From Dehalococcoidia bacterium (GTDB lineage: Bacteria > Chloroflexota > Dehalococcoidia > UBA2979): a DNA stretch of 64,000 nucleotides. The translations under genes and the position numbers were made by a program. Every line of letters starts with the position of its first letter. Position 1 is the stretch's first letter. The DNA lies in the NCBI GenBank assembly GCA_009692685.1, contig SHYS01000001.1, positions 248,001 to 312,000 on the forward strand. Direction: 5' to 3'. The notes below the pieces were generated by a model that saw only the letters and a program-made list of their open reading frames with translations, did no database searches and had not been told where the DNA came from. Positions 1 to 64,000 of the stretch are shown piece by piece.

Positions 1-83
1 AGCCGGAGCGGCCGGATTCGCCGAGCCAGCCCTCGATCTATGGGGGCGGGGCGCCTAGCGGCTTGGCCGCGGACCGCAGTCTG

Positions 84-845
84 TTACCGCGCGAACTCCA
101 GAGTTAGCCGGTCTACCTCCACGCCAAGTGGGTCTGCCTCGTCAACGTGCACGACGAAATGGTTCTCGCCTTCGCGTAACTGCACGAAAGCGAACGAGAG
201 CGGTGCCATGATCTACCAGCCGGTGTCATGGGTACGGTCGGCCGCCGTCGGCTGGCTGCCCTCGGTGGCCAACGCAAGAATGTCCTCCGGACCATCGTTT
301 GAGTAGTACAGGAACGCCGAGTACAGGCCGGTTGACGGGGATGTGACGAGGAAGGTCAGGGAATCTCCCGCCTTGAGGCGCACGGTCTTGCCGGCACTCG
401 CTCGCGCCCTGAGTTGCGTGCTCGCTCCTGGGTCCGCGAATGTCTCTGCTTCGAGCACGAACAGCCGCCGGAGGGAAGGCGGCGGTGGAGTTGGAGGCGA
501 TGCGGACTTGGCCGCCGTTGCGGGTGCGGGTGAGTGAGCGGGTGTCGGCATCGCCGTCGGCACAGCAGCGGGCGTCACCGTTTCTCCAACCGCTCGAGTT
601 GACACGGCGATCGGCGAAGGCGACGGGGGCGTTGGTGTGACACCGGCACTGCCGGGCCCAAGTGGCACGCGGTCAAGGAGCCTTGGGCCGAACTGGACCG
701 CGAGGCTGCCTGCGCCGGGTAAGACAAGCAATATGAGACCCACGATTAGCGGGTGCTTGCTGAGTGGGTACTTCAACAGCCTTCGCCAGAGACGCACGGA
801 TTCGTTGTCTTCTGGTATGGGCGGGCCTCCGACGGTTCCGCACAC
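84..845 (-). pseudogene. Membrane-anchored protein with CBM6/35-like beta-sandwich domain, interrupted by in-frame TAG
   Basis: The reading frame opens with GTG at 845 and runs 210 codons to a TAG at 213-215, then continues in the same frame for 42 codons to TAA at 84-86. Seen: a cytoplasmic stretch, one transmembrane segment (about residues 31-50, rich in L/I/V), a Pro/Thr/Ala-rich linker (about 65-125), then a domain beginning LEAETF, as carbohydrate-binding modules of the CBM6/35 type do. The part after the TAG (VQLREGENHFVVHVDEADP and a closing VDRLTLEF) looks like the last strands of that same domain, so the stop splits one domain. Inferred role: surface protein with a glycan- or ligand-binding domain. 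It is either a decayed gene or one needing amber readthrough. The exact family is uncertain. Confidence 0.6.
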
Positions 846-900
846 TTCGTACGATTCTACGAGTCAAGCTCGGTCGAGTCGACGGATGCAATGTCTCCAA

Positions 901-944
901 CGAACATAGAAGCGGCGCTCGCAAGGGCGCCGCTTCTATGTTCG
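901..944. terminator. Perfect inverted repeat, probable terminator of fumC
   Basis: Two perfectly complementary 18-base arms (901-918 and 927-944) flank an 8-base loop. The hairpin lies just past the fumC stop on the minus strand and upstream of the minus-strand membrane-anchored gene. There is no clear U-run, so termination is inferred from position and from the strength of the stem. Confidence 0.65.
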
Positions 945-970
945 CACTTGCGCCATCGAGGGCGTGCAGG

Positions 971-2374
<1,404 letters not shown>

Positions 2375-2503
2375 GTCGTTATCCCTTCATGGTGCTGACC
2401 GAGCGTATGAGGCGCGGTGTGTGACATCGAGGGCGCGTGTGCGCCCCTCGGAGTTGAGGACTGCCCTTCGGGCAGGTGACACGCCCACCCGCCCCTTGCC
2501 TGT

Positions 2504-2535
2504 GGGGGCCATTCGACAGGCTCAGGAGCGCCCCC
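2504..2535. repeat. TTCGACAGGCTCA-type hairpin repeat, single copy
   Basis: Intergenic copy of the dispersed hairpin family: a stem of five G paired with five C around a loop containing TTCGACAGGCTCA. It lies in the 255-base gap between fumC and the small membrane protein. The rest of that gap shows nothing else I can support. Confidence 0.6.
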
Positions 2536-2629
2536 AGGCCCCCGCTGTCACCGAGGACGGCTCGATACCGGCGAAGCCATTGTGCGCGCGGGAGGGGCTG
2601 CACCACTCGCACAGCCGCCTGGCTCGATC

Positions 2630-3001
2630 TCATTGTGCTGCCGCTGATGACGCACGCCAGCCGATGGCGAGAGGCAGCAGGAACGTCAGCGCGTAGTAGA
2701 GGTACACGTCTGCCTTGTAGTAGCCGTCCTCTTGGTTCAGCAACTTCACGATGAACACGTAGTCGAGCGCGATGGCCAGAACCGACCAGGCAACGGCGAG
2801 CTTCAGGTAGCGCTCAAGCGCGCCCCGTTCGACCTTTGTAGTGAGCACCAAGAGTGTGATAACCGCCCCGATCGGCATTACGACCCATCCGATGAGCGAC
2901 GTGGGAAGGACGAAGAAGAGGACCACTCCCCGCAGATAGCCGATCAGCCACAGGCCAACGCCACAGCCGAACTCGTCTCTCAGCAGCCGTGTCTCGCCCA
3001 T
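2630..3001 (-). CDS. Small four-helix membrane protein of unknown function
   Basis: A 123-residue protein starting at ATG 3001. Hydrophobicity suggests four transmembrane helices: roughly residues 16-35 (LWLIGYLRGVVLFFVL), 37-53, 67-85 and 98-115. It ends with a short Ala-rich tail and a TGA stop. It sits between fumC and mdh on the same strand, but nothing in it points to TCA metabolism. I do not recognise a family. Coding is likely because the frame is open and the helices are well formed, but no function should be inferred. Confidence 0.6.
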   Translation of the reverse strand: MGETRLLRDEFGCGVGLWLIGYLRGVVLFFVLPTSLIGWVVMPIGAVITLLVLTTKVERGALERYLKLAVAWSVLAIALDYVFIVKLLNQEDGYYKADVYLYYALTFLLPLAIGWRASSAAAQ

Positions 3002-3058
3002 GCTTTGACGCTGGGCGCGCCCGCGCAGCTACCGCGGGCGCGGGCGCTTCCATTCGAA

Positions 3059-3988
3059 CTACTGCGTGGTGGCTGCGACCAACTCGAGGACGGCGGCGCC
3101 GGCGGCCCGCATGCCGGCCAGCTCGGCGTCCGACAGCGGGATGTCGTGGACGGCCTCGACGCCACGGGCACCGAGGGTGACCGGAGCGCCGACGTAGGCG
3201 TCCTTGATGTCGAACTGGCCCTGGAGCAGCGTGCAGCAGGGCAGGATGCGCTTCTGATCGAGGAGGATGGCGTCCACCATCTCGATGGTGGCGGCGGCGG
3301 GGGCGTTGAAGGCGCTGCCGGTCTTGAGGAGGTCGACGATCTCGGCGCCGCCGCGCTTTGTGCGCTCGACGACGGCTTGGACGCGCTCAGGCGAAAGCAG
3401 CGTGGTGAGCGGGACACCGCCGACCGTGGCGTTGGAGACGATCGGGACCATGGTTGCCTCGGTGTGACCGCCGAGGACCCAAGCGGCGACGTCGCGGACC
3501 GAGGCGCCGGTCTCCATGGAGATGAAGGTGCGGTAGCGGCCGCTGTCGAGCATACCGCCCTGGCCGACGACGCGCTGGACGGGGACGCCGGCGGCAGTGA
3601 GCGCTACGTGGCACATCGCATCCATGGGGTTGGCGAAGATGACGAAGACGGCGTTGGGCGAGGCCTTGACGGCGTTGCCGATGACCGAGCGAACGATGCC
3701 GGCGTTGGTGCCGAGGAGATCCTCGCGGGTCATGCCGGGCTTCCGGGGGACGCCGGAGGTGACGACGACGACATCGGAGTTGGCCGTGTCGGCCCAGTCG
3801 TTGGTGCCGGTGATGTTGGAGGAGAAACCGACCCACGGGGCGCCCTCGGCGATGTCGAGTGCCTTGCCCTGGGGCAGGCCCTCGACGATGTCGCACAGGA
3901 CAACATCTGCATAGCCGCGCGCGGCCATGATCTGGGCCATGGTGCCGCCGGTCATTCCGGCGCCGACAAACGTGACCTTCTTGCGCAC
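3059..3988 (-). CDS. mdh: Malate dehydrogenase (LDH-like, NAD-dependent)
   Basis: Oxidises malate to oxaloacetate in the TCA cycle. The 309-residue protein starts at GTG 3988, preceded by an AAAGGAG ribosome-binding site eight bases upstream; the frame is open further upstream, but that N-terminal stretch is unlike the family. The Rossmann motif GAGMTGGTMAQ lies near residue 8. The substrate-binding arginine loop (GVPRKPGMTRED, near residue 80) and the catalytic histidine region (GGHTEATMVP, near residue 175) are present. The last codon is followed by TAG. Length and motifs match the tetrameric LDH-like malate dehydrogenases common in Chloroflexota and Alphaproteobacteria. No lesion is seen. 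Confidence 0.96.
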   Translation of the reverse strand: MRKKVTFVGAGMTGGTMAQIMAARGYADVVLCDIVEGLPQGKALDIAEGAPWVGFSSNITGTNDWADTANSDVVVVTSGVPRKPGMTREDLLGTNAGIVRSVIGNAVKASPNAVFVIFANPMDAMCHVALTAAGVPVQRVVGQGGMLDSGRYRTFISMETGASVRDVAAWVLGGHTEATMVPIVSNATVGGVPLTTLLSPERVQAVVERTKRGGAEIVDLLKTGSAFNAPAAATIEMVDAILLDQKRILPCCTLLQGQFDIKDAYVGAPVTLGARGVEAVHDIPLSDAELAGMRAAGAAVLELVAATTQ

Positions 3989-4083
3989 GAACCGTACTCC
4001 TTTGTCGCTCGCCCCCCGACTACACGGTTGGGCGACCCTCTTAGTGGTGAACATGAACGGGTACCGCTCAGCGGGCCGCTCCC

Positions 4084-4160
4084 GCTCATGGTGAGCCTAT
4101 CGAACCATGAGCCGATGGCGTGGGTCCCGCGCATCCTTCGACAGGCTCAGGATGCGCGGG
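4084..4160. repeat. Head-to-head pair of TGAGCCTGTCGAA/TTCGACAGGCTCA hairpins
   Basis: Two hairpins stand side by side between icd and mdh. The first (4084-4112) has 9-base arms GCTCATGGT/ACCATGAGC around GAGCCTATCGA. The second (4126-4160) has 11-base arms CCCGCGCATCC/GGATGCGCGGG around TTCGACAGGCTCA. The loop words are reverse complements of each other, while the stems are unrelated in sequence yet each pairs perfectly. The rest of the 276-base gap shows nothing else. Confidence 0.8.
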
Positions 4161-4264
4161 AGAGGCATTGGTCCCGAGATCGGGCCCCGCCTTACTCGGG
4201 TCGGTACCTCACAATCACTGCGCCACTCCTATTTGTGATGGGCACTCGGGCGTCTGCGCCATGC

Positions 4265-5485
4265 CTAGGCCTTAGCCATCGCGGCCTGCACGCCCTCGTC
4301 GAGCTTCTCGAGGAAGCCCATGGTGGTGAGGAACGGGGCGTCCGGGGCGATGAGGATGGCGAGGTCCTTGGTCATCTGGCCGGCCTCGACGGTCTCGACG
4401 CAGACGCGCTCGACGGCGTCGGCGAAGGCCTTGAGATCGCCGTTATTGTCGAGCTTGGCGCGGTGGGCGAGGCCCCGGGTCCAGGCGAAGATCGAGGCGA
4501 TCGGGTTCGTCGAAGTGGCCTCGCCGCGCTGGTGCTGGCGGTAGTGGCGGGTGACGGTGCCGTGGGCGGCCTCGGCCTCGACGGTCTGTCCGTCGGGGGT
4601 GACGAGGACGGAGGTCATGAGTCCGAGGGAGCCAAAGCCCTGCGCGACGATGTCGGACTGGACGTCGCCGTCGTAGTTCTTGCATGCCCAGACGAAGCCG
4701 CCGCTGGACTTGAGGGCCTGGGCGACCTGGTCATCGATGAGGCGGTGCTCGTACCAGATCTTCTTGGCCTCGAAGCCGGCCTTGAACTGCGCGTCGTAGA
4801 CGTCCTGGAAGATCTCCATGAAGCGACCGTCGTACTGCTTGAGGATGGTGTTCTTCGTCGACAGGTAGAGGGGCCAGCCGCGGTCGAGGGCGTAGTTCAT
4901 GCAGGATTGGGCGAAGCCGCGGATCGACTCGTCGACGTTGTACATGCCCATGGCGACGCCGGGCGAATCGAACTTCATCACCTCGTACTCGGTGGGTGTG
5001 CCGCCGCCATCGGGTGTGAAGGTCATGGTGAGGCGGCCGGGGCCGGTGACCTTGAAGTCGGTGGCGCGGTACTGGTCGCCGTAGGCGTGGCGGCCGATGA
5101 CGATGGGCTGGGTCCAGCCGGGGACGAGCCGGGGGACGTTGGAGCAGATGATCGGCTCGCGGAAGACGGTGCCGCCGAGGATGTTGCGGATGGTGCCGTT
5201 GGGTGAGCGCCACATCTGCTTGAGGTTGAACTCGGTGACGCGGGCCTCGTCGGGGGTGATGGTGGCGCACTTCACACCGACGCCGTACTGCTTGATGGCG
5301 TTGGCGCTATCGATGGTGACCTGGTCGTTGGTGGCGTCGCGGTACTCGATGCCGAGGTCGTAGTACTTCAGGTCGATATCGAGGTAGGGGAGGATGAGCT
5401 TCTCTTTGATGAAGCCCCACATGATGCGGGCCATCTCGTCGCCATCGAGCTCGACGACCGGGTTCGCGACTTTGATCTTTGCCAT
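4265..5485 (-). CDS. icd: Isocitrate dehydrogenase (NADP+), eukaryotic-type homodimer
   Basis: Decarboxylates isocitrate to 2-oxoglutarate with NADP+, supplying NADPH. The 406-residue product begins [20 protein letters not shown], the typical start of subfamily II (eukaryotic-like) enzymes rather than the E. coli type. The metal/substrate signature [19 protein letters not shown] is near residue 270, followed by the [10 protein letters not shown] stretch near residue 310. ATG at 5485 is the natural start; the stop is TAG. It lies upstream of mdh on the same strand, separated by the paired hairpin repeats. No lesion is seen. Confidence 0.97.
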
Positions 5486-6004
5486 CGGTACCTCATCGGT
5501 AGGAAGCGTGTAGCCCTCTGGTCCGTCCTCGAACGCGGGAGGTTCGAGGCAGGCGCCGCCCGCTCCACCTCGCGACTGCGCGCGCCGCCTCGAGTATGGT
5601 ATCGAGGGGAAAGACGCACGCCCGTTGGGCTCGAGGGTGAGCGGTGGTTGGCGGCCCTAGGGATTATACGGGGAATCTGAGGGAGGAGCAGGGCGGGCGC
5701 GGGTTAGGATAGAAGCCCCCCCCTCCGCATGCCTCCCCCCAACGCCGCCGAGCTCTGGCCGCCGACCGCCCCCGCTACCGTGGGTTGCGTCTCGCAAATC
5801 CAACCTCAACCTCTGCTGCGGCTGAGGCTCGCGGATGAGCAATCACCGCGGTGGTCGTTGAAGCACGCCCCCCCTCGGCATGTCTCCCCGGGATTCCGGG
5901 CGAGCTAAGCTCGCGCCCGCCAGCGCCGCCACGACCGCGCGCGGGCGTACGGCCTTCGGTAGAGTGCGCGGCGACGAGCAGCGACCTCCCGAGGAGTCAC
6001 ATCG
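5486..6004. other. Divergent intergenic region (519 bases) between icd and an alpha/beta hydrolase
   Basis: I see no convincing gene. Two C-rich stretches resemble each other (about 5718-5745 and 5866-5892: a run of C, then C-T-C, then GCATG, then TCTCCCC or CTCCCCC), forming an imperfect direct repeat. A short hairpin (GGGCGAGC ... GCTCGCGCCC) lies near 5896-5917. Promoters for both flanking genes should be here, but I cannot point to them. Confidence 0.4.
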
Positions 6005-6871
6005 ATGACCGAACCAACGCAGCGCTTCGTGGAGTCGCAGCGGGTCAAGATCTGTTACTGGGACTGGGGCAACGAGCAGGCGGCGCCGCTGGTGCTGGTT
6101 CACGGTGGAGGCGACAACGCGAGGTCGTGGCAGCGTGTCGCGGCCGCTCTTAGCGACACATACCACGTGGTAGCGCCCGACCTCCGAGGGCATGGCGGGT
6201 CCGAGTGGGTCCCCGGTGGTACGTACGGTCTCCCCGATAACGCCCTCGATGTGGTGCGTGTCATCGAGGCCGTCGGGGCGCCGGCGTGGGTGCTGGCGCA
6301 CTCGTACGGGGGGTCGGTGTCGCTGCTCGCGTCCGGCGCCTACCCGGAGATGTTCCGGGGCATGATGGTGCTGGAGGGCACCCACTCGCTGAACCCTCGC
6401 GACGATGAGCCGATGGGCCCGGCGTGGGTACGGCGCTGGGGCGACCGCGTGCGCTCGTTTGAGGGGATGACGCCGCGGGTGTACCCCTCGCTGGACGACG
6501 CGCGCGAGCGGCTGCACGCCGCCAACCCCCGACTGCCCGCGGACTTCCTCCCGGCGATGGCCGAGGACGCCTCGAAGCCGGTCGAGGGCGGGTACGTGTG
6601 GCGGCACGACTACTGGATCAACGGTCGCACCTCGATGGAGGTGCGTCGGGCGGAGCTGCCGAGGTTCTGGGCGAACATCGAATGCCCCGTGTTACTGGTG
6701 TTCGCGGACCGCGACCACACGAACTCTGGCCAAGTGCCGGATGCTGAGAAGCATTTCGCGAAGGCGAAGAGTGTGCGCTCGGTGTTCATCCCGGACTCGG
6801 GGCACTGGATCCACCACGACCAGCTGGAGCGGACGGTGAGCGAGGCGCGCTCGTTCTTCGAGACGGTGTGA
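6005..6871 (+). CDS. Alpha/beta-hydrolase fold protein
   Basis: A 288-residue soluble hydrolase with the complete fold signature. HGGGDNARSW (oxyanion loop) is near residue 34, the nucleophile elbow AHSYGG places Ser at residue 100, an acidic residue lies in FADRDHT near residue 240, and the catalytic His sits in SGHWIHH near residue 265. ATG at 6005 follows GAGGAGTCACATCG, a good ribosome-binding site. The substrate cannot be read from sequence; esters, epoxides or C-C bonds are all possible in this superfamily. It ends with TGA and is followed by degenerate repeat copies. Confidence 0.85.
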   Translation: MTEPTQRFVESQRVKICYWDWGNEQAAPLVLVHGGGDNARSWQRVAAALSDTYHVVAPDLRGHGGSEWVPGGTYGLPDNALDVVRVIEAVGAPAWVLAHSYGGSVSLLASGAYPEMFRGMMVLEGTHSLNPRDDEPMGPAWVRRWGDRVRSFEGMTPRVYPSLDDARERLHAANPRLPADFLPAMAEDASKPVEGGYVWRHDYWINGRTSMEVRRAELPRFWANIECPVLLVFADRDHTNSGQVPDAEKHFAKAKSVRSVFIPDSGHWIHHDQLERTVSEARSFFETV

Positions 6872-6890
6872 CGGGAGCAGCGCTCTCGTC

Positions 6891-6945
6891 CGTTCGTGGT
6901 GAGCCCGGCACGGGGTTATCCGTTCGCCCTGAGCCTGGCGAAGGG
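6891..6945. repeat. Two degenerate hairpin-repeat copies
   Basis: Two weak relatives of the TGAGCCTGTCGAA family (6891-6913, with TGAGCCCGGCACGG, and 6922-6945, with TGAGCCTGGCGAA) lie downstream of the hydrolase. Only the second keeps a pairable stem (TTCGCCC ... GGCGAAG-like). They appear to be eroded copies. Confidence 0.4.
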
Positions 6946-7003
6946 GCAACGGGGACCGCGTCAGGTGCGAATCCTGGAGACCCGGAGAGTGAAGCGGTGA
7001 GCA

Positions 7004-7297
7004 ATGCCGTTCTTCGTTTACCTGCTCCGCTGCGCCGACGGCTCGTACTACGCGGGACACACGGAGAACCTAGAATCCCGGCTCGCGAGCCACCAGGGAG
7101 GCCTCGTCCCGGGATGCACGCGGCCGCGCCGGCCTGTGTCTCTGGTCTGGGTCGAAGAGACCTCGTCCCGGGCGGACGCGCTCCAGGTGGAACGGCAGAT
7201 CAAAGGTTGGTCGCGGGTGAAGAAGGAACTGCTGATCGACTGTGGGTGGGAAGCGCTCCGAGGATCGTCACGCGGGGGCTCGCCATGCGTGTCGTAG
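7004..7297 (+). CDS. GIY-YIG nuclease-superfamily protein
   Basis: A 97-residue protein made almost entirely of one GIY-YIG domain. VYLLRCADGSYYAGHT (residues 5-20) supplies the two tyrosine-containing strands, R26 follows in NLESRLASHQ, and the E of EERQIKGW-type helix (VERQIKGWSRVKK, near residue 62) completes the metal site. Stand-alone YhbQ/UPF0213-like proteins have this length and layout and are thought to act on DNA, though their physiological role is unclear. ATG at 7004; stop TAG. The neighbouring downstream gene is a broken antitoxin and is not obviously related. Confidence 0.85.
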   Translation: MPFFVYLLRCADGSYYAGHTENLESRLASHQGGLVPGCTRPRRPVSLVWVEETSSRADALQVERQIKGWSRVKKELLIDCGWEALRGSSRGGSPCVS

Positions 7298-7382
7298 GCC
7301 TGGAGTGCTCGATTCGCGCCAGTCGACGACGACGGTGCGGTTCGCCAGGCTCACCACGCACTGATAACGGCGCTCGATTACC

Positions 7383-7684
7383 ATGGCTGATGTGAAGAGC
7401 GCATCGGTTCGCGCAATACGCTGGCCGCCCGTGGCCATGCATCCCGGCGAGCTGCTCGGTGAGGAGCTCGAGGCGCGCGACATGACGCAGAGTGAGATTG
7501 CCCGGGCGATGGGCCGGTCTCCGGGGCAGTAAGCGAGCTGGTCCGCCAGCGAACGCTGGTCACAGTCGATACCGCATTGGACCTCGAAGGGGCGATGGGG
7601 ATCTAGGCGGAGCTCTTGTTGAACCTGCAATCGCGCTTTGACCTCGTGGAGGGGCGCAAACGGCGCGAGACGAAGGCCAGCTAA
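7383..7684 (+). pseudogene. HigA-family antitoxin (XRE HTH), frameshift plus in-frame TAG
   Basis: The N-terminal part from ATG 7383 (HPGELLGEELEARDMTQSEI) is the classic start of HigA antitoxins, and the helix-turn-helix continues to GRSPG. The frame then ends at TAA 7530. One frame over, the family sequence resumes as VSELVRQRTLVTVDTALDLE, reaches TAG at 7604-7606, and continues in frame as AELLLNLQSRFDLVEGRKRR to TAA 7682. Intact relatives read ...GISAEFWLNLQ... here, so the TAG replaces one residue. Two separate lesions make a functional product very unlikely. No intact HigB toxin is visible upstream (7298-7382). Confidence 0.8.
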
Positions 7685-7711
7685 GACCTTGCGTCGTGCC
7701 ACCATCGCAGC

Positions 7712-8056
7712 ATGACCACGCCTCGGATCCGGCATGGGCGACTCGATGACGGTGTGCCCGCGGTGTTGCCTCAGGAGCTGGTAAGCGTGCTGGCCGATGG
7801 CGGCGGCGTGCGCATCGAGCGGATCGTGTCACGCGGACAGGCCTCGGCAGAGGGTTCGTGGTACGACCAGGTCGAGGATGAGTTCGTGCTCCTAGTGAAC
7901 GGGTCGGCGCGACTGGAGTTCGAGGAGTTCGACCTCGAGCTGACGGCGGGCGACTGGGTGGAGCTGCCGGCGGGCGTGCGCCATCGGGTGGCGTGGACGG
8001 ACGAGGGAGCAGACACGATCTGGCTGGCGGTGTATCGTCCCGCCTCGACGGGGTGA
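7712..8056 (+). CDS. Cupin-domain protein
   Basis: A 114-residue single-domain cupin. The second half shows the second cupin motif as LTAGDWVELPAGVRHRVAWT (near residues 76-96), with the PxGxxH core in PAGVRH; the first motif is degenerate (WYDQVEDEFVLLVNGSARLEF), containing E-x5-G but not the usual His pair. Small cupins of this kind bind a metal or small ligand; several are annotated as phosphoribosylaminomidazole-succinocarboxamide-like or sugar-binding with little evidence. Function unassigned. ATG 7712, stop TGA. Confidence 0.75.
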   Translation: MTTPRIRHGRLDDGVPAVLPQELVSVLADGGGVRIERIVSRGQASAEGSWYDQVEDEFVLLVNGSARLEFEEFDLELTAGDWVELPAGVRHRVAWTDEGADTIWLAVYRPASTG

Positions 8057-8136
8057 GTGCCCCACCTGGAGTGGATTACGCGTACAATTCAGGCGCAATT
8101 TCGACCGCCTGAGTGGGCGACGGAGAGGGGATACCG

Positions 8137-9387
8137 ATGGACTGGGCAGACAACGCAGAGCAGGCGGCCTTCAGGGCCGAAGTCAAGAGTGTGCTGGTGT
8201 CCGGGCTTCCGGACATCTACAAGCGCCTCGCCAGTGGCGAGGGCAGCGCAGAAGAGGGCCAGGCGGGCGACTGGGTCGCCGACCGCAAGGCCGATGACCC
8301 CGAGCGGGTGAAGGCTGCGAAGGACTGGGGCGACGCACTGGCTGCTCGCGGCTGGTTCGCGCCACAGTGGCCGAAGGAGTACGGCGGCGGGGGCCTCTCG
8401 CCGATGGAGCAGTTCATCTTCCGCCAGGAGACGGCGCTGGCCGGTGCACCGGCGGTTGGTGGTTCCGGGGTGAGCCTGCTGGGTCCAACGCTGATCGTGC
8501 ACGCCTCGGAAGAGCAGAAGAAGAAGTACCTGCCGGACATCCTGTCGGGCAAGACGGTGTACGCGCAGGGGTACTCGGAGCCGGGATCCGGCTCGGACCT
8601 CGCCTCGCTGCAGACGCGTGCGGTGCGGGACGGCGACGAGTACGTGCTCAACGGGCAGAAGATCTGGACCTCGGGCGCGCACCACGCGGATGCGATGTTC
8701 GCGCTGACGCGCACCGACCCGGACGCGCCGAAGCACCGTGGCATCACCTTCCTGGTGATCGACAGCATCAAGACGCCGGGCCTGACGATCCGCCCGCTGA
8801 TCAACATGGCGTGGAAGCACGGCTTCAACGAGACGTTCTTCGAGGACGTGCGTGTGCCGGTCGCGAACGTCATCGGCGAGGAGAACCGCGGCTGGTACGT
8901 CGGCGCGACGCTCCTCGACTTCGAGCGCTCGAACATCTCTGGCGCCGTGGCGCAGAAGCGCACCATCAACGGCCTGCTGTCGTACACGAAGACGGACGAT
9001 GGCAAGGCGAAGTCCAAGCTCAGCGGCCGTGGTGGGGAATCGACGGCGGTGCGGTCGGATGTCGCGGACCGGTACATCGAGACTGCAGTGGGCGAGAACT
9101 TCTCGTTCCGCATCATCTCGATGCAGAACCGCGGCCTGATCCCAAACTACGAGGCCTCGACGGCCAAGATGTTCATCTCGGAGTCTGGTCAGCGCCTGCA
9201 GCGCACGGGGACCAAGGTGTTCGGGCTGTACTCGAACATCTGGGAGCCCTCGGACCCGCGTGCGGCGGCGAAGGCGAGCTTCACGCAGGGCTACGTGACG
9301 AGCGTGCCAGCGACGATCGCGGCCGGGTCTTCCGAGATCCAGCGCAACATTATCGCGACTCGTGGCCTAGGCCTGCCTCGCGGCTAG
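8137..9387 (+). CDS. Acyl-CoA dehydrogenase
   Basis: FAD-dependent alpha,beta-desaturase of an acyl-CoA thioester, soluble, passing electrons to electron-transfer flavoprotein. I place the start at ATG 8137 (MDWADNAEQAAFRAEVKSV), which has GGAGAGGGG just upstream; the frame is open a further 24 bases. The 416-residue product has the family order: alpha-helical N-domain, FAD-binding beta-domain with YSEPGSGSDLASL (near residue 147) and QKIWTSGAHHADAMF (near residue 177), the FEDVRVPVANVIGEENRGW segment (near residue 240), and the C-terminal helical domain ending GLGLPRG. That ending is typical of FadE-type dehydrogenases. Substrate chain length is unknown. A rho-independent terminator follows. 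Confidence 0.93.
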   Translation: MDWADNAEQAAFRAEVKSVLVSGLPDIYKRLASGEGSAEEGQAGDWVADRKADDPERVKAAKDWGDALAARGWFAPQWPKEYGGGGLSPMEQFIFRQETALAGAPAVGGSGVSLLGPTLIVHASEEQKKKYLPDILSGKTVYAQGYSEPGSGSDLASLQTRAVRDGDEYVLNGQKIWTSGAHHADAMFALTRTDPDAPKHRGITFLVIDSIKTPGLTIRPLINMAWKHGFNETFFEDVRVPVANVIGEENRGWYVGATLLDFERSNISGAVAQKRTINGLLSYTKTDDGKAKSKLSGRGGESTAVRSDVADRYIETAVGENFSFRIISMQNRGLIPNYEASTAKMFISESGQRLQRTGTKVFGLYSNIWEPSDPRAAAKASFTQGYVTSVPATIAAGSSEIQRNIIATRGLGLPRG

Positions 9388-9423
9388 ATCTGGGCGGCTA
9401 GCCAGCCCTTGACTGTTGAAGTG

Positions 9424-9459
9424 CAGAGAGGCCGCCCGCGCGGGCGGCCTCTCTGTTTG
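9424..9459 (+). terminator. Rho-independent terminator after the acyl-CoA dehydrogenase
   Basis: A perfect 15-base stem, CAGAGAGGCCGCCCG paired with CGGGCGGCCTCTCTG, closes over a CG loop and is followed by TTTGT. It lies 36 bases beyond the acyl-CoA dehydrogenase stop, in the right orientation. Confidence 0.9.
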
Positions 9460-9484
9460 TACGGAGATCTTCGGCGTTCGGAAT

Positions 9485-9539
9485 GGCGCAAGGCCTTGCG
9501 CCTCCTCTCGGCTCATGGTTCGACAGGCTCACCATGAGC
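9485..9539. repeat. Palindrome GGCGCAAGGCCTTGCGCC plus a TTCGACAGGCTCA hairpin
   Basis: 9485-9502 is an 18-base copy of the dispersed palindrome GGGCGCAAGGCCTTGCGCCC. 9511-9539 is a hairpin of the other family, arms GCTCATGGT/ACCATGAGC around the loop TCGACAGGCTC. Both sit in the 268-base gap after the acyl-CoA dehydrogenase. Confidence 0.75.
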
Positions 9540-9600
9540 GTCGATGCCGGGCGTCACGGTCAGGGGAGAGCCGGTCTGACGAGGGCGTGCGATTTTCGGA

Positions 9601-9620
9601 GGGCACAAGGCATTGCGCCC
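9601..9620. repeat. Diverged copy of the GGGCGCAAGGCCTTGCGCCC palindrome
   Basis: A 20-base copy with two changes (GGGCACAAGGCATTGCGCCC), followed by CCTAC as in the copies at 13918 and 36245. It lies just past the end of the DUF5671 gene. Confidence 0.65.
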
Positions 9621-9655
9621 CTACACGGAAGGCAGGTGCGCGTAGTCGCCTCGAC

Positions 9656-11445
9656 TTATCCGATCGAGTAGTGGATGACCGAGCTGGTACCGCCCGGCGC
9701 CGCGATGACGAGGACGCGGTCGACCGTTGCCGCCTCGATCTGGACTACGAGGGCGTCGAGGTCGAAGTCGCTGAGTGTGGCGGTGGCGATGTCGGGGCGC
9801 TGCCAGGCACGGACGTGGGCGCTGAGGCGGTCTTCGAGGCGACGCGCGCGCCGCCGTCGTTGCCGTTGACGACGGCCACCTCGAGGACGCGCCGCGGGCG
9901 TGCGGCGAGCTATGGCTGGGCGCGCTGATCGGCGCGGAGGATCTGCCAGTAGTAAACGCTGGCCCCGGCAGCCGCGAGGAGGAAGGCGAACCCCCAGCGC
10001 GCGTCGTGGAAGAGGTCCAGGGAGAACGTTCCCTTCAGAATGCCATGGAAGATCTCGAAGAGCACGATTGAAAGCGAGATCAACGAGGTGAGCCCGGCGG
10101 CGCCGAAGACGCCATAGAGGAAGACACGACGCGAGAGCGCGCCGCGCCCGTTTGCGCCGTCCCTTGAGACGTGCGACTCCACCTCAAGCCAGTAGCGCAG
10201 CCAGAGCGGGATGCCGATGGCGAGCATGGTGACGCCTGTGACGAGCTGGTTCTGCCACCAGCCCCCGCCCTGGACCAGCGTGCCGCCCTGACGGCCGAGG
10301 AGGTCCAAGGAGGTGGCGAGGACGCGCGCCAGGCCGATCACGATGGTGACGAGGCCGGCCGTCGCGGCGAGGTAGCGGTAGACGCGCTCGGTCTCACTGG
10401 GTGGGGCGGTGACCTCGCGCGCGCGCTCGGCGAGGACGGCGCGGTGGTAGCCCCAGAGCAGGAGGCCGACAAGGAGGCCAGCGACGGCGCTCGGCAGCAC
10501 ATCGAAGTGGGAGATCGCGCTGGTGGCGCTTGGGCTGCCGAAGTACCACTGGAGGACGCGGTGCAGCGCGACACTGGCGGCGACGATCGCTGTGGTCATG
10601 CCACCGAGCAGGCCCCCGAGGAAGACGTATACACGCCAGACCGTAGAGGCGGCGCCCTGACGGGCGTGTGACCAGTGCCACACCCAGACTATGGCGCCCG
10701 CGATGGCGATGGCGAGCGACTGCCGGGCCGCCCCGGAGATGACCGTGCCGGGATTCCCGAGGAGTGCGCGGGCGAAGAGCGTGTCGTAGGCAGAGCTCAG
10801 GTAGTCGGTGAGGACCGCGCCAGCGGCGACGGAGAGCACGACTAGGCCGGCGAAGGCGGCGCCGAAGGTGTAGATACGGCCAAGCGACTGCGCGACCGGC
10901 GACGGTGGACCATCGATGGTGACGAGTCGCTGGTGGGCGAACCAGACGGCCGCGCCAACGAGGGCGAAGCCGACCGAGTCGCCCTCGAAGTCTGAGACGC
11001 GGAAGGCCCACTGCAGGAGATGGGAGCCAGCGACCGTCGCGGCCGCGAGTGAGACGCCGCGGACGGTGCCGAAGTAGAGGTGGCGGGCGATGCTGCGGCG
11101 CTCGACAGGATGGTTCGCAACCGTGCTCGATGCCACGCGCCAGAGGATGGCCCAGGTGGCGCCACCGACGATGGTCAGCGAGAGCCCGATGGAGAGCTTG
11201 GTGTCACTTTCCGAGATCAGCAACTCGCCCGCCAACGCGTTGAAGAGTCCGCCGACGAGGAGCGAGACGCCTGTGGTGGCGAGTGTGGCGGCCGCGAAGG
11301 CGAGGACGTAGAGGGGGAGGCGACGGACCGTGCCGATGCCGGGCTCGTCTTCATCCTCGTGACGGCGGGCGACCGAGACGATGCCGGCGACGATCGCCAC
11401 CAAGAGCAGGAGCGGCAGGAGGCCGGTGACGATAGGGAGGACCAT
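9656..11445 (-). pseudogene. DUF5671-repeat integral membrane protein, in-frame TAG and frameshift near the C-terminus
   Basis: Start ATG 11445 (MVLPIVTGLLPLLLLVAIV). The first 511 residues form about a dozen or more hydrophobic helices in repeated blocks matching the DUF5671 architecture found in Chloroflexota membrane proteins; each block has a TxxR/WR...YxY-like signature. The frame stops at TAG 9910-9912. It continues in frame as LAARPRRVLEVAVVNGND, then a one-base shift in a GCG/CGC-rich run near 9865 leads to ARRLEDRLSAHVRAWQRPD and ends ...GGTSSVIHYSIG at TAA 9656. The extension has good coding character and looks like a soluble C-terminal domain. The truncated 511-residue membrane part could still be made. 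Function unknown. It follows the anchored protein at 11451-11963 by 5 bases, so the two are probably co-transcribed. Confidence 0.65.
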
Positions 11446-11450
11446 GCCAG

Positions 11451-11963
11451 TCACCTGGGCCCGGACGCGGTGGTGGGTGAGGCCGCGGGCGTCGAGGGCG
11501 GCGGCGGAATGGGGAGCGGTGGGCAGTAGACCGGCCAGGTGGGCTGCTCGATGAGCCACGCGCCGCCGACGTGCACGAGGTCGAAGATCTCGTCGTGGTC
11601 GTAGGAGCCGCTGTCGAAGAGGCTGCTGCCGGTGCTCTCGGAGACGCGGACCTTCACCTCGGCGCGCTCGCCGGTGATGCGGGAATCGCGGAGAGCGACG
11701 CGCAGGTCTCGCTCGTCGGGGTAGCGGAGGGCGTTGCGGATGTTGCTGATCTCGCAGCGCTTCTGGGCCTCTGGGGAGAGTGCGTCGCGGATGGCGAAGG
11801 CGTCTTCCGCCTCGATGGCGCGGACGAAGCGCTGGACGGTGCCTTCCGGGGAGTCGGCGGGGAAGTTGGCCTCGCCGCTCCTCGAGGTGCCGACGGCGAT
11901 GCTGCCGCCGATGAGCAGCGCGAGGACCAGTGCCGCAGCGATCAGCCAGCGATTCGGACTCAC
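11451..11963 (-). CDS. Membrane-anchored protein with NTF2/SnoaL-like extracytoplasmic domain
   Basis: A 170-residue protein starting at GTG 11963, chosen because GGAGG precedes it by five bases; earlier starts lack this. MSPNRWLIAAALVLALLIGG is a single N-terminal transmembrane or signal segment. The remainder contains PEGTVQRFVRAIEAEDAFAI (near residue 45), which resembles the helix that opens NTF2-like or DUF4878-type lipoprotein domains, and ends in a Pro/Ser/Ala-rich tail. It lies directly upstream of the DUF5671 gene on the same strand. Role unknown; perhaps an envelope protein working with that membrane protein. Confidence 0.65.
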   Translation of the reverse strand: MSPNRWLIAAALVLALLIGGSIAVGTSRSGEANFPADSPEGTVQRFVRAIEAEDAFAIRDALSPEAQKRCEISNIRNALRYPDERDLRVALRDSRITGERAEVKVRVSESTGSSLFDSGSYDHDEIFDLVHVGGAWLIEQPTWPVYCPPLPIPPPPSTPAASPTTASGPR

Positions 11964-12109
11964 GGTCACCTCCAGCGTGGGAACCATCCCGGATGTACCC
12001 GGACGGGTCGCCACTGCGGTATATCTTCCGGCATGGCGGCCGTTGGGGATGGTCAGAAGGACCATCCGCGTGGGACTTCTTGCGGAGGTTCGCCAGTAAG
12101 GGGTGCGGG

Positions 12110-13324
12110 ATGGCGGGACTGAAGGATCGGTATGCGATCGTGGGGATTGGCCAGACCGAGTTCTCACGCAACTCGGGGCGAACGACGCGTGCGCTGGGCG
12201 TCGAGGCGGTGCGGATGGCGATGCTCGACGCGGGGCTAGGGGCGGGCGAGGTGGACGGGATGCTCTCGTACCACGGGAACGACTCGGTCACCTCGCCGCA
12301 GCTGGCGGGGGACCTGGGGATCCGCCTGAACTTCTACATGGACTGTTCCGGCGGTGGGTCGAGCACGGAGGCGCTGATCGGCCTCGCGATGGGTGCCATC
12401 GAGGCCGGCATGTGCAGCACCGTCGCGATCTTCCGCGCGATGAACGGCTACACCGAGGCGCGCATCGGCGGGACGGGGCGCCAGACGCCGGTGTTCGGCG
12501 GTCCGTCGTTGGAGCAGGGCATCCACGGGATGAACTCGGCGGCACAGTCGTTCGCGCCCTCGTTTATGCGGCACATGTATGAGCACGGGACGACGAGCGA
12601 GCAGATCGCGCACGTGAAGGTGGCGCACTCGAAGCACGCCTCGAACAACCCGAAGGCGTACTACAAGGAACGGGTGACGGTTGAGGACGTGCTGCGGTCG
12701 AGGTGGATCACCCGTCCGCTGCATCTGCTCGATTGTTGCGTGGAGACGGACAACGGCTCGGCGCTGATCGTGACGAGCATCGAGCGGGCGCGCGACCTGA
12801 AGCAGACGCCGGCGGTGATCATGGGTGTGGCGGGACGCGTGAACAAACCGCAGGCGAACTACCACTGGGGGCGCGGTCCCATCTCGAGAGTAGCGGGGTA
12901 CTATGCCCGGCCGATCGTCTTCGGACAGGCGGGGATCACGCCTGAGGACGTCGACGTGACCGGCTCGTACGACGCGTTCACGTTCACGACGATGCTGCAG
13001 CTGGAGGCATACGGCTTCTGCAAGGAAGGAGCAGGCGGCGACTACGTCTCGAGCGGCATTATCGAGCTGGGCGGCGCGCGCCCGAATAACACCAGTGGCG
13101 GTCATCTGTCGGAGGGGTACACGCACGGCCTCGCACTGGTCGCCGAGAACGTGCGGCAGCTCCGAGGGCAGGCTGACGACTACTGCCCGAACTGGGCCCA
13201 GGGCGAGCACAGCTACGACTACAGCGAACGCGGCTGCCGGCAGGTGCACGACGCCGAGATCACGATGAACCTCGGGTGGGCGAGTCCGGCGACGGGGTCG
13301 TCACTCATTCTCAGGAGGCCGTAG
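12110..13324 (+). CDS. Thiolase-family protein (lipid-transfer/SCP2-type acetyl-CoA acetyltransferase)
   Basis: A 404-residue thiolase-fold protein starting at ATG 12110 (MAGLKDRYAIVGIGQTEFSR), a start typical of SCP2-like thiolases. The nucleophile Cys is in MDCSGGGSSTEAL (near residue 82), and the C-terminal catalytic region has GGHLSEGYTHG (near residue 330). It ends with TAG, and the DUF35 gene begins at the very next base. Such pairs are usual: the DUF35 protein forms a complex with the thiolase and helps bind acyl-CoA. Likely to cleave or condense an unusual acyl-CoA, for instance in steroid or branched-acid degradation, but the substrate is unknown. Confidence 0.9.
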   Translation: MAGLKDRYAIVGIGQTEFSRNSGRTTRALGVEAVRMAMLDAGLGAGEVDGMLSYHGNDSVTSPQLAGDLGIRLNFYMDCSGGGSSTEALIGLAMGAIEAGMCSTVAIFRAMNGYTEARIGGTGRQTPVFGGPSLEQGIHGMNSAAQSFAPSFMRHMYEHGTTSEQIAHVKVAHSKHASNNPKAYYKERVTVEDVLRSRWITRPLHLLDCCVETDNGSALIVTSIERARDLKQTPAVIMGVAGRVNKPQANYHWGRGPISRVAGYYARPIVFGQAGITPEDVDVTGSYDAFTFTTMLQLEAYGFCKEGAGGDYVSSGIIELGGARPNNTSGGHLSEGYTHGLALVAENVRQLRGQADDYCPNWAQGEHSYDYSERGCRQVHDAEITMNLGWASPATGSSLILRRP

Positions 13325-13825
13325 ATGACGTCGAACTACCTTGGTGTGGAGGTCCGGGTCGCCTCTAACGACCCGGACCACGCGGCGTGGCTGCGGGCAG
13401 CGGCCGAGGGACGGTTTGTGGTGCAGCGCTGCACCGAGTGCAGCAAGTTGCGTTACCCCTCGGGCCCGGCGTGTCCGTACTGCATGGCGCTGACCTCGGA
13501 GTGGGCGGACGTGTCCGGGAAGGGCGTGATCTATTCGTACGAGGTAGTGGAGCACCCGATCCACCACGCGTATCGAGGTCGCACGCCGTACCCGGTGGTC
13601 CTCGTAGAGCTGGATGAGCAGCGCGGCTTCCCGACTGAGCACGATGGCCTCCGGGTCATCGCCGGCCTCGTGGATGCTGAGGGCAACCCAGAGCAGACGG
13701 AGAACGTGGCCATCGGCAAGCGTGTGGCCGTGGAGTTCGTCGACCTTGGTGAGGGGCTGGCGCTGCCTCGATTCCGGCTGACGGATGAGCCATCCGAGGG
13801 CAGAGTGTGGAGCTTCCCGGGATAG
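13325..13825 (+). CDS. DUF35 / Zn-ribbon OB-fold protein, thiolase partner
   Basis: A 166-residue protein with an N-terminal helix, a rubredoxin-like zinc ribbon (CTEC near residue 37 and CPYC near residue 52) and an OB-fold beginning GKGVIYSYEVVEHPIHH. This is the ChsH2/DUF35 layout. These proteins bind CoA thioesters and partner with the thiolase encoded upstream. ATG abuts the upstream stop codon, indicating translational coupling. Ends with TAG. A repeat-bearing gap follows. Confidence 0.92.
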   Translation: MTSNYLGVEVRVASNDPDHAAWLRAAAEGRFVVQRCTECSKLRYPSGPACPYCMALTSEWADVSGKGVIYSYEVVEHPIHHAYRGRTPYPVVLVELDEQRGFPTEHDGLRVIAGLVDAEGNPEQTENVAIGKRVAVEFVDLGEGLALPRFRLTDEPSEGRVWSFPG

Positions 13826-13917
13826 CTGGCTTCACTGGGGCGGTTCGTTGTCGGTCGTGGTAAGTGCTGAGGGATCGCGACGGATCTGACGGGCGGTTGA
13901 GTGCCTCGATGTCCGGA

Positions 13918-13937
13918 GGGCGCAAGGCCTTGCGCCC
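13918..13937. repeat. Copy of the GGGCGCAAGGCCTTGCGCCC palindrome
   Basis: Perfect 20-base palindrome followed by CTACCTCGG, a flank shared with the copy at 36245. It lies between the DUF35 gene and the interrupted acyl-CoA dehydrogenase-like gene. Confidence 0.8.
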
Positions 13938-13950
13938 CTACCTCGGAGGA

Positions 13951-13985
13951 TGGCACGCCGCTGGATGGCACGCCGCTGGATGGCA
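13951..13985. repeat. 15-base tandem repeat
   Basis: The unit TGGCACGCCGCTGGA occurs twice in tandem and then begins a third time (TGGCAAGCG) just upstream of the ATG at 14002. The third unit merges with the probable ribosome-binding region GCGAAAGGCACATCG. Confidence 0.7.
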
Positions 13986-14344
13986 AGCGAAAGGCACATC
14001 GATGGGTGACTCGATAGAGGTAGCGCGGGCGCTGGCGCCCCTGGTCTGCGAGCTAGCGGCGAACGTCGATGTGGAGCGGCGGCTGCCGTATGAACTGGTG
14101 GACGAGCTTGTGCGCGCGGGGTTGATGCACCTCGTACTTCCGGAGGCGTACGGCGGCAGTGAGACCGACCCGATCACCGCAGCGCGTGTCGTCGAGGAAG
14201 TGGCGCTTGCCGACGGCTCAACGGGGTGGTGCGTGATGCTGGCGGCGCAGACCGGCGGCTTCGCGGGGATGGTGGAGCCCACTGTGGTTCGCGAAGTGTG
14301 GGGCAGCGGCCGCATTCTCGCCGGCGCAGCGCGCCCCTGGGCAA

Positions 14345-14940
14345 GGCGGTGACGTCCGGCTCAAGGTACGCGCTGGCGCCCGCGCCAGCGCGTACCTTGA
14401 GCCGGAGCGCGTACGTGTGGAACTGGTTGACCGTTGGTACGACGGCATCCGCATCGATGCTTCCAAGTTCCCCGGTAACACCGCTGGCGATGAGTGGCTC
14501 ATCGCCCTGCGGAACGAAGATGTGCGGGTGGTGCGATGACCGAGTGGATCGGCTGCCTCTTCTGCAAGCGCAGAACTGACTTCAGCGGCAAATGTGCCGC
14601 GTTCCCCAACGGCATCCCATACGGCATCTTCACCGGCGACGTTGACCACACCGTTCCGGTGGAAGGCGATCACGGTTTGCAGTTCGAGATGAGGGACTTC
14701 CCCAAACCGGCGGTGACGCAACTCGCCGCGCCGGTCGTCCAGATGCTCGTCACGTCACGCTGCCCCAACGACGGTAAACTCCTGAAGGCCGCGCCGCATC
14801 CTGCTGACGTTGAACTGTGGTGCCGCCGGTGCAAGCAGAGCGTCCTGCCGGTCGGCGTCGAGATGCGCGTGAAGGCCCGCGTGGATGTGCCGTCGTACAT
14901 CAGCGCGAACGCGAAGCGTGGACCACGTCGCCGGCGCCGT
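14345..14940. mobile_element. Inserted segment of about 0.6 kb inside the acyl-CoA dehydrogenase-like gene
   Basis: The boundaries are inferred from where the host protein's homology breaks off and resumes, so each is uncertain by about 15 bases. The segment begins next to a 50-base palindrome, carries the C-terminal part of one reading frame (…YLEPERVRVELVDRWYDGIR…, ending at TGA 14537-14539) and a small Cys-rich protein gene overlapping it by ATGA. I see no transposase, no clear terminal inverted repeats and no target duplication. It might be a passenger cassette, a remnant of phage DNA, or an assembly join. Confidence 0.5.
14356..14405. repeat. 50-base palindrome with 23-base perfect arms
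   Basis: Arms 14356-14378 and 14383-14405 are exact reverse complements, separated by CCCG. The palindrome sits at the left edge of the insert. Candidate explanations are a transposon or integron-type end, a terminator, or a fold-back assembly artefact. Confidence 0.85.
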
Positions 14941-14952
14941 GGTACGTGCTGA
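14536..14952 (+). CDS. Small Cys-containing protein of unknown function, carried on the insert
   Basis: A 138-residue frame starting at ATG 14536, which overlaps the stop of the preceding partial frame (ATGA). The first half has CLFCKRR and CAAFPNGIPYGIFTGDVDHT followed by GDHGLQFEM; short uncharacterised proteins with CxxC...C..FPDGIP....HxxPYPGDxGIxF have this pattern. A second pair of CxxC-like knuckles (SRCPNDGKL and WCRRCKQS) suggests a second zinc-binding element. The last 25 residues are basic and may be foreign sequence read into the host gene. Real coding is plausible; the function is unknown. Confidence 0.5.
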   Translation: MTEWIGCLFCKRRTDFSGKCAAFPNGIPYGIFTGDVDHTVPVEGDHGLQFEMRDFPKPAVTQLAAPVVQMLVTSRCPNDGKLLKAAPHPADVELWCRRCKQSVLPVGVEMRVKARVDVPSYISANAKRGPRRRRRGTC

Positions 14953-15679
14953 CGGGACGCTGGCCGTTCGCCAGCGGCAGCACGCACGCGACGTGGTTCT
15001 CGGCGGAGGCGCCGGTCTACGACGGTGACACGAAACGCCTCGACGACGCGGGGAATGAGGTGTCGCTCGCGTACTTGCTACCGCGCTCGGATGTGACGGT
15101 GCACGACACTTGGTTCACGACCGGCCTGCGTGGCACCGCCAGCAACGACTACAGCATCGACGGTGCGTTCGTGCCGGAGTCCAGAGCGTTCCACATGTTC
15201 GGCGAGCCACGGCACCCGCGGGTGCTGTATCGAGCGCCGGCGCTAGTGTTCATGAACCACGGCAGCCACGCGCTTGGGATCGCGCGGGCTGCACTCGAGG
15301 AGGCGCGTGCGATCGGGACCACCAAGCGCGGATTGGGCGGCGTGCCGCCCTCCTCGATGACGCGCGTGCAATCGATGGTGGGTGAGGCAACCGTGCTGGT
15401 GGAGTCGGCGCGCACGTACCTCTATTCGACGGCGGAGGAGTTGTGGCAGGCGCTCCTCGGTGGGGCGAGCGACGAGGAGGTGGCTCCGCTGCGAGCGCGC
15501 GCGCGGTCGACCTGGTGCACGCGGCGCTGGGAGCGACCTCGATCTTTGCGAGCAACCCGATCGAGCGACAGTTCCGGGACATCCGCACGGCGGCGGCGCA
15601 CGTGATGATCGGACCACTGGTGTACGAGGCGGCAGGTCTGGTGGAGCTGGGGCTGGCGCCGGACCTCCTGTTCTTCTAG

Positions 15680-15964
15680 CGCGGGCTCCGCGGGAGTCGG
15701 CACCTCTTCGGGGCGATGCCCGCGAACCGCAGTGAGGGCGCGCCCCGTTGCGCGATGTAGGCGGATCAGGATGGGGCTTGCTGGTCAACGATGGCAGGCG
15801 CCGACTCGATGGGGCGCGTTACCGCTCCCGAGCCCGGACCGCGCACGATCGAGGACAGCGTGGCCCTTTACCAGGCTCAGGGCGAACGAGACCAGCGCGC
15901 GCCGCGTTACCAACGCTGGTTAGCCCCGATGTCCCGGACGGGCGGTTTCGCGCGCCACGTCGGC
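15680..15964. other. Intergenic gap without a recognised gene
   Basis: 285 bases between the broken acyl-CoA dehydrogenase-like gene and the CNNM transporter. A degenerate remnant of the hairpin repeat (CCAGGCTCAGGGCGAAC) is visible near 15869-15886. Nothing else is supported. Confidence 0.4.
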
Positions 15965-17251
15965 CTAGGCGCCTGCGTCGGGGATGGGGGTGGGGGCGCG
16001 GTGGAGGCGGATCTGGTCGACGGCGAGGCCGTCGACCCTGGTGACCTCGACATTCCAGCCGTTGAGGTGGAAGTGGTCGCCGAGGACGGGGATGCGCCCG
16101 AGCTGGTCCATGACCAGGCCGCCGACGGTGGCGTACTCGCCTTCGGGAAGCTCGACGCCGACGTCCGGGAGATCGTGGATGGGGTAACCGCCGTCGAGAA
16201 GGATCGCGCCGGTGGGTTCGCGAACCACCGAGATGAGGTTGCGGTCGAACTCGTCGAAGATCTCGCCGACGAGTTCCTCGACAAGGTCTTCGGTGGTGAT
16301 GATGCCCTCGACGCCGCCGTGCTCCGAGGCGACGACGGCCATGCGCTGCCGCTCGCGCTGCAACTGACGCAGGGCCTCGACGACGCGTGCAGACTCGGGA
16401 AGCGTGGCGATTGGGCGCACCCACAGCCGCAGCGGGCCGCTGGCGTCGAGCAGATCGAGGACGTGGACGACGCCGATAACGCCATCGAGTCCGGCGTCGC
16501 CCTCGTAGACCGGGGCGCGGGTGTGGCCGCTCTCGACGAACCGGCGGAGCGCGTCGGCGGCGGGGAGCGAGGCGGAGAACGCCACCACATCGACGCGGGG
16601 GACGAGGATCTCGCGGAGGGTGCGGTCGCCGCCCTCGAGGGCGCCCTCGATGATGCGTTGCTGTCCGGGGGAGAACCAGCGTCGCGAGGTGATGAGGTCT
16701 TGCAGCTCCTCCTGCGTGATGTCCTCGCGCTGGTGCCTCGGGTCACCGCCGGCGAGCCGCACGACGATATCGGTGGCCTTGGCGAGGAGCCAGACGGCCG
16801 GGCGGCCGACGAGGGCGACGGCGGCGAGGGGGAACGCGGCGGTGAGCGCCCACGCCTCGGCACGCTGCATGGCGAGGCGTTTCGGCGCGAGTTCGCCGGC
16901 GACTAGCGTGACGAACGTCAGCACGAGCGTGACAAGGAGGATGGCGACCGGGCCCGCGGCGCGCCCGAGCGGAGCGAGCCAGGGCGAGACCACAGCGGAG
17001 AGGCTGACGGCGGCGGTCGCGGAGGCCAGGAAGCCAGCGAGGGTGATGCCGATCTGGATGGTCGCCAGGAAGCGCGTGGGGTCCTGCGCGAGGCGGGCGA
17101 CGATGCGTCCCGCGGCGCCGCCCGCCTCGCGCATGCGGGCGAGCTGGCCCTCGCGGAGGGTGATGATCGCGATCTCGCTCCCGGCGAAAGCGGCGTTGAC
17201 GAAGACGAGGAAGGCGACGAGGCCGAGCTGGAACGGTGTTGAGGTCAGCAC
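15965..17251 (-). CDS. CNNM/CorC-HlyC family membrane protein (DUF21-CBS-CBS-CorC_HlyC)
   Basis: A 428-residue protein. The N-terminal DUF21 region has hydrophobic helices near residues 5-25, 60-80, 95-115 and 135-155, including GSEIAI and the GELAPKRLAMQ motif typical of this family. Two CBS domains follow (ILVPRVDVVAFSASLPAAD near 215, and VASEHGGVEGIITTEDLVEE near 310). The C-terminal CorC_HlyC domain (VREPTGAILLDGGYPIHDL onward) closes the protein. Family members transport or regulate Mg2+/Co2+, with the CBS pair sensing adenine nucleotides; the old label hemolysin is misleading. ATG 17251, TAG stop. Confidence 0.93.
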   Translation of the reverse strand: MLTSTPFQLGLVAFLVFVNAAFAGSEIAIITLREGQLARMREAGGAAGRIVARLAQDPTRFLATIQIGITLAGFLASATAAVSLSAVVSPWLAPLGRAAGPVAILLVTLVLTFVTLVAGELAPKRLAMQRAEAWALTAAFPLAAVALVGRPAVWLLAKATDIVVRLAGGDPRHQREDITQEELQDLITSRRWFSPGQQRIIEGALEGGDRTLREILVPRVDVVAFSASLPAADALRRFVESGHTRAPVYEGDAGLDGVIGVVHVLDLLDASGPLRLWVRPIATLPESARVVEALRQLQRERQRMAVVASEHGGVEGIITTEDLVEELVGEIFDEFDRNLISVVREPTGAILLDGGYPIHDLPDVGVELPEGEYATVGGLVMDQLGRIPVLGDHFHLNGWNVEVTRVDGLAVDQIRLHRAPTPIPDAGA

Positions 17252-17379
17252 GAGCGGGAGCCTCGAAGGGGCGTGAGCAGGGCGGCGGCGGCGTGAGGCG
17301 CGTTGCGACTCGGAGGTTCGTCGACGTCGTTGGGCGAAGTTCCGGGTGAGCCCATCGTGCCCATCATAGCCCGAGCGCG

Positions 17380-18993
17380 TCAGGGCGTGCGGACGATGTG
17401 CCTGCGCTGGACGTCGCGGAAGCGGCTGGAGGTGTCGAACTGGAGGCCCGCGTCGAGGTCGCGAAGGCCCCGGGGGTGGACATAGTTGCGGGCTGGGTAA
17501 TGGAGGATGACAGAAGGCGCCTGCGTGAGGAAGCGTGCCTCGAACTGACGGTAGAGCTCGATGCGCTCGAGCTGATCGACGGTAGAGCGTGCCTGCTCGA
17601 GGAGGGTGTCGGTGACGACGTCGTGATAGCCCGCAATGTTGCGACCGGCGCCTGCGATCTGCGAGGTATGCCAGGCGCCGTAGGGATCGGGGTCGGCGCC
17701 GGTGTCCCAGGCGAAGATCGCCATCGAGTAGTCGCGGGGGAGCAGGCTCTGCTGGAGCAACTGGATCGCCGGTAGCGAGGAGACCTCGACCTCTACGCCG
17801 GCGGCGCGGAGCTGGTTCGCCACCGCCTCGGCGAGCCGCGTGCGGCGTGGATCGGCGTTGGTCTCAAGGGTGAGCGCGAGGCGCTGGCTGCCGCGGGTGC
17901 GGACGCCGCCCTGCCCCCGAGGCCAGCCGGCCTCGGCGAAGAGGGCGTCGACGTCGCCGTACGAGATCGCAGGCTGAGAAGGTGCGGCCCAGGAACCGGG
18001 GACGAATGGCGAGAGGCCGGTGAGGGCAGAGTCGCCGAGGGCCTCGCGGTCGATGGCGGCGGAGATCGCGAGCCTCGTGCGGGCCTCGTCGAGCGGTGGG
18101 CGCTGGTTATTAAGGTACAGAGCAACATAACCAGCGCGTGGCAGCGCTGTCGAGGCAAGGTCAGACCTTTCCCGCGCTGCACGGGTGGCCGCGCCGTCGC
18201 CGTCGGGGAGGAGGGCGGCATCGGCGTCTCGCCGCTCCAGTGCGGTCGCGAGTGCGCCTTCATCGCGGTGGAAGCGCAACTCCAGCTCGGCGATGGGGGG
18301 TGCGCCGAGGTGGTAGGACGGGTTGGCCTCGAGGAGAGCATGGTCGCGCCCGAGTTCGCGGAGGCGATACGGCCCACTTCCGACAGGCGCGACACCGAAC
18401 GCGGCGTCGGCGAGCTGGTTCGCGGGGACACCATGGAGGAGGTGCTCGGGGAGGATGGGGAGCGCCGCACGGTTGAGGAAGCCCGCCAGGGGCGCGCGCA
18501 GCGTGAACTCGATGCTGCGGTCGTCCGGGGTGGCGACGCGGACGCCCGCCCAGTCTGCAGCGAGGCCAGGGAGGCCTCGGAAGCCCGGATCTTGGATAGT
18601 GGCGACGGTGAAGGCGACGTCGCGTGAGGTGAGTGGCGCGCCATCATGCCAGGAGAGCGCGGCGTGCAGGCGGAAAGTGTAGACGAGGCCATCGGGCGAG
18701 ATTTCCCACGACTCGGCGAGGTCGGCGAGTGGTGCCCCGTCACCAGCAGGGCGGGTGAGGCCGCTGAAGACGAGGGCGGCGAGGTCGGCCTCGGGTGTGT
18801 CGGGGAGGGCGAAGAGCGGGTTGACGCGCTCGACATGCCCGATGACGCCCTCGACGTAACGGGAGCTGCCTGCGTAGGGCGAGGTGCCGCCGAAGACGAA
18901 CCAGCCCGCGGTGATGAACGTAACGGCGGCGATGAGCCACGCGAGCGAGAACAGACGCCTGAGGGCGGGCGCACTGAGGAGTCGCGAGCGCAT
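17380..18993 (-). CDS. Peptide/oligopeptide ABC-transporter substrate-binding protein (SBP_bac_5)
   Basis: A 537-residue exported binding protein. The start at ATG 18993 precedes a basic N-terminus and one hydrophobic segment (LFSLAWLIAAVTFITAGWFVFGG, about residues 14-36), which acts as a signal or membrane anchor; there is no lipobox Cys. The mature part has the family hallmarks: LVFSGLTR...PLADLAESWEISPDGLVYTFRL (near 75-110), WHDGAPLTSRDVAFT (near 117), and a C-terminal domain with AIFAWDTGADPDPYGAWHTSQ. No permease or ATPase genes adjoin it. It lies 19 bases downstream of secG on the same strand. Confidence 0.93.
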   Translation of the reverse strand: MRSRLLSAPALRRLFSLAWLIAAVTFITAGWFVFGGTSPYAGSSRYVEGVIGHVERVNPLFALPDTPEADLAALVFSGLTRPAGDGAPLADLAESWEISPDGLVYTFRLHAALSWHDGAPLTSRDVAFTVATIQDPGFRGLPGLAADWAGVRVATPDDRSIEFTLRAPLAGFLNRAALPILPEHLLHGVPANQLADAAFGVAPVGSGPYRLRELGRDHALLEANPSYHLGAPPIAELELRFHRDEGALATALERRDADAALLPDGDGAATRAARERSDLASTALPRAGYVALYLNNQRPPLDEARTRLAISAAIDREALGDSALTGLSPFVPGSWAAPSQPAISYGDVDALFAEAGWPRGQGGVRTRGSQRLALTLETNADPRRTRLAEAVANQLRAAGVEVEVSSLPAIQLLQQSLLPRDYSMAIFAWDTGADPDPYGAWHTSQIAGAGRNIAGYHDVVTDTLLEQARSTVDQLERIELYRQFEARFLTQAPSVILHYPARNYVHPRGLRDLDAGLQFDTSSRFRDVQRRHIVRTP

Positions 18994-19012
18994 CTCGCGC
19001 TCCGGCTCGGGG

Positions 19013-19240
19013 CTAGCTGCTGGCCGCGACAGCCCAGGCGGCGAGCGAGATGAAGACGCCCGCGAGGACGATGGTGATGTTGTGGATGGTCTTCTGCACG
19101 CCTCGACGGGTGCGGTAGCCGGCATCCTGGCCGCCAATGGCGGCGCCGAAGCCCGTCCCCTTCGCCTGCAGGCACACGGCGAGGATGAGGACGGTGGAGA
19201 CAAGGATGAGTGCGATGCTCAGGAAGTCGCGAAGTTGCAT
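19013..19240 (-). CDS. secG: Preprotein translocase subunit SecG
   Basis: A 75-residue two-helix protein. The first helix is LSIALILVSTVLILAVCLQ, the conserved loop is KGTGFGAAIGGQDAGYRTRRG, and the second helix is NITIVLAGVFISLAAWAV. The loop with its G-x-G-x-x-x-G and the RRG before helix 2 identify SecG, which assists SecYE in protein export. ATG 19240; stop TAG. It sits between rplY and the peptide-binding-protein gene. Confidence 0.93.
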   Translation of the reverse strand: MQLRDFLSIALILVSTVLILAVCLQAKGTGFGAAIGGQDAGYRTRRGVQKTIHNITIVLAGVFISLAAWAVAASS

Positions 19241-19321
19241 GGTGGATCGAGGCTACGTCGCCGTGGCCGATGGAGCAAGCGCGGGCCTGCACTCCACGGC
19301 TTATGGCCGAGGCAGGTCGAG

Positions 19322-19978
19322 TTACTCCTCGTTGGTCTCGGCTGAGTCGTCGGCGGTCCTGCCTCCGGCTGCCTCCGGCTCATCGCCCTCGAGGAGATCG
19401 GCGGCCTCGACGCGGACTCGACCGCGGCCGATGCGGGCAACCATCGTCTCCGGGTCGGTGAGGACGCGGATGCCGATGGGGATGTCGAGGTCGGCAACGG
19501 TGATGACGGAGTCCTGCTGCGTCATGGAGTTGACCGATACCTCGATGTGCTCGGGGAGGTCGGCGGGGAGTGCCTCGACGTGGATGGAGTCGGCGCCGGT
19601 GAGGAGGAGGGCCTGGAAGACGTGGACGGCGGGGGCCTCGCCGGTGAGGCGGACGGGGACCGTGCCCTGGATCGGGCGGGTGAGGTCGACCTGGTAGAAG
19701 TCGAGGTGGAGGACGTCGCGGGTGACGGGGTGCCGCTGGTAGTTGCGGACGACGACGGGCCGCGGAGCGGCTTCGCCCTCGATCTGGACCTGGACGAGGT
19801 TGTCCTTGCCATGGGCGATGAGCATCTCGCGAGCGGTGCGGTAAGGCATCTGGACGGCGACGGATTCGAGGCCGCGGCCGAAGATGTTGGCGGGGAGGAT
19901 GCCCTGGCGGCGGAGGGTGGAGACGCGCTTCCCGACGAGGGGGCGCGGGGAGACAGCGTACGTATCCATATCGGCCAT
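19322..19978 (-). CDS. rplY: Ribosomal protein L25 (general stress protein Ctc type)
   Basis: A 218-residue two-domain L25/TL5/Ctc protein that binds 5S rRNA. The N-terminal domain carries RPLVGKRVSTLRRQGILPA and the K.NLVQVQIEG region; the C-terminal TL5 domain contains VTRDVLHLDFYQVDLTRPIQ and ADSIHVEALPADLPEHIEVS. The acidic tail is usual for Ctc proteins. Start ATG 19978; stop TAA. Normal length for the long form; no lesion. Confidence 0.95.
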   Translation of the reverse strand: MADMDTYAVSPRPLVGKRVSTLRRQGILPANIFGRGLESVAVQMPYRTAREMLIAHGKDNLVQVQIEGEAAPRPVVVRNYQRHPVTRDVLHLDFYQVDLTRPIQGTVPVRLTGEAPAVHVFQALLLTGADSIHVEALPADLPEHIEVSVNSMTQQDSVITVADLDIPIGIRVLTDPETMVARIGRGRVRVEAADLLEGDEPEAAGGRTADDSAETNEE

Positions 19979-20097
19979 GGTGTGGCTCCGGATTCGGCGG
20001 GCTGGTGCGGGGGTGAGATACGTACGTTAGCCGGAGGTGGGGGCGTGGTCAAAGGCGAGTGGCTAGAGTGTTTGCCTAGGCCGCGCGAGGAGGAGCC

Positions 20098-20955
20098 CTG
20101 CCGCGAATCGTTGTCGAAACGCACGTCCCCGACGGCGGTGGTGCAGCGATTGCCGACGTCGATGTCGGCCGCGATGGCGAGATCGTCGTCGTCAGTGGAA
20201 CGCCTATTCGGCGGTCGCACGCTACAGTTGGCGTCCCGGGCGTCGAATGGACCGAGTATCACGACTCCGAGCTTCGGTTCGTCTCGGGCCCGACAACGCG
20301 GCTGGCCTTCCCGTCCACCCACCCGAACGTTCGTGCTCTGGGAGACGGGCTTGCCATAGTCCACGATTTCGGGACGCCCGACGGACTCACCCACACCCGG
20401 ATAGTCGACGGGAGCGGGCAGACCACCGCGGCATTTGACGCTGGGATTTGCGTTGAGGAGATTGTGGTTTGTGGTCCACGGGTGGCAGTTACCTATTTCG
20501 ATGAAGGGGTCTTCTCACGAACGACACTCGCGCCGCAGGGAGTCACGATCTTCGATTCAGGCGGTCGGTTCGAATTCGGTTATCACTCGGCTCTCCCGTC
20601 TGCACACCGTATCTGGGACTGTTACGCCGCTGCTGCAGACGAGAGAGGACGGTTAGTGCTCGTCCCGTACGCCGCCGACTTCCCGATCGTGAGGATCGAT
20701 CTGGAGGCCAAGACGCACGAAGCTTTCAATACCCCGTCAGATATGCGCGGCTCGCTCGCTGTGTCTGCTGACGATGAGCGAGCGTTCCTCTGGAGCCCAC
20801 GTAACTACCGCGGCATGATCGTGGAGATCCATTTCGGTGAGGACTCGGCGCGGCTCGTAGGTGGCCCAATCGATGGCCGGCTCCGAGGACTTCCTGGCGG
20901 GCGATTCATACGTCACACACCGGCGGGATTCGATCTGATATCCATCGCCGACTGA
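20098..20955 (+). CDS. Beta-rich protein of unknown function, probable CTG start
   Basis: The frame is open from just after a TAG at 20077 to TGA at 20953. The only initiation site with a good ribosome-binding site is CTG 20098 (AGGAGG four bases upstream); the first ATG lies about 350 bases in, and would cut off well-formed coding sequence (VVETHVPDGGGAAIADVDVG, VVSGTP, RSHATVGVPGVEW). The 285-residue product shows repeated short beta-strand blocks ending in acidic or glycine turns, as in a beta-propeller, for example GLAIVHDFGTPDG, VAVTYFDEGVFS and AVSADDERAFLW. No signal peptide. No family recognised. GTG 20059 upstream would require reading through TAG. Confidence 0.55.
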   Translation: MPRIVVETHVPDGGGAAIADVDVGRDGEIVVVSGTPIRRSHATVGVPGVEWTEYHDSELRFVSGPTTRLAFPSTHPNVRALGDGLAIVHDFGTPDGLTHTRIVDGSGQTTAAFDAGICVEEIVVCGPRVAVTYFDEGVFSRTTLAPQGVTIFDSGGRFEFGYHSALPSAHRIWDCYAAAADERGRLVLVPYAADFPIVRIDLEAKTHEAFNTPSDMRGSLAVSADDERAFLWSPRNYRGMIVEIHFGEDSARLVGGPIDGRLRGLPGGRFIRHTPAGFDLISIAD

Positions 20956-21116
20956 GGCCGTGGAGGTCTGCCCCCCCCGCCGACGCTGAGCGGCCGCGAT
21001 CGGCGCGCGCCGTCGATTCCAGGTGTGACTAAGTGGTTCTGCGCTGGACGCGGTTGAGGCGGGATGCGCACACTCCCGACTTCAGGCGAGTCGAGGCGGG
21101 CGGCGGTCCGTGGGCT

Positions 21117-21506
21117 TCACCGTGCACTTACGTCGTACGTGCACGGCTCCTCGGCGACGCGGCGTTCGGAGGCGGTGCCGGCCTCGATGGCGGGGGCGCC
21201 ATCGAGGGGTTCGAGGACGACGCGGACGCGGAGGCCCATTGCCATCGCGGCGACGGCGAGAGAGTCGATGCGCGGGCTGTGCTCGGCGGACTCGAGGCGG
21301 GCTACGACCGGCTGGGAGACGCCCATGAGTTTCGCGAGGTCACGCTGCGAGAGTCCACGCTCGTAGCGCGCGGCGATGATGGCATCGGCTGCCTCGTAGC
21401 GCGGCTGGAGGCGCTCCCACTCCGCCTTGAGGGCTGGATCCGCCTCGATCATGGCCCGGGCGTGGGCGACAGCATCCTGTCCGCGTGCACTGACAGTCAC
21501 CTTCAC
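21117..21506 (-). CDS. XRE-family antitoxin (HigA-like)
   Basis: A 129-residue protein. I use GTG 21506, which overlaps the toxin stop codon; GTG 21509 is equally possible, and the longer frame to 21587 lies inside the toxin gene. The helix-turn-helix is AARYERGLSQRDLAKLMGVSQPVVARLES (near residues 45-73). The C-terminal part (GLRVRVVLEPLDG) is typical of antitoxins paired with DUF891/Gp49-type toxins. Expected to neutralise the toxin and repress the operon. The pair is intact, unlike the broken HigA at 7383. Confidence 0.85.
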   Translation of the reverse strand: MKVTVSARGQDAVAHARAMIEADPALKAEWERLQPRYEAADAIIAARYERGLSQRDLAKLMGVSQPVVARLESAEHSPRIDSLAVAAMAMGLRVRVVLEPLDGAPAIEAGTASERRVAEEPCTYDVSAR

Positions 21507-21844
21507 CACCTCATCCTCGCGTCGTCGAGCCGACGTAGCGCTATGGCAACTTCTCGATCGTCCAGTTTCTGAGACCGCTTGCGCCACACGTGCAGGAGAA
21601 CGATTTCACCGTCGATGACGGCGTAGGCGCTTCGATGTGCGCCAATTCGCAACTCGTACAGACGCGCGCGTGAATCGATCATCTTGGCGTACGGCATGCC
21701 GAGCGCCGGACCGACATCGGCGAGCCGGACCAGCGCGCAGGTGTAGCTGGTTGTGACGGTTGGAAAGCCCTCTCGCGCCAGGCGCTCGAAGTACCCCGTG
21801 ACAGGCTCTCGACCAGCGCGATCGCGGAACTGGACGATTCTCAC
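21503..21844 (-). CDS. RelE/HigB-type toxin (phage Gp49-like, DUF891)
   Basis: A 113-residue basic protein with the DUF891 pattern: VTGYFERLAREGFPT, then RLADVGPALGMPYAKMIDSRARLYELRIGAHR, then YAVIDGEIVLLHVWRKRSQK and a C-terminal helix. Members cleave mRNA on the ribosome. It precedes its antitoxin and overlaps it by a few bases, the toxin-first order usual for this type. ATG 21844. No promoter elements are identifiable, though the 73-base gap to hyuA contains start signals for both directions. Confidence 0.85.
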   Translation of the reverse strand: MRIVQFRDRAGREPVTGYFERLAREGFPTVTTSYTCALVRLADVGPALGMPYAKMIDSRARLYELRIGAHRSAYAVIDGEIVLLHVWRKRSQKLDDREVAIALRRLDDARMRW

Positions 21845-21917
21845 GCAGTTATGATAGCGTATGTGCTATCGATCGGCAGCGACTATCGAGGCTCGCCCGA
21901 GCCGCTACCCTCGCCGT

Positions 21918-23927
21918 ATGACCTCGATTTCCGGGATTCTGGGTGTGGATGTGGGGGGGACGTTTACCGACTTCCTCCTCATCGATGAACACGGGCTGAG
22001 GCTGCACAAGCGGCTGTCGACGCCGGACGACCCGTCGAGGGCGGTGCTGGAGGGCATCGACGAGTTTGCCGCGAACATCGGGCTGGTGGTGCACGGATCG
22101 ACGGTGGCGACGAACGCCGTCCTCGAGCGCACGGGGGCGCGGACCGCGCTCGTGGTGACCGAGGGGGTGCGCGACCTGTTCACCATCGGGCGGCAGGCGC
22201 GGCCTGACATCTACGACCTAGAGCCCGTAACGCCCGAGCCCCTCGTGCCGCCGGAGTTGACCTTCGAGCTGCACGGCAAGCTGCGGCCCGACGGCTCTGT
22301 CGAGGTCGCGCCGGACCACTCGGAGGTGCGCTCGTTGGTGCACCAGGCGGAGAGCGCGGGCGCCGAGGCGCTGGCGGTGTCGCTGCTCTACTCGTATGCC
22401 AACCCGGCGTTCGAGGAGCTGTTCGACCAGGTGGCGAGCCGCACCGAACTGTTCGTGTCGCTGGGGTCGCGGGTGTCACCGGAGTACCGCGAGGTGGAGC
22501 GCACCTCGACGGCAGTGCTCAACGCCTACGTGGGTCCCGTGATGTCGCGCTACTTGGGGCACATCGAGGAGGGCCTGCGCGCACGCGGCATCGAGGGGCT
22601 GCGCGTGGTGCGGTCGGACGGCGGGGCGACGGACGTGGCGGGCGCGATGGCGCTGCCGGTGGCGACGCTGCTGTCGGGACCATCCGCAGGCGTGGCGGGC
22701 GCCTTCGAGGTCGCGCGGCGCGCCGGGTTCGAGCGCGTGCTGACGTTCGACATGGGTGGCACCTCGACGGACGTGGCGCTGTGCGACGGCGACGTGCCGG
22801 CGCGCGGGGCGCTCGTCATCGACGGGCTGACTGCGCGCACACCGGTCGTCGACGTGCACACCGTGGGCGCGGGCGGCGGATCGATCGCACGCCTCGACGC
22901 GGGCGACGCGCTGCGGGTCGGGCCGCAATCGGCGGGGGTGGACCCCGGGCCAGCGGCCTACGGTCGAGGTCAGTCGTTCACCGTCACCGACGCACACGTC
23001 GTCCTCGGGACGCTGCCGTCGGGCCCCGGGGCCGGGCTGCTCGGTGGCGCGCTCAAGCTCGACGAGCGGCGGTCGAGGCGGGCGGCGTCCGGCCTCGTGC
23101 GGGGGTTTGGTGGAGACGCGCAGCGGGCGGCGCAGGCCGTCATCGACGTGGCGAACGCGAACATGGAGCGCGCGCTGCGGGTCGTGTCGGTGCAGCGGGG
23201 CTTCGACCCTCGAGAGTTCACGCTGGTGGCGTTCGGCGGGGCGGGGCCGCTGCACGCCTGCGCGCTGGCCGAGGCGCTGGAGATGCCGCGCGTGCTGGTG
23301 CCGAGGTGGCCTGGCTTGCTGTGCGCCCTCGGAGCGGCGCGCGCGGAACTGACGGCGACACGGACGCGCTCGGTGCTGCGACGCCTCGACCTCGAGGGAG
23401 CGAGCGCGGAGATTGCGGCTGCACTCGAGATGGTCGAGGCCGACGCGCGAGCGGAGGTCGAGGAGGCGGGCGGTGTCGAAGCGAGCGACATCGAGGTGAC
23501 GCTGGCGCTGGACCTGCGGTACGCCGGGCAGTCGTACGAGATCCCGATTCCCCTCGATGGCGCTCGATCGATCGGGGCAGCGCGTGCTGCCTTCGACGCT
23601 GCGCACGAGGCGCGGTTCGCGCACGCAGACGCCAGCGCACCCGTTGAGGTGGTGAACGCCCGCGCGACGGCTCGCGTGCATTCCACAATCGAGCTGCCGG
23701 TGCCGGCGCTCGGAGCCGGCGGCGCACGAGCGATCGCGGAGGCGCGGGTGTGGCTCGACGGGGCGTGGCGCGAGACGCCGGTGTACGCGCGTGACGACCT
23801 CGGCGCCAGTGACGCCATCGAGGGCCCGGCGATCGTGACGCAGCTCGACACCACGACCATGGTCGCACCGGACTGGCGGGCGGTCGTCGATGCGTGGGGG
23901 AACTTGCTGTTGGAGCGGGCGAAGTGA
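21918..23927 (+). CDS. hyuA: Hydantoinase/5-oxoprolinase family protein, HyuA-type ATPase subunit
   Basis: A 669-residue subunit of an ATP-dependent amidohydrolase or carboxylase. ATG 21918 gives the family start MTSISGILGVDVGGTFTDFLLID with the phosphate-binding GVDVGGTFTD motif. VVHGSTVATNAVLER (near residue 60), LSGPSAGVAGAFEVAR (near residue 253) and FDMGGTSTDVAL (near residue 278) complete the actin-like ATPase core. The next gene is hyuB, overlapping by the GTGA junction. Substrates in this superfamily include hydantoins, 5-oxoproline and acetone; I cannot tell them apart by eye, but the two-subunit layout and length are closest to N-methylhydantoinase/acetophenone carboxylase-like sets. 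Confidence 0.93.
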   Translation: MTSISGILGVDVGGTFTDFLLIDEHGLRLHKRLSTPDDPSRAVLEGIDEFAANIGLVVHGSTVATNAVLERTGARTALVVTEGVRDLFTIGRQARPDIYDLEPVTPEPLVPPELTFELHGKLRPDGSVEVAPDHSEVRSLVHQAESAGAEALAVSLLYSYANPAFEELFDQVASRTELFVSLGSRVSPEYREVERTSTAVLNAYVGPVMSRYLGHIEEGLRARGIEGLRVVRSDGGATDVAGAMALPVATLLSGPSAGVAGAFEVARRAGFERVLTFDMGGTSTDVALCDGDVPARGALVIDGLTARTPVVDVHTVGAGGGSIARLDAGDALRVGPQSAGVDPGPAAYGRGQSFTVTDAHVVLGTLPSGPGAGLLGGALKLDERRSRRAASGLVRGFGGDAQRAAQAVIDVANANMERALRVVSVQRGFDPREFTLVAFGGAGPLHACALAEALEMPRVLVPRWPGLLCALGAARAELTATRTRSVLRRLDLEGASAEIAAALEMVEADARAEVEEAGGVEASDIEVTLALDLRYAGQSYEIPIPLDGARSIGAARAAFDAAHEARFAHADASAPVEVVNARATARVHSTIELPVPALGAGGARAIAEARVWLDGAWRETPVYARDDLGASDAIEGPAIVTQLDTTTMVAPDWRAVVDAWGNLLLERAK

Positions 23928-25549
23928 CGGCCTCGCCCGCGATGCCAGCCCTGACGCCGGCGGATCTGGCGATCGCGAACGCCGTGCTCGCCTCGGTGGC
24001 CGAGGAGATGGGCGAGGCGCTCGGTCGCACGGCATTCTCGCCGAACATCAAGGAGCGGCGCGACTTCTCGTGTGCCGTCTTCGATGCCGCGGGGCAGATG
24101 GTGAGCCAGGCCGCGCACATCCCGGTGCACCTCGGCGCGATGCCGGCGGCGGTACGTGCCGTCATGGCGCTGGCGCCGTTCGCGCCGGGTGACGTGCTGG
24201 CGGTGAATGACCCCTTCCTCGGTGGCACGCACCTGCCCGACGTGACGACCGTCGCCCCCGTCTTCGTGTCAGGCGACCGCGAGCCAATCGGCTATGTGGC
24301 GACCAGGGCGCACCACGCCGACATCGGCGGCATTGCCCCCGGCTCGATGCCGGTGGCGCGTGAGCTGCTGCAGGAAGGGCTGATCATTCCACCGATCCGC
24401 CTCGTGCGCGCGGGGGAGATCGAGGAGTCGGCGCTCGCGCTGATCGTGCGTAACTCGCGCGCGCCCGAGGAGCGGCGTGGTGACTTCCGGGCGCAGCTCG
24501 CGGCGACCGCCCTCGGAGCGCGGCGGCTGGAGGCGGCGGCAGCTCGGTTCGGCCTCGCTGGGCTACGGGCGCGGTTCGAGGGTCTGCTGGCGCATGGCGA
24601 GCGCGTGATCCGCGCGGTGATCGCCGGCATCCCTGACGGCCGCTACGCCTTCGAGGACCGGCTCGAGGTCGACGTGCCCGGCACGTCGCCTGAGTCCGGC
24701 GGGCCGGGTGGCCTCGTGATCCGGCTCGCTCTCGAGATCGCGGGCGACGAAGCACGCTTCGACTTCACGGGGACGGACGCGGAGACAGAGGAGGCCTCGG
24801 TGAACGCCGTCGCCGCCGTGACGCGATCGGCGTGCTACTACGTGCTGCGCTGCCTCGCGGGTCCTGACGCGCCCGCGAACGAGGGCTGCTACCGGCCGGT
24901 GCGCTTCACCTTGCCGGAGCGTTCCGTGGTGAACGCGGGGCCACCGCGGGCGGTCTCAGCGGGCAACGTGGAGACATCGCAGCGGATCACGGATGTGGCG
25001 CTGGGCGCGCTCGCCCTCGCGCTGCCGGGTCGCATCCCGGCGGCCTCGAGTGGGACGATGAACAACCTGACTATCGGGGGCTTCGACCGCGCGCGAGGCC
25101 GGCCGTACGCGTACTACGAGACGATCGCCGGGGGTGCGGGGGGCGGACAGCAACGCGCGGGTCGCTCCGGCGTGCACACCCACATGACGAACACGCTGAA
25201 CACCCCCATCGAGGCGCTGCCGCTCGCCTACCCGTTCACGGTGGAGCGGTACGAGCTGCGGCCCGGCACGGGCGGCGCGGGCGCGCATCGAGGCGGTGAC
25301 GGCGTCGTGCGCGAGTACCTGTTCCACGACGATGCGACGGTAACGATCGTCAGCGAGCGGCGGCGGTACGCGCCGTGGGGCCTCGCTGGTGGGGAGCCGG
25401 GAGCCGTGGGCCGCAACACGCTATTACGCGTCGACGGCACGGTCGTTGACCTCGGGGCACGCGCGGAGGTGCGCGTAGCGTCGGGCGATCGAGTGCGCAT
25501 CGAGACTCCGGGCGGCGGCGGCTGGGGCGCGATCCCAATCCGGTGGTGA
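23924..25549 (+). CDS. hyuB: Hydantoinase B/oxoprolinase family protein, HyuB-type subunit
   Basis: A 541-residue partner of HyuA. GTG 23924 overlaps the hyuA stop. The N-terminal region has [22 protein letters not shown] and [40 protein letters not shown] (near residue 98) and [17 protein letters not shown] (near residue 130) carry the conserved His/Asp residues. The C-terminal half holds the [19 protein letters not shown] stretch and ends [11 protein letters not shown]. It is full length with no lesion. Repeats follow immediately downstream. Confidence 0.93.
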
Positions 25550-25560
25550 GGTCACTCTCC

Positions 25561-25649
25561 GCTCACGGTGAGCCTGTCGAACCATGAGCGCGATCGAGCG
25601 CACTAGATCGTGGCCCTGCTCGCACTGCGACAGGCTCAGTGTGAGCAGG
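25561..25649. repeat. Head-to-head pair of hairpin repeats after hyuB
   Basis: 25561-25589 has arms GCTCACGGT/ACCATGAGC (one wobble) around GAGCCTGTCGA. 25616-25649 has arms CCTGCTCGCACTG/CAGTGTGAGCAGG around CGACAGGCT. Beyond the second copy, TGAGC words recur to about 25700 without a clear stem. Confidence 0.75.
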
Positions 25650-26521
25650 TGAGCGGCTCAGTGTAAGCGAGTGTGGTAGCTCAGTCTGACGTGGGGATGG
25701 CTCAGCATGCGCAGGCGGGGCGCTCGTCTGTCTCGACGCCCGCCGCGGTCGCCTGACCGCGGCGGGGACCGGCGCGAGGAGGCGGTTGGCAAGGAACAGG
25801 CGCAGCGTGGCCTGCGCCTCGGTGGTGGCGCCGCCGTGGAGGCCGGGCGTCGACTGCAGGCGCTTGTCGGTGGAGGCCAGCATGCCGTAGGGCGTGAGGG
25901 CGCTCTCGCGGTCGAAGCGCTCGTCGTCCCACTAGACGTGGTACATCAGCGGGATCGTGACGAGCGGCGCGTCGGCAGCCAGGCGGCCCGCGATGCCGCT
26001 GCGCGCGATCGAGGAGCCGCGCAGGCCACACAGACCGAGAACTGCCGCGGCGATGCGGGGCTCCGAGACAACGTACGGCAGCCCGAACATCGTGCCCATC
26101 GAGAAACCGTGGTAGCCGACGGCACCCGTGTCGACATCGCCGAGCGCTAGGAGGCCCTCGAGGGTGCGCGCCCAGTCGGCGTTCATGTCATCGATGGCTG
26201 TGGGGACGCGCCACATCTCGGAGTAGGCGTGGTGATCGGTGTCGGTGACCGGGCCTCGATCGTCGTGGACGGGGCCATCGATTGCCGTCGCGGCGATGCC
26301 GCGTGAGCCGGTGTAGTAGTCGCGGGCGGCGAGGTTGTTGGGGGCGAACTTGTTCCCGCCGCCGCCGTGTCCGAGGAGGATGAGCGGCGTCGATGAAGAT
26401 GCGCCATTGCGAGTCCAGAGGACGCCGGGAACCGGCCGGCCGCTGGACCAGCGGTGGTGAAGGTCCGTTCGACGATGCCGTTGTCTAGGGTGCGGGTGGC
26501 TGTGATCTCTAGGTTCGCCAT
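25563..26521 (-). pseudogene. Dienelactone-hydrolase-like alpha/beta hydrolase, frameshift plus in-frame TAG
   Basis: ATG 26521 starts MANLEITATRTLDNGIVERT. Near 26440, in a CCGGCCGG run, the sequence shifts frame, resuming as GRPVPGVLWTRNGAS and then LILLGHGGGGNKF, the nucleophile elbow YHGFSMGTMFGLP and VTIPLMYHV. TAG at 25932-25934 follows; the same frame continues WDDERFDRESALTPYGMLAS and ends with a typical C-terminal stretch. Intact relatives have Gln at the TAG position (…QWDDE), which fits CAG to TAG. The last 45 or so codons run into the repeats, so the true end may be near 25700. Two lesions; not functional. Confidence 0.75.
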
Positions 26522-26686
26522 GGCGTAACTCCTCCGGCGGGGCGCGGCGTACTGGTATCGATGGCCCGAGGGCATATCGATTGGAGGGGCGGATGGTCGC
26601 AAGCACGAGGCGCGTCGGCGGATTGCAGATTGCGATCGGTGGTTCGCGCGCCGCTACACTGAGATGGCAACGACATCGAGGTCCCG

Positions 26687-27136
26687 ATGCCCGATCCCCA
26701 GGACCGCCTGGAGCGTGAGATCGAGGAGATCCTCGGCAAGATCGAGGATTTTCCGAGCGCGAGCGAGCGTTGGGCGCGCGCGCGCAAGAAGGCGACGGGA
26801 CGCCTTGGTACGGCGATCGCCGGCCAGCAGCGCGCCGTGCTGGCGCGTTTGAGCCGCATCGACATGTCGCAGGTGATGCTGCTGTCGTTCGTGCTCATCC
26901 TCGGGTCGCTGTTCCTCGGACGGATGCTGAGTCCGCTGATCACGCAGTGGGTCCTGTACGCGGGCGTCGCGCTCTTTATCGCGTCGTTCGCGGTGCTCGT
27001 GTTCGCACCAAAGGGTGGCCGCTGCGGGCCGCCGGGTAGCGCTCCGTACTGGCGAGGGCGGCAGATCGACTACCGATCGCCCTCGATCGCCGATCGCGCG
27101 AAGCGGTGGTGGGGCGGCCGAGGGCGCAAGTCGTAG
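26687..27136 (+). CDS. Small membrane protein with N-terminal coiled region
   Basis: A 149-residue protein. It begins with a charged helix (DPQDRLEREIEEILGKIEDF) that looks like a short coiled coil, followed by a basic stretch (ARARKKATGRLGTAIAGQQ). Two adjacent hydrophobic segments (VMLLSFVLILGSLFLGRML and VLYAGVALFIASFAVLVF, about residues 63-100) form a hairpin in the membrane. The tail is basic and Gly/Arg-rich (APYWRGRQIDYR). Not recognised. ATG 26687, TAG stop. A frequent pattern in Chloroflexota, but without assigned function. Confidence 0.65.
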   Translation: MPDPQDRLEREIEEILGKIEDFPSASERWARARKKATGRLGTAIAGQQRAVLARLSRIDMSQVMLLSFVLILGSLFLGRMLSPLITQWVLYAGVALFIASFAVLVFAPKGGRCGPPGSAPYWRGRQIDYRSPSIADRAKRWWGGRGRKS

Positions 27137-27179
27137 CCTGATCTGGCTCCCACCGAGCTGCCTCGAAAGACCACTTCGT

Positions 27180-28530
27180 TTGCTCTTCAACCGCCTGATA
27201 CGCCCGATCCCATCGAGTCGTAGTCGACACGCCCGGCTGTTCGTGCTGCTCGCGTTGGGTGCGGCGCTGGCGGTGTGCAAGGCGTCGGCGCCCGACGTAG
27301 CGACCTCGATGGTTGCTGCTCCGACGCAGGCCACAGACGCCCCCGCCTCCGGCGAGCCTGAGGCGGGGGCTCGCGCTCGCGCATGTGCGGGTGCTTGCGG
27401 GCGACATCGGCACGCGGGCCGCGGGGACGTCAGGCGCGCGGCGCGCGGCAGCGTACATCCGCGGCCAGCTGCAGGCGTCCGGTTACACCGCGACGATCGA
27501 GCCGTTCACCGTCGATGTGCCGCGCGACGAATCGGACGTGGCCGGTGTGCCGGATGTCGCCGGTGGTGCTGTCAAGGCGCTGGCGATGGCCGGCTCTCCG
27601 CACGGCGAGGCGAGCGGGCGCCTGGTGCAGGTGGGACTGGGCCACGCCGCCGACTTCACCGGCCTCAACCTCAAAGGCGCGATCGCTTTCGCCAACCGAG
27701 GCGTGGTTGCGTTGCGCGAGAAGGCGATCAACGCGCAGCATTCCGGGGCGATCGCGCTGGTGGTGGCGAACAACGCCCCGGGCGGCTTCCGAGGCACGCT
27801 CGCGGACGGGGTTGAGCGCGTCACCATCCCGGTCATCGGTGTGACCTCGGATGACGCTGCGCTGATCGATGAGGCGCTGGGACAGGGGACGCGCGTGACG
27901 GTGCGCGCGCGCCGGACGCACGAGTCGTACGAGTCGCAGAACGTGGTCGCGAAGCCGGCGTCCTCGGGAGGAGGTGCGAGCGACAGCGCGTGCGCGGCCT
28001 ACGTGGGTGCGCACTACGACTCGGTGCCGCATGGTCCGGGCGCGAACGACAACGCGAGCGGCGTCGCCTCGATGCTGGAGCTGGCGAAGACCGCTCCGGC
28101 GCCGGGGCTGTGCTTCCTCGCGTTCGGCGCCGAGGAGGTGGGGCTGGTGGGTTCCTAGGCGTTTGTCACCGCTCACGGGGTGGGGGCGGAGCGGTTAATG
28201 ATCAACCTCGACATGATGGGGAAGGTCCGGGCGCCTGAGCTGATCACGGAGCCGGGCCACGCTGCCTCGGTGGCGCTGGTGGATCGGGCCTCTCAAGTGG
28301 CGTGTGTCGCGGGCACGACTATTCTCCGAGGTTCATTCGGACCGTTCGCGTCGTCGGACCACGCGTCGTTCGTGAAGGCGGGAGTCCCCGCGATCACGTT
28401 CTACTCTGGCGACGACGAGAACATCCACACCGCACAGGACACCGTGGAGAACGTGTCACTCGATGGGCTGCGGGTGATGCTACGCGCGACGCGGGCGGTG
28501 TTGCGGGAGCTGGAGTCCACCGCGGGGTAG
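27180..28530 (+). pseudogene. M28-family zinc aminopeptidase, frameshift plus in-frame TAG
   Basis: A lipoprotein-like leader (RLFVLLALGAALAVCKASAPD) is read in one frame from about TTG 27180. Near 27370, in a GGGGG run, the frame changes and the peptidase proper follows: LALAHVRVLAGDIGTR, GRLVQVGLGHAADFTG, the metal ligands in GAHYDS and NDNASG, and the EE of FGAEEVGLVGS. TAG at 28156-28158 then interrupts; the same frame continues AFVTAHGVGAERLMINLDMMG and reaches the last His in NIHTAQDT. All five metal ligands and the catalytic Glu are therefore present but split. The TAG falls in the helix after EE..G..GS, where relatives have R, K, Q or E. Confidence 0.8.
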
Positions 28531-28610
28531 GCGGGCCCGCGTTTCTCCTCGACCGGGCACGTCGCTACCATCGAGTTCTGTCGGCGTATCTCCCGAAGGA
28601 TGTGGGCAGC

Positions 28611-29258
28611 ATGCGCTTGCGTGGTGGATTCGCGATCATCCTCGGAGTGATGTCGCTGACGCTGTGGTCGTGCCGCGACGAGAATGGCGCGAGCACGAGC
28701 GCACCCGGCGTGGTGGCGAGCGCAACGCCCTACGCGGTGCTGCCGGCTGCCACGATCGTCGCCGTGGTGCCACCGCCGCCACCACCACCCGCGCCGACCC
28801 CTCGACCGACGCCGACGCCGGAGCGTGTGACGTACAAGGTGGCGGCGGGCGACATCCCGGGCTCGATCGCGGCGAAGTTCGACATCTCGACGAGCGAGTT
28901 GCTGCGCGCGAACAACATCACTAACTCCTCCGGGCTGCAGATTGGCCAGGAGCTGATTATCCCCGGGGTGACGCCGACGCCCGGGGGGGCGCCGGCGGCG
29001 ACCGCTACGCCGAAGAGCACGGCGACGGCTGCCCCCACCGCGACACCAAAGAGTGCAGCGACGGCTACGCCGACGAGCACGCCGACGACGACGCCGGGTG
29101 GGACGCAGGTTTACATCGTGGTCGCGGGCGACACCGCCATCGATATCGCCTCCAAGTTCGGGATCACCGTGGCGCAGCTGGCGGCGGCGAACAGCACCAC
29201 CGAGGCGGCACTGCGGAACCTCCAGATCGGGCAGCGGCTCACGATGCCGGTGCGGTAG
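28611..29258 (+). CDS. Lipoprotein with two LysM domains
   Basis: A 215-residue secreted protein. ATG 28611 is followed by a signal segment and a possible lipobox (SLTLWSC). A Pro-rich stretch (eight prolines near residue 55) leads to LysM 1 (TYKVAAGDIPGSIAAKFDIS, near 75-122), then a Thr/Ala/Pro-rich linker, then LysM 2 (VYIVVAGDTAIDIASKFGIT, near 165-213). LysM domains bind peptidoglycan or chitin-like glycans, so this is probably a cell-wall-associated or surface protein. No catalytic domain is attached. TAG stop. Confidence 0.9.
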   Translation: MRLRGGFAIILGVMSLTLWSCRDENGASTSAPGVVASATPYAVLPAATIVAVVPPPPPPPAPTPRPTPTPERVTYKVAAGDIPGSIAAKFDISTSELLRANNITNSSGLQIGQELIIPGVTPTPGGAPAATATPKSTATAAPTATPKSAATATPTSTPTTTPGGTQVYIVVAGDTAIDIASKFGITVAQLAAANSTTEAALRNLQIGQRLTMPVR

Positions 29259-29506
29259 GAGCCGGATTCGGAATCACGGTTGTTGCTTGGCGTCTCGGGG
29301 GCCGGACTCGGGGTGGTCTGGCGCGGGGCATGGCGCTCCCGCATAATTCCTGAATCCGATGGCCATCCGGCACATCGAGGCGGCGGGCGCCTCGAGCGGG
29401 TGAGGCGGCGTTCGGAACCGAGCGCGCCTCGAGGTAGCGTCGGCGACATCGGTAGCAGTCCCGGCACAACCTCAAAGCACACAGCACACAGCACGCGGAG
29501 AGATCG

Positions 29507-31057
29507 ATGTCACACGAGGAAGACCTCGCCCGGATGACCGCACTCCACGAGCGCTCACGCCTCGGAGGCGGACAGGACCGCATCGACGCGCAGCACGAGC
29601 GCGGGAAGCTGACGGCGCGCGAGCGGATCGCGACGTTGCTCGACCCGGCGACGTTCCAGGAGGTCGACGCGCTGGCGGTCCGGGAGAGCGACCTGGTGGA
29701 GGGCGGCAGCGACCTCGTATACGGGGACGCCGTGGTGACCGGCTGGGGTAAAGTCGACGGCCGGCTGGTGTTCGTGTTCGCGCAGGACTTCACCGTGTCG
29801 GGTGGGTCGCTCGGTGAGGTGATGGGCGACAAGATCGCGAAGGCGATGGATCTGGCGCTGAAGGCCGGCGCGCCAGTCATCGGACTGAACGACAGCGGCG
29901 GCGCGCGCATCCAGGAGGGCGTGGTCTCCCTCGCGAAGTACGGCGACATCTTCCTGAGGAACGTGCGGGCCTCCGGGGTGATTCCTCAGATCAGCGTGAT
30001 CCTCGGGCCCTGCGCCGGCGGGGCGGTCTACTCGCCGGCGATCACGGACTTCATCTTCATGGTGCAGGGCACGAGCCAAATGTTCATCACGGGCCCGGAC
30101 GTGATCCAGAGCGTGACGGGCGAGAGCACCACATTCGAGGAGCTGGGCGGCGCGATGTCGCACGCCGCGAAGTCGGGCGTGGCGCACTTCGCGATCGAGA
30201 GCGAGGAGGCAGCGCTCGAGGAAGTACGGCGGCTGATCTCATTCATCCCCGGTAACAACCTCGAGAGCGCGCCGTACATCGAGACGGGCGACCCGATCGA
30301 CCGCCAGCTGGACGACATCCTGACGGTGGTGCCGGCGGACGACACGCAGCCGTACGACGTGCGTGACGTAATCGAGCGGCTGGTGGACAACGGCGACTTC
30401 ATGGAAGTGCATGAGCACTTCGCGCAGAACATCGTGGTGGGGTTCTCGCGCATCGGCGGACACAGCGTGGGCGTGGTGGCGAACCAGCCGATGTACCTCG
30501 GTGGTGTGCTCGACATCGATTCGTCGAGGAAGGGCGCGCGGTTCGTGCGGTTCTGTGACGCCTTCAACATCCCGATTGTGACCCTTGTCGATGTACCGGG
30601 CTACCTGCCGGGCGTCTCGCAGGAGTACGGCGGGATCATCGTGCACGGCGCAAAGCTGGTGTATGCGTACGCCGAGGCGACCGTGCCCAAGGTGACCGTG
30701 GTGATGCGCAAGGGGTTCGGCGGCGCGTACGACGCGATGGGCTCGAAGCACCTGGGCGCGGACATGAACTTCGCGTGGCCGGGCGTGGCCATTGCGGTCA
30801 TGGGCGGCGGCCAGGCGGTGAACATCATTGGCAGGCGCGCAATCCAAGGGGCCTCGGACCCGGAGGCGAAGCGCCTGGAGATCATCGAGGACTATAAGGA
30901 GCGCTACGAGCATCCGTACATCGCGGCGGCGCGTGGGTACGTCGACGACGTGATCGACCCTCGCGAAACGCGGTCACGGGTTGCGCGCGCCCTCGAGATG
31001 CTGGCGACTAAGGCGGAGACGGTGCCGGCGAAGAAGCACGGCAACATCCCGCTCTAG
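29507..31057 (+). CDS. pccB: Acyl-CoA carboxylase carboxyltransferase (beta) subunit, propionyl-CoA carboxylase type
   Basis: A 516-residue carboxyltransferase. It transfers CO2 from carboxybiotin to acetyl- or propionyl-CoA, feeding propionate into methylmalonyl-CoA. The N-terminal half has RERIATLLDPATFQE, FAQDFTVSGGSLGEVMGDKI and GLNDSGGARIQEGV; the C-terminal half has FVRFCDAFNIPIVTLVDVPG and GFGGAYDAMGSKHLGADMNF, ending KKHGNIPL, as in PccB/MmdA proteins. No biotin-carboxylase or biotin-carrier gene is in the window, so they must lie elsewhere. ATG 29507 follows a GGAGAG site. Converges with, and overlaps by four bases, the broken hydrolase. Confidence 0.95.
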   Translation: MSHEEDLARMTALHERSRLGGGQDRIDAQHERGKLTARERIATLLDPATFQEVDALAVRESDLVEGGSDLVYGDAVVTGWGKVDGRLVFVFAQDFTVSGGSLGEVMGDKIAKAMDLALKAGAPVIGLNDSGGARIQEGVVSLAKYGDIFLRNVRASGVIPQISVILGPCAGGAVYSPAITDFIFMVQGTSQMFITGPDVIQSVTGESTTFEELGGAMSHAAKSGVAHFAIESEEAALEEVRRLISFIPGNNLESAPYIETGDPIDRQLDDILTVVPADDTQPYDVRDVIERLVDNGDFMEVHEHFAQNIVVGFSRIGGHSVGVVANQPMYLGGVLDIDSSRKGARFVRFCDAFNIPIVTLVDVPGYLPGVSQEYGGIIVHGAKLVYAYAEATVPKVTVVMRKGFGGAYDAMGSKHLGADMNFAWPGVAIAVMGGGQAVNIIGRRAIQGASDPEAKRLEIIEDYKERYEHPYIAAARGYVDDVIDPRETRSRVARALEMLATKAETVPAKKHGNIPL

Positions 31058-32039
31058 CGTGATGTTGCCGTCGGCTTGAGGTCGGGGACGCCTTCGCGAA
31101 CCATCGTCGCCATATCGAGGACGGCCGCGATCGCGTCGGCCGGACGGTCCAGATGCACATTGTGTCCGCTGGACTCCGAGACGACCTGCTGGCTATTCGA
31201 GGAGAGTCGGAGCAAGTCGGCCTGCTTTGCCTGCCAAGCTGCGTCTGAATGTTCCCCTCCGGCCGACAAGAGCGTGACGGGCAGCTTGCCGAGCCTGCGC
31301 ACCTCCGCCGCCTGCGCCAGGCCTTCCGAGATGCCGAGGAATTCATCGACGAACGCCTGCAGGTGGTCGGGACGCATGCCGCGCGCAACGGAAGCCGAGG
31401 CCGCTTCGGGCGAAAGCGCAGCAGGGGCCGAGCCGAGTGGGTCGCCGAGGCCGGTGAGGATGTGCGCGATGCCACCCGGCCGAGTCACCGCATAAGGAAG
31501 CCGATACCGAGGGCCAAGCGGTCCTGTGTGTGAAGCTCGGAGGCCGGGCGAGTGGGTGCCTCGTGGTTCATCGACTCAATGAGGACAAGCCCTGCGACTT
31601 CCGAAGCGTACTCACGGGCAAACAGCTGCATCGTGAGGCCGCCCATCGAGTGACCGACCAAGACATAGTGGCCTGGCTCATCGGCACGCGCGAGCAGGGT
31701 GTGCAACTCCCGCGCGAATGCACTCGCGACGCGCGGCTGCGGATCCGGGTCGCTCCATCCAGAACCTGCGCGGTCGTAGGTGCAGGTTCTCGTACTCTTC
31801 GCGACCTCCGGTTGCACAAGACTCCAAGTAGTAGACCAATCCCCGAGTCCCGCGTCGATGACGACCGTCGGACTCCCGGTGCCGACGCAGACGATGTGCA
31901 GACGGTGCCACCACACATCCACGAGGACACCCGGGGGCGGATACGTTCTAACATCGATGGCTTCGGCTCTCGACTCCCAGAGTGCGCCGACAACGGACAG
32001 GGCTATCAGAGCAACCAGGAGGATGGCCAGATAGCGCAT
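31054..32039 (-). pseudogene. Exported alpha/beta hydrolase, frameshifted
   Basis: From ATG 32039 the frame gives a signal anchor (YLAILLVALIALSVVGALW), the oxyanion region (VVIDAGLGDWSTTW), the elbow VGHSMGGLTMQLF with nucleophile Ser and VAGLVLIESMNHEAPTR, then stops at TGA 31485. The second half (PGGIAHILTGLGDPLG to SSGHNVHLDRPADAI, holding the catalytic His) is in another frame, beginning with a frame change near 31490. Joined, it would be a normal alpha/beta hydrolase of about 325 residues. GTG at 31488 might allow re-initiation, but the half-domain alone could not work. Confidence 0.7.
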
Positions 32040-32296
32040 GGCGCGGACCCGCCGCTATCGTCGCGTGCGATGCGTCGACGGGCGACCGTTCGCATCCCCC
32101 TGGGACATGAGTAGCCTTGAGTAGCAGGCCACTCGCCCATCCAGGCGAAGTGGCAACTGGTCATGAACGCCTACGTCAGCAGGCAGTAACGGGTGACCGC
32201 TCGTTAGATCGGCGCTTCAGTGCTCCGAGTGTGTCACGAAGAAGCTTGGCACCCTCGCGCAGCGGCGGCGCCAGGGCAAGCCCCGCCGCGGGGCAC

Positions 32297-32686
32297 TTAC
32301 CCCTCGGCGCGGCGGGTGGACTGCCAGGAGATCTCGCGCCAGGCGCCATCGCGACGTGCCCAGACGTTCGTGAAGCGCACGGGGAGCAGCATGTCGCCGT
32401 CGGGCCGGTTGAGGGTGATATCGGCGCTGCCAGTGATGATGGCGACGTCGCCCTCGACGCGGACAACGACCTCGTTGGTGACAACGGACTTGTAGGCGTG
32501 GCTGGCCGAGATGGCAGCGATGTTCTCGGCCTTGGACTCCAGCTTTGCGCTGGAATGGACGTAGGTGAGGTCGTCCGCCATCAGGCGTTCGAGCGCCGGG
32601 ACATCGACGGCGATTGTGGCGTCGAGGCGAGCGCGCTGCGCGGCGAGAACTTCCTGCTCGACAGCGGTGTTGGTCTTGGTGGTCAT
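32297..32686 (-). CDS. NTF2-like / SnoaL-like protein (DUF4440)
   Basis: A 129-residue single-domain protein, ATG 32686. The pattern VLAAQRARLDATIAVDVPALERLMADDLTYVHSS..KLESKAE followed by RFTNVWARRDGAWREISWQST matches DUF4440/SnoaL-like NTF2 folds, which are small enzymes or ligand-binding proteins acting on steroids and polyketides or as accessory domains. Nothing here gives the substrate. It is transcribed away from the CoA-transferase genes. Confidence 0.88.
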   Translation of the reverse strand: MTTKTNTAVEQEVLAAQRARLDATIAVDVPALERLMADDLTYVHSSAKLESKAENIAAISASHAYKSVVTNEVVVRVEGDVAIITGSADITLNRPDGDMLLPVRFTNVWARRDGAWREISWQSTRRAEG

Positions 32687-32821
32687 GAGGGCATCCTTCG
32701 GGAGTTCGGGTGCTCAAGCTGGCGCTGGCACTGTACAACGAACGCCCATCTCCACGCCCGTGGCGGACGCTGTACATTATCGCCCGCATCAGAGTCGAGG
32801 GTGCGCTGCGGCGGAGGAAGC

Positions 32822-33601
32822 ATGGGTAAGCCGATGGTATTCGCCTCGATGGCCGAGGCGGTGGCCGACTTTAAGAACGACTCCATGCTGATGATCCCCG
32901 GGTTCGGGCCCGGGTCGCCGCACAACCTGATGACTGCGCTGTACTACCAGGGCGCGACCGGCCTGACGACTGTCTCCAACGGGGTGGGATTCCCCTCGGC
33001 GGATGAGCGGATGAAGGGACTCGGCGACCTGGTGATGGAAGGGCGCGTGAAGAAGGTGATCGCCGCTTTCACCGCCTCGACGCGGCCGTCGAGGGTGGGC
33101 GGCGCGGAGGAGCTGATCCGCAGTGGCGTGCTGGAGGCGGACCTGACGCCGCAGGGGACGCTGGCGGAGCGGATTCGTGCCGGCGGCGCCGGTATCCCGG
33201 CGTTCTACACCCCCGCGGGGGTTGGCACCCTGCTGGCCGAGGGCAAAGAGAAGCGCGTCTTCAACGGCCGCGAGTACCTGATGGAGCACGCACTGTTCGC
33301 CGACTACGCTTTCATCCGAGCGCACCGGGCGGACACGGCGGGGAACCTGATCTTCCGCCTGTCGGCGCGGAACTTTAACCCGATCATGGCGATGGCTGCC
33401 CGGATGACCATCGTCGAGGTCGAGGAGCCGATCGTGCCCGTCGGCGAGCTTGACCCAGACCTCGTCCACACGCCGGGCATCTACGTGCACCGGCTGGTGC
33501 AGATCCCGCCAGACGGCATCTTCAGCGTGAATCGACAGGCGATGGTGGGGCAGCAGCAGGCGCGCGCGGCCTCGCCTCCGGGCGGCGACCTGCCTCGATA
33601 G
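32822..33601 (+). CDS. CoA-transferase subunit A (3-oxoacid/glutaconate type, family I)
   Basis: A 259-residue alpha subunit beginning at ATG 32822, with GGAGG just upstream; the frame opens far upstream but only this part is family-like. It has MLMIPGFGPGSPHNLMTALY (the glycine-rich CoA loop) and ALFADYAFIRAHRADTAGNL near residue 160, and matches class I CoA-transferase alpha chains (succinyl-CoA:3-oxoacid or branched-acyl type). It pairs with the beta subunit 49 bases downstream. Together they move CoA between acids such as succinate and acetoacetate. Exact substrate not readable. Confidence 0.9.
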   Translation: MGKPMVFASMAEAVADFKNDSMLMIPGFGPGSPHNLMTALYYQGATGLTTVSNGVGFPSADERMKGLGDLVMEGRVKKVIAAFTASTRPSRVGGAEELIRSGVLEADLTPQGTLAERIRAGGAGIPAFYTPAGVGTLLAEGKEKRVFNGREYLMEHALFADYAFIRAHRADTAGNLIFRLSARNFNPIMAMAARMTIVEVEEPIVPVGELDPDLVHTPGIYVHRLVQIPPDGIFSVNRQAMVGQQQARAASPPGGDLPR

Positions 33602-33650
33602 GCGTCCCCACCTCGACGTCCCGCGCGCACGTAGCTCCGAGGAGTATCGA

Positions 33651-34328
33651 ATGGCCGACAAGCAGCCGCTGACCAGAGACCAGATGGGGGCGCTCCTCGC
33701 CCAGCGCATCGGCAAGGGCTGGATCGTCAACCTGGGCATCGGCATCCCGGTGCTCGCTTCGAACTTCTTCACGGACGAGCAGGACATCACGCTCACCTCG
33801 GAGAACGGTGTGATCGGGTATGGCGGGCTGGCGGCCGAGGGCCAGGAGGACCCGGACCTCGTCAATGCAGGTGTGCAGTTCACGACGCTGCACCCGGGCG
33901 GCACGATCGTGCACCACGCGGACTCGTTCGCGCTCATTCGCAGCGGACGCGTAGACGTGACCTGCCTAGGCGCTTACGAGGTCGCGGTCGATGGCTCGTT
34001 CGCGAACTGGAAGACGACGAACGACGGTCGAGGGGACATGGGCGGCATCGGTGGAGCGATGGACCTCGCGGCCTGCGCGCAGCGGATCTTTATCGCGATG
34101 GAGCACACGACGCGAGACGGGCAGCCGAGGTTGGTCGAGCACTGCGCGTTGCCGGTGACGGCGCCGTCGGGCGTGAACCTGGTGGTCACGGAGCTCGGGG
34201 TCGTGGTCGTGAAGGATGGCAAGTTCATCCTCGAGGAGCACGCGCCGGGGTATACGTTCGAGGAGATAGCGGCGGTGACCGGAGCGCCGCTGGAGGCGAG
34301 CCCGAACCTGCGGCCCGTCTCTGTCTGA
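33651..34328 (+). CDS. CoA-transferase subunit B (family I)
   Basis: A 225-residue beta subunit. It has GWIVNLGIGIPVLASNFF and the SENGVIGYGG motif that carries the catalytic Glu attacked by the acyl-CoA (near residue 48), then LAAEGQEDPDLVNAG and ELGVVVVKDGKFILEEHAPGY near the end. It is read from ATG 33651 with GAGGAGT upstream. Together with subunit A it forms the active enzyme. Full length, no lesion. Confidence 0.92.
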   Translation: MADKQPLTRDQMGALLAQRIGKGWIVNLGIGIPVLASNFFTDEQDITLTSENGVIGYGGLAAEGQEDPDLVNAGVQFTTLHPGGTIVHHADSFALIRSGRVDVTCLGAYEVAVDGSFANWKTTNDGRGDMGGIGGAMDLAACAQRIFIAMEHTTRDGQPRLVEHCALPVTAPSGVNLVVTELGVVVVKDGKFILEEHAPGYTFEEIAAVTGAPLEASPNLRPVSV

Positions 34329-34393
34329 GGGCACCCCGATGGCTGGGCCGGGGTTATTGGCACTTGCCCGAGAATGCGACGCTGCTCCGTCCC

Positions 34394-34517
34394 CGTTTGT
34401 GGTGAGCCTGTCGAACCACAACGCCGACCTCGATGCGCGCGGCGCCCATCCGGAGCGTTAGTCCGGATCATCGAGGTACCCACGCCCTTCGACAGGCCCT
34501 TCGGCAAGCTCAGGGGG
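34394..34517. repeat. Head-to-head pair of hairpin repeats
   Basis: 34394-34423 has arms CGTTTGTGGT/ACCACAACG around GAGCCTGTCGA. The second, 34485-34517, is CCC...TTCGACAGGCCCTTCGGCAAGCTCAGGGGG, a copy with an eight-base insertion in the loop. Both lie in the 274-base gap between the CoA-transferase genes and the CapA-like gene; nothing else is seen there. Confidence 0.75.
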
Positions 34518-34602
34518 GCCTCATGGCGAACGGATATTGGCGACCGGCTCGGCGGGGCTCTGGCGACGGTAGGTGTTGGCCTCGTGGCCCTACGCTGAGG
34601 CC

Positions 34603-36177
34603 GTGAAGCGCGTTTGGACCCTCTGTCTACTCCTCGCATCTGCCTGCGTTCTGGCCGCGTGCGCCGACGAGGACCGCGCGGAGTCGAGCGGACGTCGCCC
34701 AGCGGCGCCGAAATCGACAGTGGTTGCGGCGACCTCGCCTCGCGTGCCTCGCGTGCCTCGCGCAGCTGCAGCGAAGGCGGCGCCAGCAGCAGCGCGGACC
34801 TCGACAGCGGTGATCGATGGGAAATCGTGGGTGGCGATCGCGCACGCGCGGCGCGATGTCTACGAACTCCGCCTCGATGACGTGCGGCGCGTGCTTACGG
34901 GTGAGGTGCGCGACTGGGCTGACCTCGGTGGGACGCCGGCGGCGATCGAGGCATTCGTAGCGGTCGAGGATGTTGCCGCACTCGCGACGGTGTTCGGTGT
35001 CCCAGTGGACAAGATCAGCGCGCGGCGCCTCGATGGCGGAGCGTTGGTCGAAGCGGTACGTGTATCGACTGGTGCGTTTGCGCTTGTGCGACCAGAGGCG
35101 CTGACGCCGGACGTGCTGGCGCTGGTGGTCGAGGGGCACGACTCGCTGGGTGACCCCGCCAGCACGTCGCCGCTGCGGACCGTGGGCGTTGTGCAGGCGT
35201 TCGATCCTGTGCTCGTGGTCTCGCCGGGCGAGATTCTGCCAGTGCGGTGCGCGAACGCCGCACTGGAGGCGCACGGCGACTTCAACGCGATGTTCGAGGA
35301 CGTGCGACCGCTCCTCGAACGCGCGGATGTGGCGATCGGAGCTCTCGACTCGCCGCTGACCGACGTGAGCCCCGCGACCCCATGTGAGCGTACGTTCGTC
35401 CTGCAGGGCGGACCACGCGCGGCGGAGGCGATCGCGACGGCCGGGATCGACGTGATGTTCGTCAACGGCAACCACATGCTGGACTGCTGGCAGCCATGTC
35501 CGCCGTACTCGGGACTGCGCGACACCATCGCGAGGTTGCACCGCCTCGGTGTGGCGACCGCTGGTGCGGGCGAGAACCTCGACCAGGCGCGACGGCCACA
35601 GGTCGTCGAGGCAGGCGGCGCGGCTGGCGGGAAGCCGGTACGCCTCGCATTCCTCGCCTACGATGAGATCGCGCCGGGGAACTGGGCCACAGCGGCGACG
35701 CCGGGGATCGCGCCGCTGCGTCGTGACGTGGTGATCGAGGATGTGCGCGCGGCGAAGCGGGTGGCCGACGTCGTGATCGTGGGGATGAGCTGGGGCATCG
35801 AGTACGAGACCGACCCCACCTCGAACCAGCGCGAGCTGGCGGCGGCGGCGGTCGAGGCGGGCGCGAGCCTCGTGGTCGGGAACCATCCGCACGTCGTGCA
35901 GGCGATCGAGCGGCGTGGTGACTCGCTGGTGCTGTACGCGCAGGGGAACTACTTCTTCGACCAGTCGTGGTCGACGTGGACGATGCAGTCCGTGTTACTG
36001 CAGGCGGGCTTTGTTGACGGGCGGCTCATCGGCTACCGGCTGCAGCCGGTGGTGACGAGGGGAAACGACGAACTGTTCCGCGGACTGTACCAGCCGGAGC
36101 TGGTGCCGCGGGCCGGCGCGGAAGGCCGTGAGATTCTCGGGCGGATCTTCGAGGCGCAGGACCGGCTGCCGAAGTAA
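34603..36177 (+). CDS. CapA-family (poly-gamma-glutamate synthesis-like) lipoprotein with N-terminal periplasmic-binding-like region
   Basis: A 524-residue protein from GTG 34603 with a lipoprotein leader (TLCLLLASACVLAACADED). The region to about residue 220 resembles a PstS-like binding lobe (DDVRRVLTGEVRDWADLGG, SLGDPAST), a module also seen ahead of some CapA domains. The CapA metallophosphatase-like part follows: NGNHMLDCW (where most have NNHxxD), GVATAGAGENLDQARRPQ, and VVGNHPHVVQAIERRGDSLVLYAQGNYFFDQ. CapA proteins take part in cell-surface poly-gamma-glutamate formation, but many are of unknown function. Cell-surface location inferred from the leader. Confidence 0.82.
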   Translation: MKRVWTLCLLLASACVLAACADEDRAESSGRRPAAPKSTVVAATSPRVPRVPRAAAAKAAPAAARTSTAVIDGKSWVAIAHARRDVYELRLDDVRRVLTGEVRDWADLGGTPAAIEAFVAVEDVAALATVFGVPVDKISARRLDGGALVEAVRVSTGAFALVRPEALTPDVLALVVEGHDSLGDPASTSPLRTVGVVQAFDPVLVVSPGEILPVRCANAALEAHGDFNAMFEDVRPLLERADVAIGALDSPLTDVSPATPCERTFVLQGGPRAAEAIATAGIDVMFVNGNHMLDCWQPCPPYSGLRDTIARLHRLGVATAGAGENLDQARRPQVVEAGGAAGGKPVRLAFLAYDEIAPGNWATAATPGIAPLRRDVVIEDVRAAKRVADVVIVGMSWGIEYETDPTSNQRELAAAAVEAGASLVVGNHPHVVQAIERRGDSLVLYAQGNYFFDQSWSTWTMQSVLLQAGFVDGRLIGYRLQPVVTRGNDELFRGLYQPELVPRAGAEGREILGRIFEAQDRLPK

Positions 36178-36244
36178 GCGGAACGCCGAGGCAGCGTGAG
36201 GTCGAGGCGGGGAATGGCCCTCGATGAACCACGGGAGATCGATA

Positions 36245-36264
36245 GGGCGCAAGGCCTTGCGCCC
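36245..36264. repeat. Copy of the GGGCGCAAGGCCTTGCGCCC palindrome
   Basis: Perfect 20-base palindrome, followed by CTACCTCGG, between the convergent CapA-like and CaiB-like genes. It could double as a terminator for either gene. Confidence 0.8.
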
Positions 36265-36285
36265 CTACCTCGGCGTGCGGCTGGT

Positions 36286-38865
36286 CTACTCCCCCGGCGT
36301 ATAACCCAGCACCGAGGGCGGGTAGGTGGTGCCGACCTGGCCGGAGGCGATGAGGGCAGCGTACTCGGATGCGGAGCAGCCGAGGATGTCGCGGAAGACG
36401 TAGTCGTTGTCCTGGCCGAGCATGACCGGGCCTCGACGGATGGCGTTCGGGGTGGCGGCCATCTTCCAGAACATGCCGGGGTACCACTGCCAGCCGACGG
36501 ATTCCTGGCTGATGTACTCGAAAAAGCCGCGCGCCTGCAGGTGCGGACTGTGGAAGCGCTCCGCGGCCGAGAGCAGCGGGCCCGCGGTGACGCCGGCCGC
36601 CTGGAGACGGTGGAAGAGCCAGAACTTGTCGTACTGCCTCGTGAGCTCGCCGATAGCGGCGTCGAGGGGTGCGAGGTTGGCGAGTCGCGCCCCGCAGGTG
36701 GCGAACCGTGGGTCCGAGGTGAGTGCCCTCGCGCCCTCGCGCCCACACAGCACCTCGCAGAGCGCGGCGAATTCAGCGTCGGTGCCGACATCGATGGCGA
36801 TCCACTGCTCGAGGCCGTCGCGCGACGGGTGCGCGGGATAGGCCTGGTGCGGCGCGTGAGTGCGATGGCGGTTGCCCTGTGGTCCGGGGTCGTTGCCGTT
36901 CATGGTCCATTCGAGGATCTGCTCGCCGAGGAGCGGGAGGAAGTTCTCCGCCTGCGAGAGCTCGATGAGCTGGCCCTCGCCTGTGCGAGCGCGGTGGCGG
37001 AGCGCCATCGAGACGGCGAAGGCGCCCTGGATGCCGGCGACGGCGTCGCCGGTGTAGACGTCGCCGCACTCATCGGGGGTGCCGTCCGGGTACCCGCGCA
37101 GGTAGTGGTGGCCGATCATGCCCTCGATGTGCGTGCCGAGGGCGCGGTAGTTCTTGTAGGGCCCGGAGAGCCCGAAGGCGGGCATGCGAATCATGATCAG
37201 CTTCGGGTTGTAGGCGAGCAGCTCCTCGTAGGTGATGTGCGCCTTCTCGATGGTCTCGGGGACGTTGTTCTCGATGAGGACATCGGACTTCGCGATCAGG
37301 CGGCAGAACAGCTCGCGGCCCTCGGGGGTGGTGATGTCTGCTGTCATCGAGAGCTTGTTGCGGGCGTGCGAGTTGAAGCCGGAGTTGCGGTTCCATGGGT
37401 CGAGGGCCGGGTCGTACTCGGGGAAGGAGCCACCGGCGGCGAGGCCCTGAGTACCGATGGCGGCCTGCTGCGCCAGCGTGGTGCGGCGCTCGGCTCCGCG
37501 TGTCGACGGCTGGACGCGCGTAATCGGCTCAACGCGGATGACCTCGGCGCCCCAGTCCGCCATCAGCTGGGCGCCGTAGGGCCCGGCCCAGACGACGGTG
37601 ACATCGACGACGCGAACGCCCTCGAGGGGGAGGCGTGGAGGGCCGGCGGGGGCCGGGGAGGTTGGTGCAGGTGTGTGGCGTGCGGTCTCGGCAGGGCGTG
37701 TCGCTTCAGCCAGTACGGCGGCGGTGTGTTCGCCGAGGAGCGGCGCGCGTTGCCCAGGCGGTCGAGGGGTGGCGCCCATAATGAAGGGGCGTCCGGGGTA
37801 CTCTGCGGGTCCGGTGTGGGGGTGATCGATGGTTTCCCACGCACCGCGCCCGCGGTAGTGGGGGTCCTCGACGAGGTCCTTTGGAGTGTTGATGGCGCCG
37901 GCGAGGGACTGGGCCTGCTCCTGTGACTCGCGTACGGCGTCTGCCTTGGTGCGCTGCATGAGCCAGCCGAGGTAGGTCGCCTCGATGTCGGCGACGAGTT
38001 CGGGGTCGACAAGGTTCGCGGGGACCAGGAGACGCGGGTCCTCGGCGAGTTCGGGGCGGCCGATCATCCTGAGGAAGGCGGGGAGGCGACGGTTGCCGGC
38101 GGCGGCGATGTTGACCCAGCCATCGAGGCAAGGTCGGGCGCCACTGGCGAGCGTGCCGCCAGCTGCATAACGCCGCGGCTCGATGCCGCTGTAGGCGTGG
38201 TTGGCGACGTAAGGTGCGGCGCGGTCGCGCGAGCCTGCCTGCGTGTCATAAATCGAGACATCGATGTGGTCGCCCTGACCAGTCGCCTCCTGGCGGAGGA
38301 ACGCCATCGTCGCCGCGAGGGCGGCGACGGCGCCCGCCTGGTACTCCGAGAGCGGGCTGGCGCCGCCGAGCTTGAGTGGCTCGCGCGAGTCGCTGCCGGT
38401 CCAGAACATGGGGCCTGCCATGCCCTGCGCCACGATGTCGGAGAGCCGGTAGCCGAGGTAAGGGCTGAACTGCCCCCAGGGCGTGATCGAGACGAGGATG
38501 ACGCCGGGGCGCGCTGCCTCGAGGTCCGCGTAGCCGAGCCCGTTGGCGGCGAGGCGGCCGGGCTCGAAGTCCTCGAAGACCATGTCGTGCTGGGTCGCCA
38601 GCGCGCGCAGGGCATCTCGCGAGGTCGGGTCGGCGAGATCGAGGATGGCGCTGCGCTTGTTGGTGTTGAGGTGCAGGAAGCGGATGGAACCCTCGACGTG
38701 GGGCTCGTCGTGGAAGAACGGGGCAGTGTGGCGAGCGGGGTCGCCGCCCGGGGGCTCGATCTTGGTCACCCGGGCACCGAAGTCGGCGAGGAGCTTGGTG
38801 GCGTAGGGCCCGGCGACGTTGGTAGTGAGATCGAGGACGCGAAGTCCCTCGAGTGGCCCGGCCAT
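36286..38865 (-). CDS. Fused double CaiB/BaiF family class III CoA-transferase
   Basis: An 859-residue protein made of two CaiB/BaiF units joined by a Pro/Ala-rich linker. Unit 1 (about residues 1-385) begins GLRVLDLTTNVAGPYATKLLADFGA and contains GAARVTKIEPPGGDPAR-like and EATGQGDHIDVSIYDTQ. Unit 2 (about 405-859) begins GVRVVDVTVVWAGPYGAQLMADWGA and contains GEGQLIELSQAENFLPLLG. Each normally carries one active-site Asp. ATG 38865 has GGAGGG close upstream; a further 104 codons of open frame are not family-like. Substrate unknown; likely transfers CoA between carboxylic acids. Confidence 0.9.
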   Translation of the reverse strand: MAGPLEGLRVLDLTTNVAGPYATKLLADFGARVTKIEPPGGDPARHTAPFFHDEPHVEGSIRFLHLNTNKRSAILDLADPTSRDALRALATQHDMVFEDFEPGRLAANGLGYADLEAARPGVILVSITPWGQFSPYLGYRLSDIVAQGMAGPMFWTGSDSREPLKLGGASPLSEYQAGAVAALAATMAFLRQEATGQGDHIDVSIYDTQAGSRDRAAPYVANHAYSGIEPRRYAAGGTLASGARPCLDGWVNIAAAGNRRLPAFLRMIGRPELAEDPRLLVPANLVDPELVADIEATYLGWLMQRTKADAVRESQEQAQSLAGAINTPKDLVEDPHYRGRGAWETIDHPHTGPAEYPGRPFIMGATPRPPGQRAPLLGEHTAAVLAEATRPAETARHTPAPTSPAPAGPPRLPLEGVRVVDVTVVWAGPYGAQLMADWGAEVIRVEPITRVQPSTRGAERRTTLAQQAAIGTQGLAAGGSFPEYDPALDPWNRNSGFNSHARNKLSMTADITTPEGRELFCRLIAKSDVLIENNVPETIEKAHITYEELLAYNPKLIMIRMPAFGLSGPYKNYRALGTHIEGMIGHHYLRGYPDGTPDECGDVYTGDAVAGIQGAFAVSMALRHRARTGEGQLIELSQAENFLPLLGEQILEWTMNGNDPGPQGNRHRTHAPHQAYPAHPSRDGLEQWIAIDVGTDAEFAALCEVLCGREGARALTSDPRFATCGARLANLAPLDAAIGELTRQYDKFWLFHRLQAAGVTAGPLLSAAERFHSPHLQARGFFEYISQESVGWQWYPGMFWKMAATPNAIRRGPVMLGQDNDYVFRDILGCSASEYAALIASGQVGTTYPPSVLGYTPGE

Positions 38866-38911
38866 AGCACCCTCCTGAGCAGCGTGAACGGGCGCCATCA
38901 TAGCGGGGCGT

Positions 38912-39850
38912 TTACAGGAGGGGAGATGCCGCCTCGAGGTTGCCGTGCTGGTCGACGTCGCGCGCAGCGATGAGGCGCACGAAGGGGGCGGCTGGCGGCG
39001 CCGCGGAGGTGCGAGAGCCGGGGCTGCGGGCGGGTGTCGGCGTCGCGAGGCTATCGAAGAAACGCTGCCAGGCCGGACCGTCGTCCGGCGTGATCGTGCT
39101 GAGGAAGAGTGCGCCCGCCACGGTGCCGCAGAGGAAGAGGGTCTGCAGGGCCGCCCAGATCCAGGGGCCGACACCAAGGGTGAGCGGGCCCCAGCCCGGG
39201 GGACGCTGGCTGGCGCCGCCGTTGAGGACGGGATCCGGCACGCGGACGACGTAGACCTGAGCCAGCTTGTCGTGCCATGCCTGCTTCTGCGGGTCCCACA
39301 CCACCCAGAAGTACCCGAGGAGGAACGGGAGCGCGCTCAGCAGCCGGGTGAAGATCCTCGCGAGGCCGTGCACGGTACCGGGCGGGTGGCCGTCACGCCG
39401 GATGACGCGCAGGCCGAACGTCGCCTTGCCGGGCGTCCAGCCATACGCTTCGAGGACGGCCTGCGCGACGCCGGCCACCAGCGAGTACACGGCTAGGTAG
39501 ACCAGCAGGTGGTCCATGGTCTGCGCGAGTGCGTCGTAGAACTCGGGGGTCGGAGGAGCGCCGGGCTCGAGGGTGGGAAACGAATTGCCGGCTGGAACGT
39601 TGAAGATCGTAGAAAGCGGCCACGACACGAATTGCCAGAAGACCCAGTCGACGAAGAAAGCGCCGGCGCGGCGCCAGAACGAGGCGAGCTCGTAGCGGGT
39701 GCCGGCGAGTTCGATGGTGGGGGAGCAGTTCGACACGAGCGGACCGCTGGATGCGCCCACGACGGTGCCGCAGGCACTGCAGAAGCGTGCGCCAGCGGCC
39801 AGCGGCGTGCCGCATCGCGCGCAGAATTGCGCGGCAACCTCATTGAACAT
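38912..39850 (-). CDS. Zinc-ribbon/RDD-domain membrane protein
   Basis: A 312-residue protein. It starts with a double-CxxC zinc ribbon (FCARCGTPLAAGARFCSACG, near residues 9-28). The RDD domain follows: FWRRAGAFFVDWVFWQFVSW (near 58), YSLVAGVAQAVLEAYGWTPGKATFGLRVI (near 142) and FTRLLSALPFLLGYFWVVWDPQKQAWHDKLA (near 187), ending in further hydrophobic segments near 230-255 and a Pro/Ala tail. RDD proteins are integral membrane proteins thought to handle transport or lipids. ATG 39850. It is 46 bases upstream of the CaiB fusion, so they could be co-transcribed. Confidence 0.85.
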   Translation of the reverse strand: MFNEVAAQFCARCGTPLAAGARFCSACGTVVGASSGPLVSNCSPTIELAGTRYELASFWRRAGAFFVDWVFWQFVSWPLSTIFNVPAGNSFPTLEPGAPPTPEFYDALAQTMDHLLVYLAVYSLVAGVAQAVLEAYGWTPGKATFGLRVIRRDGHPPGTVHGLARIFTRLLSALPFLLGYFWVVWDPQKQAWHDKLAQVYVVRVPDPVLNGGASQRPPGWGPLTLGVGPWIWAALQTLFLCGTVAGALFLSTITPDDGPAWQRFFDSLATPTPARSPGSRTSAAPPAAPFVRLIAARDVDQHGNLEAASPLL

Positions 39851-39868
39851 GAGGAGACTGTAGCGAGG

Positions 39869-40915
39869 CTAGGCGGCGGCGCGCTGAGAGCGGACGGGGG
39901 CGGCAGCCGACGTGTCGCCTCGGACGAGGCGTGTGGCGTCCTCGACGGAGAGGGGGCGGGAGTAGAGGTAGCGCTGGGCGAGCTCGCCGCCGAGGGCGCC
40001 GAGGAGCCACTCCTGCTGTTCGCCCTCGACGCCCTCGGCGATGACGCTGAGGCCAAGGCCGCGGGCGAGCATGAACGTGGCGCGCATGACAGTGAACATG
40101 CGCTCGCTGCCGAGCATGCCGTCGACGAAGGAGCGGTCGATCTTCATCACGTCGAGGGGCAGGTTCGTGAGATGGCGGAGCGAGGAGTAGCCGGTGCAGA
40201 AGTCATCGATGGCGAGCCGGACGCCGAGGTCTTTCATCTCGTTGAGGCGGTCGACCATGACATCGATGTCGTCCACGAAGACGCTTTCGGTCACCTCGAT
40301 CTGCATGCGCTCCGGGGCAACACCCTGCTCCTCAAGGATGGCGCGGAGGCGTGGCACGTACTCGGGCTGCCGCAGTTCAACTGCGGAGGCGTTGACGGAG
40401 ACGTAGTGGGGAGCGGCACGTTCGCCCTGATCGACCCGCCAGAGACGGAGTTGCTTGGCGGCCGCCGCCTAGACGAATTGGCCGATCGCGATGATCTCGC
40501 CGGAGGCCGCGGCCTGCGAGATGAAATCGACGGGGCTGATCAGCCCGCGACGGTGGTACTGCCAGCGGACGAGGGCCTCAAAGGAGTGGAGGTTCCGGCC
40601 GGGCAGGCTGACGATCGGCTGGTACTGGACGAAGAGCTCACCGCGCGCGGCGGCGCCGATCAGGTCGTCGACCTGCGGGTCAGGAGCTGGGGCGGCACCC
40701 CTTGGCCGGAAGATCACGGGGGCGCGGCGCGGATTGCCCGAATGCGGCAACTGCTGCAGGCTCACGCGGAGTCCATCCCCCATGACCACAGAAGTTCTAT
40801 CGAAGCGATGGCAGTAACCCTCAGCCGGATCATCGGTCGTCGGTTCGTCGGGGAGGAGTGCTGGAGGCGCGATTTCTGACGATTCTGCGCAGAATCTGTC
40901 GACGGCCGCGATCAC
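39869..40915 (-). pseudogene. EAL-domain c-di-GMP phosphodiesterase interrupted by in-frame TAG
   Basis: The frame from about 40915 carries FVQYQPIVSL and EALVRWQYHRRGLISPVDF, reaches TAG 40469-40471, then continues in the same frame through NASAVELRQPEYV, IEVTESVFV, AIDDFCTGYSSLRHL, MKIDRSFV and IAEGVEGEQQ to TAG 39869. The TAG takes the place of a residue in the helix after IGQFV (relatives have a Leu or similar here). All the catalytic signatures of an active EAL domain are present: the E of EAL, the NxS, DD, K and the E of AEGVE. The start of the gene is uncertain (candidate GTG/ATG about 40780-40915). If the TAG is read through, the enzyme would be complete; otherwise it is split. Confidence 0.7.
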
Positions 40916-40993
40916 GAGCGCTCGAATTCGGGAACGGAGGTCTCGAGCGGGGAGTGGGCGCGGGGAGTCTGAGGGCGGAGTGCGGGGCTGGTC

Positions 40994-41422
40994 TCAGGCC
41001 TCCGGGCGCGCCTCGAGGGTCATCACGAAGGCGGCGCCGCGGGCACGGATGGTGTGGCGGGCGAGGCGGAACGCGGTCAGGCGGTCATCTGGCGAGCCTT
41101 CGGTAGTCGCGTGGTCGGCAAAGCTCCAGTGCTCGGTGGCTCTGGAGTGCGGGAATATGGGACATGTCTCCGCGGCCTAGTCGCAGACCGTGATGACGTA
41201 GCCATAGGTGGTATCGAGGAATTCGTCGAGATGCTTGGAGCGCGCGTGGGAGATATCAATGGTGAGTTCGTGCAGTACAAGCGTGGTGAGCGGGTGGACG
41301 ACCGTTGGATGCGTTCCCGCCGAGGCCACCTCGCAGTCGCGCCCACCGAGCAGGCGCAGCATCGCCTCCGCGAGCTGTGAGCGGGCTGAGTTGCCGGTAC
41401 AGAGGAAGGGGACGCGGTGCAA
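40994..41422 (-). pseudogene. Low-molecular-weight protein-tyrosine-phosphatase / ArsC-like gene, in-frame TAG
   Basis: TTG 41422 (GAAAGG upstream) begins LHRVPFLCTGNSARSQLAEAM, with the CxxxxxR phosphatase loop CTGNSAR. GTHPTVVHPLTTLVLHELTIDIS and YGYVITVCD follow, then TAG 41177-41179. In the same frame the protein continues AAETCPIFPHS and WSFADHATTEGSPDDRLTAF to TGA 40994. In arsenate reductase-type relatives, CDxAxExCP has N, Q or R at the TAG position, so a CAG to TAG change is plausible. The DP usually found near the end appears here as DH. If suppressed, the product would be a complete phosphatase. Confidence 0.7.
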
Positions 41423-41699
41423 CGAACGCCTTTCGCCAACGGGCGGGTGACACTGCCGTGCCCGGGACGAGAGGCCAACACCACAGCCATCAGGGTCGAT
41501 GTCGCGGGCTGGCCGGCACGGTGCGCGCTCGAGCTGGTGTGAGAGATGGTAGCCGGGGGCGGTGGCTTGTCGTGTCATGTATCAAGGGTGGCGTGCGGCG
41601 CCGGCGCGATGGTTGCCCGCCTGTAAACGCTATGTGAAATGGTGATTAACGCGGCGGGGCATGCGACACCGCCGGGGCGACGCTGCGAGGAGGCACGTT

Positions 41700-42944
41700 G
41701 TGACGAGCGAGATCCAGGTCACACTGGCGGACATTGAGGACGCCCGCGCGCGTATCGCCGGGCATGTGTGGCAGACGCCGCTGCTGGTCAGTGCCGCCCT
41801 CAGCGAAGTGGTGGGTCACAGGGCTTATCTCAAGTGCGAGAACCTGCAGCGCACCGGGTCATTCAAGGTCCGCGGGGCGCACAACATGCTGGCTGTGCGC
41901 GCGCCAGTGGCGGTGGTGACGGCGAGCGCAGGCAACCACGCACAGGGCGTCGCCCTCGCGAGTCGGGAGCGAGGCGTCCGCGCGACCGTTGTTATGCCGC
42001 AGACGGCGCCAATCGCGAAGCAGCGCGCGACGCTTGGGTACGGCGCGGAAGTGGCGCTCGTCGAGGGCGGGCTGGCCGAGGCGATTGAGCGGGCACGCGC
42101 GCTGGCGGAAGAGCATGGCTGGCTCTACCTGCCGCCCTTTGACGCCGTGGAGGTGGTCGCCGGCCAGGGCACTATTGGACTTGAATTGATCGAGGAACTT
42201 CCGGAGCTTACGACCGTGATTGTGCCGGCGGGCGGCGGCGGGTTGCTGGGCGGAATCGCCGTGGCGATCAAGTCAACGAGGCCAGACGTGCGGGTGGTGG
42301 GCGTGCAGAGCACGGCGATGCCCGGCCTGATCGCCTCGAGGGCGGCGGGCGCGCCGGTGGCCGTGCCGCGGGCACGGACGATCGCGGACGGCGTGGCGGT
42401 GGTGGGCCCTTCGACGCTGACGCAGGCGTTGATCGAGCGCTACGTGGACGAGCTGGTGGCGGTCTCGGAGTCGGACATCGCGAGCGCAGTGGTGTTCCTC
42501 GTCGAGCGAGCGCGGCTGGTGGTGGAAGGCGCGGGTGCGCTTGCGGTGGCCGCGTTGCGCGCCGGACTGGTGCGGCCGGGCGGGCCGACGATTGCGGTGA
42601 TCTCGGGCGGCAACATCGACGCGAGCCTGCTGGGGCGGCTGGTGCAGCGCGGCCTCGCGGTGGATGGTCGCCAGCGGCGCCTTACGATCGCGGCCGCGAA
42701 CGTGCCCGGGGAACTGGCACAGATCACGGCAGTGTGCAGCGCGGCGGGTGCGAACATCATCGAGGTGCAACACGACCTGACGCCGCCGGAGCTTCCTGTG
42801 GGCGTCGCGCGGATCACGCTCCGTCTGGAGGTAGCGAGTGCCGAGGCGTACGCGGCGCTCGAGGCGGGGTTCCTCGAGGCGGGCTTCATGCGCGGCACGA
42901 ACACTGATCTGTTGACCGCTGCTGCGGCGGAATCGAGGTTCTAG
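41700..42944 (+). CDS. ilvA: Threonine ammonia-lyase (threonine dehydratase) with C-terminal ACT domain
   Basis: A 414-residue PLP enzyme that deaminates threonine to 2-oxobutyrate, feeding isoleucine synthesis. GTG 41700 follows a GAGGAGG site. The PLP lysine is in NLQRTGSFKVRGAHNML (near residue 55), with ASAGNHAQGVALAS (near residue 80) and the phosphate loop PAGGGGLLGGIA (near residue 178). The C-terminal ACT domain begins near residue 325 (RRLTIAAANVPGELAQITAV) and would bind the feedback inhibitor. The short ACT-type form resembles TdcB/catabolic enzymes too, so biosynthetic versus catabolic cannot be separated with certainty. Full length. Confidence 0.93.
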   Translation: MTSEIQVTLADIEDARARIAGHVWQTPLLVSAALSEVVGHRAYLKCENLQRTGSFKVRGAHNMLAVRAPVAVVTASAGNHAQGVALASRERGVRATVVMPQTAPIAKQRATLGYGAEVALVEGGLAEAIERARALAEEHGWLYLPPFDAVEVVAGQGTIGLELIEELPELTTVIVPAGGGGLLGGIAVAIKSTRPDVRVVGVQSTAMPGLIASRAAGAPVAVPRARTIADGVAVVGPSTLTQALIERYVDELVAVSESDIASAVVFLVERARLVVEGAGALAVAALRAGLVRPGGPTIAVISGGNIDASLLGRLVQRGLAVDGRQRRLTIAAANVPGELAQITAVCSAAGANIIEVQHDLTPPELPVGVARITLRLEVASAEAYAALEAGFLEAGFMRGTNTDLLTAAAAESRF

Positions 42945-42960
42945 CGAAAGGAGCTGAGCG

Positions 42961-43395
42961 ATGGCGTGGACAGTGCTGGGCAGGAGCGTGGGGTAGCGCT
43001 ACACCACGCAGTTAATTGGTGACCGGCACTCGATCATTGCGAACGAGCCGACCCCCATGGGCGACGACCTGGGTCCATCGCCCTTCGAGTTGTTGTTATC
43101 GGCGTTGGGGGCGTGCACCTCGATGACGCTGCTGATACATGCACGCCGGAAGGGCTGGCCGCTGCGGGATGTCCAGGTGGAGCTGACTCATGACCGGGGC
43201 CACGCGACCGACTGCGCGACGTGCGAGGAAGACGACACGCGGATCGAGGTGATCCGACGGCACGTGGTGTTGGTGGGACCGCTCTTGCCTGAACAACGTG
43301 TGCGTCTGCAGGAGAACGCCACTCGGTGCCCGGTGCACATGACGCTAACAGCGCCGCCGAGGATTGAGGACACGTTCTCTGCGGAGAACACGTAG
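42961..43395 (+). pseudogene. OsmC-family peroxide-handling protein, in-frame TAG at codon 12
   Basis: ATG 42961 gives MAWTVLGRSVG, then TAG 42994-42996, then the same frame continues RYTTQLIGDRHSIIANEPTP, GPSPFELLLSALGACTSMTL and DDTRIEVIRRHVVLVG to RCPVHMTL. The two redox cysteines of OsmC/Ohr-like proteins, C of GACTSMT and C of RCPVHMT, are intact. It lies 17 bases after ilvA. The family reduces organic hydroperoxides. Either an amber readthrough or a later start (GTG/ATG 42997-43060) would be needed; there is no ribosome-binding site for a later start that I can see. Otherwise intact. Confidence 0.75.
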
Positions 43396-43494
43396 GGGAC
43401 GCCCCGATAGTGACGCCCGTTGCGACGCACCACGCTGGATCGACGGAATCGATACGCGATACGCGGTGATGGTGGCTCGCAGGGGAGGTGCATT

Positions 43495-43732
43495 GTGGAG
43501 AAGGATTACGCGCTGCGGGCGCTCATCGATGTGATGCGCGACAACGGTGCGGCTGATGGTCCACTCGTGGCGGCGATCTCGCGGGCGGAACGTCGAGCCG
43601 GTCTGGCGCGCGCGGGAGATCGACGAGGCCCAGCTCGACACGCTCCTGATGGAGCTGGCGGCCGAGGGCGGCCGGATCCAGCAGGCCGCGGAGACGATCG
43701 CCTCGTGGCGGGCCGAGCGCGCGAACTACTAG
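43495..43732 (+). pseudogene. Small helical protein, frameshifted
   Basis: GTG 43495 follows AGGGGAGG. The first part (MEKDYALRALIDVMRDNGAADGPLVAAISR) is a compact helix-turn-helix-like pair. A one-base shift near 43592, in CGCGGGCGG, moves the remaining sequence (EPVWRAREIDEAQLDTLLMEL and IQQAAETIASWRAERANY, to TAG 43730) to another frame. Combined, this would be a protein of about 79 residues of unknown function. Not recognised; the frame change is inferred from the continuity of coding character. Confidence 0.5.
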
Positions 43733-43738
43733 CGCTCG

Positions 43739-44608
43739 CTAGGCGACGGGGTCGACTTCGGCGTCGCTGTCGGTCATGCGCCGCGCGAATGCGCGGAACG
43801 CCTCGGCGGTCATGGGTCGCCCATACGCGTGACCCTGTAAGAAGTCGCAGCCGAGCTCACGCGCGAACTCGATCTCGAACAACGACTCAACGCGCTTTGC
43901 GGTGACGGTCAGGGAACGTGCGTGTGCAAGCTGAGCAGCGACGACAAGCTGATCTCTGGTCGCCTCGCTGTTGGTGTTGGCTCGAAGGTCGAGTTTGACG
44001 CCACGCAGCCCGGGCGTATCGATGATCTCAGCGGCACGATCGCTGCCCCAGAAGTCATCGATCACGATGCCCACATCGAGCGTGGCGAGCCGAGCGAGCG
44101 TGGCGGGCAGACCGGAGTCGCCATCGAGCAAGACTTGTTCGGGGATCTCCAGAAGCAGGCACCACGGTGGGAGCTGGCTGGTCGCGAGGGCCTCGCTTAC
44201 GGACGCGAGGGCGGCGATACCGTCGGCGAGCTGGGTGGCGGACAGATTCACTCCGAATGTCAACGAGCGGCGGCCTTCGATCTGGAAGTTACGTGCGAAC
44301 TCGCAGGCTGGGCCGACCACAGACCAGATCATCTGATCGAGGACGCTGGCGCGCATCACTTTGGACATGAATTGGCGAGCAGGAGCGGGCTCCGCGGCGC
44401 CCGGCAGGTCCCAGCTCAGCAGGGCCTCGGCGCCAATGAGCGCGCCAGACTCGAGGCTGAGCACAGGCTGGAAATGCATGTTGAACTCGCGCTGGAGCAA
44501 CCCGGTCGTCACTGACTCGGCGGTGCTGGCGCCGGGACTGAGGCGCTTAGCGGAGCCGCCCGCTCCGCCAAAGCTCCGGATCGCCTTGAACGGGTTTCGT
44601 AGCGCCAC
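43739..44608 (-). CDS. Degenerate EAL-domain protein, probably not catalytic
   Basis: GTG 44608 has GAGG upstream; the frame is open further, but without homology. The 289-residue protein has an N-terminal stretch (ALRNPFKAIRSFGGAGGSAKR) and an EAL fold: FNMHFQPVLSLESGALIGAEALLSW, GVNLSATQL, CLLLEIPEQVL, VIDDFWGSDRAAE, GVKLDLRAN and CDFLQGHAYGRPM. The catalytic features are eroded: the E.TE pair is LEIPEQ, DDFG is DDFW, and AEGVE has become TAKRVES. It therefore probably binds c-di-GMP or a partner rather than hydrolysing it. It sits beside the interrupted EAL gene and the CpaE gene, a setting of pilus or surface control. It converges with the small broken gene at 43495. Confidence 0.78.
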   Translation of the reverse strand: MALRNPFKAIRSFGGAGGSAKRLSPGASTAESVTTGLLQREFNMHFQPVLSLESGALIGAEALLSWDLPGAAEPAPARQFMSKVMRASVLDQMIWSVVGPACEFARNFQIEGRRSLTFGVNLSATQLADGIAALASVSEALATSQLPPWCLLLEIPEQVLLDGDSGLPATLARLATLDVGIVIDDFWGSDRAAEIIDTPGLRGVKLDLRANTNSEATRDQLVVAAQLAHARSLTVTAKRVESLFEIEFARELGCDFLQGHAYGRPMTAEAFRAFARRMTDSDAEVDPVA

Positions 44609-44872
44609 GTTCCACCTCAATGCGTGCCGGTATGCCGAACGGGCCCGGGTAGGCAAAGGGATTACCGACAGCACCGGGCGGGACAACAGGGAGCGCGCGG
44701 TGGTCCGCTTCGCGGGGCGTTCGAGGGCATTCAAGAGAAGGGGCGTGCGCTCCGATGATGGAGAGAGGCGATGGGGGCGGCTGTCAGCGCGCCCTCGAGA
44801 TATCGGCTCGATATGGACCACGCGGCTGCGGGGGCGGCTCGAGGGCCACGAAGCAGCCGGCAAGGCGGATGT

Positions 44873-46092
44873 ATGGCGGCCACGTCTGCGCTCGACCAAT
44901 TCGGGGACGCATCGCGCACGCAGGCTGCGCTCTCCGCGCTCCTTGTCATCAGTGACCCCGAGATTCTCGAGTCGCTGCGCCGGTCTTTCCGCTCCACGGG
45001 TTTTTGGTGGTTGGCGAGGCATGGCCGGGCATCGATGCGGTCCGGCGCGCGGATGCGCTAAAGCCCGACGTGGTGGTGCTCCACATCGAGGAGCCGATCG
45101 TGCCAGCGCTGCGCACGGCACAAGCCCTAGCGGACTCCTGCGACGCGGGGCTCGCGGTGATTTCGAGCGCGGACGACCTGGACACGATGCGCCGCGTCAT
45201 GAATGCGGGAGCGCACGACTTCGCGACACTGCCGCTTTCGGATGCCGAGCTTCGCGACGCTGCACGTCGAGCAGCCTCGACGGCCGGGCGACGGGCGTCG
45301 GCAGGTTAGACGGAGAAGAAGAGCGCGACCACCGGCCGCGTGGTGACCGTGGCGGGTGCTCGCGGCGGTGTCGGGAAGAGCACGATTGCGGCGAACCTGG
45401 CCATCGAGATCGCGCGCACGACGCGCGCAGCGGTGAATGTCGCCGACCTGGACCTGCTGTTCGGTAGCGTGGCGATGATGCTGGATACGCTGTCTGAGAT
45501 CGGATTGCAGGAGTGGAAGCGCGATCGAGTGCGCCACAGCTCCACGGCGGTGTCGCCGTACCTGACGGAGACGAAGTCGGGGGTGCGCCTGCTGGCGGCA
45601 CCGACCGACCCAGACGCTTCGCTGGAGCTGTCTGCGAGCGATGTATCCGACCTGATCTCGGACCTGAGCAGCACGTACGACTACGTGGTGGTGGACACGG
45701 CGCTCGGATACACCGAGGTGACCGCCGCAGCGCTGGAGCGTGCGACGCTGCCGTTGCTGGTGACGACGCCGGAGATCAGCTCGCTGCGGGCGACTCGGTT
45801 CGTGGTCAACGACTTGCGCAGCCGCGGCGCCACGAGCGAGCGTCTTGCGGTAGTGGTGAATTATTCGAGGGCGTTCGTGGGCTCGAAGGAACTGGCGGAG
45901 ACGCCGGGTGCTTCGGTGAGCTGGGAGATCCGGCACGACGTGCAGGTGCTGCGCGCTGCGAAGGCGGGGGTGCCTGTCAGCACGGAGAAGGCCGGCGCGC
46001 TGATACCTCGAGTGCTTCACGAGATCGCCGCCGAGGTGTCGGGCGTGGTCGCGAGCCAGGGGTCGCGACGCTGGCTACTCAGAGCCGGCTAA
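44873..46092 (+). pseudogene. CpaE/TadZ-like protein (receiver-like domain plus MinD/ParA ATPase), frameshift and in-frame TAG
   Basis: ATG 44873 starts MAATSALDQFGDASRTQAAL. A receiver-like domain begins LSALLVISDPEILESLRRSFRSTGF; a one-base slip in the TTTTT run near 45000 shifts frame to VVGEAWPGIDAVRRADALKP, which continues to TAG 45307-45309. The same frame then carries TEKKSATTGRVVTVAGARGGVGKSTIA, the deviant Walker A of MinD/ParA-type ATPases, and DYVVVDTALGYTEVTAAALE, to TAA 46092. CpaE proteins place type IV/Flp pili. The receiver part is a pseudo-receiver, as usual for CpaE. The ATPase half alone has an upstream stop, so both lesions need repair. No other pilus genes are visible nearby. 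Confidence 0.72.
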
Positions 46093-46273
46093 CCCGGGAA
46101 ACCATCGCAGCTGCGCTCGACAGGGCGCGGCTGCCCGCGCCGCTCTCGTGACACTTCCCTCTGGGCACTGTGTCCGGCGCCATCCGATCCGCGAGTATTG
46201 ACACCACAGGCGAGCCACGCAGTGGCGCAGTCACGGCGACGCGTGCCGTGCCGAACTGGGCTGGAGCGTGAGG
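46093..46273. other. Short intergenic gap with no recognised feature
   Basis: 181 bases between the CpaE-like gene and the CAP/SCP gene (convergent ends). I find no hairpin or gene that I can support. Confidence 0.4.
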
Positions 46274-47119
46274 TCAGTTGCGGAAGAGCTGCGTCACCAT
46301 GACGTGCGTCGCGTCCTTGCGGACGATGCCGATGCCGATGCCGATGCCGATGCCGATGCGGGCCAGCTTCGGGTTTAACAGGTTCGCCCGGTGGCTGGGG
46401 GAGTTCATTAGCGCCTCATGGGCGAGGGTGGTGTCGCCAGCCCAGGCGATGTTCTCGGCGGCGCTGGTGTAGGTGATGCCCGCGGCCGCCATGCGGGCGA
46501 ACGGGTCGAGTCCTTCTGGGTTGATGTGCGAGAAGTAGCCCCGAGCCACCATGTCGGCGGAGTTACGCCGTGCCACCTCGATGAGTGCCGGGTCGAGCGT
46601 GAAGACCGGGAGGCCGTTGGCGACGCGGGCCTGATTCACTAGGGCGAGCATCTGCGCTTCGGACTGTTCGAGGGCGGCGACGCCCGATGGAGGCGGCAGC
46701 GGCGGGGGCGTGGATGTGGGAGCGGGCGTCGCTGCGGACGAAACAGCGGTGGTTGATGAGCAGACGAGGATGATCGGGCTCTGCGCGGGCAGGTTGCTGC
46801 CGGCGAACATCGTGCGGAAGCTCAGGTTCACAGCGTCCGGCGCGCCGTAGAGGTAGCCGATGAGTTCGTCGCCGCCTGAGCGGTTGGTCCAGAGCGAGCG
46901 TGGGCTACACGACGTACTGGCGAGGGCGGCACGCACGTCCTCGGTGGAGCCACCGCTCCAGAGCAGGACACCCATGGCACCGGGACCGGGGACCGCGCCG
47001 ACGAACTGTCCGGCGTGGGCGCTCGAGGCGCCGAGTGACATCGAGGCGCCAACGAGGAGGGCGAGGAGCAGGCGACGTGCTGTCGCCCCCGGCATAGAGG
47101 CCCTGGCGCGATCGGACAT
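46274..47119 (-). CDS. Exported CAP/SCP (CAP-superfamily) protein
   Basis: A 281-residue protein. I take ATG 47119, which precedes a clear signal peptide (RRLLLALLVGASMSLGASSAHAG). A first domain of about 90 residues contains SGGDELIGYLYGAPDAVNLS and a Ser/Thr/Pro-rich linker. The CAP domain follows (EQSEAQMLALVNQARVANGLP near residue 150, ARRNSADMVARGYFSHINPEG near 180, and NSPSHRANLLNPKLARIGIG near 245). CAP proteins are secreted, with roles from wall binding to peptidase-like activity. A (GI)n expansion near the end comes from a six-base repeat. Confidence 0.88.
   Translation of the reverse strand: MSDRARASMPGATARRLLLALLVGASMSLGASSAHAGQFVGAVPGPGAMGVLLWSGGSTEDVRAALASTSCSPRSLWTNRSGGDELIGYLYGAPDAVNLSFRTMFAGSNLPAQSPIILVCSSTTAVSSAATPAPTSTPPPLPPPSGVAALEQSEAQMLALVNQARVANGLPVFTLDPALIEVARRNSADMVARGYFSHINPEGLDPFARMAAAGITYTSAAENIAWAGDTTLAHEALMNSPSHRANLLNPKLARIGIGIGIGIGIVRKDATHVMVTQLFRN
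46322..46357. repeat. Six-base microsatellite (GATGCC) within the CAP/SCP gene
   Basis: About six tandem copies of GATGCC (plus strand), read on the minus strand as repeating Gly-Ile in the last beta-strand of the CAP domain, where relatives usually have only one or two Gly-Ile pairs. In-frame six-base units let the strand length change without frameshift. Confidence 0.85.
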
Positions 47120-47283
47120 GCGGCCATTATCGGCGTTCGTCCTCACATAACCCAGTCGTAAACCCCCTAGGCCAGGATAAGAAGTCGCCATGCTGGAGCG
47201 GGCGCGAGCGACGATATTCCGGCACCAGCTGATGGTGAGAGGCGGTACCGTTCGAGGTCGGCGGCAGGTCAGAGGGGTGGGCC

Positions 47284-49167
47284 ATGCTACTCGAAAGGGC
47301 GCGCGCAATTGGATGGCGTGACACACGCGCGATCCGTCGGAACGTGATGCGGGGCATTGCGGCTGTGTTCGTGCTGACGGCGTGTCTGCCCTCGATGGTG
47401 GCGGGTCAGACGCCGCAGCGCGAGCAGATCACCGCGTACAACATCGACGTCGCGGTGGAGCAGACAGGCTCACTCCTGATCACGGAGACGATCGCGTACT
47501 TCTTCGACGCGGAGCGCCACGGGATCCTGCGTGATATCACCGTGCGGCTGCGTTACGACGACAGGTACGACCGCGCCTATCCCCTCGATGTCGTGAGCGT
47601 GGACTCGAAAGACGGCGCTCCCGACGAGTACACCGTCGAAGACATCGGTGGTGGGATGACGCGCATCCGGATCGGCGACCCGAAGAAGACGATCCAGGGA
47701 GCGCACACCTACGCCATCAGCTATCGAGTGCGCGGCGCGCTGAACGCGTTCCCGGACCACGATGAGTTGTACTGGAACGTGGTGGGGAACGCCTGGCCGG
47801 TGCCGATCGGTCTGGTTACCGCGCGAGTCGGCCCGAACGCAGACGGTCAGCGTGCTGGTACTCCCGGCTGGTGGTCGGCACCGCTCGAGGTGGCGTGCTT
47901 CGCCGGGCCGCTGGGATCGCAGCGCACGTGTCGAACCGCCTCGATCGACGGAGGGCAGGCTCGTTTTGCGCACCCCGCGTTGCAGCCGTACGAGGGACTG
48001 ACAGTGGTGGTCTCGCTTGCGAAGGGCGTGGTGCCTGCGCCGAGCCCGATCCTAGAGGAGCGCTGGAGTTTCGGACGCGCGTTCGCGGTCACACCGCTCA
48101 CCGTTGGGATGGCAGCCCTCGTGCTGGCCGGGGTGGTGTACGGGCTGGTGCGTGTCTACTGGACGACCGGTCGCGACCTGCGCTGGGCGGGGTCGCCCAT
48201 CGATGCGGTGTTCGGGAAGGCGGGTGCGCCTGAGACCACCGTGGCGTGGGGCGACAACGGGCCGTATCCGGCGGAGTACATCCCGCCCGAGGGGATGCGC
48301 CCCGGCCTGATGGGCACGCTGGTCGACGAGACCGCACATCCCCTCGACGTGACGGTGACGATCATCGACCTCGCGTCGCGGGGCTACCTGCGCATCGAGG
48401 AGATCCTGAAGGAGGGCTGGTTCGGCAAGCCCGATTGGAAGCTGGTGCAGTTGAAGGAAGGCGGTGACCTCCTCGAGTACGAGCAGCTGCTCCTCGATAG
48501 CGGCCTGTTCGAGGACGGGCCGGAGGCCTTGCTGTCGGACCTGAAGGACCGTTTCGCGGGACGAATGCACACGGTCCAGGAGGTGCTGTACGACGAGGCG
48601 GTTGCCCGGGGCTGGTTCACTTCGAGTCCGCAGTCGCAACGGACCCGCTGGATGTTGTTCGGGATGCTCATCCTCGTCGCAGCCGTCGTCGTTGAGGTGG
48701 CGACCGCCGCCTTCACGCACTTCGGCATCGTGCCGCTGCCGCTCGTGCTCGGCGGAATCGTGCTGCTGGTGATGAACAAGTCGCTTCCGAGGCGCACGGC
48801 CGCGGGGACTGCCGCGCTGCGTCACGTCTTGGGGTTCCGGCGATTCATCGACGACGTGGAGGACGAGCGATCGCGCTTCGCGGAGCAGGCGCACCTGTTC
48901 TACGACTACCTGGCGTTCGCCATCGTGTTCGGGCTGACGGCGAAGTGGGCGAAGGCCTTCGCAGGGTTGGCGAACGCGCCGCCGCCACCCAGCTGGTACG
49001 TCTCGTCGAGCGCCTTCTCGGTAATGGCATTCTCGAACTCGATGGACAACTTTGGGGTGACTGCGACGGGCACGATCGCGAGCACGCCGAGTGGGTCGGG
49101 CGGCAGCGGGTTTAGCGGTGGCTCCTCGGGTGGAGGTGGCGGCGGTGGCGGCGGGGGCAGCTGGTAG
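47284..49167 (+). CDS. DUF2207-family membrane protein
   Basis: A 627-residue membrane protein. ATG 47284 follows AGAGGGG; ATG 47347 is a second possibility. N-terminal signal (GIAAVFVLTACLPSMVAG) leads to an extracytoplasmic beta-rich domain (ITAYNIDVAVEQTGSLLITETIAYFFD and HGILRDITVRLRY), then a transmembrane helix near residue 280 (VTPLTVGMAALVLAGVVYGL), a cytoplasmic domain, two further helices near residues 460-500 (LFGMLILVAAVVVEVATAAF) and a Gly/Ser-rich tail ending GGGGGGGGSW. This layout matches DUF2207 proteins, predicted membrane proteins of unknown function. Complete. Confidence 0.9.
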   Translation: MLLERARAIGWRDTRAIRRNVMRGIAAVFVLTACLPSMVAGQTPQREQITAYNIDVAVEQTGSLLITETIAYFFDAERHGILRDITVRLRYDDRYDRAYPLDVVSVDSKDGAPDEYTVEDIGGGMTRIRIGDPKKTIQGAHTYAISYRVRGALNAFPDHDELYWNVVGNAWPVPIGLVTARVGPNADGQRAGTPGWWSAPLEVACFAGPLGSQRTCRTASIDGGQARFAHPALQPYEGLTVVVSLAKGVVPAPSPILEERWSFGRAFAVTPLTVGMAALVLAGVVYGLVRVYWTTGRDLRWAGSPIDAVFGKAGAPETTVAWGDNGPYPAEYIPPEGMRPGLMGTLVDETAHPLDVTVTIIDLASRGYLRIEEILKEGWFGKPDWKLVQLKEGGDLLEYEQLLLDSGLFEDGPEALLSDLKDRFAGRMHTVQEVLYDEAVARGWFTSSPQSQRTRWMLFGMLILVAAVVVEVATAAFTHFGIVPLPLVLGGIVLLVMNKSLPRRTAAGTAALRHVLGFRRFIDDVEDERSRFAEQAHLFYDYLAFAIVFGLTAKWAKAFAGLANAPPPPSWYVSSSAFSVMAFSNSMDNFGVTATGTIASTPSGSGGSGFSGGSSGGGGGGGGGGSW

Positions 49168-49258
49168 CCGCACCCGCGACTGACATCGAGGGCGCACGGC
49201 GCGCCAACGGGGGCTATCCTGACGCGCGACCTTCGGAAGCGTGCGGAAGGGGGCCTCG

Positions 49259-50008
49259 ATGTACCCATACGAGGGCATGCTGGCGGAGACGGTCCTGTTC
49301 CAGGGCCACAACGGTGACTGGGTGAGCGGCTACGCGGCGCGACCACTGGGCGCGGGTCCGCGCCCGGGCGTAATCGTGATCCACCACATGCCCGGCTGGG
49401 ACGAGTGGAGCAGGGAAGTCGTCCGCAAGTTCGCTGCGCACGGCTACGACTCCGTGGGGCCGAACCTGTTCCATCGATTCGGCGAGGGCTCACCGGACGA
49501 CGTGGCGGCGGTGGCCCGGTCGCAGGGTGGCGCCTCGGACGCGCAGGTGATGGGGGACGCCGAGGGCGCGGCCGCTTACCTGCGAGCGCTGCCGTCCTCG
49601 AATGGCAATGTGGGGATCATCGGATTCTGCTCGGGCGGGCGTCAGGTCTACCTCGCGGCGTGCTCGATCCCGTCGTTGAACGCGGCGGTCGACTGCTGGG
49701 GTGGTGGCGTGATCGCGACGCCGGAGCAGCTGAACGAGAAGCGGCCGGTGGCGCCCATCGATCTGACGAAAGACATGCAAGTGCCGCTGCTGGGGATCTT
49801 CGGGAACGAGGACCGCAGCCCGACGCCAGAGCAGGTGGACCAGACCGAGGCGGAGCTGCAGAAGCTCGGCAAGGTCTACGAGTTCCATCGATATGACGGT
49901 GCGGGCCACGGCTTCTTCGCGACCGACCGTGCGGGCTACCGACCGGAGCAGGCCGTTGATGCCTGGGGCAAGGTGTTTGCGTGGTACAAGAAATGGCTGA
50001 GTGCCTAG
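49259..50008 (+). CDS. Dienelactone hydrolase family protein
   Basis: A 249-residue alpha/beta hydrolase with a Cys nucleophile: GFCSGGRQVYLAA (near residue 121), HHMPGWDEWSREVVRKFAAHGYD near 43, an Asp in GNEDRSPTPEQ near 183 and a His in YDGAGHGFF near 213. This is the DLH pattern of carboxymethylenebutenolidases, which open lactones in aromatic degradation, though relatives act on other esters. ATG 49259 is preceded by GGAAGGGGG. Full length. The following small gene is unrelated but on the same strand. Confidence 0.93.
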   Translation: MYPYEGMLAETVLFQGHNGDWVSGYAARPLGAGPRPGVIVIHHMPGWDEWSREVVRKFAAHGYDSVGPNLFHRFGEGSPDDVAAVARSQGGASDAQVMGDAEGAAAYLRALPSSNGNVGIIGFCSGGRQVYLAACSIPSLNAAVDCWGGGVIATPEQLNEKRPVAPIDLTKDMQVPLLGIFGNEDRSPTPEQVDQTEAELQKLGKVYEFHRYDGAGHGFFATDRAGYRPEQAVDAWGKVFAWYKKWLSA

Positions 50009-50055
50009 CGCGCCTTGACATCGAGTACCAGAGCGACGTCGAGGGGAGTACGCAG

Positions 50056-50355
50056 ATGTGCACGTGGATCATCGAGAAGGCCGAGCTGAGCGGGAGCGCT
50101 AAGGGCGCCGAGGGCTGGTTCGACGTCCGACAGGCGAACGTGTACTACGACCACCCGTTCCACGCGCAGTTCGACCACGCGCTGATCATCGACTTCGTGC
50201 AGGACCCGGACACGCCCGGCCATCGGGTGGCCGTGGAGCTGACGGCGGATTCCGCGCGGCGGCTGATGGAGTCGATCCGCTTGGCCATCGCGACGGGCGT
50301 GGACGCGCACGCCGAGGATTTACAGGCGGCGCCGGCCCTTGCGCACGCGCACTGA
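50056..50355 (+). CDS. Small conserved protein of the DUF6295 type
   Basis: A 99-residue protein from ATG 50056 with GAGGGGAG upstream. It begins MCTWIIEKAELSGSAKGAEG and continues FDVRQANVYYDHPFHAQFDHALIIDFV, a pattern I associate with small DUF6295-like proteins widespread in Actinobacteria and Chloroflexota. Conserved aromatic and histidine residues hint at metal or ligand binding, but the function is unknown. Ends TGA. Confidence 0.75.
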   Translation: MCTWIIEKAELSGSAKGAEGWFDVRQANVYYDHPFHAQFDHALIIDFVQDPDTPGHRVAVELTADSARRLMESIRLAIATGVDAHAEDLQAAPALAHAH

Positions 50356-50387
50356 GGGCACGCCTCTGCCTCGGAGGCCGGTATTCC

Positions 50388-50464
50388 CCGCTCGTCCTGA
50401 GTGTGTCGAAGGGCGAGCAGGACTGACGCCGTCGGCTCATGGTTCGACATGCTCACCATGAGCG
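50388..50464. repeat. Head-to-head pair of hairpin repeats
   Basis: 50388-50421 has arms CCGCTCGTCCT... paired imperfectly with ...GGGCGAGCAGG around GAGTGTGTCGA. 50434-50464 has arms GGCTCATGGT/ACCATGAGCG around TCGACATGCTC. Loops carry one or two changes from the consensus. Confidence 0.7.
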
Positions 50465-50543
50465 GGGGAGTGCACTCACCATGAGCGGGGGAGTGAACTC
50501 ACCACGAGCGCGGAAGTGAACTCTCGATGACTCGGTGAGGAAA
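50452..50543. repeat. 23-base tandem repeat, four units
   Basis: Units 50452-50474, 50475-50497, 50498-50520 and a degenerate 50521-50543 share CTCACCATGAGCGGGGGAGTG. The array starts in the right stem of the preceding hairpin repeat, suggesting expansion of that arm, and ends 16 bases before the GTG start of the next gene. Confidence 0.85.
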
Positions 50544-50559
50544 CCCATCTGGGCGGGAA

Positions 50560-51192
50560 GTGGGCGTGGGCGACATCGAGCTGCTGTTCGACGGACCCGA
50601 GGACGCGCGCGACGTGCTCGTGCTGGCACACGGGGCGGGCGCGGGTATGCGGCACCCGTGGATGACCTCGATGGCGGGACGACTGGGCGATGCCGGGCTG
50701 CGGATAGCACGCTTCGAGTTCCCGTACATGGCTCGCAGGATCGAGGGCAGTCGAGCCGGGCTGCCCGACACTGAGCGCGTGTTGCGCGCGACCTGGATCA
50801 AGGTTGTTGAACGCCTCGGAGGTGGGGGCGCAGTGGTCGTCGGTGGGAAGTCGATGGGTGGACGCACCGCCAGCATGATCGCGGACGATGTGGGATCGCG
50901 GGGGCTGGTCTGCCTCGGGTACCCGTTTCACCCGACGGGGCGGCCGGAGCGCCTGAGGACGGCGCACCTCGATGGGTTGCGCACGCCGGCGCTGTTCGTG
51001 CAGGGCACGCGCGATATCAAGGGGAGCCGGGAAGAAGTCGCAGGGTACGCGCTGTCGCACTCGATCCGCGTGCACTGGCTCGAGGATGGCGACCACTCGT
51101 TCGCGCCTCGCAAAGCGTCAGGGCACACCGCCGTGGGGCACCTCGATGCCGCGGCCGCGGCGGTGGTTGAGTTCGTGCGGGGTCTGCGGTGA
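50560..51192 (+). CDS. Alpha/beta hydrolase (KANL3/Tex30-like, dienelactone-hydrolase-like)
   Basis: A 210-residue protein, GTG 50560. It has the family's VLAHGAGAGMRHPWMTSMAGRL (residues 21-42), the nucleophile elbow GGKSMGGRTASMIA (near residue 98), QGTRDIKGSREEV (near residue 149) and DGDHSFAPRK (near residue 178). The layout matches the short KANL3/TEX30-type alpha/beta hydrolases of unknown substrate. It ends overlapping the following gene by four bases (TGA within GTGA), so the two are translationally coupled. Confidence 0.85.
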   Translation: MGVGDIELLFDGPEDARDVLVLAHGAGAGMRHPWMTSMAGRLGDAGLRIARFEFPYMARRIEGSRAGLPDTERVLRATWIKVVERLGGGGAVVVGGKSMGGRTASMIADDVGSRGLVCLGYPFHPTGRPERLRTAHLDGLRTPALFVQGTRDIKGSREEVAGYALSHSIRVHWLEDGDHSFAPRKASGHTAVGHLDAAAAAVVEFVRGLR

Positions 51193-51512
51193 CTGCCGGA
51201 GATCGAGGCGCAGCGCCAACGCTCCGCTACGACTCGGACTGCCGGTTCTGCACGGCGAGCGCGCGCTGGATCGAGGGGCGCTCGGGCGCGCGCGTGCGCC
51301 TCGAAGCTGCACCAGGAATCGGTGCGGCGGAATTCGCGGCCGGTGGGGCAGTGCGTCGAGGCGGCGCGGCGGCTACCGCGGCGTACGCATTAGCGACGGG
51401 ACAGCGCTGGGTGCGCGCCCTCGATGCGCCGGTGGTGTCGCTGCTGCGGGACGCGGCCTACGCTGTCATTGCACGTTCGAGGTGGGCGCTAGGACGACTG
51501 GGGAGGCGCTAG
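51189..51512 (+). CDS. DUF393 (DCC family) thiol-disulfide oxidoreductase-like protein
   Basis: A 107-residue protein starting at GTG 51189, overlapping the preceding stop. YDSDCRFCTASARWIE holds the DxxCxxC motif of the DCC family, predicted thioredoxin-like proteins, followed by the variable middle and the typical AYALATGQRWVRALDAPVV. Predicted redox-active; role unknown. Short but within range for the family. Confidence 0.82.
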   Translation: MTAGDRGAAPTLRYDSDCRFCTASARWIEGRSGARVRLEAAPGIGAAEFAAGGAVRRGGAAATAAYALATGQRWVRALDAPVVSLLRDAAYAVIARSRWALGRLGRR

Positions 51513-51521
51513 GGCGCGTCC

Positions 51522-51599
51522 CCGCTCATGGTGAGCCTGTCGAACCCCTCAGCCAGCGCCACGACTACCGGCTCGTCCTTCGACAGGCTCAAGACGAGC
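51522..51599. repeat. Head-to-head pair of hairpin repeats
   Basis: 51522-51547 has CCGCTCATGGTGAGCCTGTCGAACCC, whose right arm has partly decayed. 51571-51599 has arms GCTCGTC-CTT/AAGACGAGC around TCGACAGGCTC. They fill the gap between the DUF393 gene and the convergent VOC gene. Confidence 0.75.
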
Positions 51600-51666
51600 G
51601 GGAACCCGGAGTGCGGCCAGCAGCGGTGCCGCGCGGTGATCCTCGGAAGGTCCGGCATGCTCGCCG

Positions 51667-52089
51667 CTACGAGGGTGGAGCGGCCTGGTTGAACTCAAGC
51701 ATGACGTTACCGTTGAGTGCGGGGTGAATCCACGCCGAGGTGGGCGACGCGGGCTCGGTGTTGACCTTGAGGCCGGCGCCGGTCGCCATCGCGATCTGCG
51801 TGGCCGTGTCGTCGACGTGCATGCCGACGAGATAGATGCCCTCACCGCCGGGGTAGGCGGGCCCCTCGCGCATCTTCATGAAGCGGGCGAGGGCGCTGTC
51901 CGGCGTGGAGGGTGAGATCACCTCGATTAGGTTGCCGTCGTCGTTGCCGATCATGCAGTTGCGGAAGCCCCAGCTGGTGTCGAGGACCTCGGTGCGCTTC
52001 TTGAGGCCGAACGCCTTCGTGTAGCGCTCGACAGCGGCATCGATGTCGTTGACGGCGATGGAGAAGTACTGAATGCCCAAGATGGCCAC
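51667..52089 (-). CDS. VOC-superfamily (glyoxalase/bleomycin-resistance-like) protein
   Basis: A 140-residue single VOC unit. GTG 52089 has AGGAAGGCAGG upstream and gives the family start VAILGIQYFSIAVNDIDAAV; the longer open frame is not family-like. Paired beta-alpha-beta-beta-beta modules are visible: YFSIAVNDIDAAVERYTKAF and GIYLVGMHVDDTATQIAMAT. Metal ligands would be H/E; the first module has no His in the usual place (AVND), so this could be a methylmalonyl-CoA epimerase-like or other VOC enzyme. Substrate not assigned. Confidence 0.83.
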   Translation of the reverse strand: MAILGIQYFSIAVNDIDAAVERYTKAFGLKKRTEVLDTSWGFRNCMIGNDDGNLIEVISPSTPDSALARFMKMREGPAYPGGEGIYLVGMHVDDTATQIAMATGAGLKVNTEPASPTSAWIHPALNGNVMLEFNQAAPPS

Positions 52090-52211
52090 GCGCGGCCTGC
52101 CTTCCTCGCTACGCTCGGGGACGCGTCGCTGTGACGCGTCGACAAGGGCAGTATGCCATGTGTGCGCAAGCGTCAGTGCGTCCGCGCACGCTGGCTGATC
52201 GATGAGGGGTG

Positions 52212-53213
52212 ATGGAGTCGAGGACGTTCGGCAGGCTGGGTCGAGTGTCGGCGCTGACCCTTGGTGGTGGTGGCATCGCGCAGATCTGGGGTGCGACGAC
52301 GCGCGAGGAGTGCGTCGCAACGGTGCGCGCGGCGGTCGAGGCGGGCATCGACTGGCTGGACGTAGCGCCCTCGTACGGCGCGGGCGAGGCGGAGCGCGTG
52401 GTAGGCGAGGCGTTCGGCGGCGCGTTGCCCGCGGGCGTGCGAATCAGCACCAAGTGCCAGCTCGGCAATCCCCCGGCCGCCGAGGTCTACGACCGGCTGC
52501 GCACCAGCCTCCTCGAGAGCTTCGAGCGGGCTCGGGTGGACCACGTCGACCTGTTCCTGCTGCACAACCTGGTGACGCCGGACGGCTGGCTGCCGCCGGG
52601 CGTCACGAGTGCCACCTCCGCCGAGATCGCTGGCACGCCTCGAGCAGGCACGCCGCGCACGCTGTTCGTCGAGGCGGTGCGCCCCGCCTTCGAGCGCCTG
52701 GTAAGCGAGGGACTGACGCGGGCGTGTGGCATCACCGGCATCGGCATCCCCGAGTCGGTCATCGCCACGCTGGGCGAGCGCCCCGCGCCCGCGGCCGTGC
52801 AGTGCATCACGAACCTCCTCGACTCCCCGGGCGGACTGAAGCGCTACGAGGGGGACGCGCGGCCGCGCGCGATCATCGAGGCGGCGAACGCCTCGGGAGT
52901 TGGGGTGATGGGGATCCGCGCCGTGCAGGCAGGTGCGCTGACGGACGCGATCGACCGCGCGCTATCGGATGGCTCGGCGGACCGCGCGGACTACGAGCAC
53001 GCGGCGCCCTTCCGTGCGCTGGCGAAGGAGCTGGGGGAGTCGACGGCGGCGCTGGCGCATCGCTACGCGCTGTCGATGCCGGGCGTGTCGACGGTGGTGC
53101 TCGGCGTGAAGAACCGCACGGAGCTGGCGGAGTGCGTGGCCGCCGAGGCACGGGGTCACCTCGATACGGCGCTCATGGCACGGATCGATGCTGTCGGGGG
53201 GGGGCGGGGATAG
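52212..53213 (+). CDS. Aldo/keto reductase
   Basis: A 333-residue NADPH-dependent oxidoreductase with a TIM-barrel signature. GTG 52209 and ATG 52212 are adjacent; I use ATG. The catalytic tetrad is visible: D in GIDWLDVAPSYG with Tyr in the same stretch (near 45-58), K in RISTKCQLGN (near 80) and H in DLFLLHNLVTPD (near 115). MPGVSTVVLGVKNRTELAE near the end is the cofactor-binding region. Substrate not known. Converges with another aldo/keto reductase; a hairpin lies between. Confidence 0.93.
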   Translation: MESRTFGRLGRVSALTLGGGGIAQIWGATTREECVATVRAAVEAGIDWLDVAPSYGAGEAERVVGEAFGGALPAGVRISTKCQLGNPPAAEVYDRLRTSLLESFERARVDHVDLFLLHNLVTPDGWLPPGVTSATSAEIAGTPRAGTPRTLFVEAVRPAFERLVSEGLTRACGITGIGIPESVIATLGERPAPAAVQCITNLLDSPGGLKRYEGDARPRAIIEAANASGVGVMGIRAVQAGALTDAIDRALSDGSADRADYEHAAPFRALAKELGESTAALAHRYALSMPGVSTVVLGVKNRTELAECVAAEARGHLDTALMARIDAVGGGRG

Positions 53214-53215
53214 AA

Positions 53216-53252
53216 ACGAGAGGGGCCGAGGATCGTCCTCGTCCTCTCTCCG
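53216..53252. terminator. Imperfect bidirectional hairpin between convergent aldo/keto reductases
   Basis: GAGAGGGGCCGAGGA pairs with TCCTCGTCCTCTC around a short loop, in the 55-base gap between the two convergent genes. There are no long U-runs on either strand. Confidence 0.55.
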
Positions 53253-53268
53253 GCGAGCGCGCTTCGAG

Positions 53269-54207
53269 TTAGCGCTTCGTGATCTGGTCGACCTCGGCCA
53301 TCTCCTCTGGTGTCAGGCGCCAGGCGGCGGCGGCGGCGTTCTCGGCGACCTGCTCGGGGCGGGTGGCGCCCGCGATCACCGAGGCGACGTAGGGCAGCGA
53401 GGCGAGCCACGAGAAGGCCAGCTCGAGGATGGTGTGGCCCTGTCGCTGCGCAAACGCCTCGAGGGCTTCGACCCGGTCGAAGTTGCTGTCGGTGAGCATG
53501 CGCTGCGACATCGGGCCGGCGGAGAGGCGAGCACCGTCGGGGCCAGCCTGGCCTCGGCGGTACTTGCCGGTGAGGAGACCGCCGCCGAGCGGCGAGAAGG
53601 GGATGAGGCTGACGCCGAAGGCCTTCATCGCGGGCACGAGCTCCGCCTCGGGGCGGCGGTCGAGGAGGCTGTAGGCGTTCTGCGCGGAGATGAATGGTGC
53701 GTAACCGCGGTGCTTGGCAACGTGGTGGGCGTCGGCGACCTGCCAGCCGGCGTAGTTGGAGTTGCCGATGTAGCGGACCTTGCCCGAGGTGACGAGGTCA
53801 TCGAGGGCGCGCAGCGTCTCCTCGATCGGGGTCTTCGGGTCAGGGACGTGCATCTGGTAGAGGTCGATGTAGTCCGTCTCGAGGCGGCGGAGCGAGTCTT
53901 CGACCGCCTTCATGATGTAGGAGCGGGAGCCTCCTCGAGTCATCGGGCCCTCACCCATGGCATTGGCGAACTTGGTGGCGAGCACCATCTCGTGGCGGCG
54001 GCCCTTGAGGGAGCGACCGATGAACTCCTCGGAGAGGCCGCGGTTGCCGTAGACATCCGCTGTGTCGATGAAGTTGATGCCCTGCTCGAAGCAGGCGTCG
54101 ATGACGGCTTTGGTGCCTGCCTCGTCGGTGCGGCCGCCGAAGTTGTTGGTGCCGAGGCCGACGACAGAGACCTCGAGGCCGGAGTTGCCGAGGTTGCGGT
54201 ATTCCAT
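53269..54207 (-). CDS. Aldo/keto reductase
   Basis: A 312-residue protein from ATG 54207, whose reading agrees with MEYRNLGNSGLEVSVVGLGTN, the standard start of the AKR family; GGAGGAACACC lies upstream. The tetrad is in INFIDTADVYGNRGLSEEF (D and Y), VLATKFANAM (K) and DLYQMHVPDPK (H). NPYSLLDRR-like stretch QNAYSLLDRRPEAE and the cofactor end SVIAGATRPEQVAENA are present. Most similar to YghZ/Tas-type shikimate-family reductases; exact substrate unknown. Confidence 0.93.
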   Translation of the reverse strand: MEYRNLGNSGLEVSVVGLGTNNFGGRTDEAGTKAVIDACFEQGINFIDTADVYGNRGLSEEFIGRSLKGRRHEMVLATKFANAMGEGPMTRGGSRSYIMKAVEDSLRRLETDYIDLYQMHVPDPKTPIEETLRALDDLVTSGKVRYIGNSNYAGWQVADAHHVAKHRGYAPFISAQNAYSLLDRRPEAELVPAMKAFGVSLIPFSPLGGGLLTGKYRRGQAGPDGARLSAGPMSQRMLTDSNFDRVEALEAFAQRQGHTILELAFSWLASLPYVASVIAGATRPEQVAENAAAAAWRLTPEEMAEVDQITKR

Positions 54208-54318
54208 GGTGTTCCTCCTGGACGGCAGTGCGGGGCTGATGGAATCAGTTTGGTTAGGGACGGAAGTATACGCGTCACAGCGGAGACAGAGGTTCAACCT
54301 CGTCACCACGAGCGGGCG

Positions 54319-54726
54319 TCAGCCCTTGCTGGCGCCGGAGACGGTGAGGACGCCGTTCTTGACCTCGCCGAGGAGGAGGCGCTGATCCGCGCTCCAGCGT
54401 GTGTTGCCCGCGCTAGCGGTGAGCGAGGTGGTGTCGGACCCGTGGACCTCGAGGGAAGGGCCGCTGCACTGCGGATGGTGCGATTCCGCGAGCGCATCAC
54501 AGAGGCGGACCTTCGAGCCGTCGGCGAGCACGTAGCCGCACACCAGCAGCGGGCCGTCGAGGCGAGAGCGCCGCGCTGCGGCGATGGAGATGCCGGGGCC
54601 AATTGCGCCTCCGTCGCCGCCGGAGAACGAGGGCGCTTCGGTGGTCGACGCGTCCTTGCCGGCGCAGGCGGCAAGAAAAGCGACGATTGTCGCGACGGGG
54701 AGGAGCGTGGCGAGAGAGTGGCGCAT
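54319..54726 (-). CDS. Small lipoprotein of unknown function
   Basis: A 135-residue protein with a lipoprotein signal (LLPVATIVAFLAACAGKD, lipobox LAAC). The mature part (ISIAAARRSRLDGPLLVCGYVLADGSKVRLCDALAESHHPQC) contains a VCGYV..DGS.VRLCDALAES.PPQC-like pattern seen in small exported proteins of unknown function. Possible disulfides link its cysteines. ATG 54726; stop TGA. Transcribed away from the flavin oxidoreductase. Confidence 0.7.
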   Translation of the reverse strand: MRHSLATLLPVATIVAFLAACAGKDASTTEAPSFSGGDGGAIGPGISIAAARRSRLDGPLLVCGYVLADGSKVRLCDALAESHHPQCSGPSLEVHGSDTTSLTASAGNTRWSADQRLLLGEVKNGVLTVSGASKG

Positions 54727-54758
54727 CGGAGCCTCTCGTGGACGTAGAATGGCGGCCC

Positions 54759-55835
54759 ATGACGCAAATCGCAGTCACGCCACCGACGCCAGCGATGCCA
54801 CCTACGTTACGCCTCGGAGTGCTGGATCAGTCGCCGATCCGGAAAGGTGGGACCGCGCGCGAAGCGGTGATGGCCACCCTCGAGCTGGCGCGCGCTGTGG
54901 AGAGCTTTGGCTACACCCGGTACTGGGTGGCGGAGCACCACAACAGCCGGACGCTGGCAAGCGCCTCGCCGGAGATCCTGATCCCCGCGATCGGAGCGGC
55001 GACCGAGCACATCCGCGTGGGGTCCGGCGGGGTCATGCTGACGCACTACGCCGCACTGAAGGTGGCCGAGCAGTTCCGCATGCTGGAGACCCTGTACCCG
55101 GGACGCATCGATATGGGCCTGGGACGGGCACCCGGATCGGACCGGCTGACGGCCGCGGCGTTGCAGCACGGGCCGGGAGCGCTGCCGCTGGAGGCGTACC
55201 CGGAGCAGATCGCGGACGTACTGCGCTACATGACCGGCGAGGCGCCTGCGGAGCATCCGTTCAGCGGCATCCGGGCGATGCCTGCGGGCCCTTCGATGCC
55301 GGAGCCGTGGCTGCTGGGATCGGCGTATGACAGTGCGCATTTCGCGGCGGAGCTGGGCCTGGGGTTTGCGTTCGCGCAGTTCATCAGCCCGGACGGCGGG
55401 CAGCGGGTCGTGCGGGAGTATCGGGAGCGCTTCCAGCCGTCCCCGTTCCTCGCCGAGCCGCGGGTCATCCTCGGTGTGTCGGCGATCTGCGCCGACACTG
55501 ACGAGGCGGCGCACCGCATCGCGCTGAGTCGCCACATGATGAGGCTCCGGCGCGAGCAGGGGCGGCCCGAGGGCGGCGTGCCGAGCATCGAGGAGGCGGA
55601 GACCACGGAGTTCTCCGGGCCGGAGCGCGACTACATCGAGTACCAGCGCACGCGCGCCATGGAGGGCTCGCCGGAGCGGGTTTCGGAGAGGCTCCGGGCG
55701 CTGGCCTCGGAATACGGTGCGGACGAGCTGATGATCGTGACGGTGACCCACGACTACCGCGACCGGATCAGGTCATATGAGCTGATTGCGAACGTCCTAG
55801 GTGTGACCGCGACCGCATCGACGGCGAAATCGTAG
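54759..55835 (+). CDS. LLM-class flavin-dependent oxidoreductase (luciferase-like)
   Basis: A 358-residue protein from ATG 54759. LGVLDQSPIRKGGTAREAVMA starts the family, YWVAEHHNSRTLASASPEIL follows, and RVGSGGVMLTHYAALKVAEQF with PGRIDMGLGRAPGSD marks the MsnO8/YwcH-type subgroup of luciferase-like monooxygenases, which use FMN (or F420 in some). The C-terminal end DELMIVTVTHDYRDRIRSYELIA is complete. Substrate not readable. The gene is separated from the lipoprotein gene by only 32 bases and is divergently transcribed. Confidence 0.92.
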   Translation: MTQIAVTPPTPAMPPTLRLGVLDQSPIRKGGTAREAVMATLELARAVESFGYTRYWVAEHHNSRTLASASPEILIPAIGAATEHIRVGSGGVMLTHYAALKVAEQFRMLETLYPGRIDMGLGRAPGSDRLTAAALQHGPGALPLEAYPEQIADVLRYMTGEAPAEHPFSGIRAMPAGPSMPEPWLLGSAYDSAHFAAELGLGFAFAQFISPDGGQRVVREYRERFQPSPFLAEPRVILGVSAICADTDEAAHRIALSRHMMRLRREQGRPEGGVPSIEEAETTEFSGPERDYIEYQRTRAMEGSPERVSERLRALASEYGADELMIVTVTHDYRDRIRSYELIANVLGVTATASTAKS

Positions 55836-55922
55836 GACAAACCCGGATAGGGGAATTCGCGCAGTGGTGCGAACCTGAGCACGAACTGACGATGATCTAC
55901 GGGAGTTCGAGGGGGAACGCCC

Positions 55923-56132
55923 ATGGTCGCACAACGTCAGCCTGAGCCAGAGTACCAGCGGCCGCAGCTGCGCCTAGTCACGGACCCGTACACGCTGGAG
56001 CAGGACGCGCCGGTCCTGAGCTACAATGACGCCAACGAGGCGTTCACGAAGGGACTGCTCTGGGGCCTAGTGCTGGTCTCGCTGGTATTCTGGCTGCCAG
56101 TCGCCTCGGCGCTGTACCTCTGGCTGAAGTAA
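55923..56132 (+). CDS. Small single-pass membrane protein
   Basis: A 69-residue protein with a charged N-terminal half (QPEPEYQRPQLRLVTDPYTLEQ) and one transmembrane helix near the end (GLLWGLVLVSLVFWLPVASALYLWL). ATG 55923 has GAGGGGG upstream. No family recognised; coding inferred from the good start signal and helix. Confidence 0.6.
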   Translation: MVAQRQPEPEYQRPQLRLVTDPYTLEQDAPVLSYNDANEAFTKGLLWGLVLVSLVFWLPVASALYLWLK

Positions 56133-56234
56133 TCCGACAGACCTCGCGGCGAGTACGAGGGTAGCGCGAGTACCTCGAGCGCCCGTACCGTGAGTTCGCG
56201 CCGCGCCCGCGGCCAGCAGTGGAGCAGTACGCCG

Positions 56235-57137
56235 ATGCCCGCCGGCGACTTCGAAGCGCTGCTCATCGTTGACCTGGGCGACACTCGTCTTCGCGCCGCG
56301 ATCCTGGACCCGTACGGCGGCTTCCTGCACCGCACATCCGCCACGACACCACGAGATGACCCGTCAGCCCTCGAGCGCGTGATGCGCGAGAATATCGAGG
56401 CGAGCCGCTTTCCGCTCGCGGGTGCGGTCGTTGGCGTGCCGGGGCCCGTCTCCTACCTCGATGGCATTCCGTTGTCGCTCCCCAACTTGCCCGCGTGGGA
56501 CGGGCACATCGATGCCGGTGTGCTGGCGAGGCGCCTCGGCCTCCCCGTGGCCGTCGCGCACGACGCCGATCTCGCGGCGCTGGGCGAACATCGCTTTGGC
56601 GCCGGCCGCGGCACGCTCAACCTGGTGTACGTGACGGTGAGCACGGGCGTGGGCGCCGGTGTCGTCCTCGGGGGGCGGCTGGCGCACGGGCGGCGCTCCA
56701 TCGTCGAAGTTGGGCACACCCTCATCGATCTCGAGAGTGGCGCGACGCTCGAGGAGCTGGCAAATGGGGCCGCGCTTGCGCGGCTGGCGGGGGTACCGGG
56801 GCCCGAGGCGACACGTCGTGCCGCCCTCGGCGACGCGGCCGCTCTTGAGGCGTTCGAGCGCGTGGGACGTGCACTGGGCGCTGGCATCCTCAACCTGGCG
56901 TTGCTCTTCGGACCGGAGCGAGTGGTCGTTGGTGGTAGTGTGGCGCACGCGGGCGAGCGCCTGTTGGCGCCCGTCCGCGCGTATCTGGAGGAGATGGGGC
57001 CACCTCGAGGGGTGACCGTCGAGGTGGTGCGCTCGGCTCTGGGTGACGACGCTGGGCTACGAGGTGGCGTCGCGTTCTGGAACGACCTGCACGCGCCACG
57101 CACCGATACTTCGCCCTTCCTCGCGAGACCGGAGTGA
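56235..57137 (+). CDS. ROK-family sugar kinase-like protein lacking the zinc motif
   Basis: A 300-residue actin-fold kinase. ATG 56235 (MPAGDFEALLIVDLGDTRLR) is chosen, with GGAG ten bases upstream; GTG 56190 would add 15 residues. Features: phosphate-binding VDLGDTRLRAAILD, LAGAVVGVPGPV, HDADLAALGEHRFGAG (where ROK members usually have NDAN) and VSTGVGAGVVLGGRL. The CxCGxxGCxE zinc motif of ROK glucokinases is absent: the corresponding region is VEVGHTLIDLESGATLEE. It may phosphorylate a sugar or serve a regulatory role. It overlaps the following gene by four bases. Confidence 0.85.
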   Translation: MPAGDFEALLIVDLGDTRLRAAILDPYGGFLHRTSATTPRDDPSALERVMRENIEASRFPLAGAVVGVPGPVSYLDGIPLSLPNLPAWDGHIDAGVLARRLGLPVAVAHDADLAALGEHRFGAGRGTLNLVYVTVSTGVGAGVVLGGRLAHGRRSIVEVGHTLIDLESGATLEELANGAALARLAGVPGPEATRRAALGDAAALEAFERVGRALGAGILNLALLFGPERVVVGGSVAHAGERLLAPVRAYLEEMGPPRGVTVEVVRSALGDDAGLRGGVAFWNDLHAPRTDTSPFLARPE

Positions 57138-58096
57138 CAGCGCAGCAGGCAGCGACGGCGTCGCGAGGCTCGCTACTGATCGTTCGTAACCCGCGCTCGC
57201 GACGCGCGCCGACCGAACGTGCGCTTGTCGTTGCCGCGCGACGCCTCGAGGGCGCCGGGTGGGAGATCGAGGTGCGCACCACCTCGACGCCGGGCCACGC
57301 GACCGAGCTGGCGCGCGACGCGGCGCTGCGGGGCGTCGATGCCGTGCTGGCGTGCGGCGGAGACGGCACCGTGCGCGAGGTGGTGGAAGGCGTGGCACAC
57401 ACCTCGACGGCGCTTGGTGTGCTGCCTGCGGGCACAGCGAATGTCTGGGCGCACGAGGCAGGCGTACCGCTCCACCTTGAGGCCGCGCTGGCGATGGCCA
57501 CACGCGCCCGTCGAGTGCGAATCGACACGGGCACGGCGAACGGACGCCGCTTTCTGCTGATGTGCAGCGCCGGCCTCGACGCGGCAGTGGTGCGCGCGAT
57601 GGAAGGCAGCCGCACGAAGGGCGCGTTCGGGCGCGTGGCCTATGCCGTGGCGGGAGTGCATCGCGCCGCGGTGACGCGAGGCGTTCGCGCGACTGTCGAG
57701 GTGGATGGCGTGCTCATGCAGCGAGACGTGCTGATGGCGGTAGTCGGCAACACACGCCTGTTCGGCATGGTGGCGCACGTCACGGCACGCGCCAGAGCAG
57801 ATGACGGCGTCTTCGATGTGTGCGTGCTGTCGAGTGGTGGCGGGGATAACCCGGCGCGGCGCCTTGGGCTGGCAGTCTCGGCGGTACGAGGCCGCCTTCC
57901 GGAGCTGGCAGCGGGTGGCGTGGCGGGCGTGGACTACCTCAGGGGCAAGGTCGTACGTGTGACCTCGGAATCGCCCATCGATGTGCAGGCCGACGGTGAC
58001 TGGATCGGCCTGACCCCCGTCGACATAGAGGTCGACCCCGCCTCGCTGTTGGTGCTGGTTGCGCCGGGCACGAACCCGCTCTTCGGCCAGGGGTGA
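57134..58096 (+). CDS. Diacylglycerol kinase-family lipid kinase
   Basis: A 320-residue protein, GTG 57134, overlapping the ROK gene. LLIVRNPRSRRAPTERA begins the kinase domain; GGDGTVREVVEG (near residue 75) is the nucleotide-binding GGDGT motif, and ALGVLPAGTANVWAHEAG (near residue 96) follows. The C-terminal domain (DGVFDVCVLSSGGGDNPAR and VRVTSESPIDVQADGDWIG) matches DagK/YegS-type lipid kinases. Likely phosphorylates diacylglycerol or a similar lipid at the membrane. Converges with pgl; gap nine bases. Confidence 0.93.
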   Translation: MTAQQAATASRGSLLIVRNPRSRRAPTERALVVAARRLEGAGWEIEVRTTSTPGHATELARDAALRGVDAVLACGGDGTVREVVEGVAHTSTALGVLPAGTANVWAHEAGVPLHLEAALAMATRARRVRIDTGTANGRRFLLMCSAGLDAAVVRAMEGSRTKGAFGRVAYAVAGVHRAAVTRGVRATVEVDGVLMQRDVLMAVVGNTRLFGMVAHVTARARADDGVFDVCVLSSGGGDNPARRLGLAVSAVRGRLPELAAGGVAGVDYLRGKVVRVTSESPIDVQADGDWIGLTPVDIEVDPASLLVLVAPGTNPLFGQG

Positions 58097-58105
58097 TTCG
58101 CCAGG

Positions 58106-58756
58106 TCAGTCCTCGATGCCCGCGCCAGCCTCGAGGTCGGCGACGACGACGACGCGCTTGGCGTGCACGCGCGCCGCGGGGATCGGGCCGCCGTTGAGGA
58201 GCGCACGCAGAGCCTCGCGCTTAGTAGCGCCGGTCACGAGGAAGAGCGCCCGCTTCGAGGCGGAGAGTACGGGCAGGGTGAGGGTCAGGCGGTCGACATC
58301 GGGGCGGTGTACGCGAGCCACGAGGCGTGTGCGCTCCTCGAGGGCGGAGTCGCCGGGAAAGAGCGATGCCGTGTGACCATCCTCGCCCAGCCCGAGGAGC
58401 ACGAGATCGAGGGCGGGTTGTACACCGAGGCGAGCGCGCAGGACGGCCTCGTACGCCGCGGCGTCGGCGGTCTCGCCCGGCATGCGGTGCGTAGTAGCCG
58501 GGACGTGTCGCAGGAGCGCCTCGTGCGCCATGCGGTAGTTCGAGGCGGGGTCGCCGGGCGGGACGCAGCGCTCGTCGCCGAAGAACACCTCGATGTCTGC
58601 CCACGGCAGGTCGACGGTAGCGAGGCGCTCGTAGAGCTGTCGAGGGGTGGAGCCCCCGGCGAGCGCCCAGGTACGCGGACGCGCCTCGATGATGACGGCG
58701 AGAGCCGCCTCGACCCAGTTGTCGGTGACGATGAGCTGCGGGCGTGCGCTGGTCAT
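58106..58756 (-). CDS. pgl: 6-phosphogluconolactonase
   Basis: A 216-residue NagB-fold enzyme hydrolysing 6-phosphogluconolactone, the second step of the oxidative pentose-phosphate pathway. ALAGGSTPRQLYERLA (near residue 32), IEVFFGDERCVPPGDPASNYRMA (near residue 55) and LGLGEDGHTASLFPGD (near residue 120) are the family signatures. ATG 58756, 19 bases after zwf on the same strand; last gene of the cluster. Complete; stop TGA. Confidence 0.95.
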   Translation of the reverse strand: MTSARPQLIVTDNWVEAALAVIIEARPRTWALAGGSTPRQLYERLATVDLPWADIEVFFGDERCVPPGDPASNYRMAHEALLRHVPATTHRMPGETADAAAYEAVLRARLGVQPALDLVLLGLGEDGHTASLFPGDSALEERTRLVARVHRPDVDRLTLTLPVLSASKRALFLVTGATKREALRALLNGGPIPAARVHAKRVVVVADLEAGAGIED

Positions 58757-58775
58757 GCTGGTGGCGGCTCAAATG

Positions 58776-60281
58776 TCAGTGGATGTGCCAGCGGCGGTCG
58801 CCGATGAGCGCGTCGGCCGCGATGGGGCCCCAGCTCCCGGCGGGGTACTGGTGAACGGGCGGCGGCTGGTCGATGAGCGGCTGCAGCACCTCCCAGGCGC
58901 GGAGGACGCTGTCCTGGCGCAGGAACAGCATGGGGTCGCCGTCCATCGCGTCGTAGAGCAGGCGCTCGTAGGCCTCGGCTGGTTCGGTCATGAACGACTC
59001 GCCGTAGCGGAAGTGCATATTCACTGGCTGATGGGTGATCTCCGGGCCCGGAACCTTCGCGTTGAAGGTTAGTTCGATGCCCTCGTTGGGCTGGATACGC
59101 ATGATGAGGTGATTGGGGCGGCGCTCGTCCTCGTCGTTGGCGGAGCTTTCCCAGAGGCGTACGGGCGGCTCACGGAAGGAAACGAGCACCTCCGTGACGC
59201 GGGCGGGGAGCCGCTTGCCGGTGCGGATGAAGAACGGGACGCCAGCCCAGCGCCAGTTGTCGATCTCGGCGCGCAGTGCGACGTAGGTCTCGGTGCGCGA
59301 GTCTGCGGGGACGCCGGTTTCCTCGAGGTAGCCGTGGGCGGGCTTGCCCTCGATGGTGCCGGGTGCGTACTGGCCAAAGACCGCGTGCTCGGGGCGGATG
59401 GGGCGCAGGGCCTGGAGCACCCGCGCGCTCTCGTCGCGCAGCGCTGCGGCTGTAAAGGTCGAGGGGGGCTCCATAGCGAGGAGGGCGAGCACCTGGAGGG
59501 CGTGGTTCTGCACGATGTCGCGCAGTGCGCCGACGTCGTCGTAGAAGGCGGCCCGGCCGCCCGCGCCAATCGACTCGGCGACGGTGATCTGGATGTGATC
59601 GATGGCGTCCCGGCTCCAGACCCGCTCCCAGACCGCGTTGCCGAAGCGGAAGACGGCGATGTTCTGCACCGTCTCCTTGCCGAGGTAGTGGTCGATGCGG
59701 AAGATCTGGTCTTCGCGGAAGTACTTTCGGAGCTGCGCGTCCAGCTGGTGGGCGGAGGAGAGGTCGAAACCGAAGGGCTTTTCGAGGACGATCCGGCTGC
59801 CCTCGACAAGGCGATTCTCGGCGATCTCCTCGATGACCGCGGGCACCGCCGTCGGCGGAATCGCGAGGTAGATCAGGCGTTGTTGCTGGGTCAGGTACTT
59901 CGCTGCGAGGCCGATGCCACCCTGTGAGCGGGCGACGTAGCGGAAGCGATCGCGCAGCGCGTCCCAGGCCTCGTCGTAGAGGGGACGTCGGGAGCCAGAG
60001 CGGATCGAGTTGCCGGCGCGGAGCTTGAACGTCTCGACAGTGGTCTCTTCGCGGGCGTAGCCGATGATGCGGCCATTGTTGGGCAGCAGGCCATCCAGGA
60101 AGAGGTCGTAGATCGCGGGGATGAGCTTGCGCCTCGCGAGGTCGCCCGTAGCGCCGACGAGGATGATGTCCTGATCGACCGGCGGGTGAAGCGTGAAGGA
60201 CGCCTCGAGCGGCGTGCCGGGGGTATCGTCATCGACGCCGTCGTGGTCTGCGTCCCAGCCTGTCGAGTGCGGCATCGCCAC
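58776..60281 (-). CDS. zwf: Glucose-6-phosphate 1-dehydrogenase
   Basis: A 501-residue enzyme, NADP+-linked, opening the oxidative pentose-phosphate pathway. Residues 43-56 hold the Rossmann-type GATGDLARRKLIPA, 167-171 EKPFG, and 195-203 RIDHYLGKE, the active-site motif with the catalytic His. The Lys of GKE is in place. ATG 60281 follows a GAGG-like site; the N-terminal 30 residues are Asp-rich and variable. It lies between gnd and pgl with short gaps, typical of one transcription unit. Complete. Confidence 0.96.
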   Translation of the reverse strand: MAMPHSTGWDADHDGVDDDTPGTPLEASFTLHPPVDQDIILVGATGDLARRKLIPAIYDLFLDGLLPNNGRIIGYAREETTVETFKLRAGNSIRSGSRRPLYDEAWDALRDRFRYVARSQGGIGLAAKYLTQQQRLIYLAIPPTAVPAVIEEIAENRLVEGSRIVLEKPFGFDLSSAHQLDAQLRKYFREDQIFRIDHYLGKETVQNIAVFRFGNAVWERVWSRDAIDHIQITVAESIGAGGRAAFYDDVGALRDIVQNHALQVLALLAMEPPSTFTAAALRDESARVLQALRPIRPEHAVFGQYAPGTIEGKPAHGYLEETGVPADSRTETYVALRAEIDNWRWAGVPFFIRTGKRLPARVTEVLVSFREPPVRLWESSANDEDERRPNHLIMRIQPNEGIELTFNAKVPGPEITHQPVNMHFRYGESFMTEPAEAYERLLYDAMDGDPMLFLRQDSVLRAWEVLQPLIDQPPPVHQYPAGSWGPIAADALIGDRRWHIH

Positions 60282-60296
60282 CTGCGTCCCTCGAGG

Positions 60297-61166
60297 TTAC
60301 GCGGACTGCACGGCGTGGCCGCCGAACTCGTTGCGCAGAGCGGCGATGAGCCGCATGCCCAGGGCGTTGTCGTCGCGCGAGCTGAAGCGTGCAAAGAGCG
60401 CCTGGGCCATGACGCCGGCCGGGACACCGCGCTCGACGGCCTCGAGGATGGTCCAGCGACCTTCGCCGGAGTCATCGACGTAGCCACGCAGTCCTTCGAG
60501 GTTGGGGTCGCGCTGGAGAGCGCTCTCCGCAAGTTCGAGGAGCCAGGAGCGCACGACGCTGCCGTGGTTCCAGAGTGCTGCGATCGAGTGCAGGTCGAGG
60601 TCGAAGTCGGACCTACTGAGGAGCTCGAAGCCCTCGGCGTAGGCCTGAAGCAGGCCGTACTCGATGCCGTTGTGGACCATCTTGGTGTAGTGACCGGCGC
60701 CCGGGTGGCCAACGTGGGCATAGCCATCGACGGGTGCGAGGGTACGGAAGGCGGGCTCAACGAGGGCCACGGCCTCTGGTGCGCCGCCGACCATGAGGCA
60801 GAAGCCCTCTTTGAGACCCCAGATGCCGCCGGAGACGCCTGCATCGATGAAGCGCACGCCTCGGGCGTGGGCGGCAGCGGCGCGGCGGACCGAGTCGCGG
60901 AAGTAGCTGTTGGCACCATCGACGAGGACGTCGCCCGCATCGAGGAGCATCAGCGCCTCGGCGACCGCGTGCTCGGTCTGGTCGCCAGAGGGGAGCATGA
61001 GCCAGACGACGCGCGGGGCTTCGAGGCGCGCGATGAGCGCGGCGAGGGAATCGACGTCAGATTTTGCGGGGTCGGCATCGAAGCCGACGACCTCGTGACC
61101 GTCACGGCGGAGCCGCTCGGCAATGCCAGCGCCCATTCGACCGAGGCCAACCAGCCCGAGCTTCAC
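60297..61166 (-). CDS. gnd: 6-phosphogluconate dehydrogenase, decarboxylating (short GndA/YqeC form)
   Basis: A 289-residue enzyme giving ribulose 5-phosphate, CO2 and NAD(P)H. GTG 61166 (MKLGLVGLGRMGAGIAERLR) is the family start; the open frame before it is not. The Rossmann motif GLGRMGAG is at residues 7-14; FIDAGVSGGIWGLKEGFCLM, GHYTKMVHNGIEYGLLQAY (substrate-binding Lys and His) and LRGYVDDSGEGRWT mark the short NAD-dependent form, about 300 residues, as in YqeC. It sits between pgi and zwf. Stop TGA-type; complete. Confidence 0.95.
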   Translation of the reverse strand: MKLGLVGLGRMGAGIAERLRRDGHEVVGFDADPAKSDVDSLAALIARLEAPRVVWLMLPSGDQTEHAVAEALMLLDAGDVLVDGANSYFRDSVRRAAAAHARGVRFIDAGVSGGIWGLKEGFCLMVGGAPEAVALVEPAFRTLAPVDGYAHVGHPGAGHYTKMVHNGIEYGLLQAYAEGFELLSRSDFDLDLHSIAALWNHGSVVRSWLLELAESALQRDPNLEGLRGYVDDSGEGRWTILEAVERGVPAGVMAQALFARFSSRDDNALGMRLIAALRNEFGGHAVQSA

Positions 61167-61279
61167 GCGGGGCTCCCTCCGGCGTCCAGATGTTCGATGC
61201 GCGTATCTACCGTATGGCAGGGTGAGAGCGGGGGGGGGGCATCGGAGGATCACCTAGGTGCCAGCACTGCTGAGCGGGG

Positions 61280-62821
61280 CTAGGCGAGGGCTTCGAGCTC
61301 CTCGAGGGTGGCGCGGGCGACGGGCCGTCCGCCGGCGAGCAGCAATTCGAGGTCGCCGCGAGCCTGCGCGTGCTTCAGTGTACCGAAGCTGAATGGCTGT
61401 CCGGGGATGGCGAGGTCGGCCGGGTCGTCGCCGACCACCTCGATGAAGGCGCCGTTTGCAGGTCCGCCCTTGTGGAACTGGCCGGTGGAGTGAAGGTAGC
61501 GCGGGCCGTAGCCAATGGTGGTGGCCACATGGAGGCGGTCGCGCAGGGCGACGCGGACGCGCTGCAGGCGTGCATCGATCTCGGTGGTGCGAGGGAGGTA
61601 GGCGAGGATGGCGAGGTAGTCACCGGGTTGCGTGGCATCTAGGAGCGCGCGGGCGGAAGGCGTCGCGGAAGCGGGTGCGGCCTCGGAGCCTCGCTCGAGG
61701 ATGCGAGCCGTGGCGTCCTTGGCGGACTGGACGTTGGGCTGGTCGAAGGGTTGTACGCCGAGGATGTATCCGGCGATGGCTGTGGCGAACTCCCAGCGGA
61801 AGAACTCACCACCGAGGTCTGAGGCGTCCTGGGCGGGCAGGCGCACGACCGGGTGCCCGGCCGCCGCCAGTGCCTCGAGGGCCGGGTCGTCGCCCGCGCT
61901 GCCGAGGGCAACGAAGAGACGGCGGTCGGAGTAGACCTCCGGCGGTCCGAGTGGCTCACCCTCGACGAGCAAGATGCCGGTGCCTTCCTTGCCGGTCGAC
62001 TCGGCGATGAGCTGCTCGAGCCACGTGCCGAGCGTCGCCAGGGAGGAGGGCAGGACGCAGGTGACCTGATCGAAGCCAGCGCTGGCGCCCTCGCCGAGGA
62101 CGGCGCCGAGCCATGCGCCGGGGTTGGAGGCCGGGTCCGGGTTCTTGCACGCTTCGGTCATCGCGCGCGCGGAACCGAGAAGGACCTCGAGATCCACGCC
62201 GACGAGGGCGGCGGGGACGAGGCCGACGTAGGTCAGCGCCGCGTAGCGTCCGCCGAGATCCGGAAGGTTCAGGAAGACCTCGCGGAAGCCGTGGTCGCCC
62301 CCGATTGTTGCGAGGGCGGACCCCGGGTCGGTAATCGCCGTGAACTGGGTGACGCGGGGCGCTCGAGGCAAGAAGTACGCGAGGTGTGAGAGCGTCTCGA
62401 GCGTGCCACCGGACTTGCTGGCGACGATGAAGAGCGTGTGGTCCAGGGGCGCTGCCGCCTCGACGGAGGCGACCTGCGCCGGATCCGTGGCGTCAAGAAC
62501 CGTGAGGGAGAGCGCTCCGGGCGCGTGTCCGAAGGTGGCGTACAGCACCTCGGGAGCCAGGCTGGAGCCCCCCATGCCGAGCAGCGCGACGCGCTCGTAG
62601 CCCTCGGCGGCGGCGGTGCGCGCGAACTCGCGTAGGCGTGGCAACTCCGGCGTCATCACCTCGACGGCGTGCAGCCAGCCGAGGCGGTTCGTTATCTCGG
62701 TGGGGTCGGGCTTCCAGAGCGTGTAGTCGTGTTCCCAGAGCCGCTCGACCGCGCGTTCGGCGCGCATGCGCTCAAGGCGCGCAGCGACAGCGTCGGTGAG
62801 CGGGCCGAGGTTCTGCATCAC
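61280..62821 (-). CDS. pgi: Glucose-6-phosphate isomerase
   Basis: A 513-residue isomerase of glucose 6-phosphate and fructose 6-phosphate, linking glycolysis and the pentose-phosphate pathway. It begins MMQNLGPLTDAVAARLERM and has LLGMGGSSLAPEVLY (near residue 80), SKSGGTLETLSHL (near residue 134) and LHSTGQFHKGGPANGAF near residue 455, the shorter type often fused to transaldolase in other species. Here the two are separate: its ATG overlaps the stop of tal. Complete. Confidence 0.95.
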   Translation of the reverse strand: MMQNLGPLTDAVAARLERMRAERAVERLWEHDYTLWKPDPTEITNRLGWLHAVEVMTPELPRLREFARTAAAEGYERVALLGMGGSSLAPEVLYATFGHAPGALSLTVLDATDPAQVASVEAAAPLDHTLFIVASKSGGTLETLSHLAYFLPRAPRVTQFTAITDPGSALATIGGDHGFREVFLNLPDLGGRYAALTYVGLVPAALVGVDLEVLLGSARAMTEACKNPDPASNPGAWLGAVLGEGASAGFDQVTCVLPSSLATLGTWLEQLIAESTGKEGTGILLVEGEPLGPPEVYSDRRLFVALGSAGDDPALEALAAAGHPVVRLPAQDASDLGGEFFRWEFATAIAGYILGVQPFDQPNVQSAKDATARILERGSEAAPASATPSARALLDATQPGDYLAILAYLPRTTEIDARLQRVRVALRDRLHVATTIGYGPRYLHSTGQFHKGGPANGAFIEVVGDDPADLAIPGQPFSFGTLKHAQARGDLELLLAGGRPVARATLEELEALA

Positions 62822-63930
62822 TTCGAGCGGACCGCGAGCGCTTCGCCGACGCGCTGAAGGAGCGTGTCGAAGTCGGCCTGGAAGGAGGCCAGCCCCTCGA
62901 CGAGGAGGCGCGCGGTCACGGCGTCGAGGTCGACGCCTGCACCGGCAAGGGAGGCGAGGGTGCCCATTGCGCCATCGAGGGCGGCGCGGTCGACCGTCGC
63001 GCCGTCGCCGTGATCGAGGAACGCCTCGATGGTGGGGAGCGGCAGGGTGTTCACCGTCTGCGGGAGCGCGAGGCGATCGACGTAGAGGACGTCGCTGTAG
63101 GCCGGGTTCTTGGTGCCGGTCGAGCCCCAGAGCGGTCGCTGCACGCTGGCACCGGCCGCGGCAATGGCATGCCAGCGCGGGGTGGCGATGAGATCCTCGA
63201 AATGTCGGTAAGCGGCGAGGGCGTTCGCTATGGCGACCTGGCCTCGCAAGGGCGAGCTTTCGGGGATGGTGGGGTCGATGGCGGTATCGACGCGTGAGAC
63301 GAAGAACGAGGCGACGCTCGCGACGCCGTTCGTGCCGCCGAGCGGCAGCCCGAGGCGGTGGCGCTCCTCGAGGCCCGCGACATACGCCTCGGCGTATCCG
63401 GCGTACTGACCCACGGAGAAGAGCAGCGTGACGTTGACGTTGATACCGGCGGCGATCAGCTGGCGTGCCGTCTCGATGCCTGCGGACGTGCCGGGCACCT
63501 TGATCATCAGGTTCGGACGGTCGATGAGGCCGGCGAGTCGTTGCGCCTCGATGATGCTGCGGCCCGTGTCGTTCTCGATGCCGGGCGGGAGCTCCAGGGA
63601 GACGAAGCCGTCCGTACCACCGGTATTGCGGTAGGTCGAGGCGAACGCGTCCGCGGCGCGACGGATGTCTTCGACGGCGATGGCAACGAACGCCTCGTAT
63701 GGGTCGCGAACGCCGCCAGCGGCGAGGGCGGCGAGCGCATCGTCATAGTCATGCGAGCCCGCGATCGCCTTCGAGAAGATGGAGGGGTTGGAGGTGAGAC
63801 CATGGATCACCCCGTCTTCGATCATCCGAGCGAGATCGCCGGAGTCGAGGAGCGGGCGGCTGATGAAGTCGAGCCAGATGCTCTGAGGAGCGGCTCGGAG
63901 GCGCTGTAGTGAAGGTGGCGTCCCTGCCAT
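62818..63930 (-). CDS. tal: Transaldolase
   Basis: A 370-residue transaldolase, transferring dihydroxyacetone units between sugar phosphates. IWLDFISRPLLDSGDLARMI (near residue 18) and HGLTSNPSIFSKAIAGSHDY (near 42) define the N-terminal region; the Schiff-base Lys is in RPNLMIKVPGTSAGIETAR (near residue 143), followed by NVNVTLLFSVGQYAGYAEA. The length matches the long TalB-like forms that precede or fuse to Pgi. It heads the visible cluster; the 70 bases upstream hold no complete gene, so further genes (such as transketolase) would lie outside the window. Confidence 0.96.
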   Translation of the reverse strand: MAGTPPSLQRLRAAPQSIWLDFISRPLLDSGDLARMIEDGVIHGLTSNPSIFSKAIAGSHDYDDALAALAAGGVRDPYEAFVAIAVEDIRRAADAFASTYRNTGGTDGFVSLELPPGIENDTGRSIIEAQRLAGLIDRPNLMIKVPGTSAGIETARQLIAAGINVNVTLLFSVGQYAGYAEAYVAGLEERHRLGLPLGGTNGVASVASFFVSRVDTAIDPTIPESSPLRGQVAIANALAAYRHFEDLIATPRWHAIAAAGASVQRPLWGSTGTKNPAYSDVLYVDRLALPQTVNTLPLPTIEAFLDHGDGATVDRAALDGAMGTLASLAGAGVDLDAVTARLLVEGLASFQADFDTLLQRVGEALAVRSK

Positions 63931-64000
63931 GGTGCTCCTTTGTGGGCCCGCGCCCTCGATCTGCTCTCGATTTACGTCTGGCCGAAGCGGTCCTCGAGCG

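Follow-up and report, generated by a model that had tools for sequence, protein, structure and literature searches.

REPs are common repeats of bacterial genomes, and a large, GTAG-tagged part of them has a known enzyme. REPs with a RAYT/TnpA-REP partner (REPtrons, REPINs) are short extragenic palindromes of high copy number that occur in inverted pairs and clusters, are commoner between convergent genes, and flank the gene of their partner. IS200/IS605 elements have hairpin ends round a small nuclease gene, read by structure and not by sequence alone. CGTC-tagged REPs, which include Neisseria dRS3, have 8-9-bp stems mostly starting with AT, 4-5-nt loops and often a CCA tail (PMC3733652). In 2013 they were stated to be without a dedicated transposase (Di Nocera, PMC3733652).

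How does a hairpin family found in 64,000 nucleotides of DNA (the window) from an uncultured bacterium of the class Dehalococcoidia, phylum Chloroflexota, compare with these systems? It shares with REP/RAYT systems all the features named above, and differs from them in having no GTAG/GTGG tag, a TGAG...CGAA hairpin tip, stems whose sequence is not conserved across lineages, and a proposed GIY-YIG nuclease partner in place of an HUH Y1 enzyme. The likeness to IS200/IS605 lies in the hairpins round a small nuclease gene and in the putative reading of structure, but there is no Y1 enzyme and most hairpins enclose no gene. Like the CGTC REPs, the elements are extragenic palindromes in inverted pairs with no known transposase, and both kinds flank GIY-YIG genes of one superfamily on either side (in six genera for the CGTC REPs). 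The window hairpins differ from them in their free stems and 13-nt module.

The loop word TCGACAGGCTC, with at most one mismatch, occurs 17 times in the window against 2.5 expected, and none of 100 shuffles reached 17. Four of the 17 matches (1001, 43635, 60256 and 62860) lie inside predicted genes and form no hairpin. The hairpin copies number 13, at 9 places, with a near-constant 13-nt loop (Table 1), and all 13 are intergenic by heuristic gene calls. This confirms the original prediction of a constant-loop family with at least twelve intergenic copies at eight loci. Its five head-to-head pairs have the orientation it described; four are tight (at 4.1, 25.6, 34.4 and 51.5 kb), and the fifth (6930-/7341+) is looser, spanning 411 bp with a gene inside. 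At least three base pairs lie flush with the loop in 8 of 13 copies, and in copies 25569 and 51579 pairing resumes past one mismatch or interruption. Most window copies thus pair, but "always self-complementary" was slightly too strong, as copies 2512, 7341 and 51532 pair poorly beside the loop. In the host's nearest relative (G001) and in RBC038, the gap orthologous to 4125..4161 holds no hairpin.

Table 1. Hairpin copies and the GIY-YIG gene in the window, with the position of each loop word
Coordinates	Strand	Loop word	Feature	Remark
2498..2539	+	2512	Hairpin copy, 13-nt word within GC-rich hairpin	Empty form GGGGGC-TGC-GCCCCC occurs in G001
4084..4112	-	4092	Hairpin, 8-bp stem GCTCATGG/CCATGAGC, loop variant TTCGATAGGCTCA; left half of pair	
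4125..4161	+	4137	Hairpin, 12-bp stem; right half of pair	
6926..6946	-	6930	Hairpin upstream of GIY-YIG gene; canonical G001-type stem and tail (CCGTTCG)	Aligns with G001 copy
7004..7297	+		97-aa stand-alone GIY-YIG nuclease (SLX1/UPF0213-like), proposed hairpin partner	PF01541 E 1e-16
7338..7356	+	7341	Degenerate hairpin downstream of GIY-YIG gene; two pairs flush with loop	
9511..9539	+	9519	Hairpin, 8-bp stem GCTCATGG/CCATGAGC	
25560..25590	-	25569	Hairpin, one stem mismatch; left half of pair	
25615..25649	+	25626	Hairpin, 11-bp stem with one mismatch, loop variant TGCGACAGGCTCA; right half of pair	
34397..34421	-	34403	Hairpin, 6-bp stem; left half of pair	
34488..34515	+	34488-34500	Nested degenerate copies TTCGACAGGCCC and TTCGGCAAGCTCA; right half of pair	
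50435..50463	+	50443	Hairpin, 8-bp stem, then 23-bp tandem array of its own 3' arm	
51530..51546	-	51532	Hairpin, weak stem (two pairs); left half of pair	
51571..51599	+	51579	Hairpin, first pair mismatched, then seven pairs; right half of pair	

G001 carries 105 exact copies (control, 0), some in clusters. Among 97 of these 105, the copies that lie in the stretches retrieved, stem positions 1-3 pair in 97-99%, versus 53-58% after exchange of arms from one copy to another. Viral-collection contigs of mixed origin gave z values of 12-15 at the same positions (249 copies), with position 1 biased in that most of the 249 were retrieved with G..C or C..G there. Pairing is therefore conserved above the arm-swapped expectation, as had been predicted. 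Stems vary freely across lineages: the 144 copies that pair at positions 1-3 show 23 different triplets. Within the close relative G001, however, a small number of stem types prevail.

The "constant" loop is better described as a module, TGAG...CGAA (complement TTCG...CTCA), since some relatives have a longer inner segment replacing the apex. A loop-blind scan returned a loop length of 13 in 192 of 280 cases; in these 13-nt loops variation is strong at position 9, weaker at position 7 and slight at position 6. The tail CGAACGG (complement CCGTTCG) is conserved at 98-100% per position in the 97 G001 copies, and in window copies it is often GAGCGG. Some stems run on into the tail. Energy-based folding did not show the proposed inner pairs of the module; short-stem copies gave z values of -0.4 to -1.0, hardly better than shuffled sequences, and the window type gave -4.1 and -4.3. 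An Rfam search returned nothing at gathering scores, and the phage collection gave weak Caulobacter phage matches alone.

Could the hairpins form in place with no dedicated enzyme, through insertion of the loop into hairpins already present or through template switching that makes palindromes perfect? Copy 2512 looks like an insertion of about 18 nt into the loop of a GC hairpin whose G001 counterpart is empty, and the stems that extend into the tail fit such an origin too. However, 2512 is the one clear case, and we rejected insertion into pre-existing loops as a general rule; the conserved CGAACGG tail and the GIY-YIG link described below are also left unexplained. We regard in-place origin as extremely improbable.

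An RNA-level element (terminator, attenuator or mRNA stabiliser), with hairpins selected at 3' ends, is very improbable. Copies are enriched between convergent genes (58 in 16.3 kb) and depleted between divergent ones (10 in 15.3 kb). In co-directional gaps, however, 40 copies lie on the same strand and 44 on the opposite one, though the two strands differ in structure. Because there is no strand preference, the terminator or attenuator role suggested earlier is unlikely to be the main one. The intrinsic terminator pattern, a transcript-oriented GC hairpin with a T run, was not found, the tail being GAACGG or GAGCGG. Nor would an RNA role explain the conserved tail, the module or the flanking of GIY-YIG genes.

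The original likening to REP/BIME elements is supported by the many extragenic palindromic copies, inverted pairs and clusters. Are these then ordinary RAYT-driven elements whose transposase was lost or not assembled? Their architecture, pairs, clusters and 3'-end location match REPs, and there is a weak positive trend between Y1_Tnp and copy number (Mann-Whitney p 0.013). Against this, none of the 30 Y1_Tnp loci examined in class genomes carries the word or the module, and 14 of 24 Y1 loci with enough flank have palindromes of their own on both sides. Of the 17 class genomes that hold 30 copies or more, 12 gave no Y1_Tnp match, and no GTAG/GTGG tag stands out 5' of the stem in the window and G001 copies listed. 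RAYT genes flanked by TTCGACARGCTCA hairpins were absent among the loci examined, and none of five RAYT loci in the viral collection has the hairpin word. We consider a lost RAYT improbable and rejected RAYT/IS200 as partner in the class. The elements may still be substrates of some mobilising enzyme, as had been suggested. No link was found for IS91 (PF04986 in 1 of 119 genomes), IS110 or reverse transcriptases.

The original prediction saw no REP-associated transposase in the window. A likely partner is nevertheless there, in the GIY-YIG gene whose hairpin words lie 62 bp upstream and 44 bp downstream. Judged by its sequence, its product is a member of the GIY-YIG superfamily, SLX1-like branch, with the conserved Arg and Glu present: E63 is invariant and R26 nearly so in 11 aligned GIY-YIG proteins including this one. 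It resembles SLX1-like stand-alone GIY-YIG proteins in profile and length (E 5.5e-23 and 2e-17; UPF0213; PDB 1zg2, 1ywl), and NCBIfam returned no family. In a test for palindromes shared by both sides, the window locus alone scored 13 against 16 and did not pass.

The association of hairpins with GIY-YIG genes is strong. Strict hairpins number 57 in the 36.4 kb within 260 bp of GIY-YIG domains versus 7 in 183.8 kb farther out at the same loci, counts that include some nested hairpins and that are not independent within a locus. Among close homologues, 11 of 16 are strictly flanked, as are 4 of 14 distant homologues, 7 of 26 loci from the phylum, 1 of 8 from plasmids and 0 of 5 from the viral collection; the Y1 control loci gave 0 of 30. 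In a tree of 71 domains, 25 of 37 genes are flanked in three groups, chosen after the tree was seen, versus 1 of 34 elsewhere; the flanked groups stand apart from most other sampled GIY-YIG genes. Flanking changes 11 times on the tree, versus a mean of 21.6 and a minimum of 15 in 200 shuffles.

Presence across genomes points the same way. Three copies or more are present in 16 of 16 class genomes that encode a close homologue (cut-off E below 1e-15, fixed once the matches were known) versus 30 of 103 others (Fisher 3.7e-8), the genomes being mostly MAGs of unknown completeness. The same comparison gave 0.098 for Y1_Tnp, 0.42 for IS110 and 1 for RVT_1. One genome (G116) has three copies in total, and two of them flank its own GIY-YIG gene.

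Other observations count against a partnership. A close homologue is absent from 30 of the 46 class genomes with at least three copies. Genomes with 637 (G208) and 153 copies (G192) gave no GIY-YIG match, large genomes being scored on their first 23 candidates, and no homologue was found in relatives G003 and G004 (18 and 25 copies), nor any GIY-YIG gene on 299 word-bearing viral-collection contigs. Conversely, three phylum genomes (G284, G261 and G164) have fair GIY-YIG matches (E 3e-27 to 5e-25) and zero copies of the loop word. Hairpin-less genes exist within the flanked groups (e.g., L585, L573 and L570), with 8 of 33 records represented by the Rhizobium tumorigenes type (L573).

A homing-type or passenger role for the GIY-YIG gene, which would settle between existing repeats while something else spreads the hairpins, is one potential explanation. 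The many high-copy genomes without the gene fit this, and REPs are known IS targets (PMC1525189). However, GIY-YIG groups tend to carry distinct hairpin types (YTG loops, GnAG loops, long inner segments) with one common module, and in the class sample close homologues are confined to hairpin-bearing genomes (16 of 16). The passenger reading is weakened because a mere target need not track the enzyme group, and we consider it possible but doubtful.

Related genes also lie between CGTC-tagged REPs. Seven of eight named plasmid-collection genes from the second-group query pass the both-sides palindrome test (MDH control, 0 of 57), and the Spirosoma locus of that collection has GTCATCC palindromes by eye. 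CGTC-tagged REPs lie on either side of the gene in 5 of the 8 (Neorhizobium, Rhizobium, Novosphingobium, Azospirillum and Sphingobium) and likewise in Neisseria, making six proteobacterial genera. In Azospirillum lipoferum, a REP pair-nuclease-REP pair cassette sits between sufB and sufC; four relatives lack it and have a gap of about 55-130 bp there. The elements beside these genes have all or most CGTC REP hallmarks (tag, AT stem start, 4-5-nt loop, CCA tail), none of which was found in the window copies listed.

On the basis of the repeat family, covariation, module conservation, GIY-YIG flanking, genome co-occurrence and cassette presence or absence observed here, we favor the view that the hairpins are probably non-autonomous REP-like elements partnered by the small stand-alone SLX1-type GIY-YIG nuclease encoded between copies. 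The TGAG...CGAA module would form a structured tip on a stem whose sequence is immaterial if paired. Once the element is single-stranded or extruded, the nuclease may recognise the folded hairpin and cut at or beside it; repair or copying would then spread single hairpins, pairs and sometimes a hairpin-nuclease-hairpin cassette. Binding, cutting, and cutting as the driver of spread are what we infer. The proposed unit is analogous to the RAYT REPtron, but its nuclease fold is unrelated. GIY-YIG enzymes cut DNA by hydrolysis and are not known to rejoin strands in the manner of HUH transposases; copying must therefore rely on host functions.

A full-text literature search gave no match for the 13-nt loop words or for peptide forms of the repeats. 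For the 11-nt words, the matches listed include no repeat paper by title, and one is a primer. No published link between GIY-YIG nucleases and REPs was among the matches listed, in a search without preprints and the majority of subscription journals. In the bacterial REP papers among those matches, the term GIY-YIG occurs zero times.

There is about an even chance that the picture is wider, a RAYT-independent REP world in which GIY-YIG nucleases are dedicated partners of a superfamily joining TGAG/CGAA hairpins and CGTC-tagged REPs, including Neisseria dRS3. Inverted hairpins with a nuclease would make up a minimal autonomous mobile element roughly half a kilobase long, with the dispersed hairpins as its non-autonomous offspring; the hairpins would be recognised by structure, and the stem would therefore be free to vary. 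If confirmed, these findings suggest what spreads a common class of bacterial repeats. A GIY-YIG nuclease between repeats would fill the missing-transposase gap left for CGTC REPs in 2013, would account for stem variation with hairpin persistence, and would bring a further nuclease fold into the set of enzymes believed to spread repeats. It would also provide small "GIY-YIG nuclease family proteins" with a testable substrate.

We found 17 occurrences of the loop word (a near-constant 13-nt hairpin loop) in the window, a roughly 7-fold excess over the 2.5 expected. The hairpins number 13 copies at nine sites, every one intergenic; the family described in the original prediction is real and REP-like. 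Judged by the window's malate dehydrogenase, the closest genomes were the uncultured Dehalococcoidia (Chloroflexota) SJ354 and RBC038. SJ354 carried 105 exact copies of TTCGACARGCTCA, and the reversed control had none. Across a sample of 119 Dehalococcoidia genomes, at least one copy of the word was present in 70, at least 10 in 32, and at least 30 in 17.

The stem in SJ354, based on 97 of its 105 exact copies, is 4 bp long. Stem positions 1 to 3 were paired in 97 to 99% of copies versus 53 to 58% when the arms were swapped, showing that the stems covary, as had been proposed. Position 4 was G-C in every case, and the tail CGAACGG followed the stem at 98 to 100% per position. A loop-blind search requiring only the tail and a 4-bp partner (445 tails, 280 partners) returned a loop length of 13 in 192/280 cases; among these 192 loops, position 9 of TGAGCCTGTCGAA was highly variable, position 7 less so, and position 6 slightly. 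This pattern fits a structured tip that would comprise a T-A pair, two sheared G-A pairs (TGAG against CGAA), a G-C pair, a closing pair, and one base left unpaired. The sheared G-A motif is stable in DNA; energy folding does not model the proposed inner pairs. In some systems, according to passages of PMC8266576, TnpA-REP can rely on the loop or bulge more than on the sequence of the stem, which provides a precedent for recognition by structure. Self-complementary stems also occurred on the sister loops TGAGCGnAGTCGAA (22 copies, viral-collection contigs), and at several loci a longer inner segment replaced the apex with TGAG and CGAA retained. An 8-bp stem, GCTCATGG/CCATGAGC, is common to the window copies 4092, 9519, and 50443 and partly present in two more; it was absent among the SJ354 copies listed.

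Genomic context was counted for 207 copies in SJ354 stretches and the window with heuristic gene calls. Convergent gaps held 58 copies in 16.3 kb, co-directional gaps 84 in 40.9 kb, and divergent gaps 10 in 15.3 kb, with no strand preference between co-directional genes (40/44). Another 50 copies fell within gene calls, some of them probably spurious calls running through repeats, and 5 lay at stretch ends. In-frame repeats yield peptides such as PFVVSLSNHT, LRQAQGER, and VILSEAKNL at several loci (L267, L271, L564, and others), lengthening predicted reading frames, and may mislead annotation. Positions 1 to 39 kb of the window are syntenic with SJ354, and several hairpin pairs present in one are missing from the other. 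Among 18 SJ354 clusters with both flanks located in the fetched part of RBC038, 11 corresponded to an RBC038 gap of <140 bp.

Features of the window and of the closest relative
Feature	Position	Remarks
GIY-YIG protein gene, 97 aa	7004-7297	Hairpin words 62 bp upstream and 44 bp downstream
Tandem array	50452-50520	Three 23-bp units from the hairpin 3' arm (CTCACCATGAGCGGGGGAGTGCA); local, adjoining copy 50443
Conserved segment, ~400 bp	51683-52088	82-85% conserved in SJ354 (two places, contigs C32 and C7) and RBC038; close to the tRNA-Thr call; no Rfam match at gathering scores
tRNA-Thr(cgt) call, 93 nt	52341-52433	
Long reverse-transcriptase ORF, 758 aa	G001:C13:3266-3697	Hairpin-rich contig of SJ354 (G001)

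Which protein, then, accompanies these hairpins? A RAYT/IS200-like transposase had been suggested. Y1_Tnp was present in 35/119 class genomes and showed a weak positive trend with word copy number (P = 0.013). Neither the word (sought as far as 1.5 kb to either side) nor the TGAG...CGAA module (sought near the gene) occurred at any of the 30 Y1 loci examined, and RAYT was rejected as the partner in this class. Many Y1 loci have palindromes of their own; those at the Dehalococcoidia genes L227, L237, L230, and L228 are different, e.g., GGACAGACC-TTCA-GGTCTGTCC. In PMC6006769, REPs are reported to accompany certain Y1 subclasses but neither 2.1 nor 2.3. IS91, IS110, and reverse transcriptase families did not track the hairpins either.

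The window's GIY-YIG protein matched 56 of the same 119 genomes, 16 of them strongly (E < 1e-15, a cut chosen after seeing the list). All 16 strong-match genomes had at least three word copies, compared to 30/103 others. Strict flanking was observed at 11/16 strong, 4/14 weaker, 7/26 phylum, and 1/8 plasmid GIY-YIG loci, and at 0/5 viral-collection loci and 0/30 Y1 controls. Hairpin density was 1.57 per kb within 260 bp of the GIY-YIG domain versus 0.038 per kb farther out at the same loci. By a looser count, hairpins flanked 26/71 genes, including 16 with hairpins on either side; all but one of the 26 fell into three tree groups (37 rows) that tend to differ in hairpin type; the tree rests on only 90 columns, leaves many forks unresolved, and samples the best matches of profile searches rather than random genes.

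Several observations, the weak Y1_Tnp trend among them, stand against this partnership. Of the 46 class genomes in which the word occurs three or more times, 30 had no strong homologue. Among the candidates scored, no GIY-YIG match was found in G208 (637 copies), G192 (153), G133 (77), or G258 (53), nor in G003, G004, and G010, and a search of 299 viral-collection contigs bearing the word turned up no such gene. Three phylum genomes (G284, G261, and G164) had fair matches yet zero copies of the window word. Because many copy-bearing genomes have no match, the nuclease is unnecessary for copy persistence.

Beyond Chloroflexota, a close GIY-YIG gene of Sphingomonas parapaucimobilis had GnAGT hairpins on both sides, and two Methylobacterium genes had TGAGG...CCTCGAA hairpins on both sides; five other plasmid loci (L570 to L574) had no flanking hairpins. 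A second-group query gave eight genes absent from the tree (Planktothrix, Neorhizobium, Rhizobium CIAT894, Spirosoma, Sinorhizobium, Novosphingobium, Azospirillum, and Sphingobium). A palindromic repeat was common to both sides in 7/8 of these genes, which were hand-chosen from a listing of 30 of the 33 records; the Rhizobium tumorigenes type from the same list (seen as L573) was unflanked. In the controls, shared palindromes occurred at 0/57 malate dehydrogenase loci (of 80 fetched), at 4/35 other GIY-YIG loci (by eye, some via tRNA-like repeats), and at 14/24 Y1 loci, with their own REPs. A CGTC-stem-loop-stem form lay on both sides of 5/8 of the genes found with this query, as it did at a Neisseria gonorrhoeae GIY-YIG gene within a dRS3-like array. 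CGTC REPs, in the passages of Di Nocera et al. concerned (PMC3733652), have a CGTC tag, 8- to 9-bp stems nearly always starting AT, loops of 4 to 5, and a CCA tail, apparently without a dedicated transposase. The elements of Neorhizobium, Rhizobium, Azospirillum, and Neisseria match this description closely, whereas those of Novosphingobium and Sphingobium differ in stem start and tail. In Azospirillum lipoferum AZO_p3, a REP pair-GIY-YIG-REP pair segment, its REPs of the CGTC type, lies inside the suf operon, in the sufB/sufC interval, which is a short gap in 4/4 relatives compared (A. ramasamyi, A. oryzae, B510, and A. thermophilum); exact cassette junctions are unreadable because the gap has diverged. 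On a Planktothrix agardhii plasmid (L612), the repeat-flanked GIY-YIG gene has an MmeI-type enzyme on one side and the DISARM helicase gene drmA on the other.

Prokaryotic stand-alone GIY-YIG proteins are classed with SLX1 in PMC1564403, in passages that leave palindromic DNA repeats unmentioned. We regard the association between GIY-YIG genes and hairpins as very probably genuine, and mobilization of the hairpins by the nuclease as somewhat favored. What we propose is a partnership and a probable origin of the hairpins, not an obligate presence of the nuclease. The window hairpins are REP-like and are best explained as a branch of a repeat superfamily associated with GIY-YIG genes.
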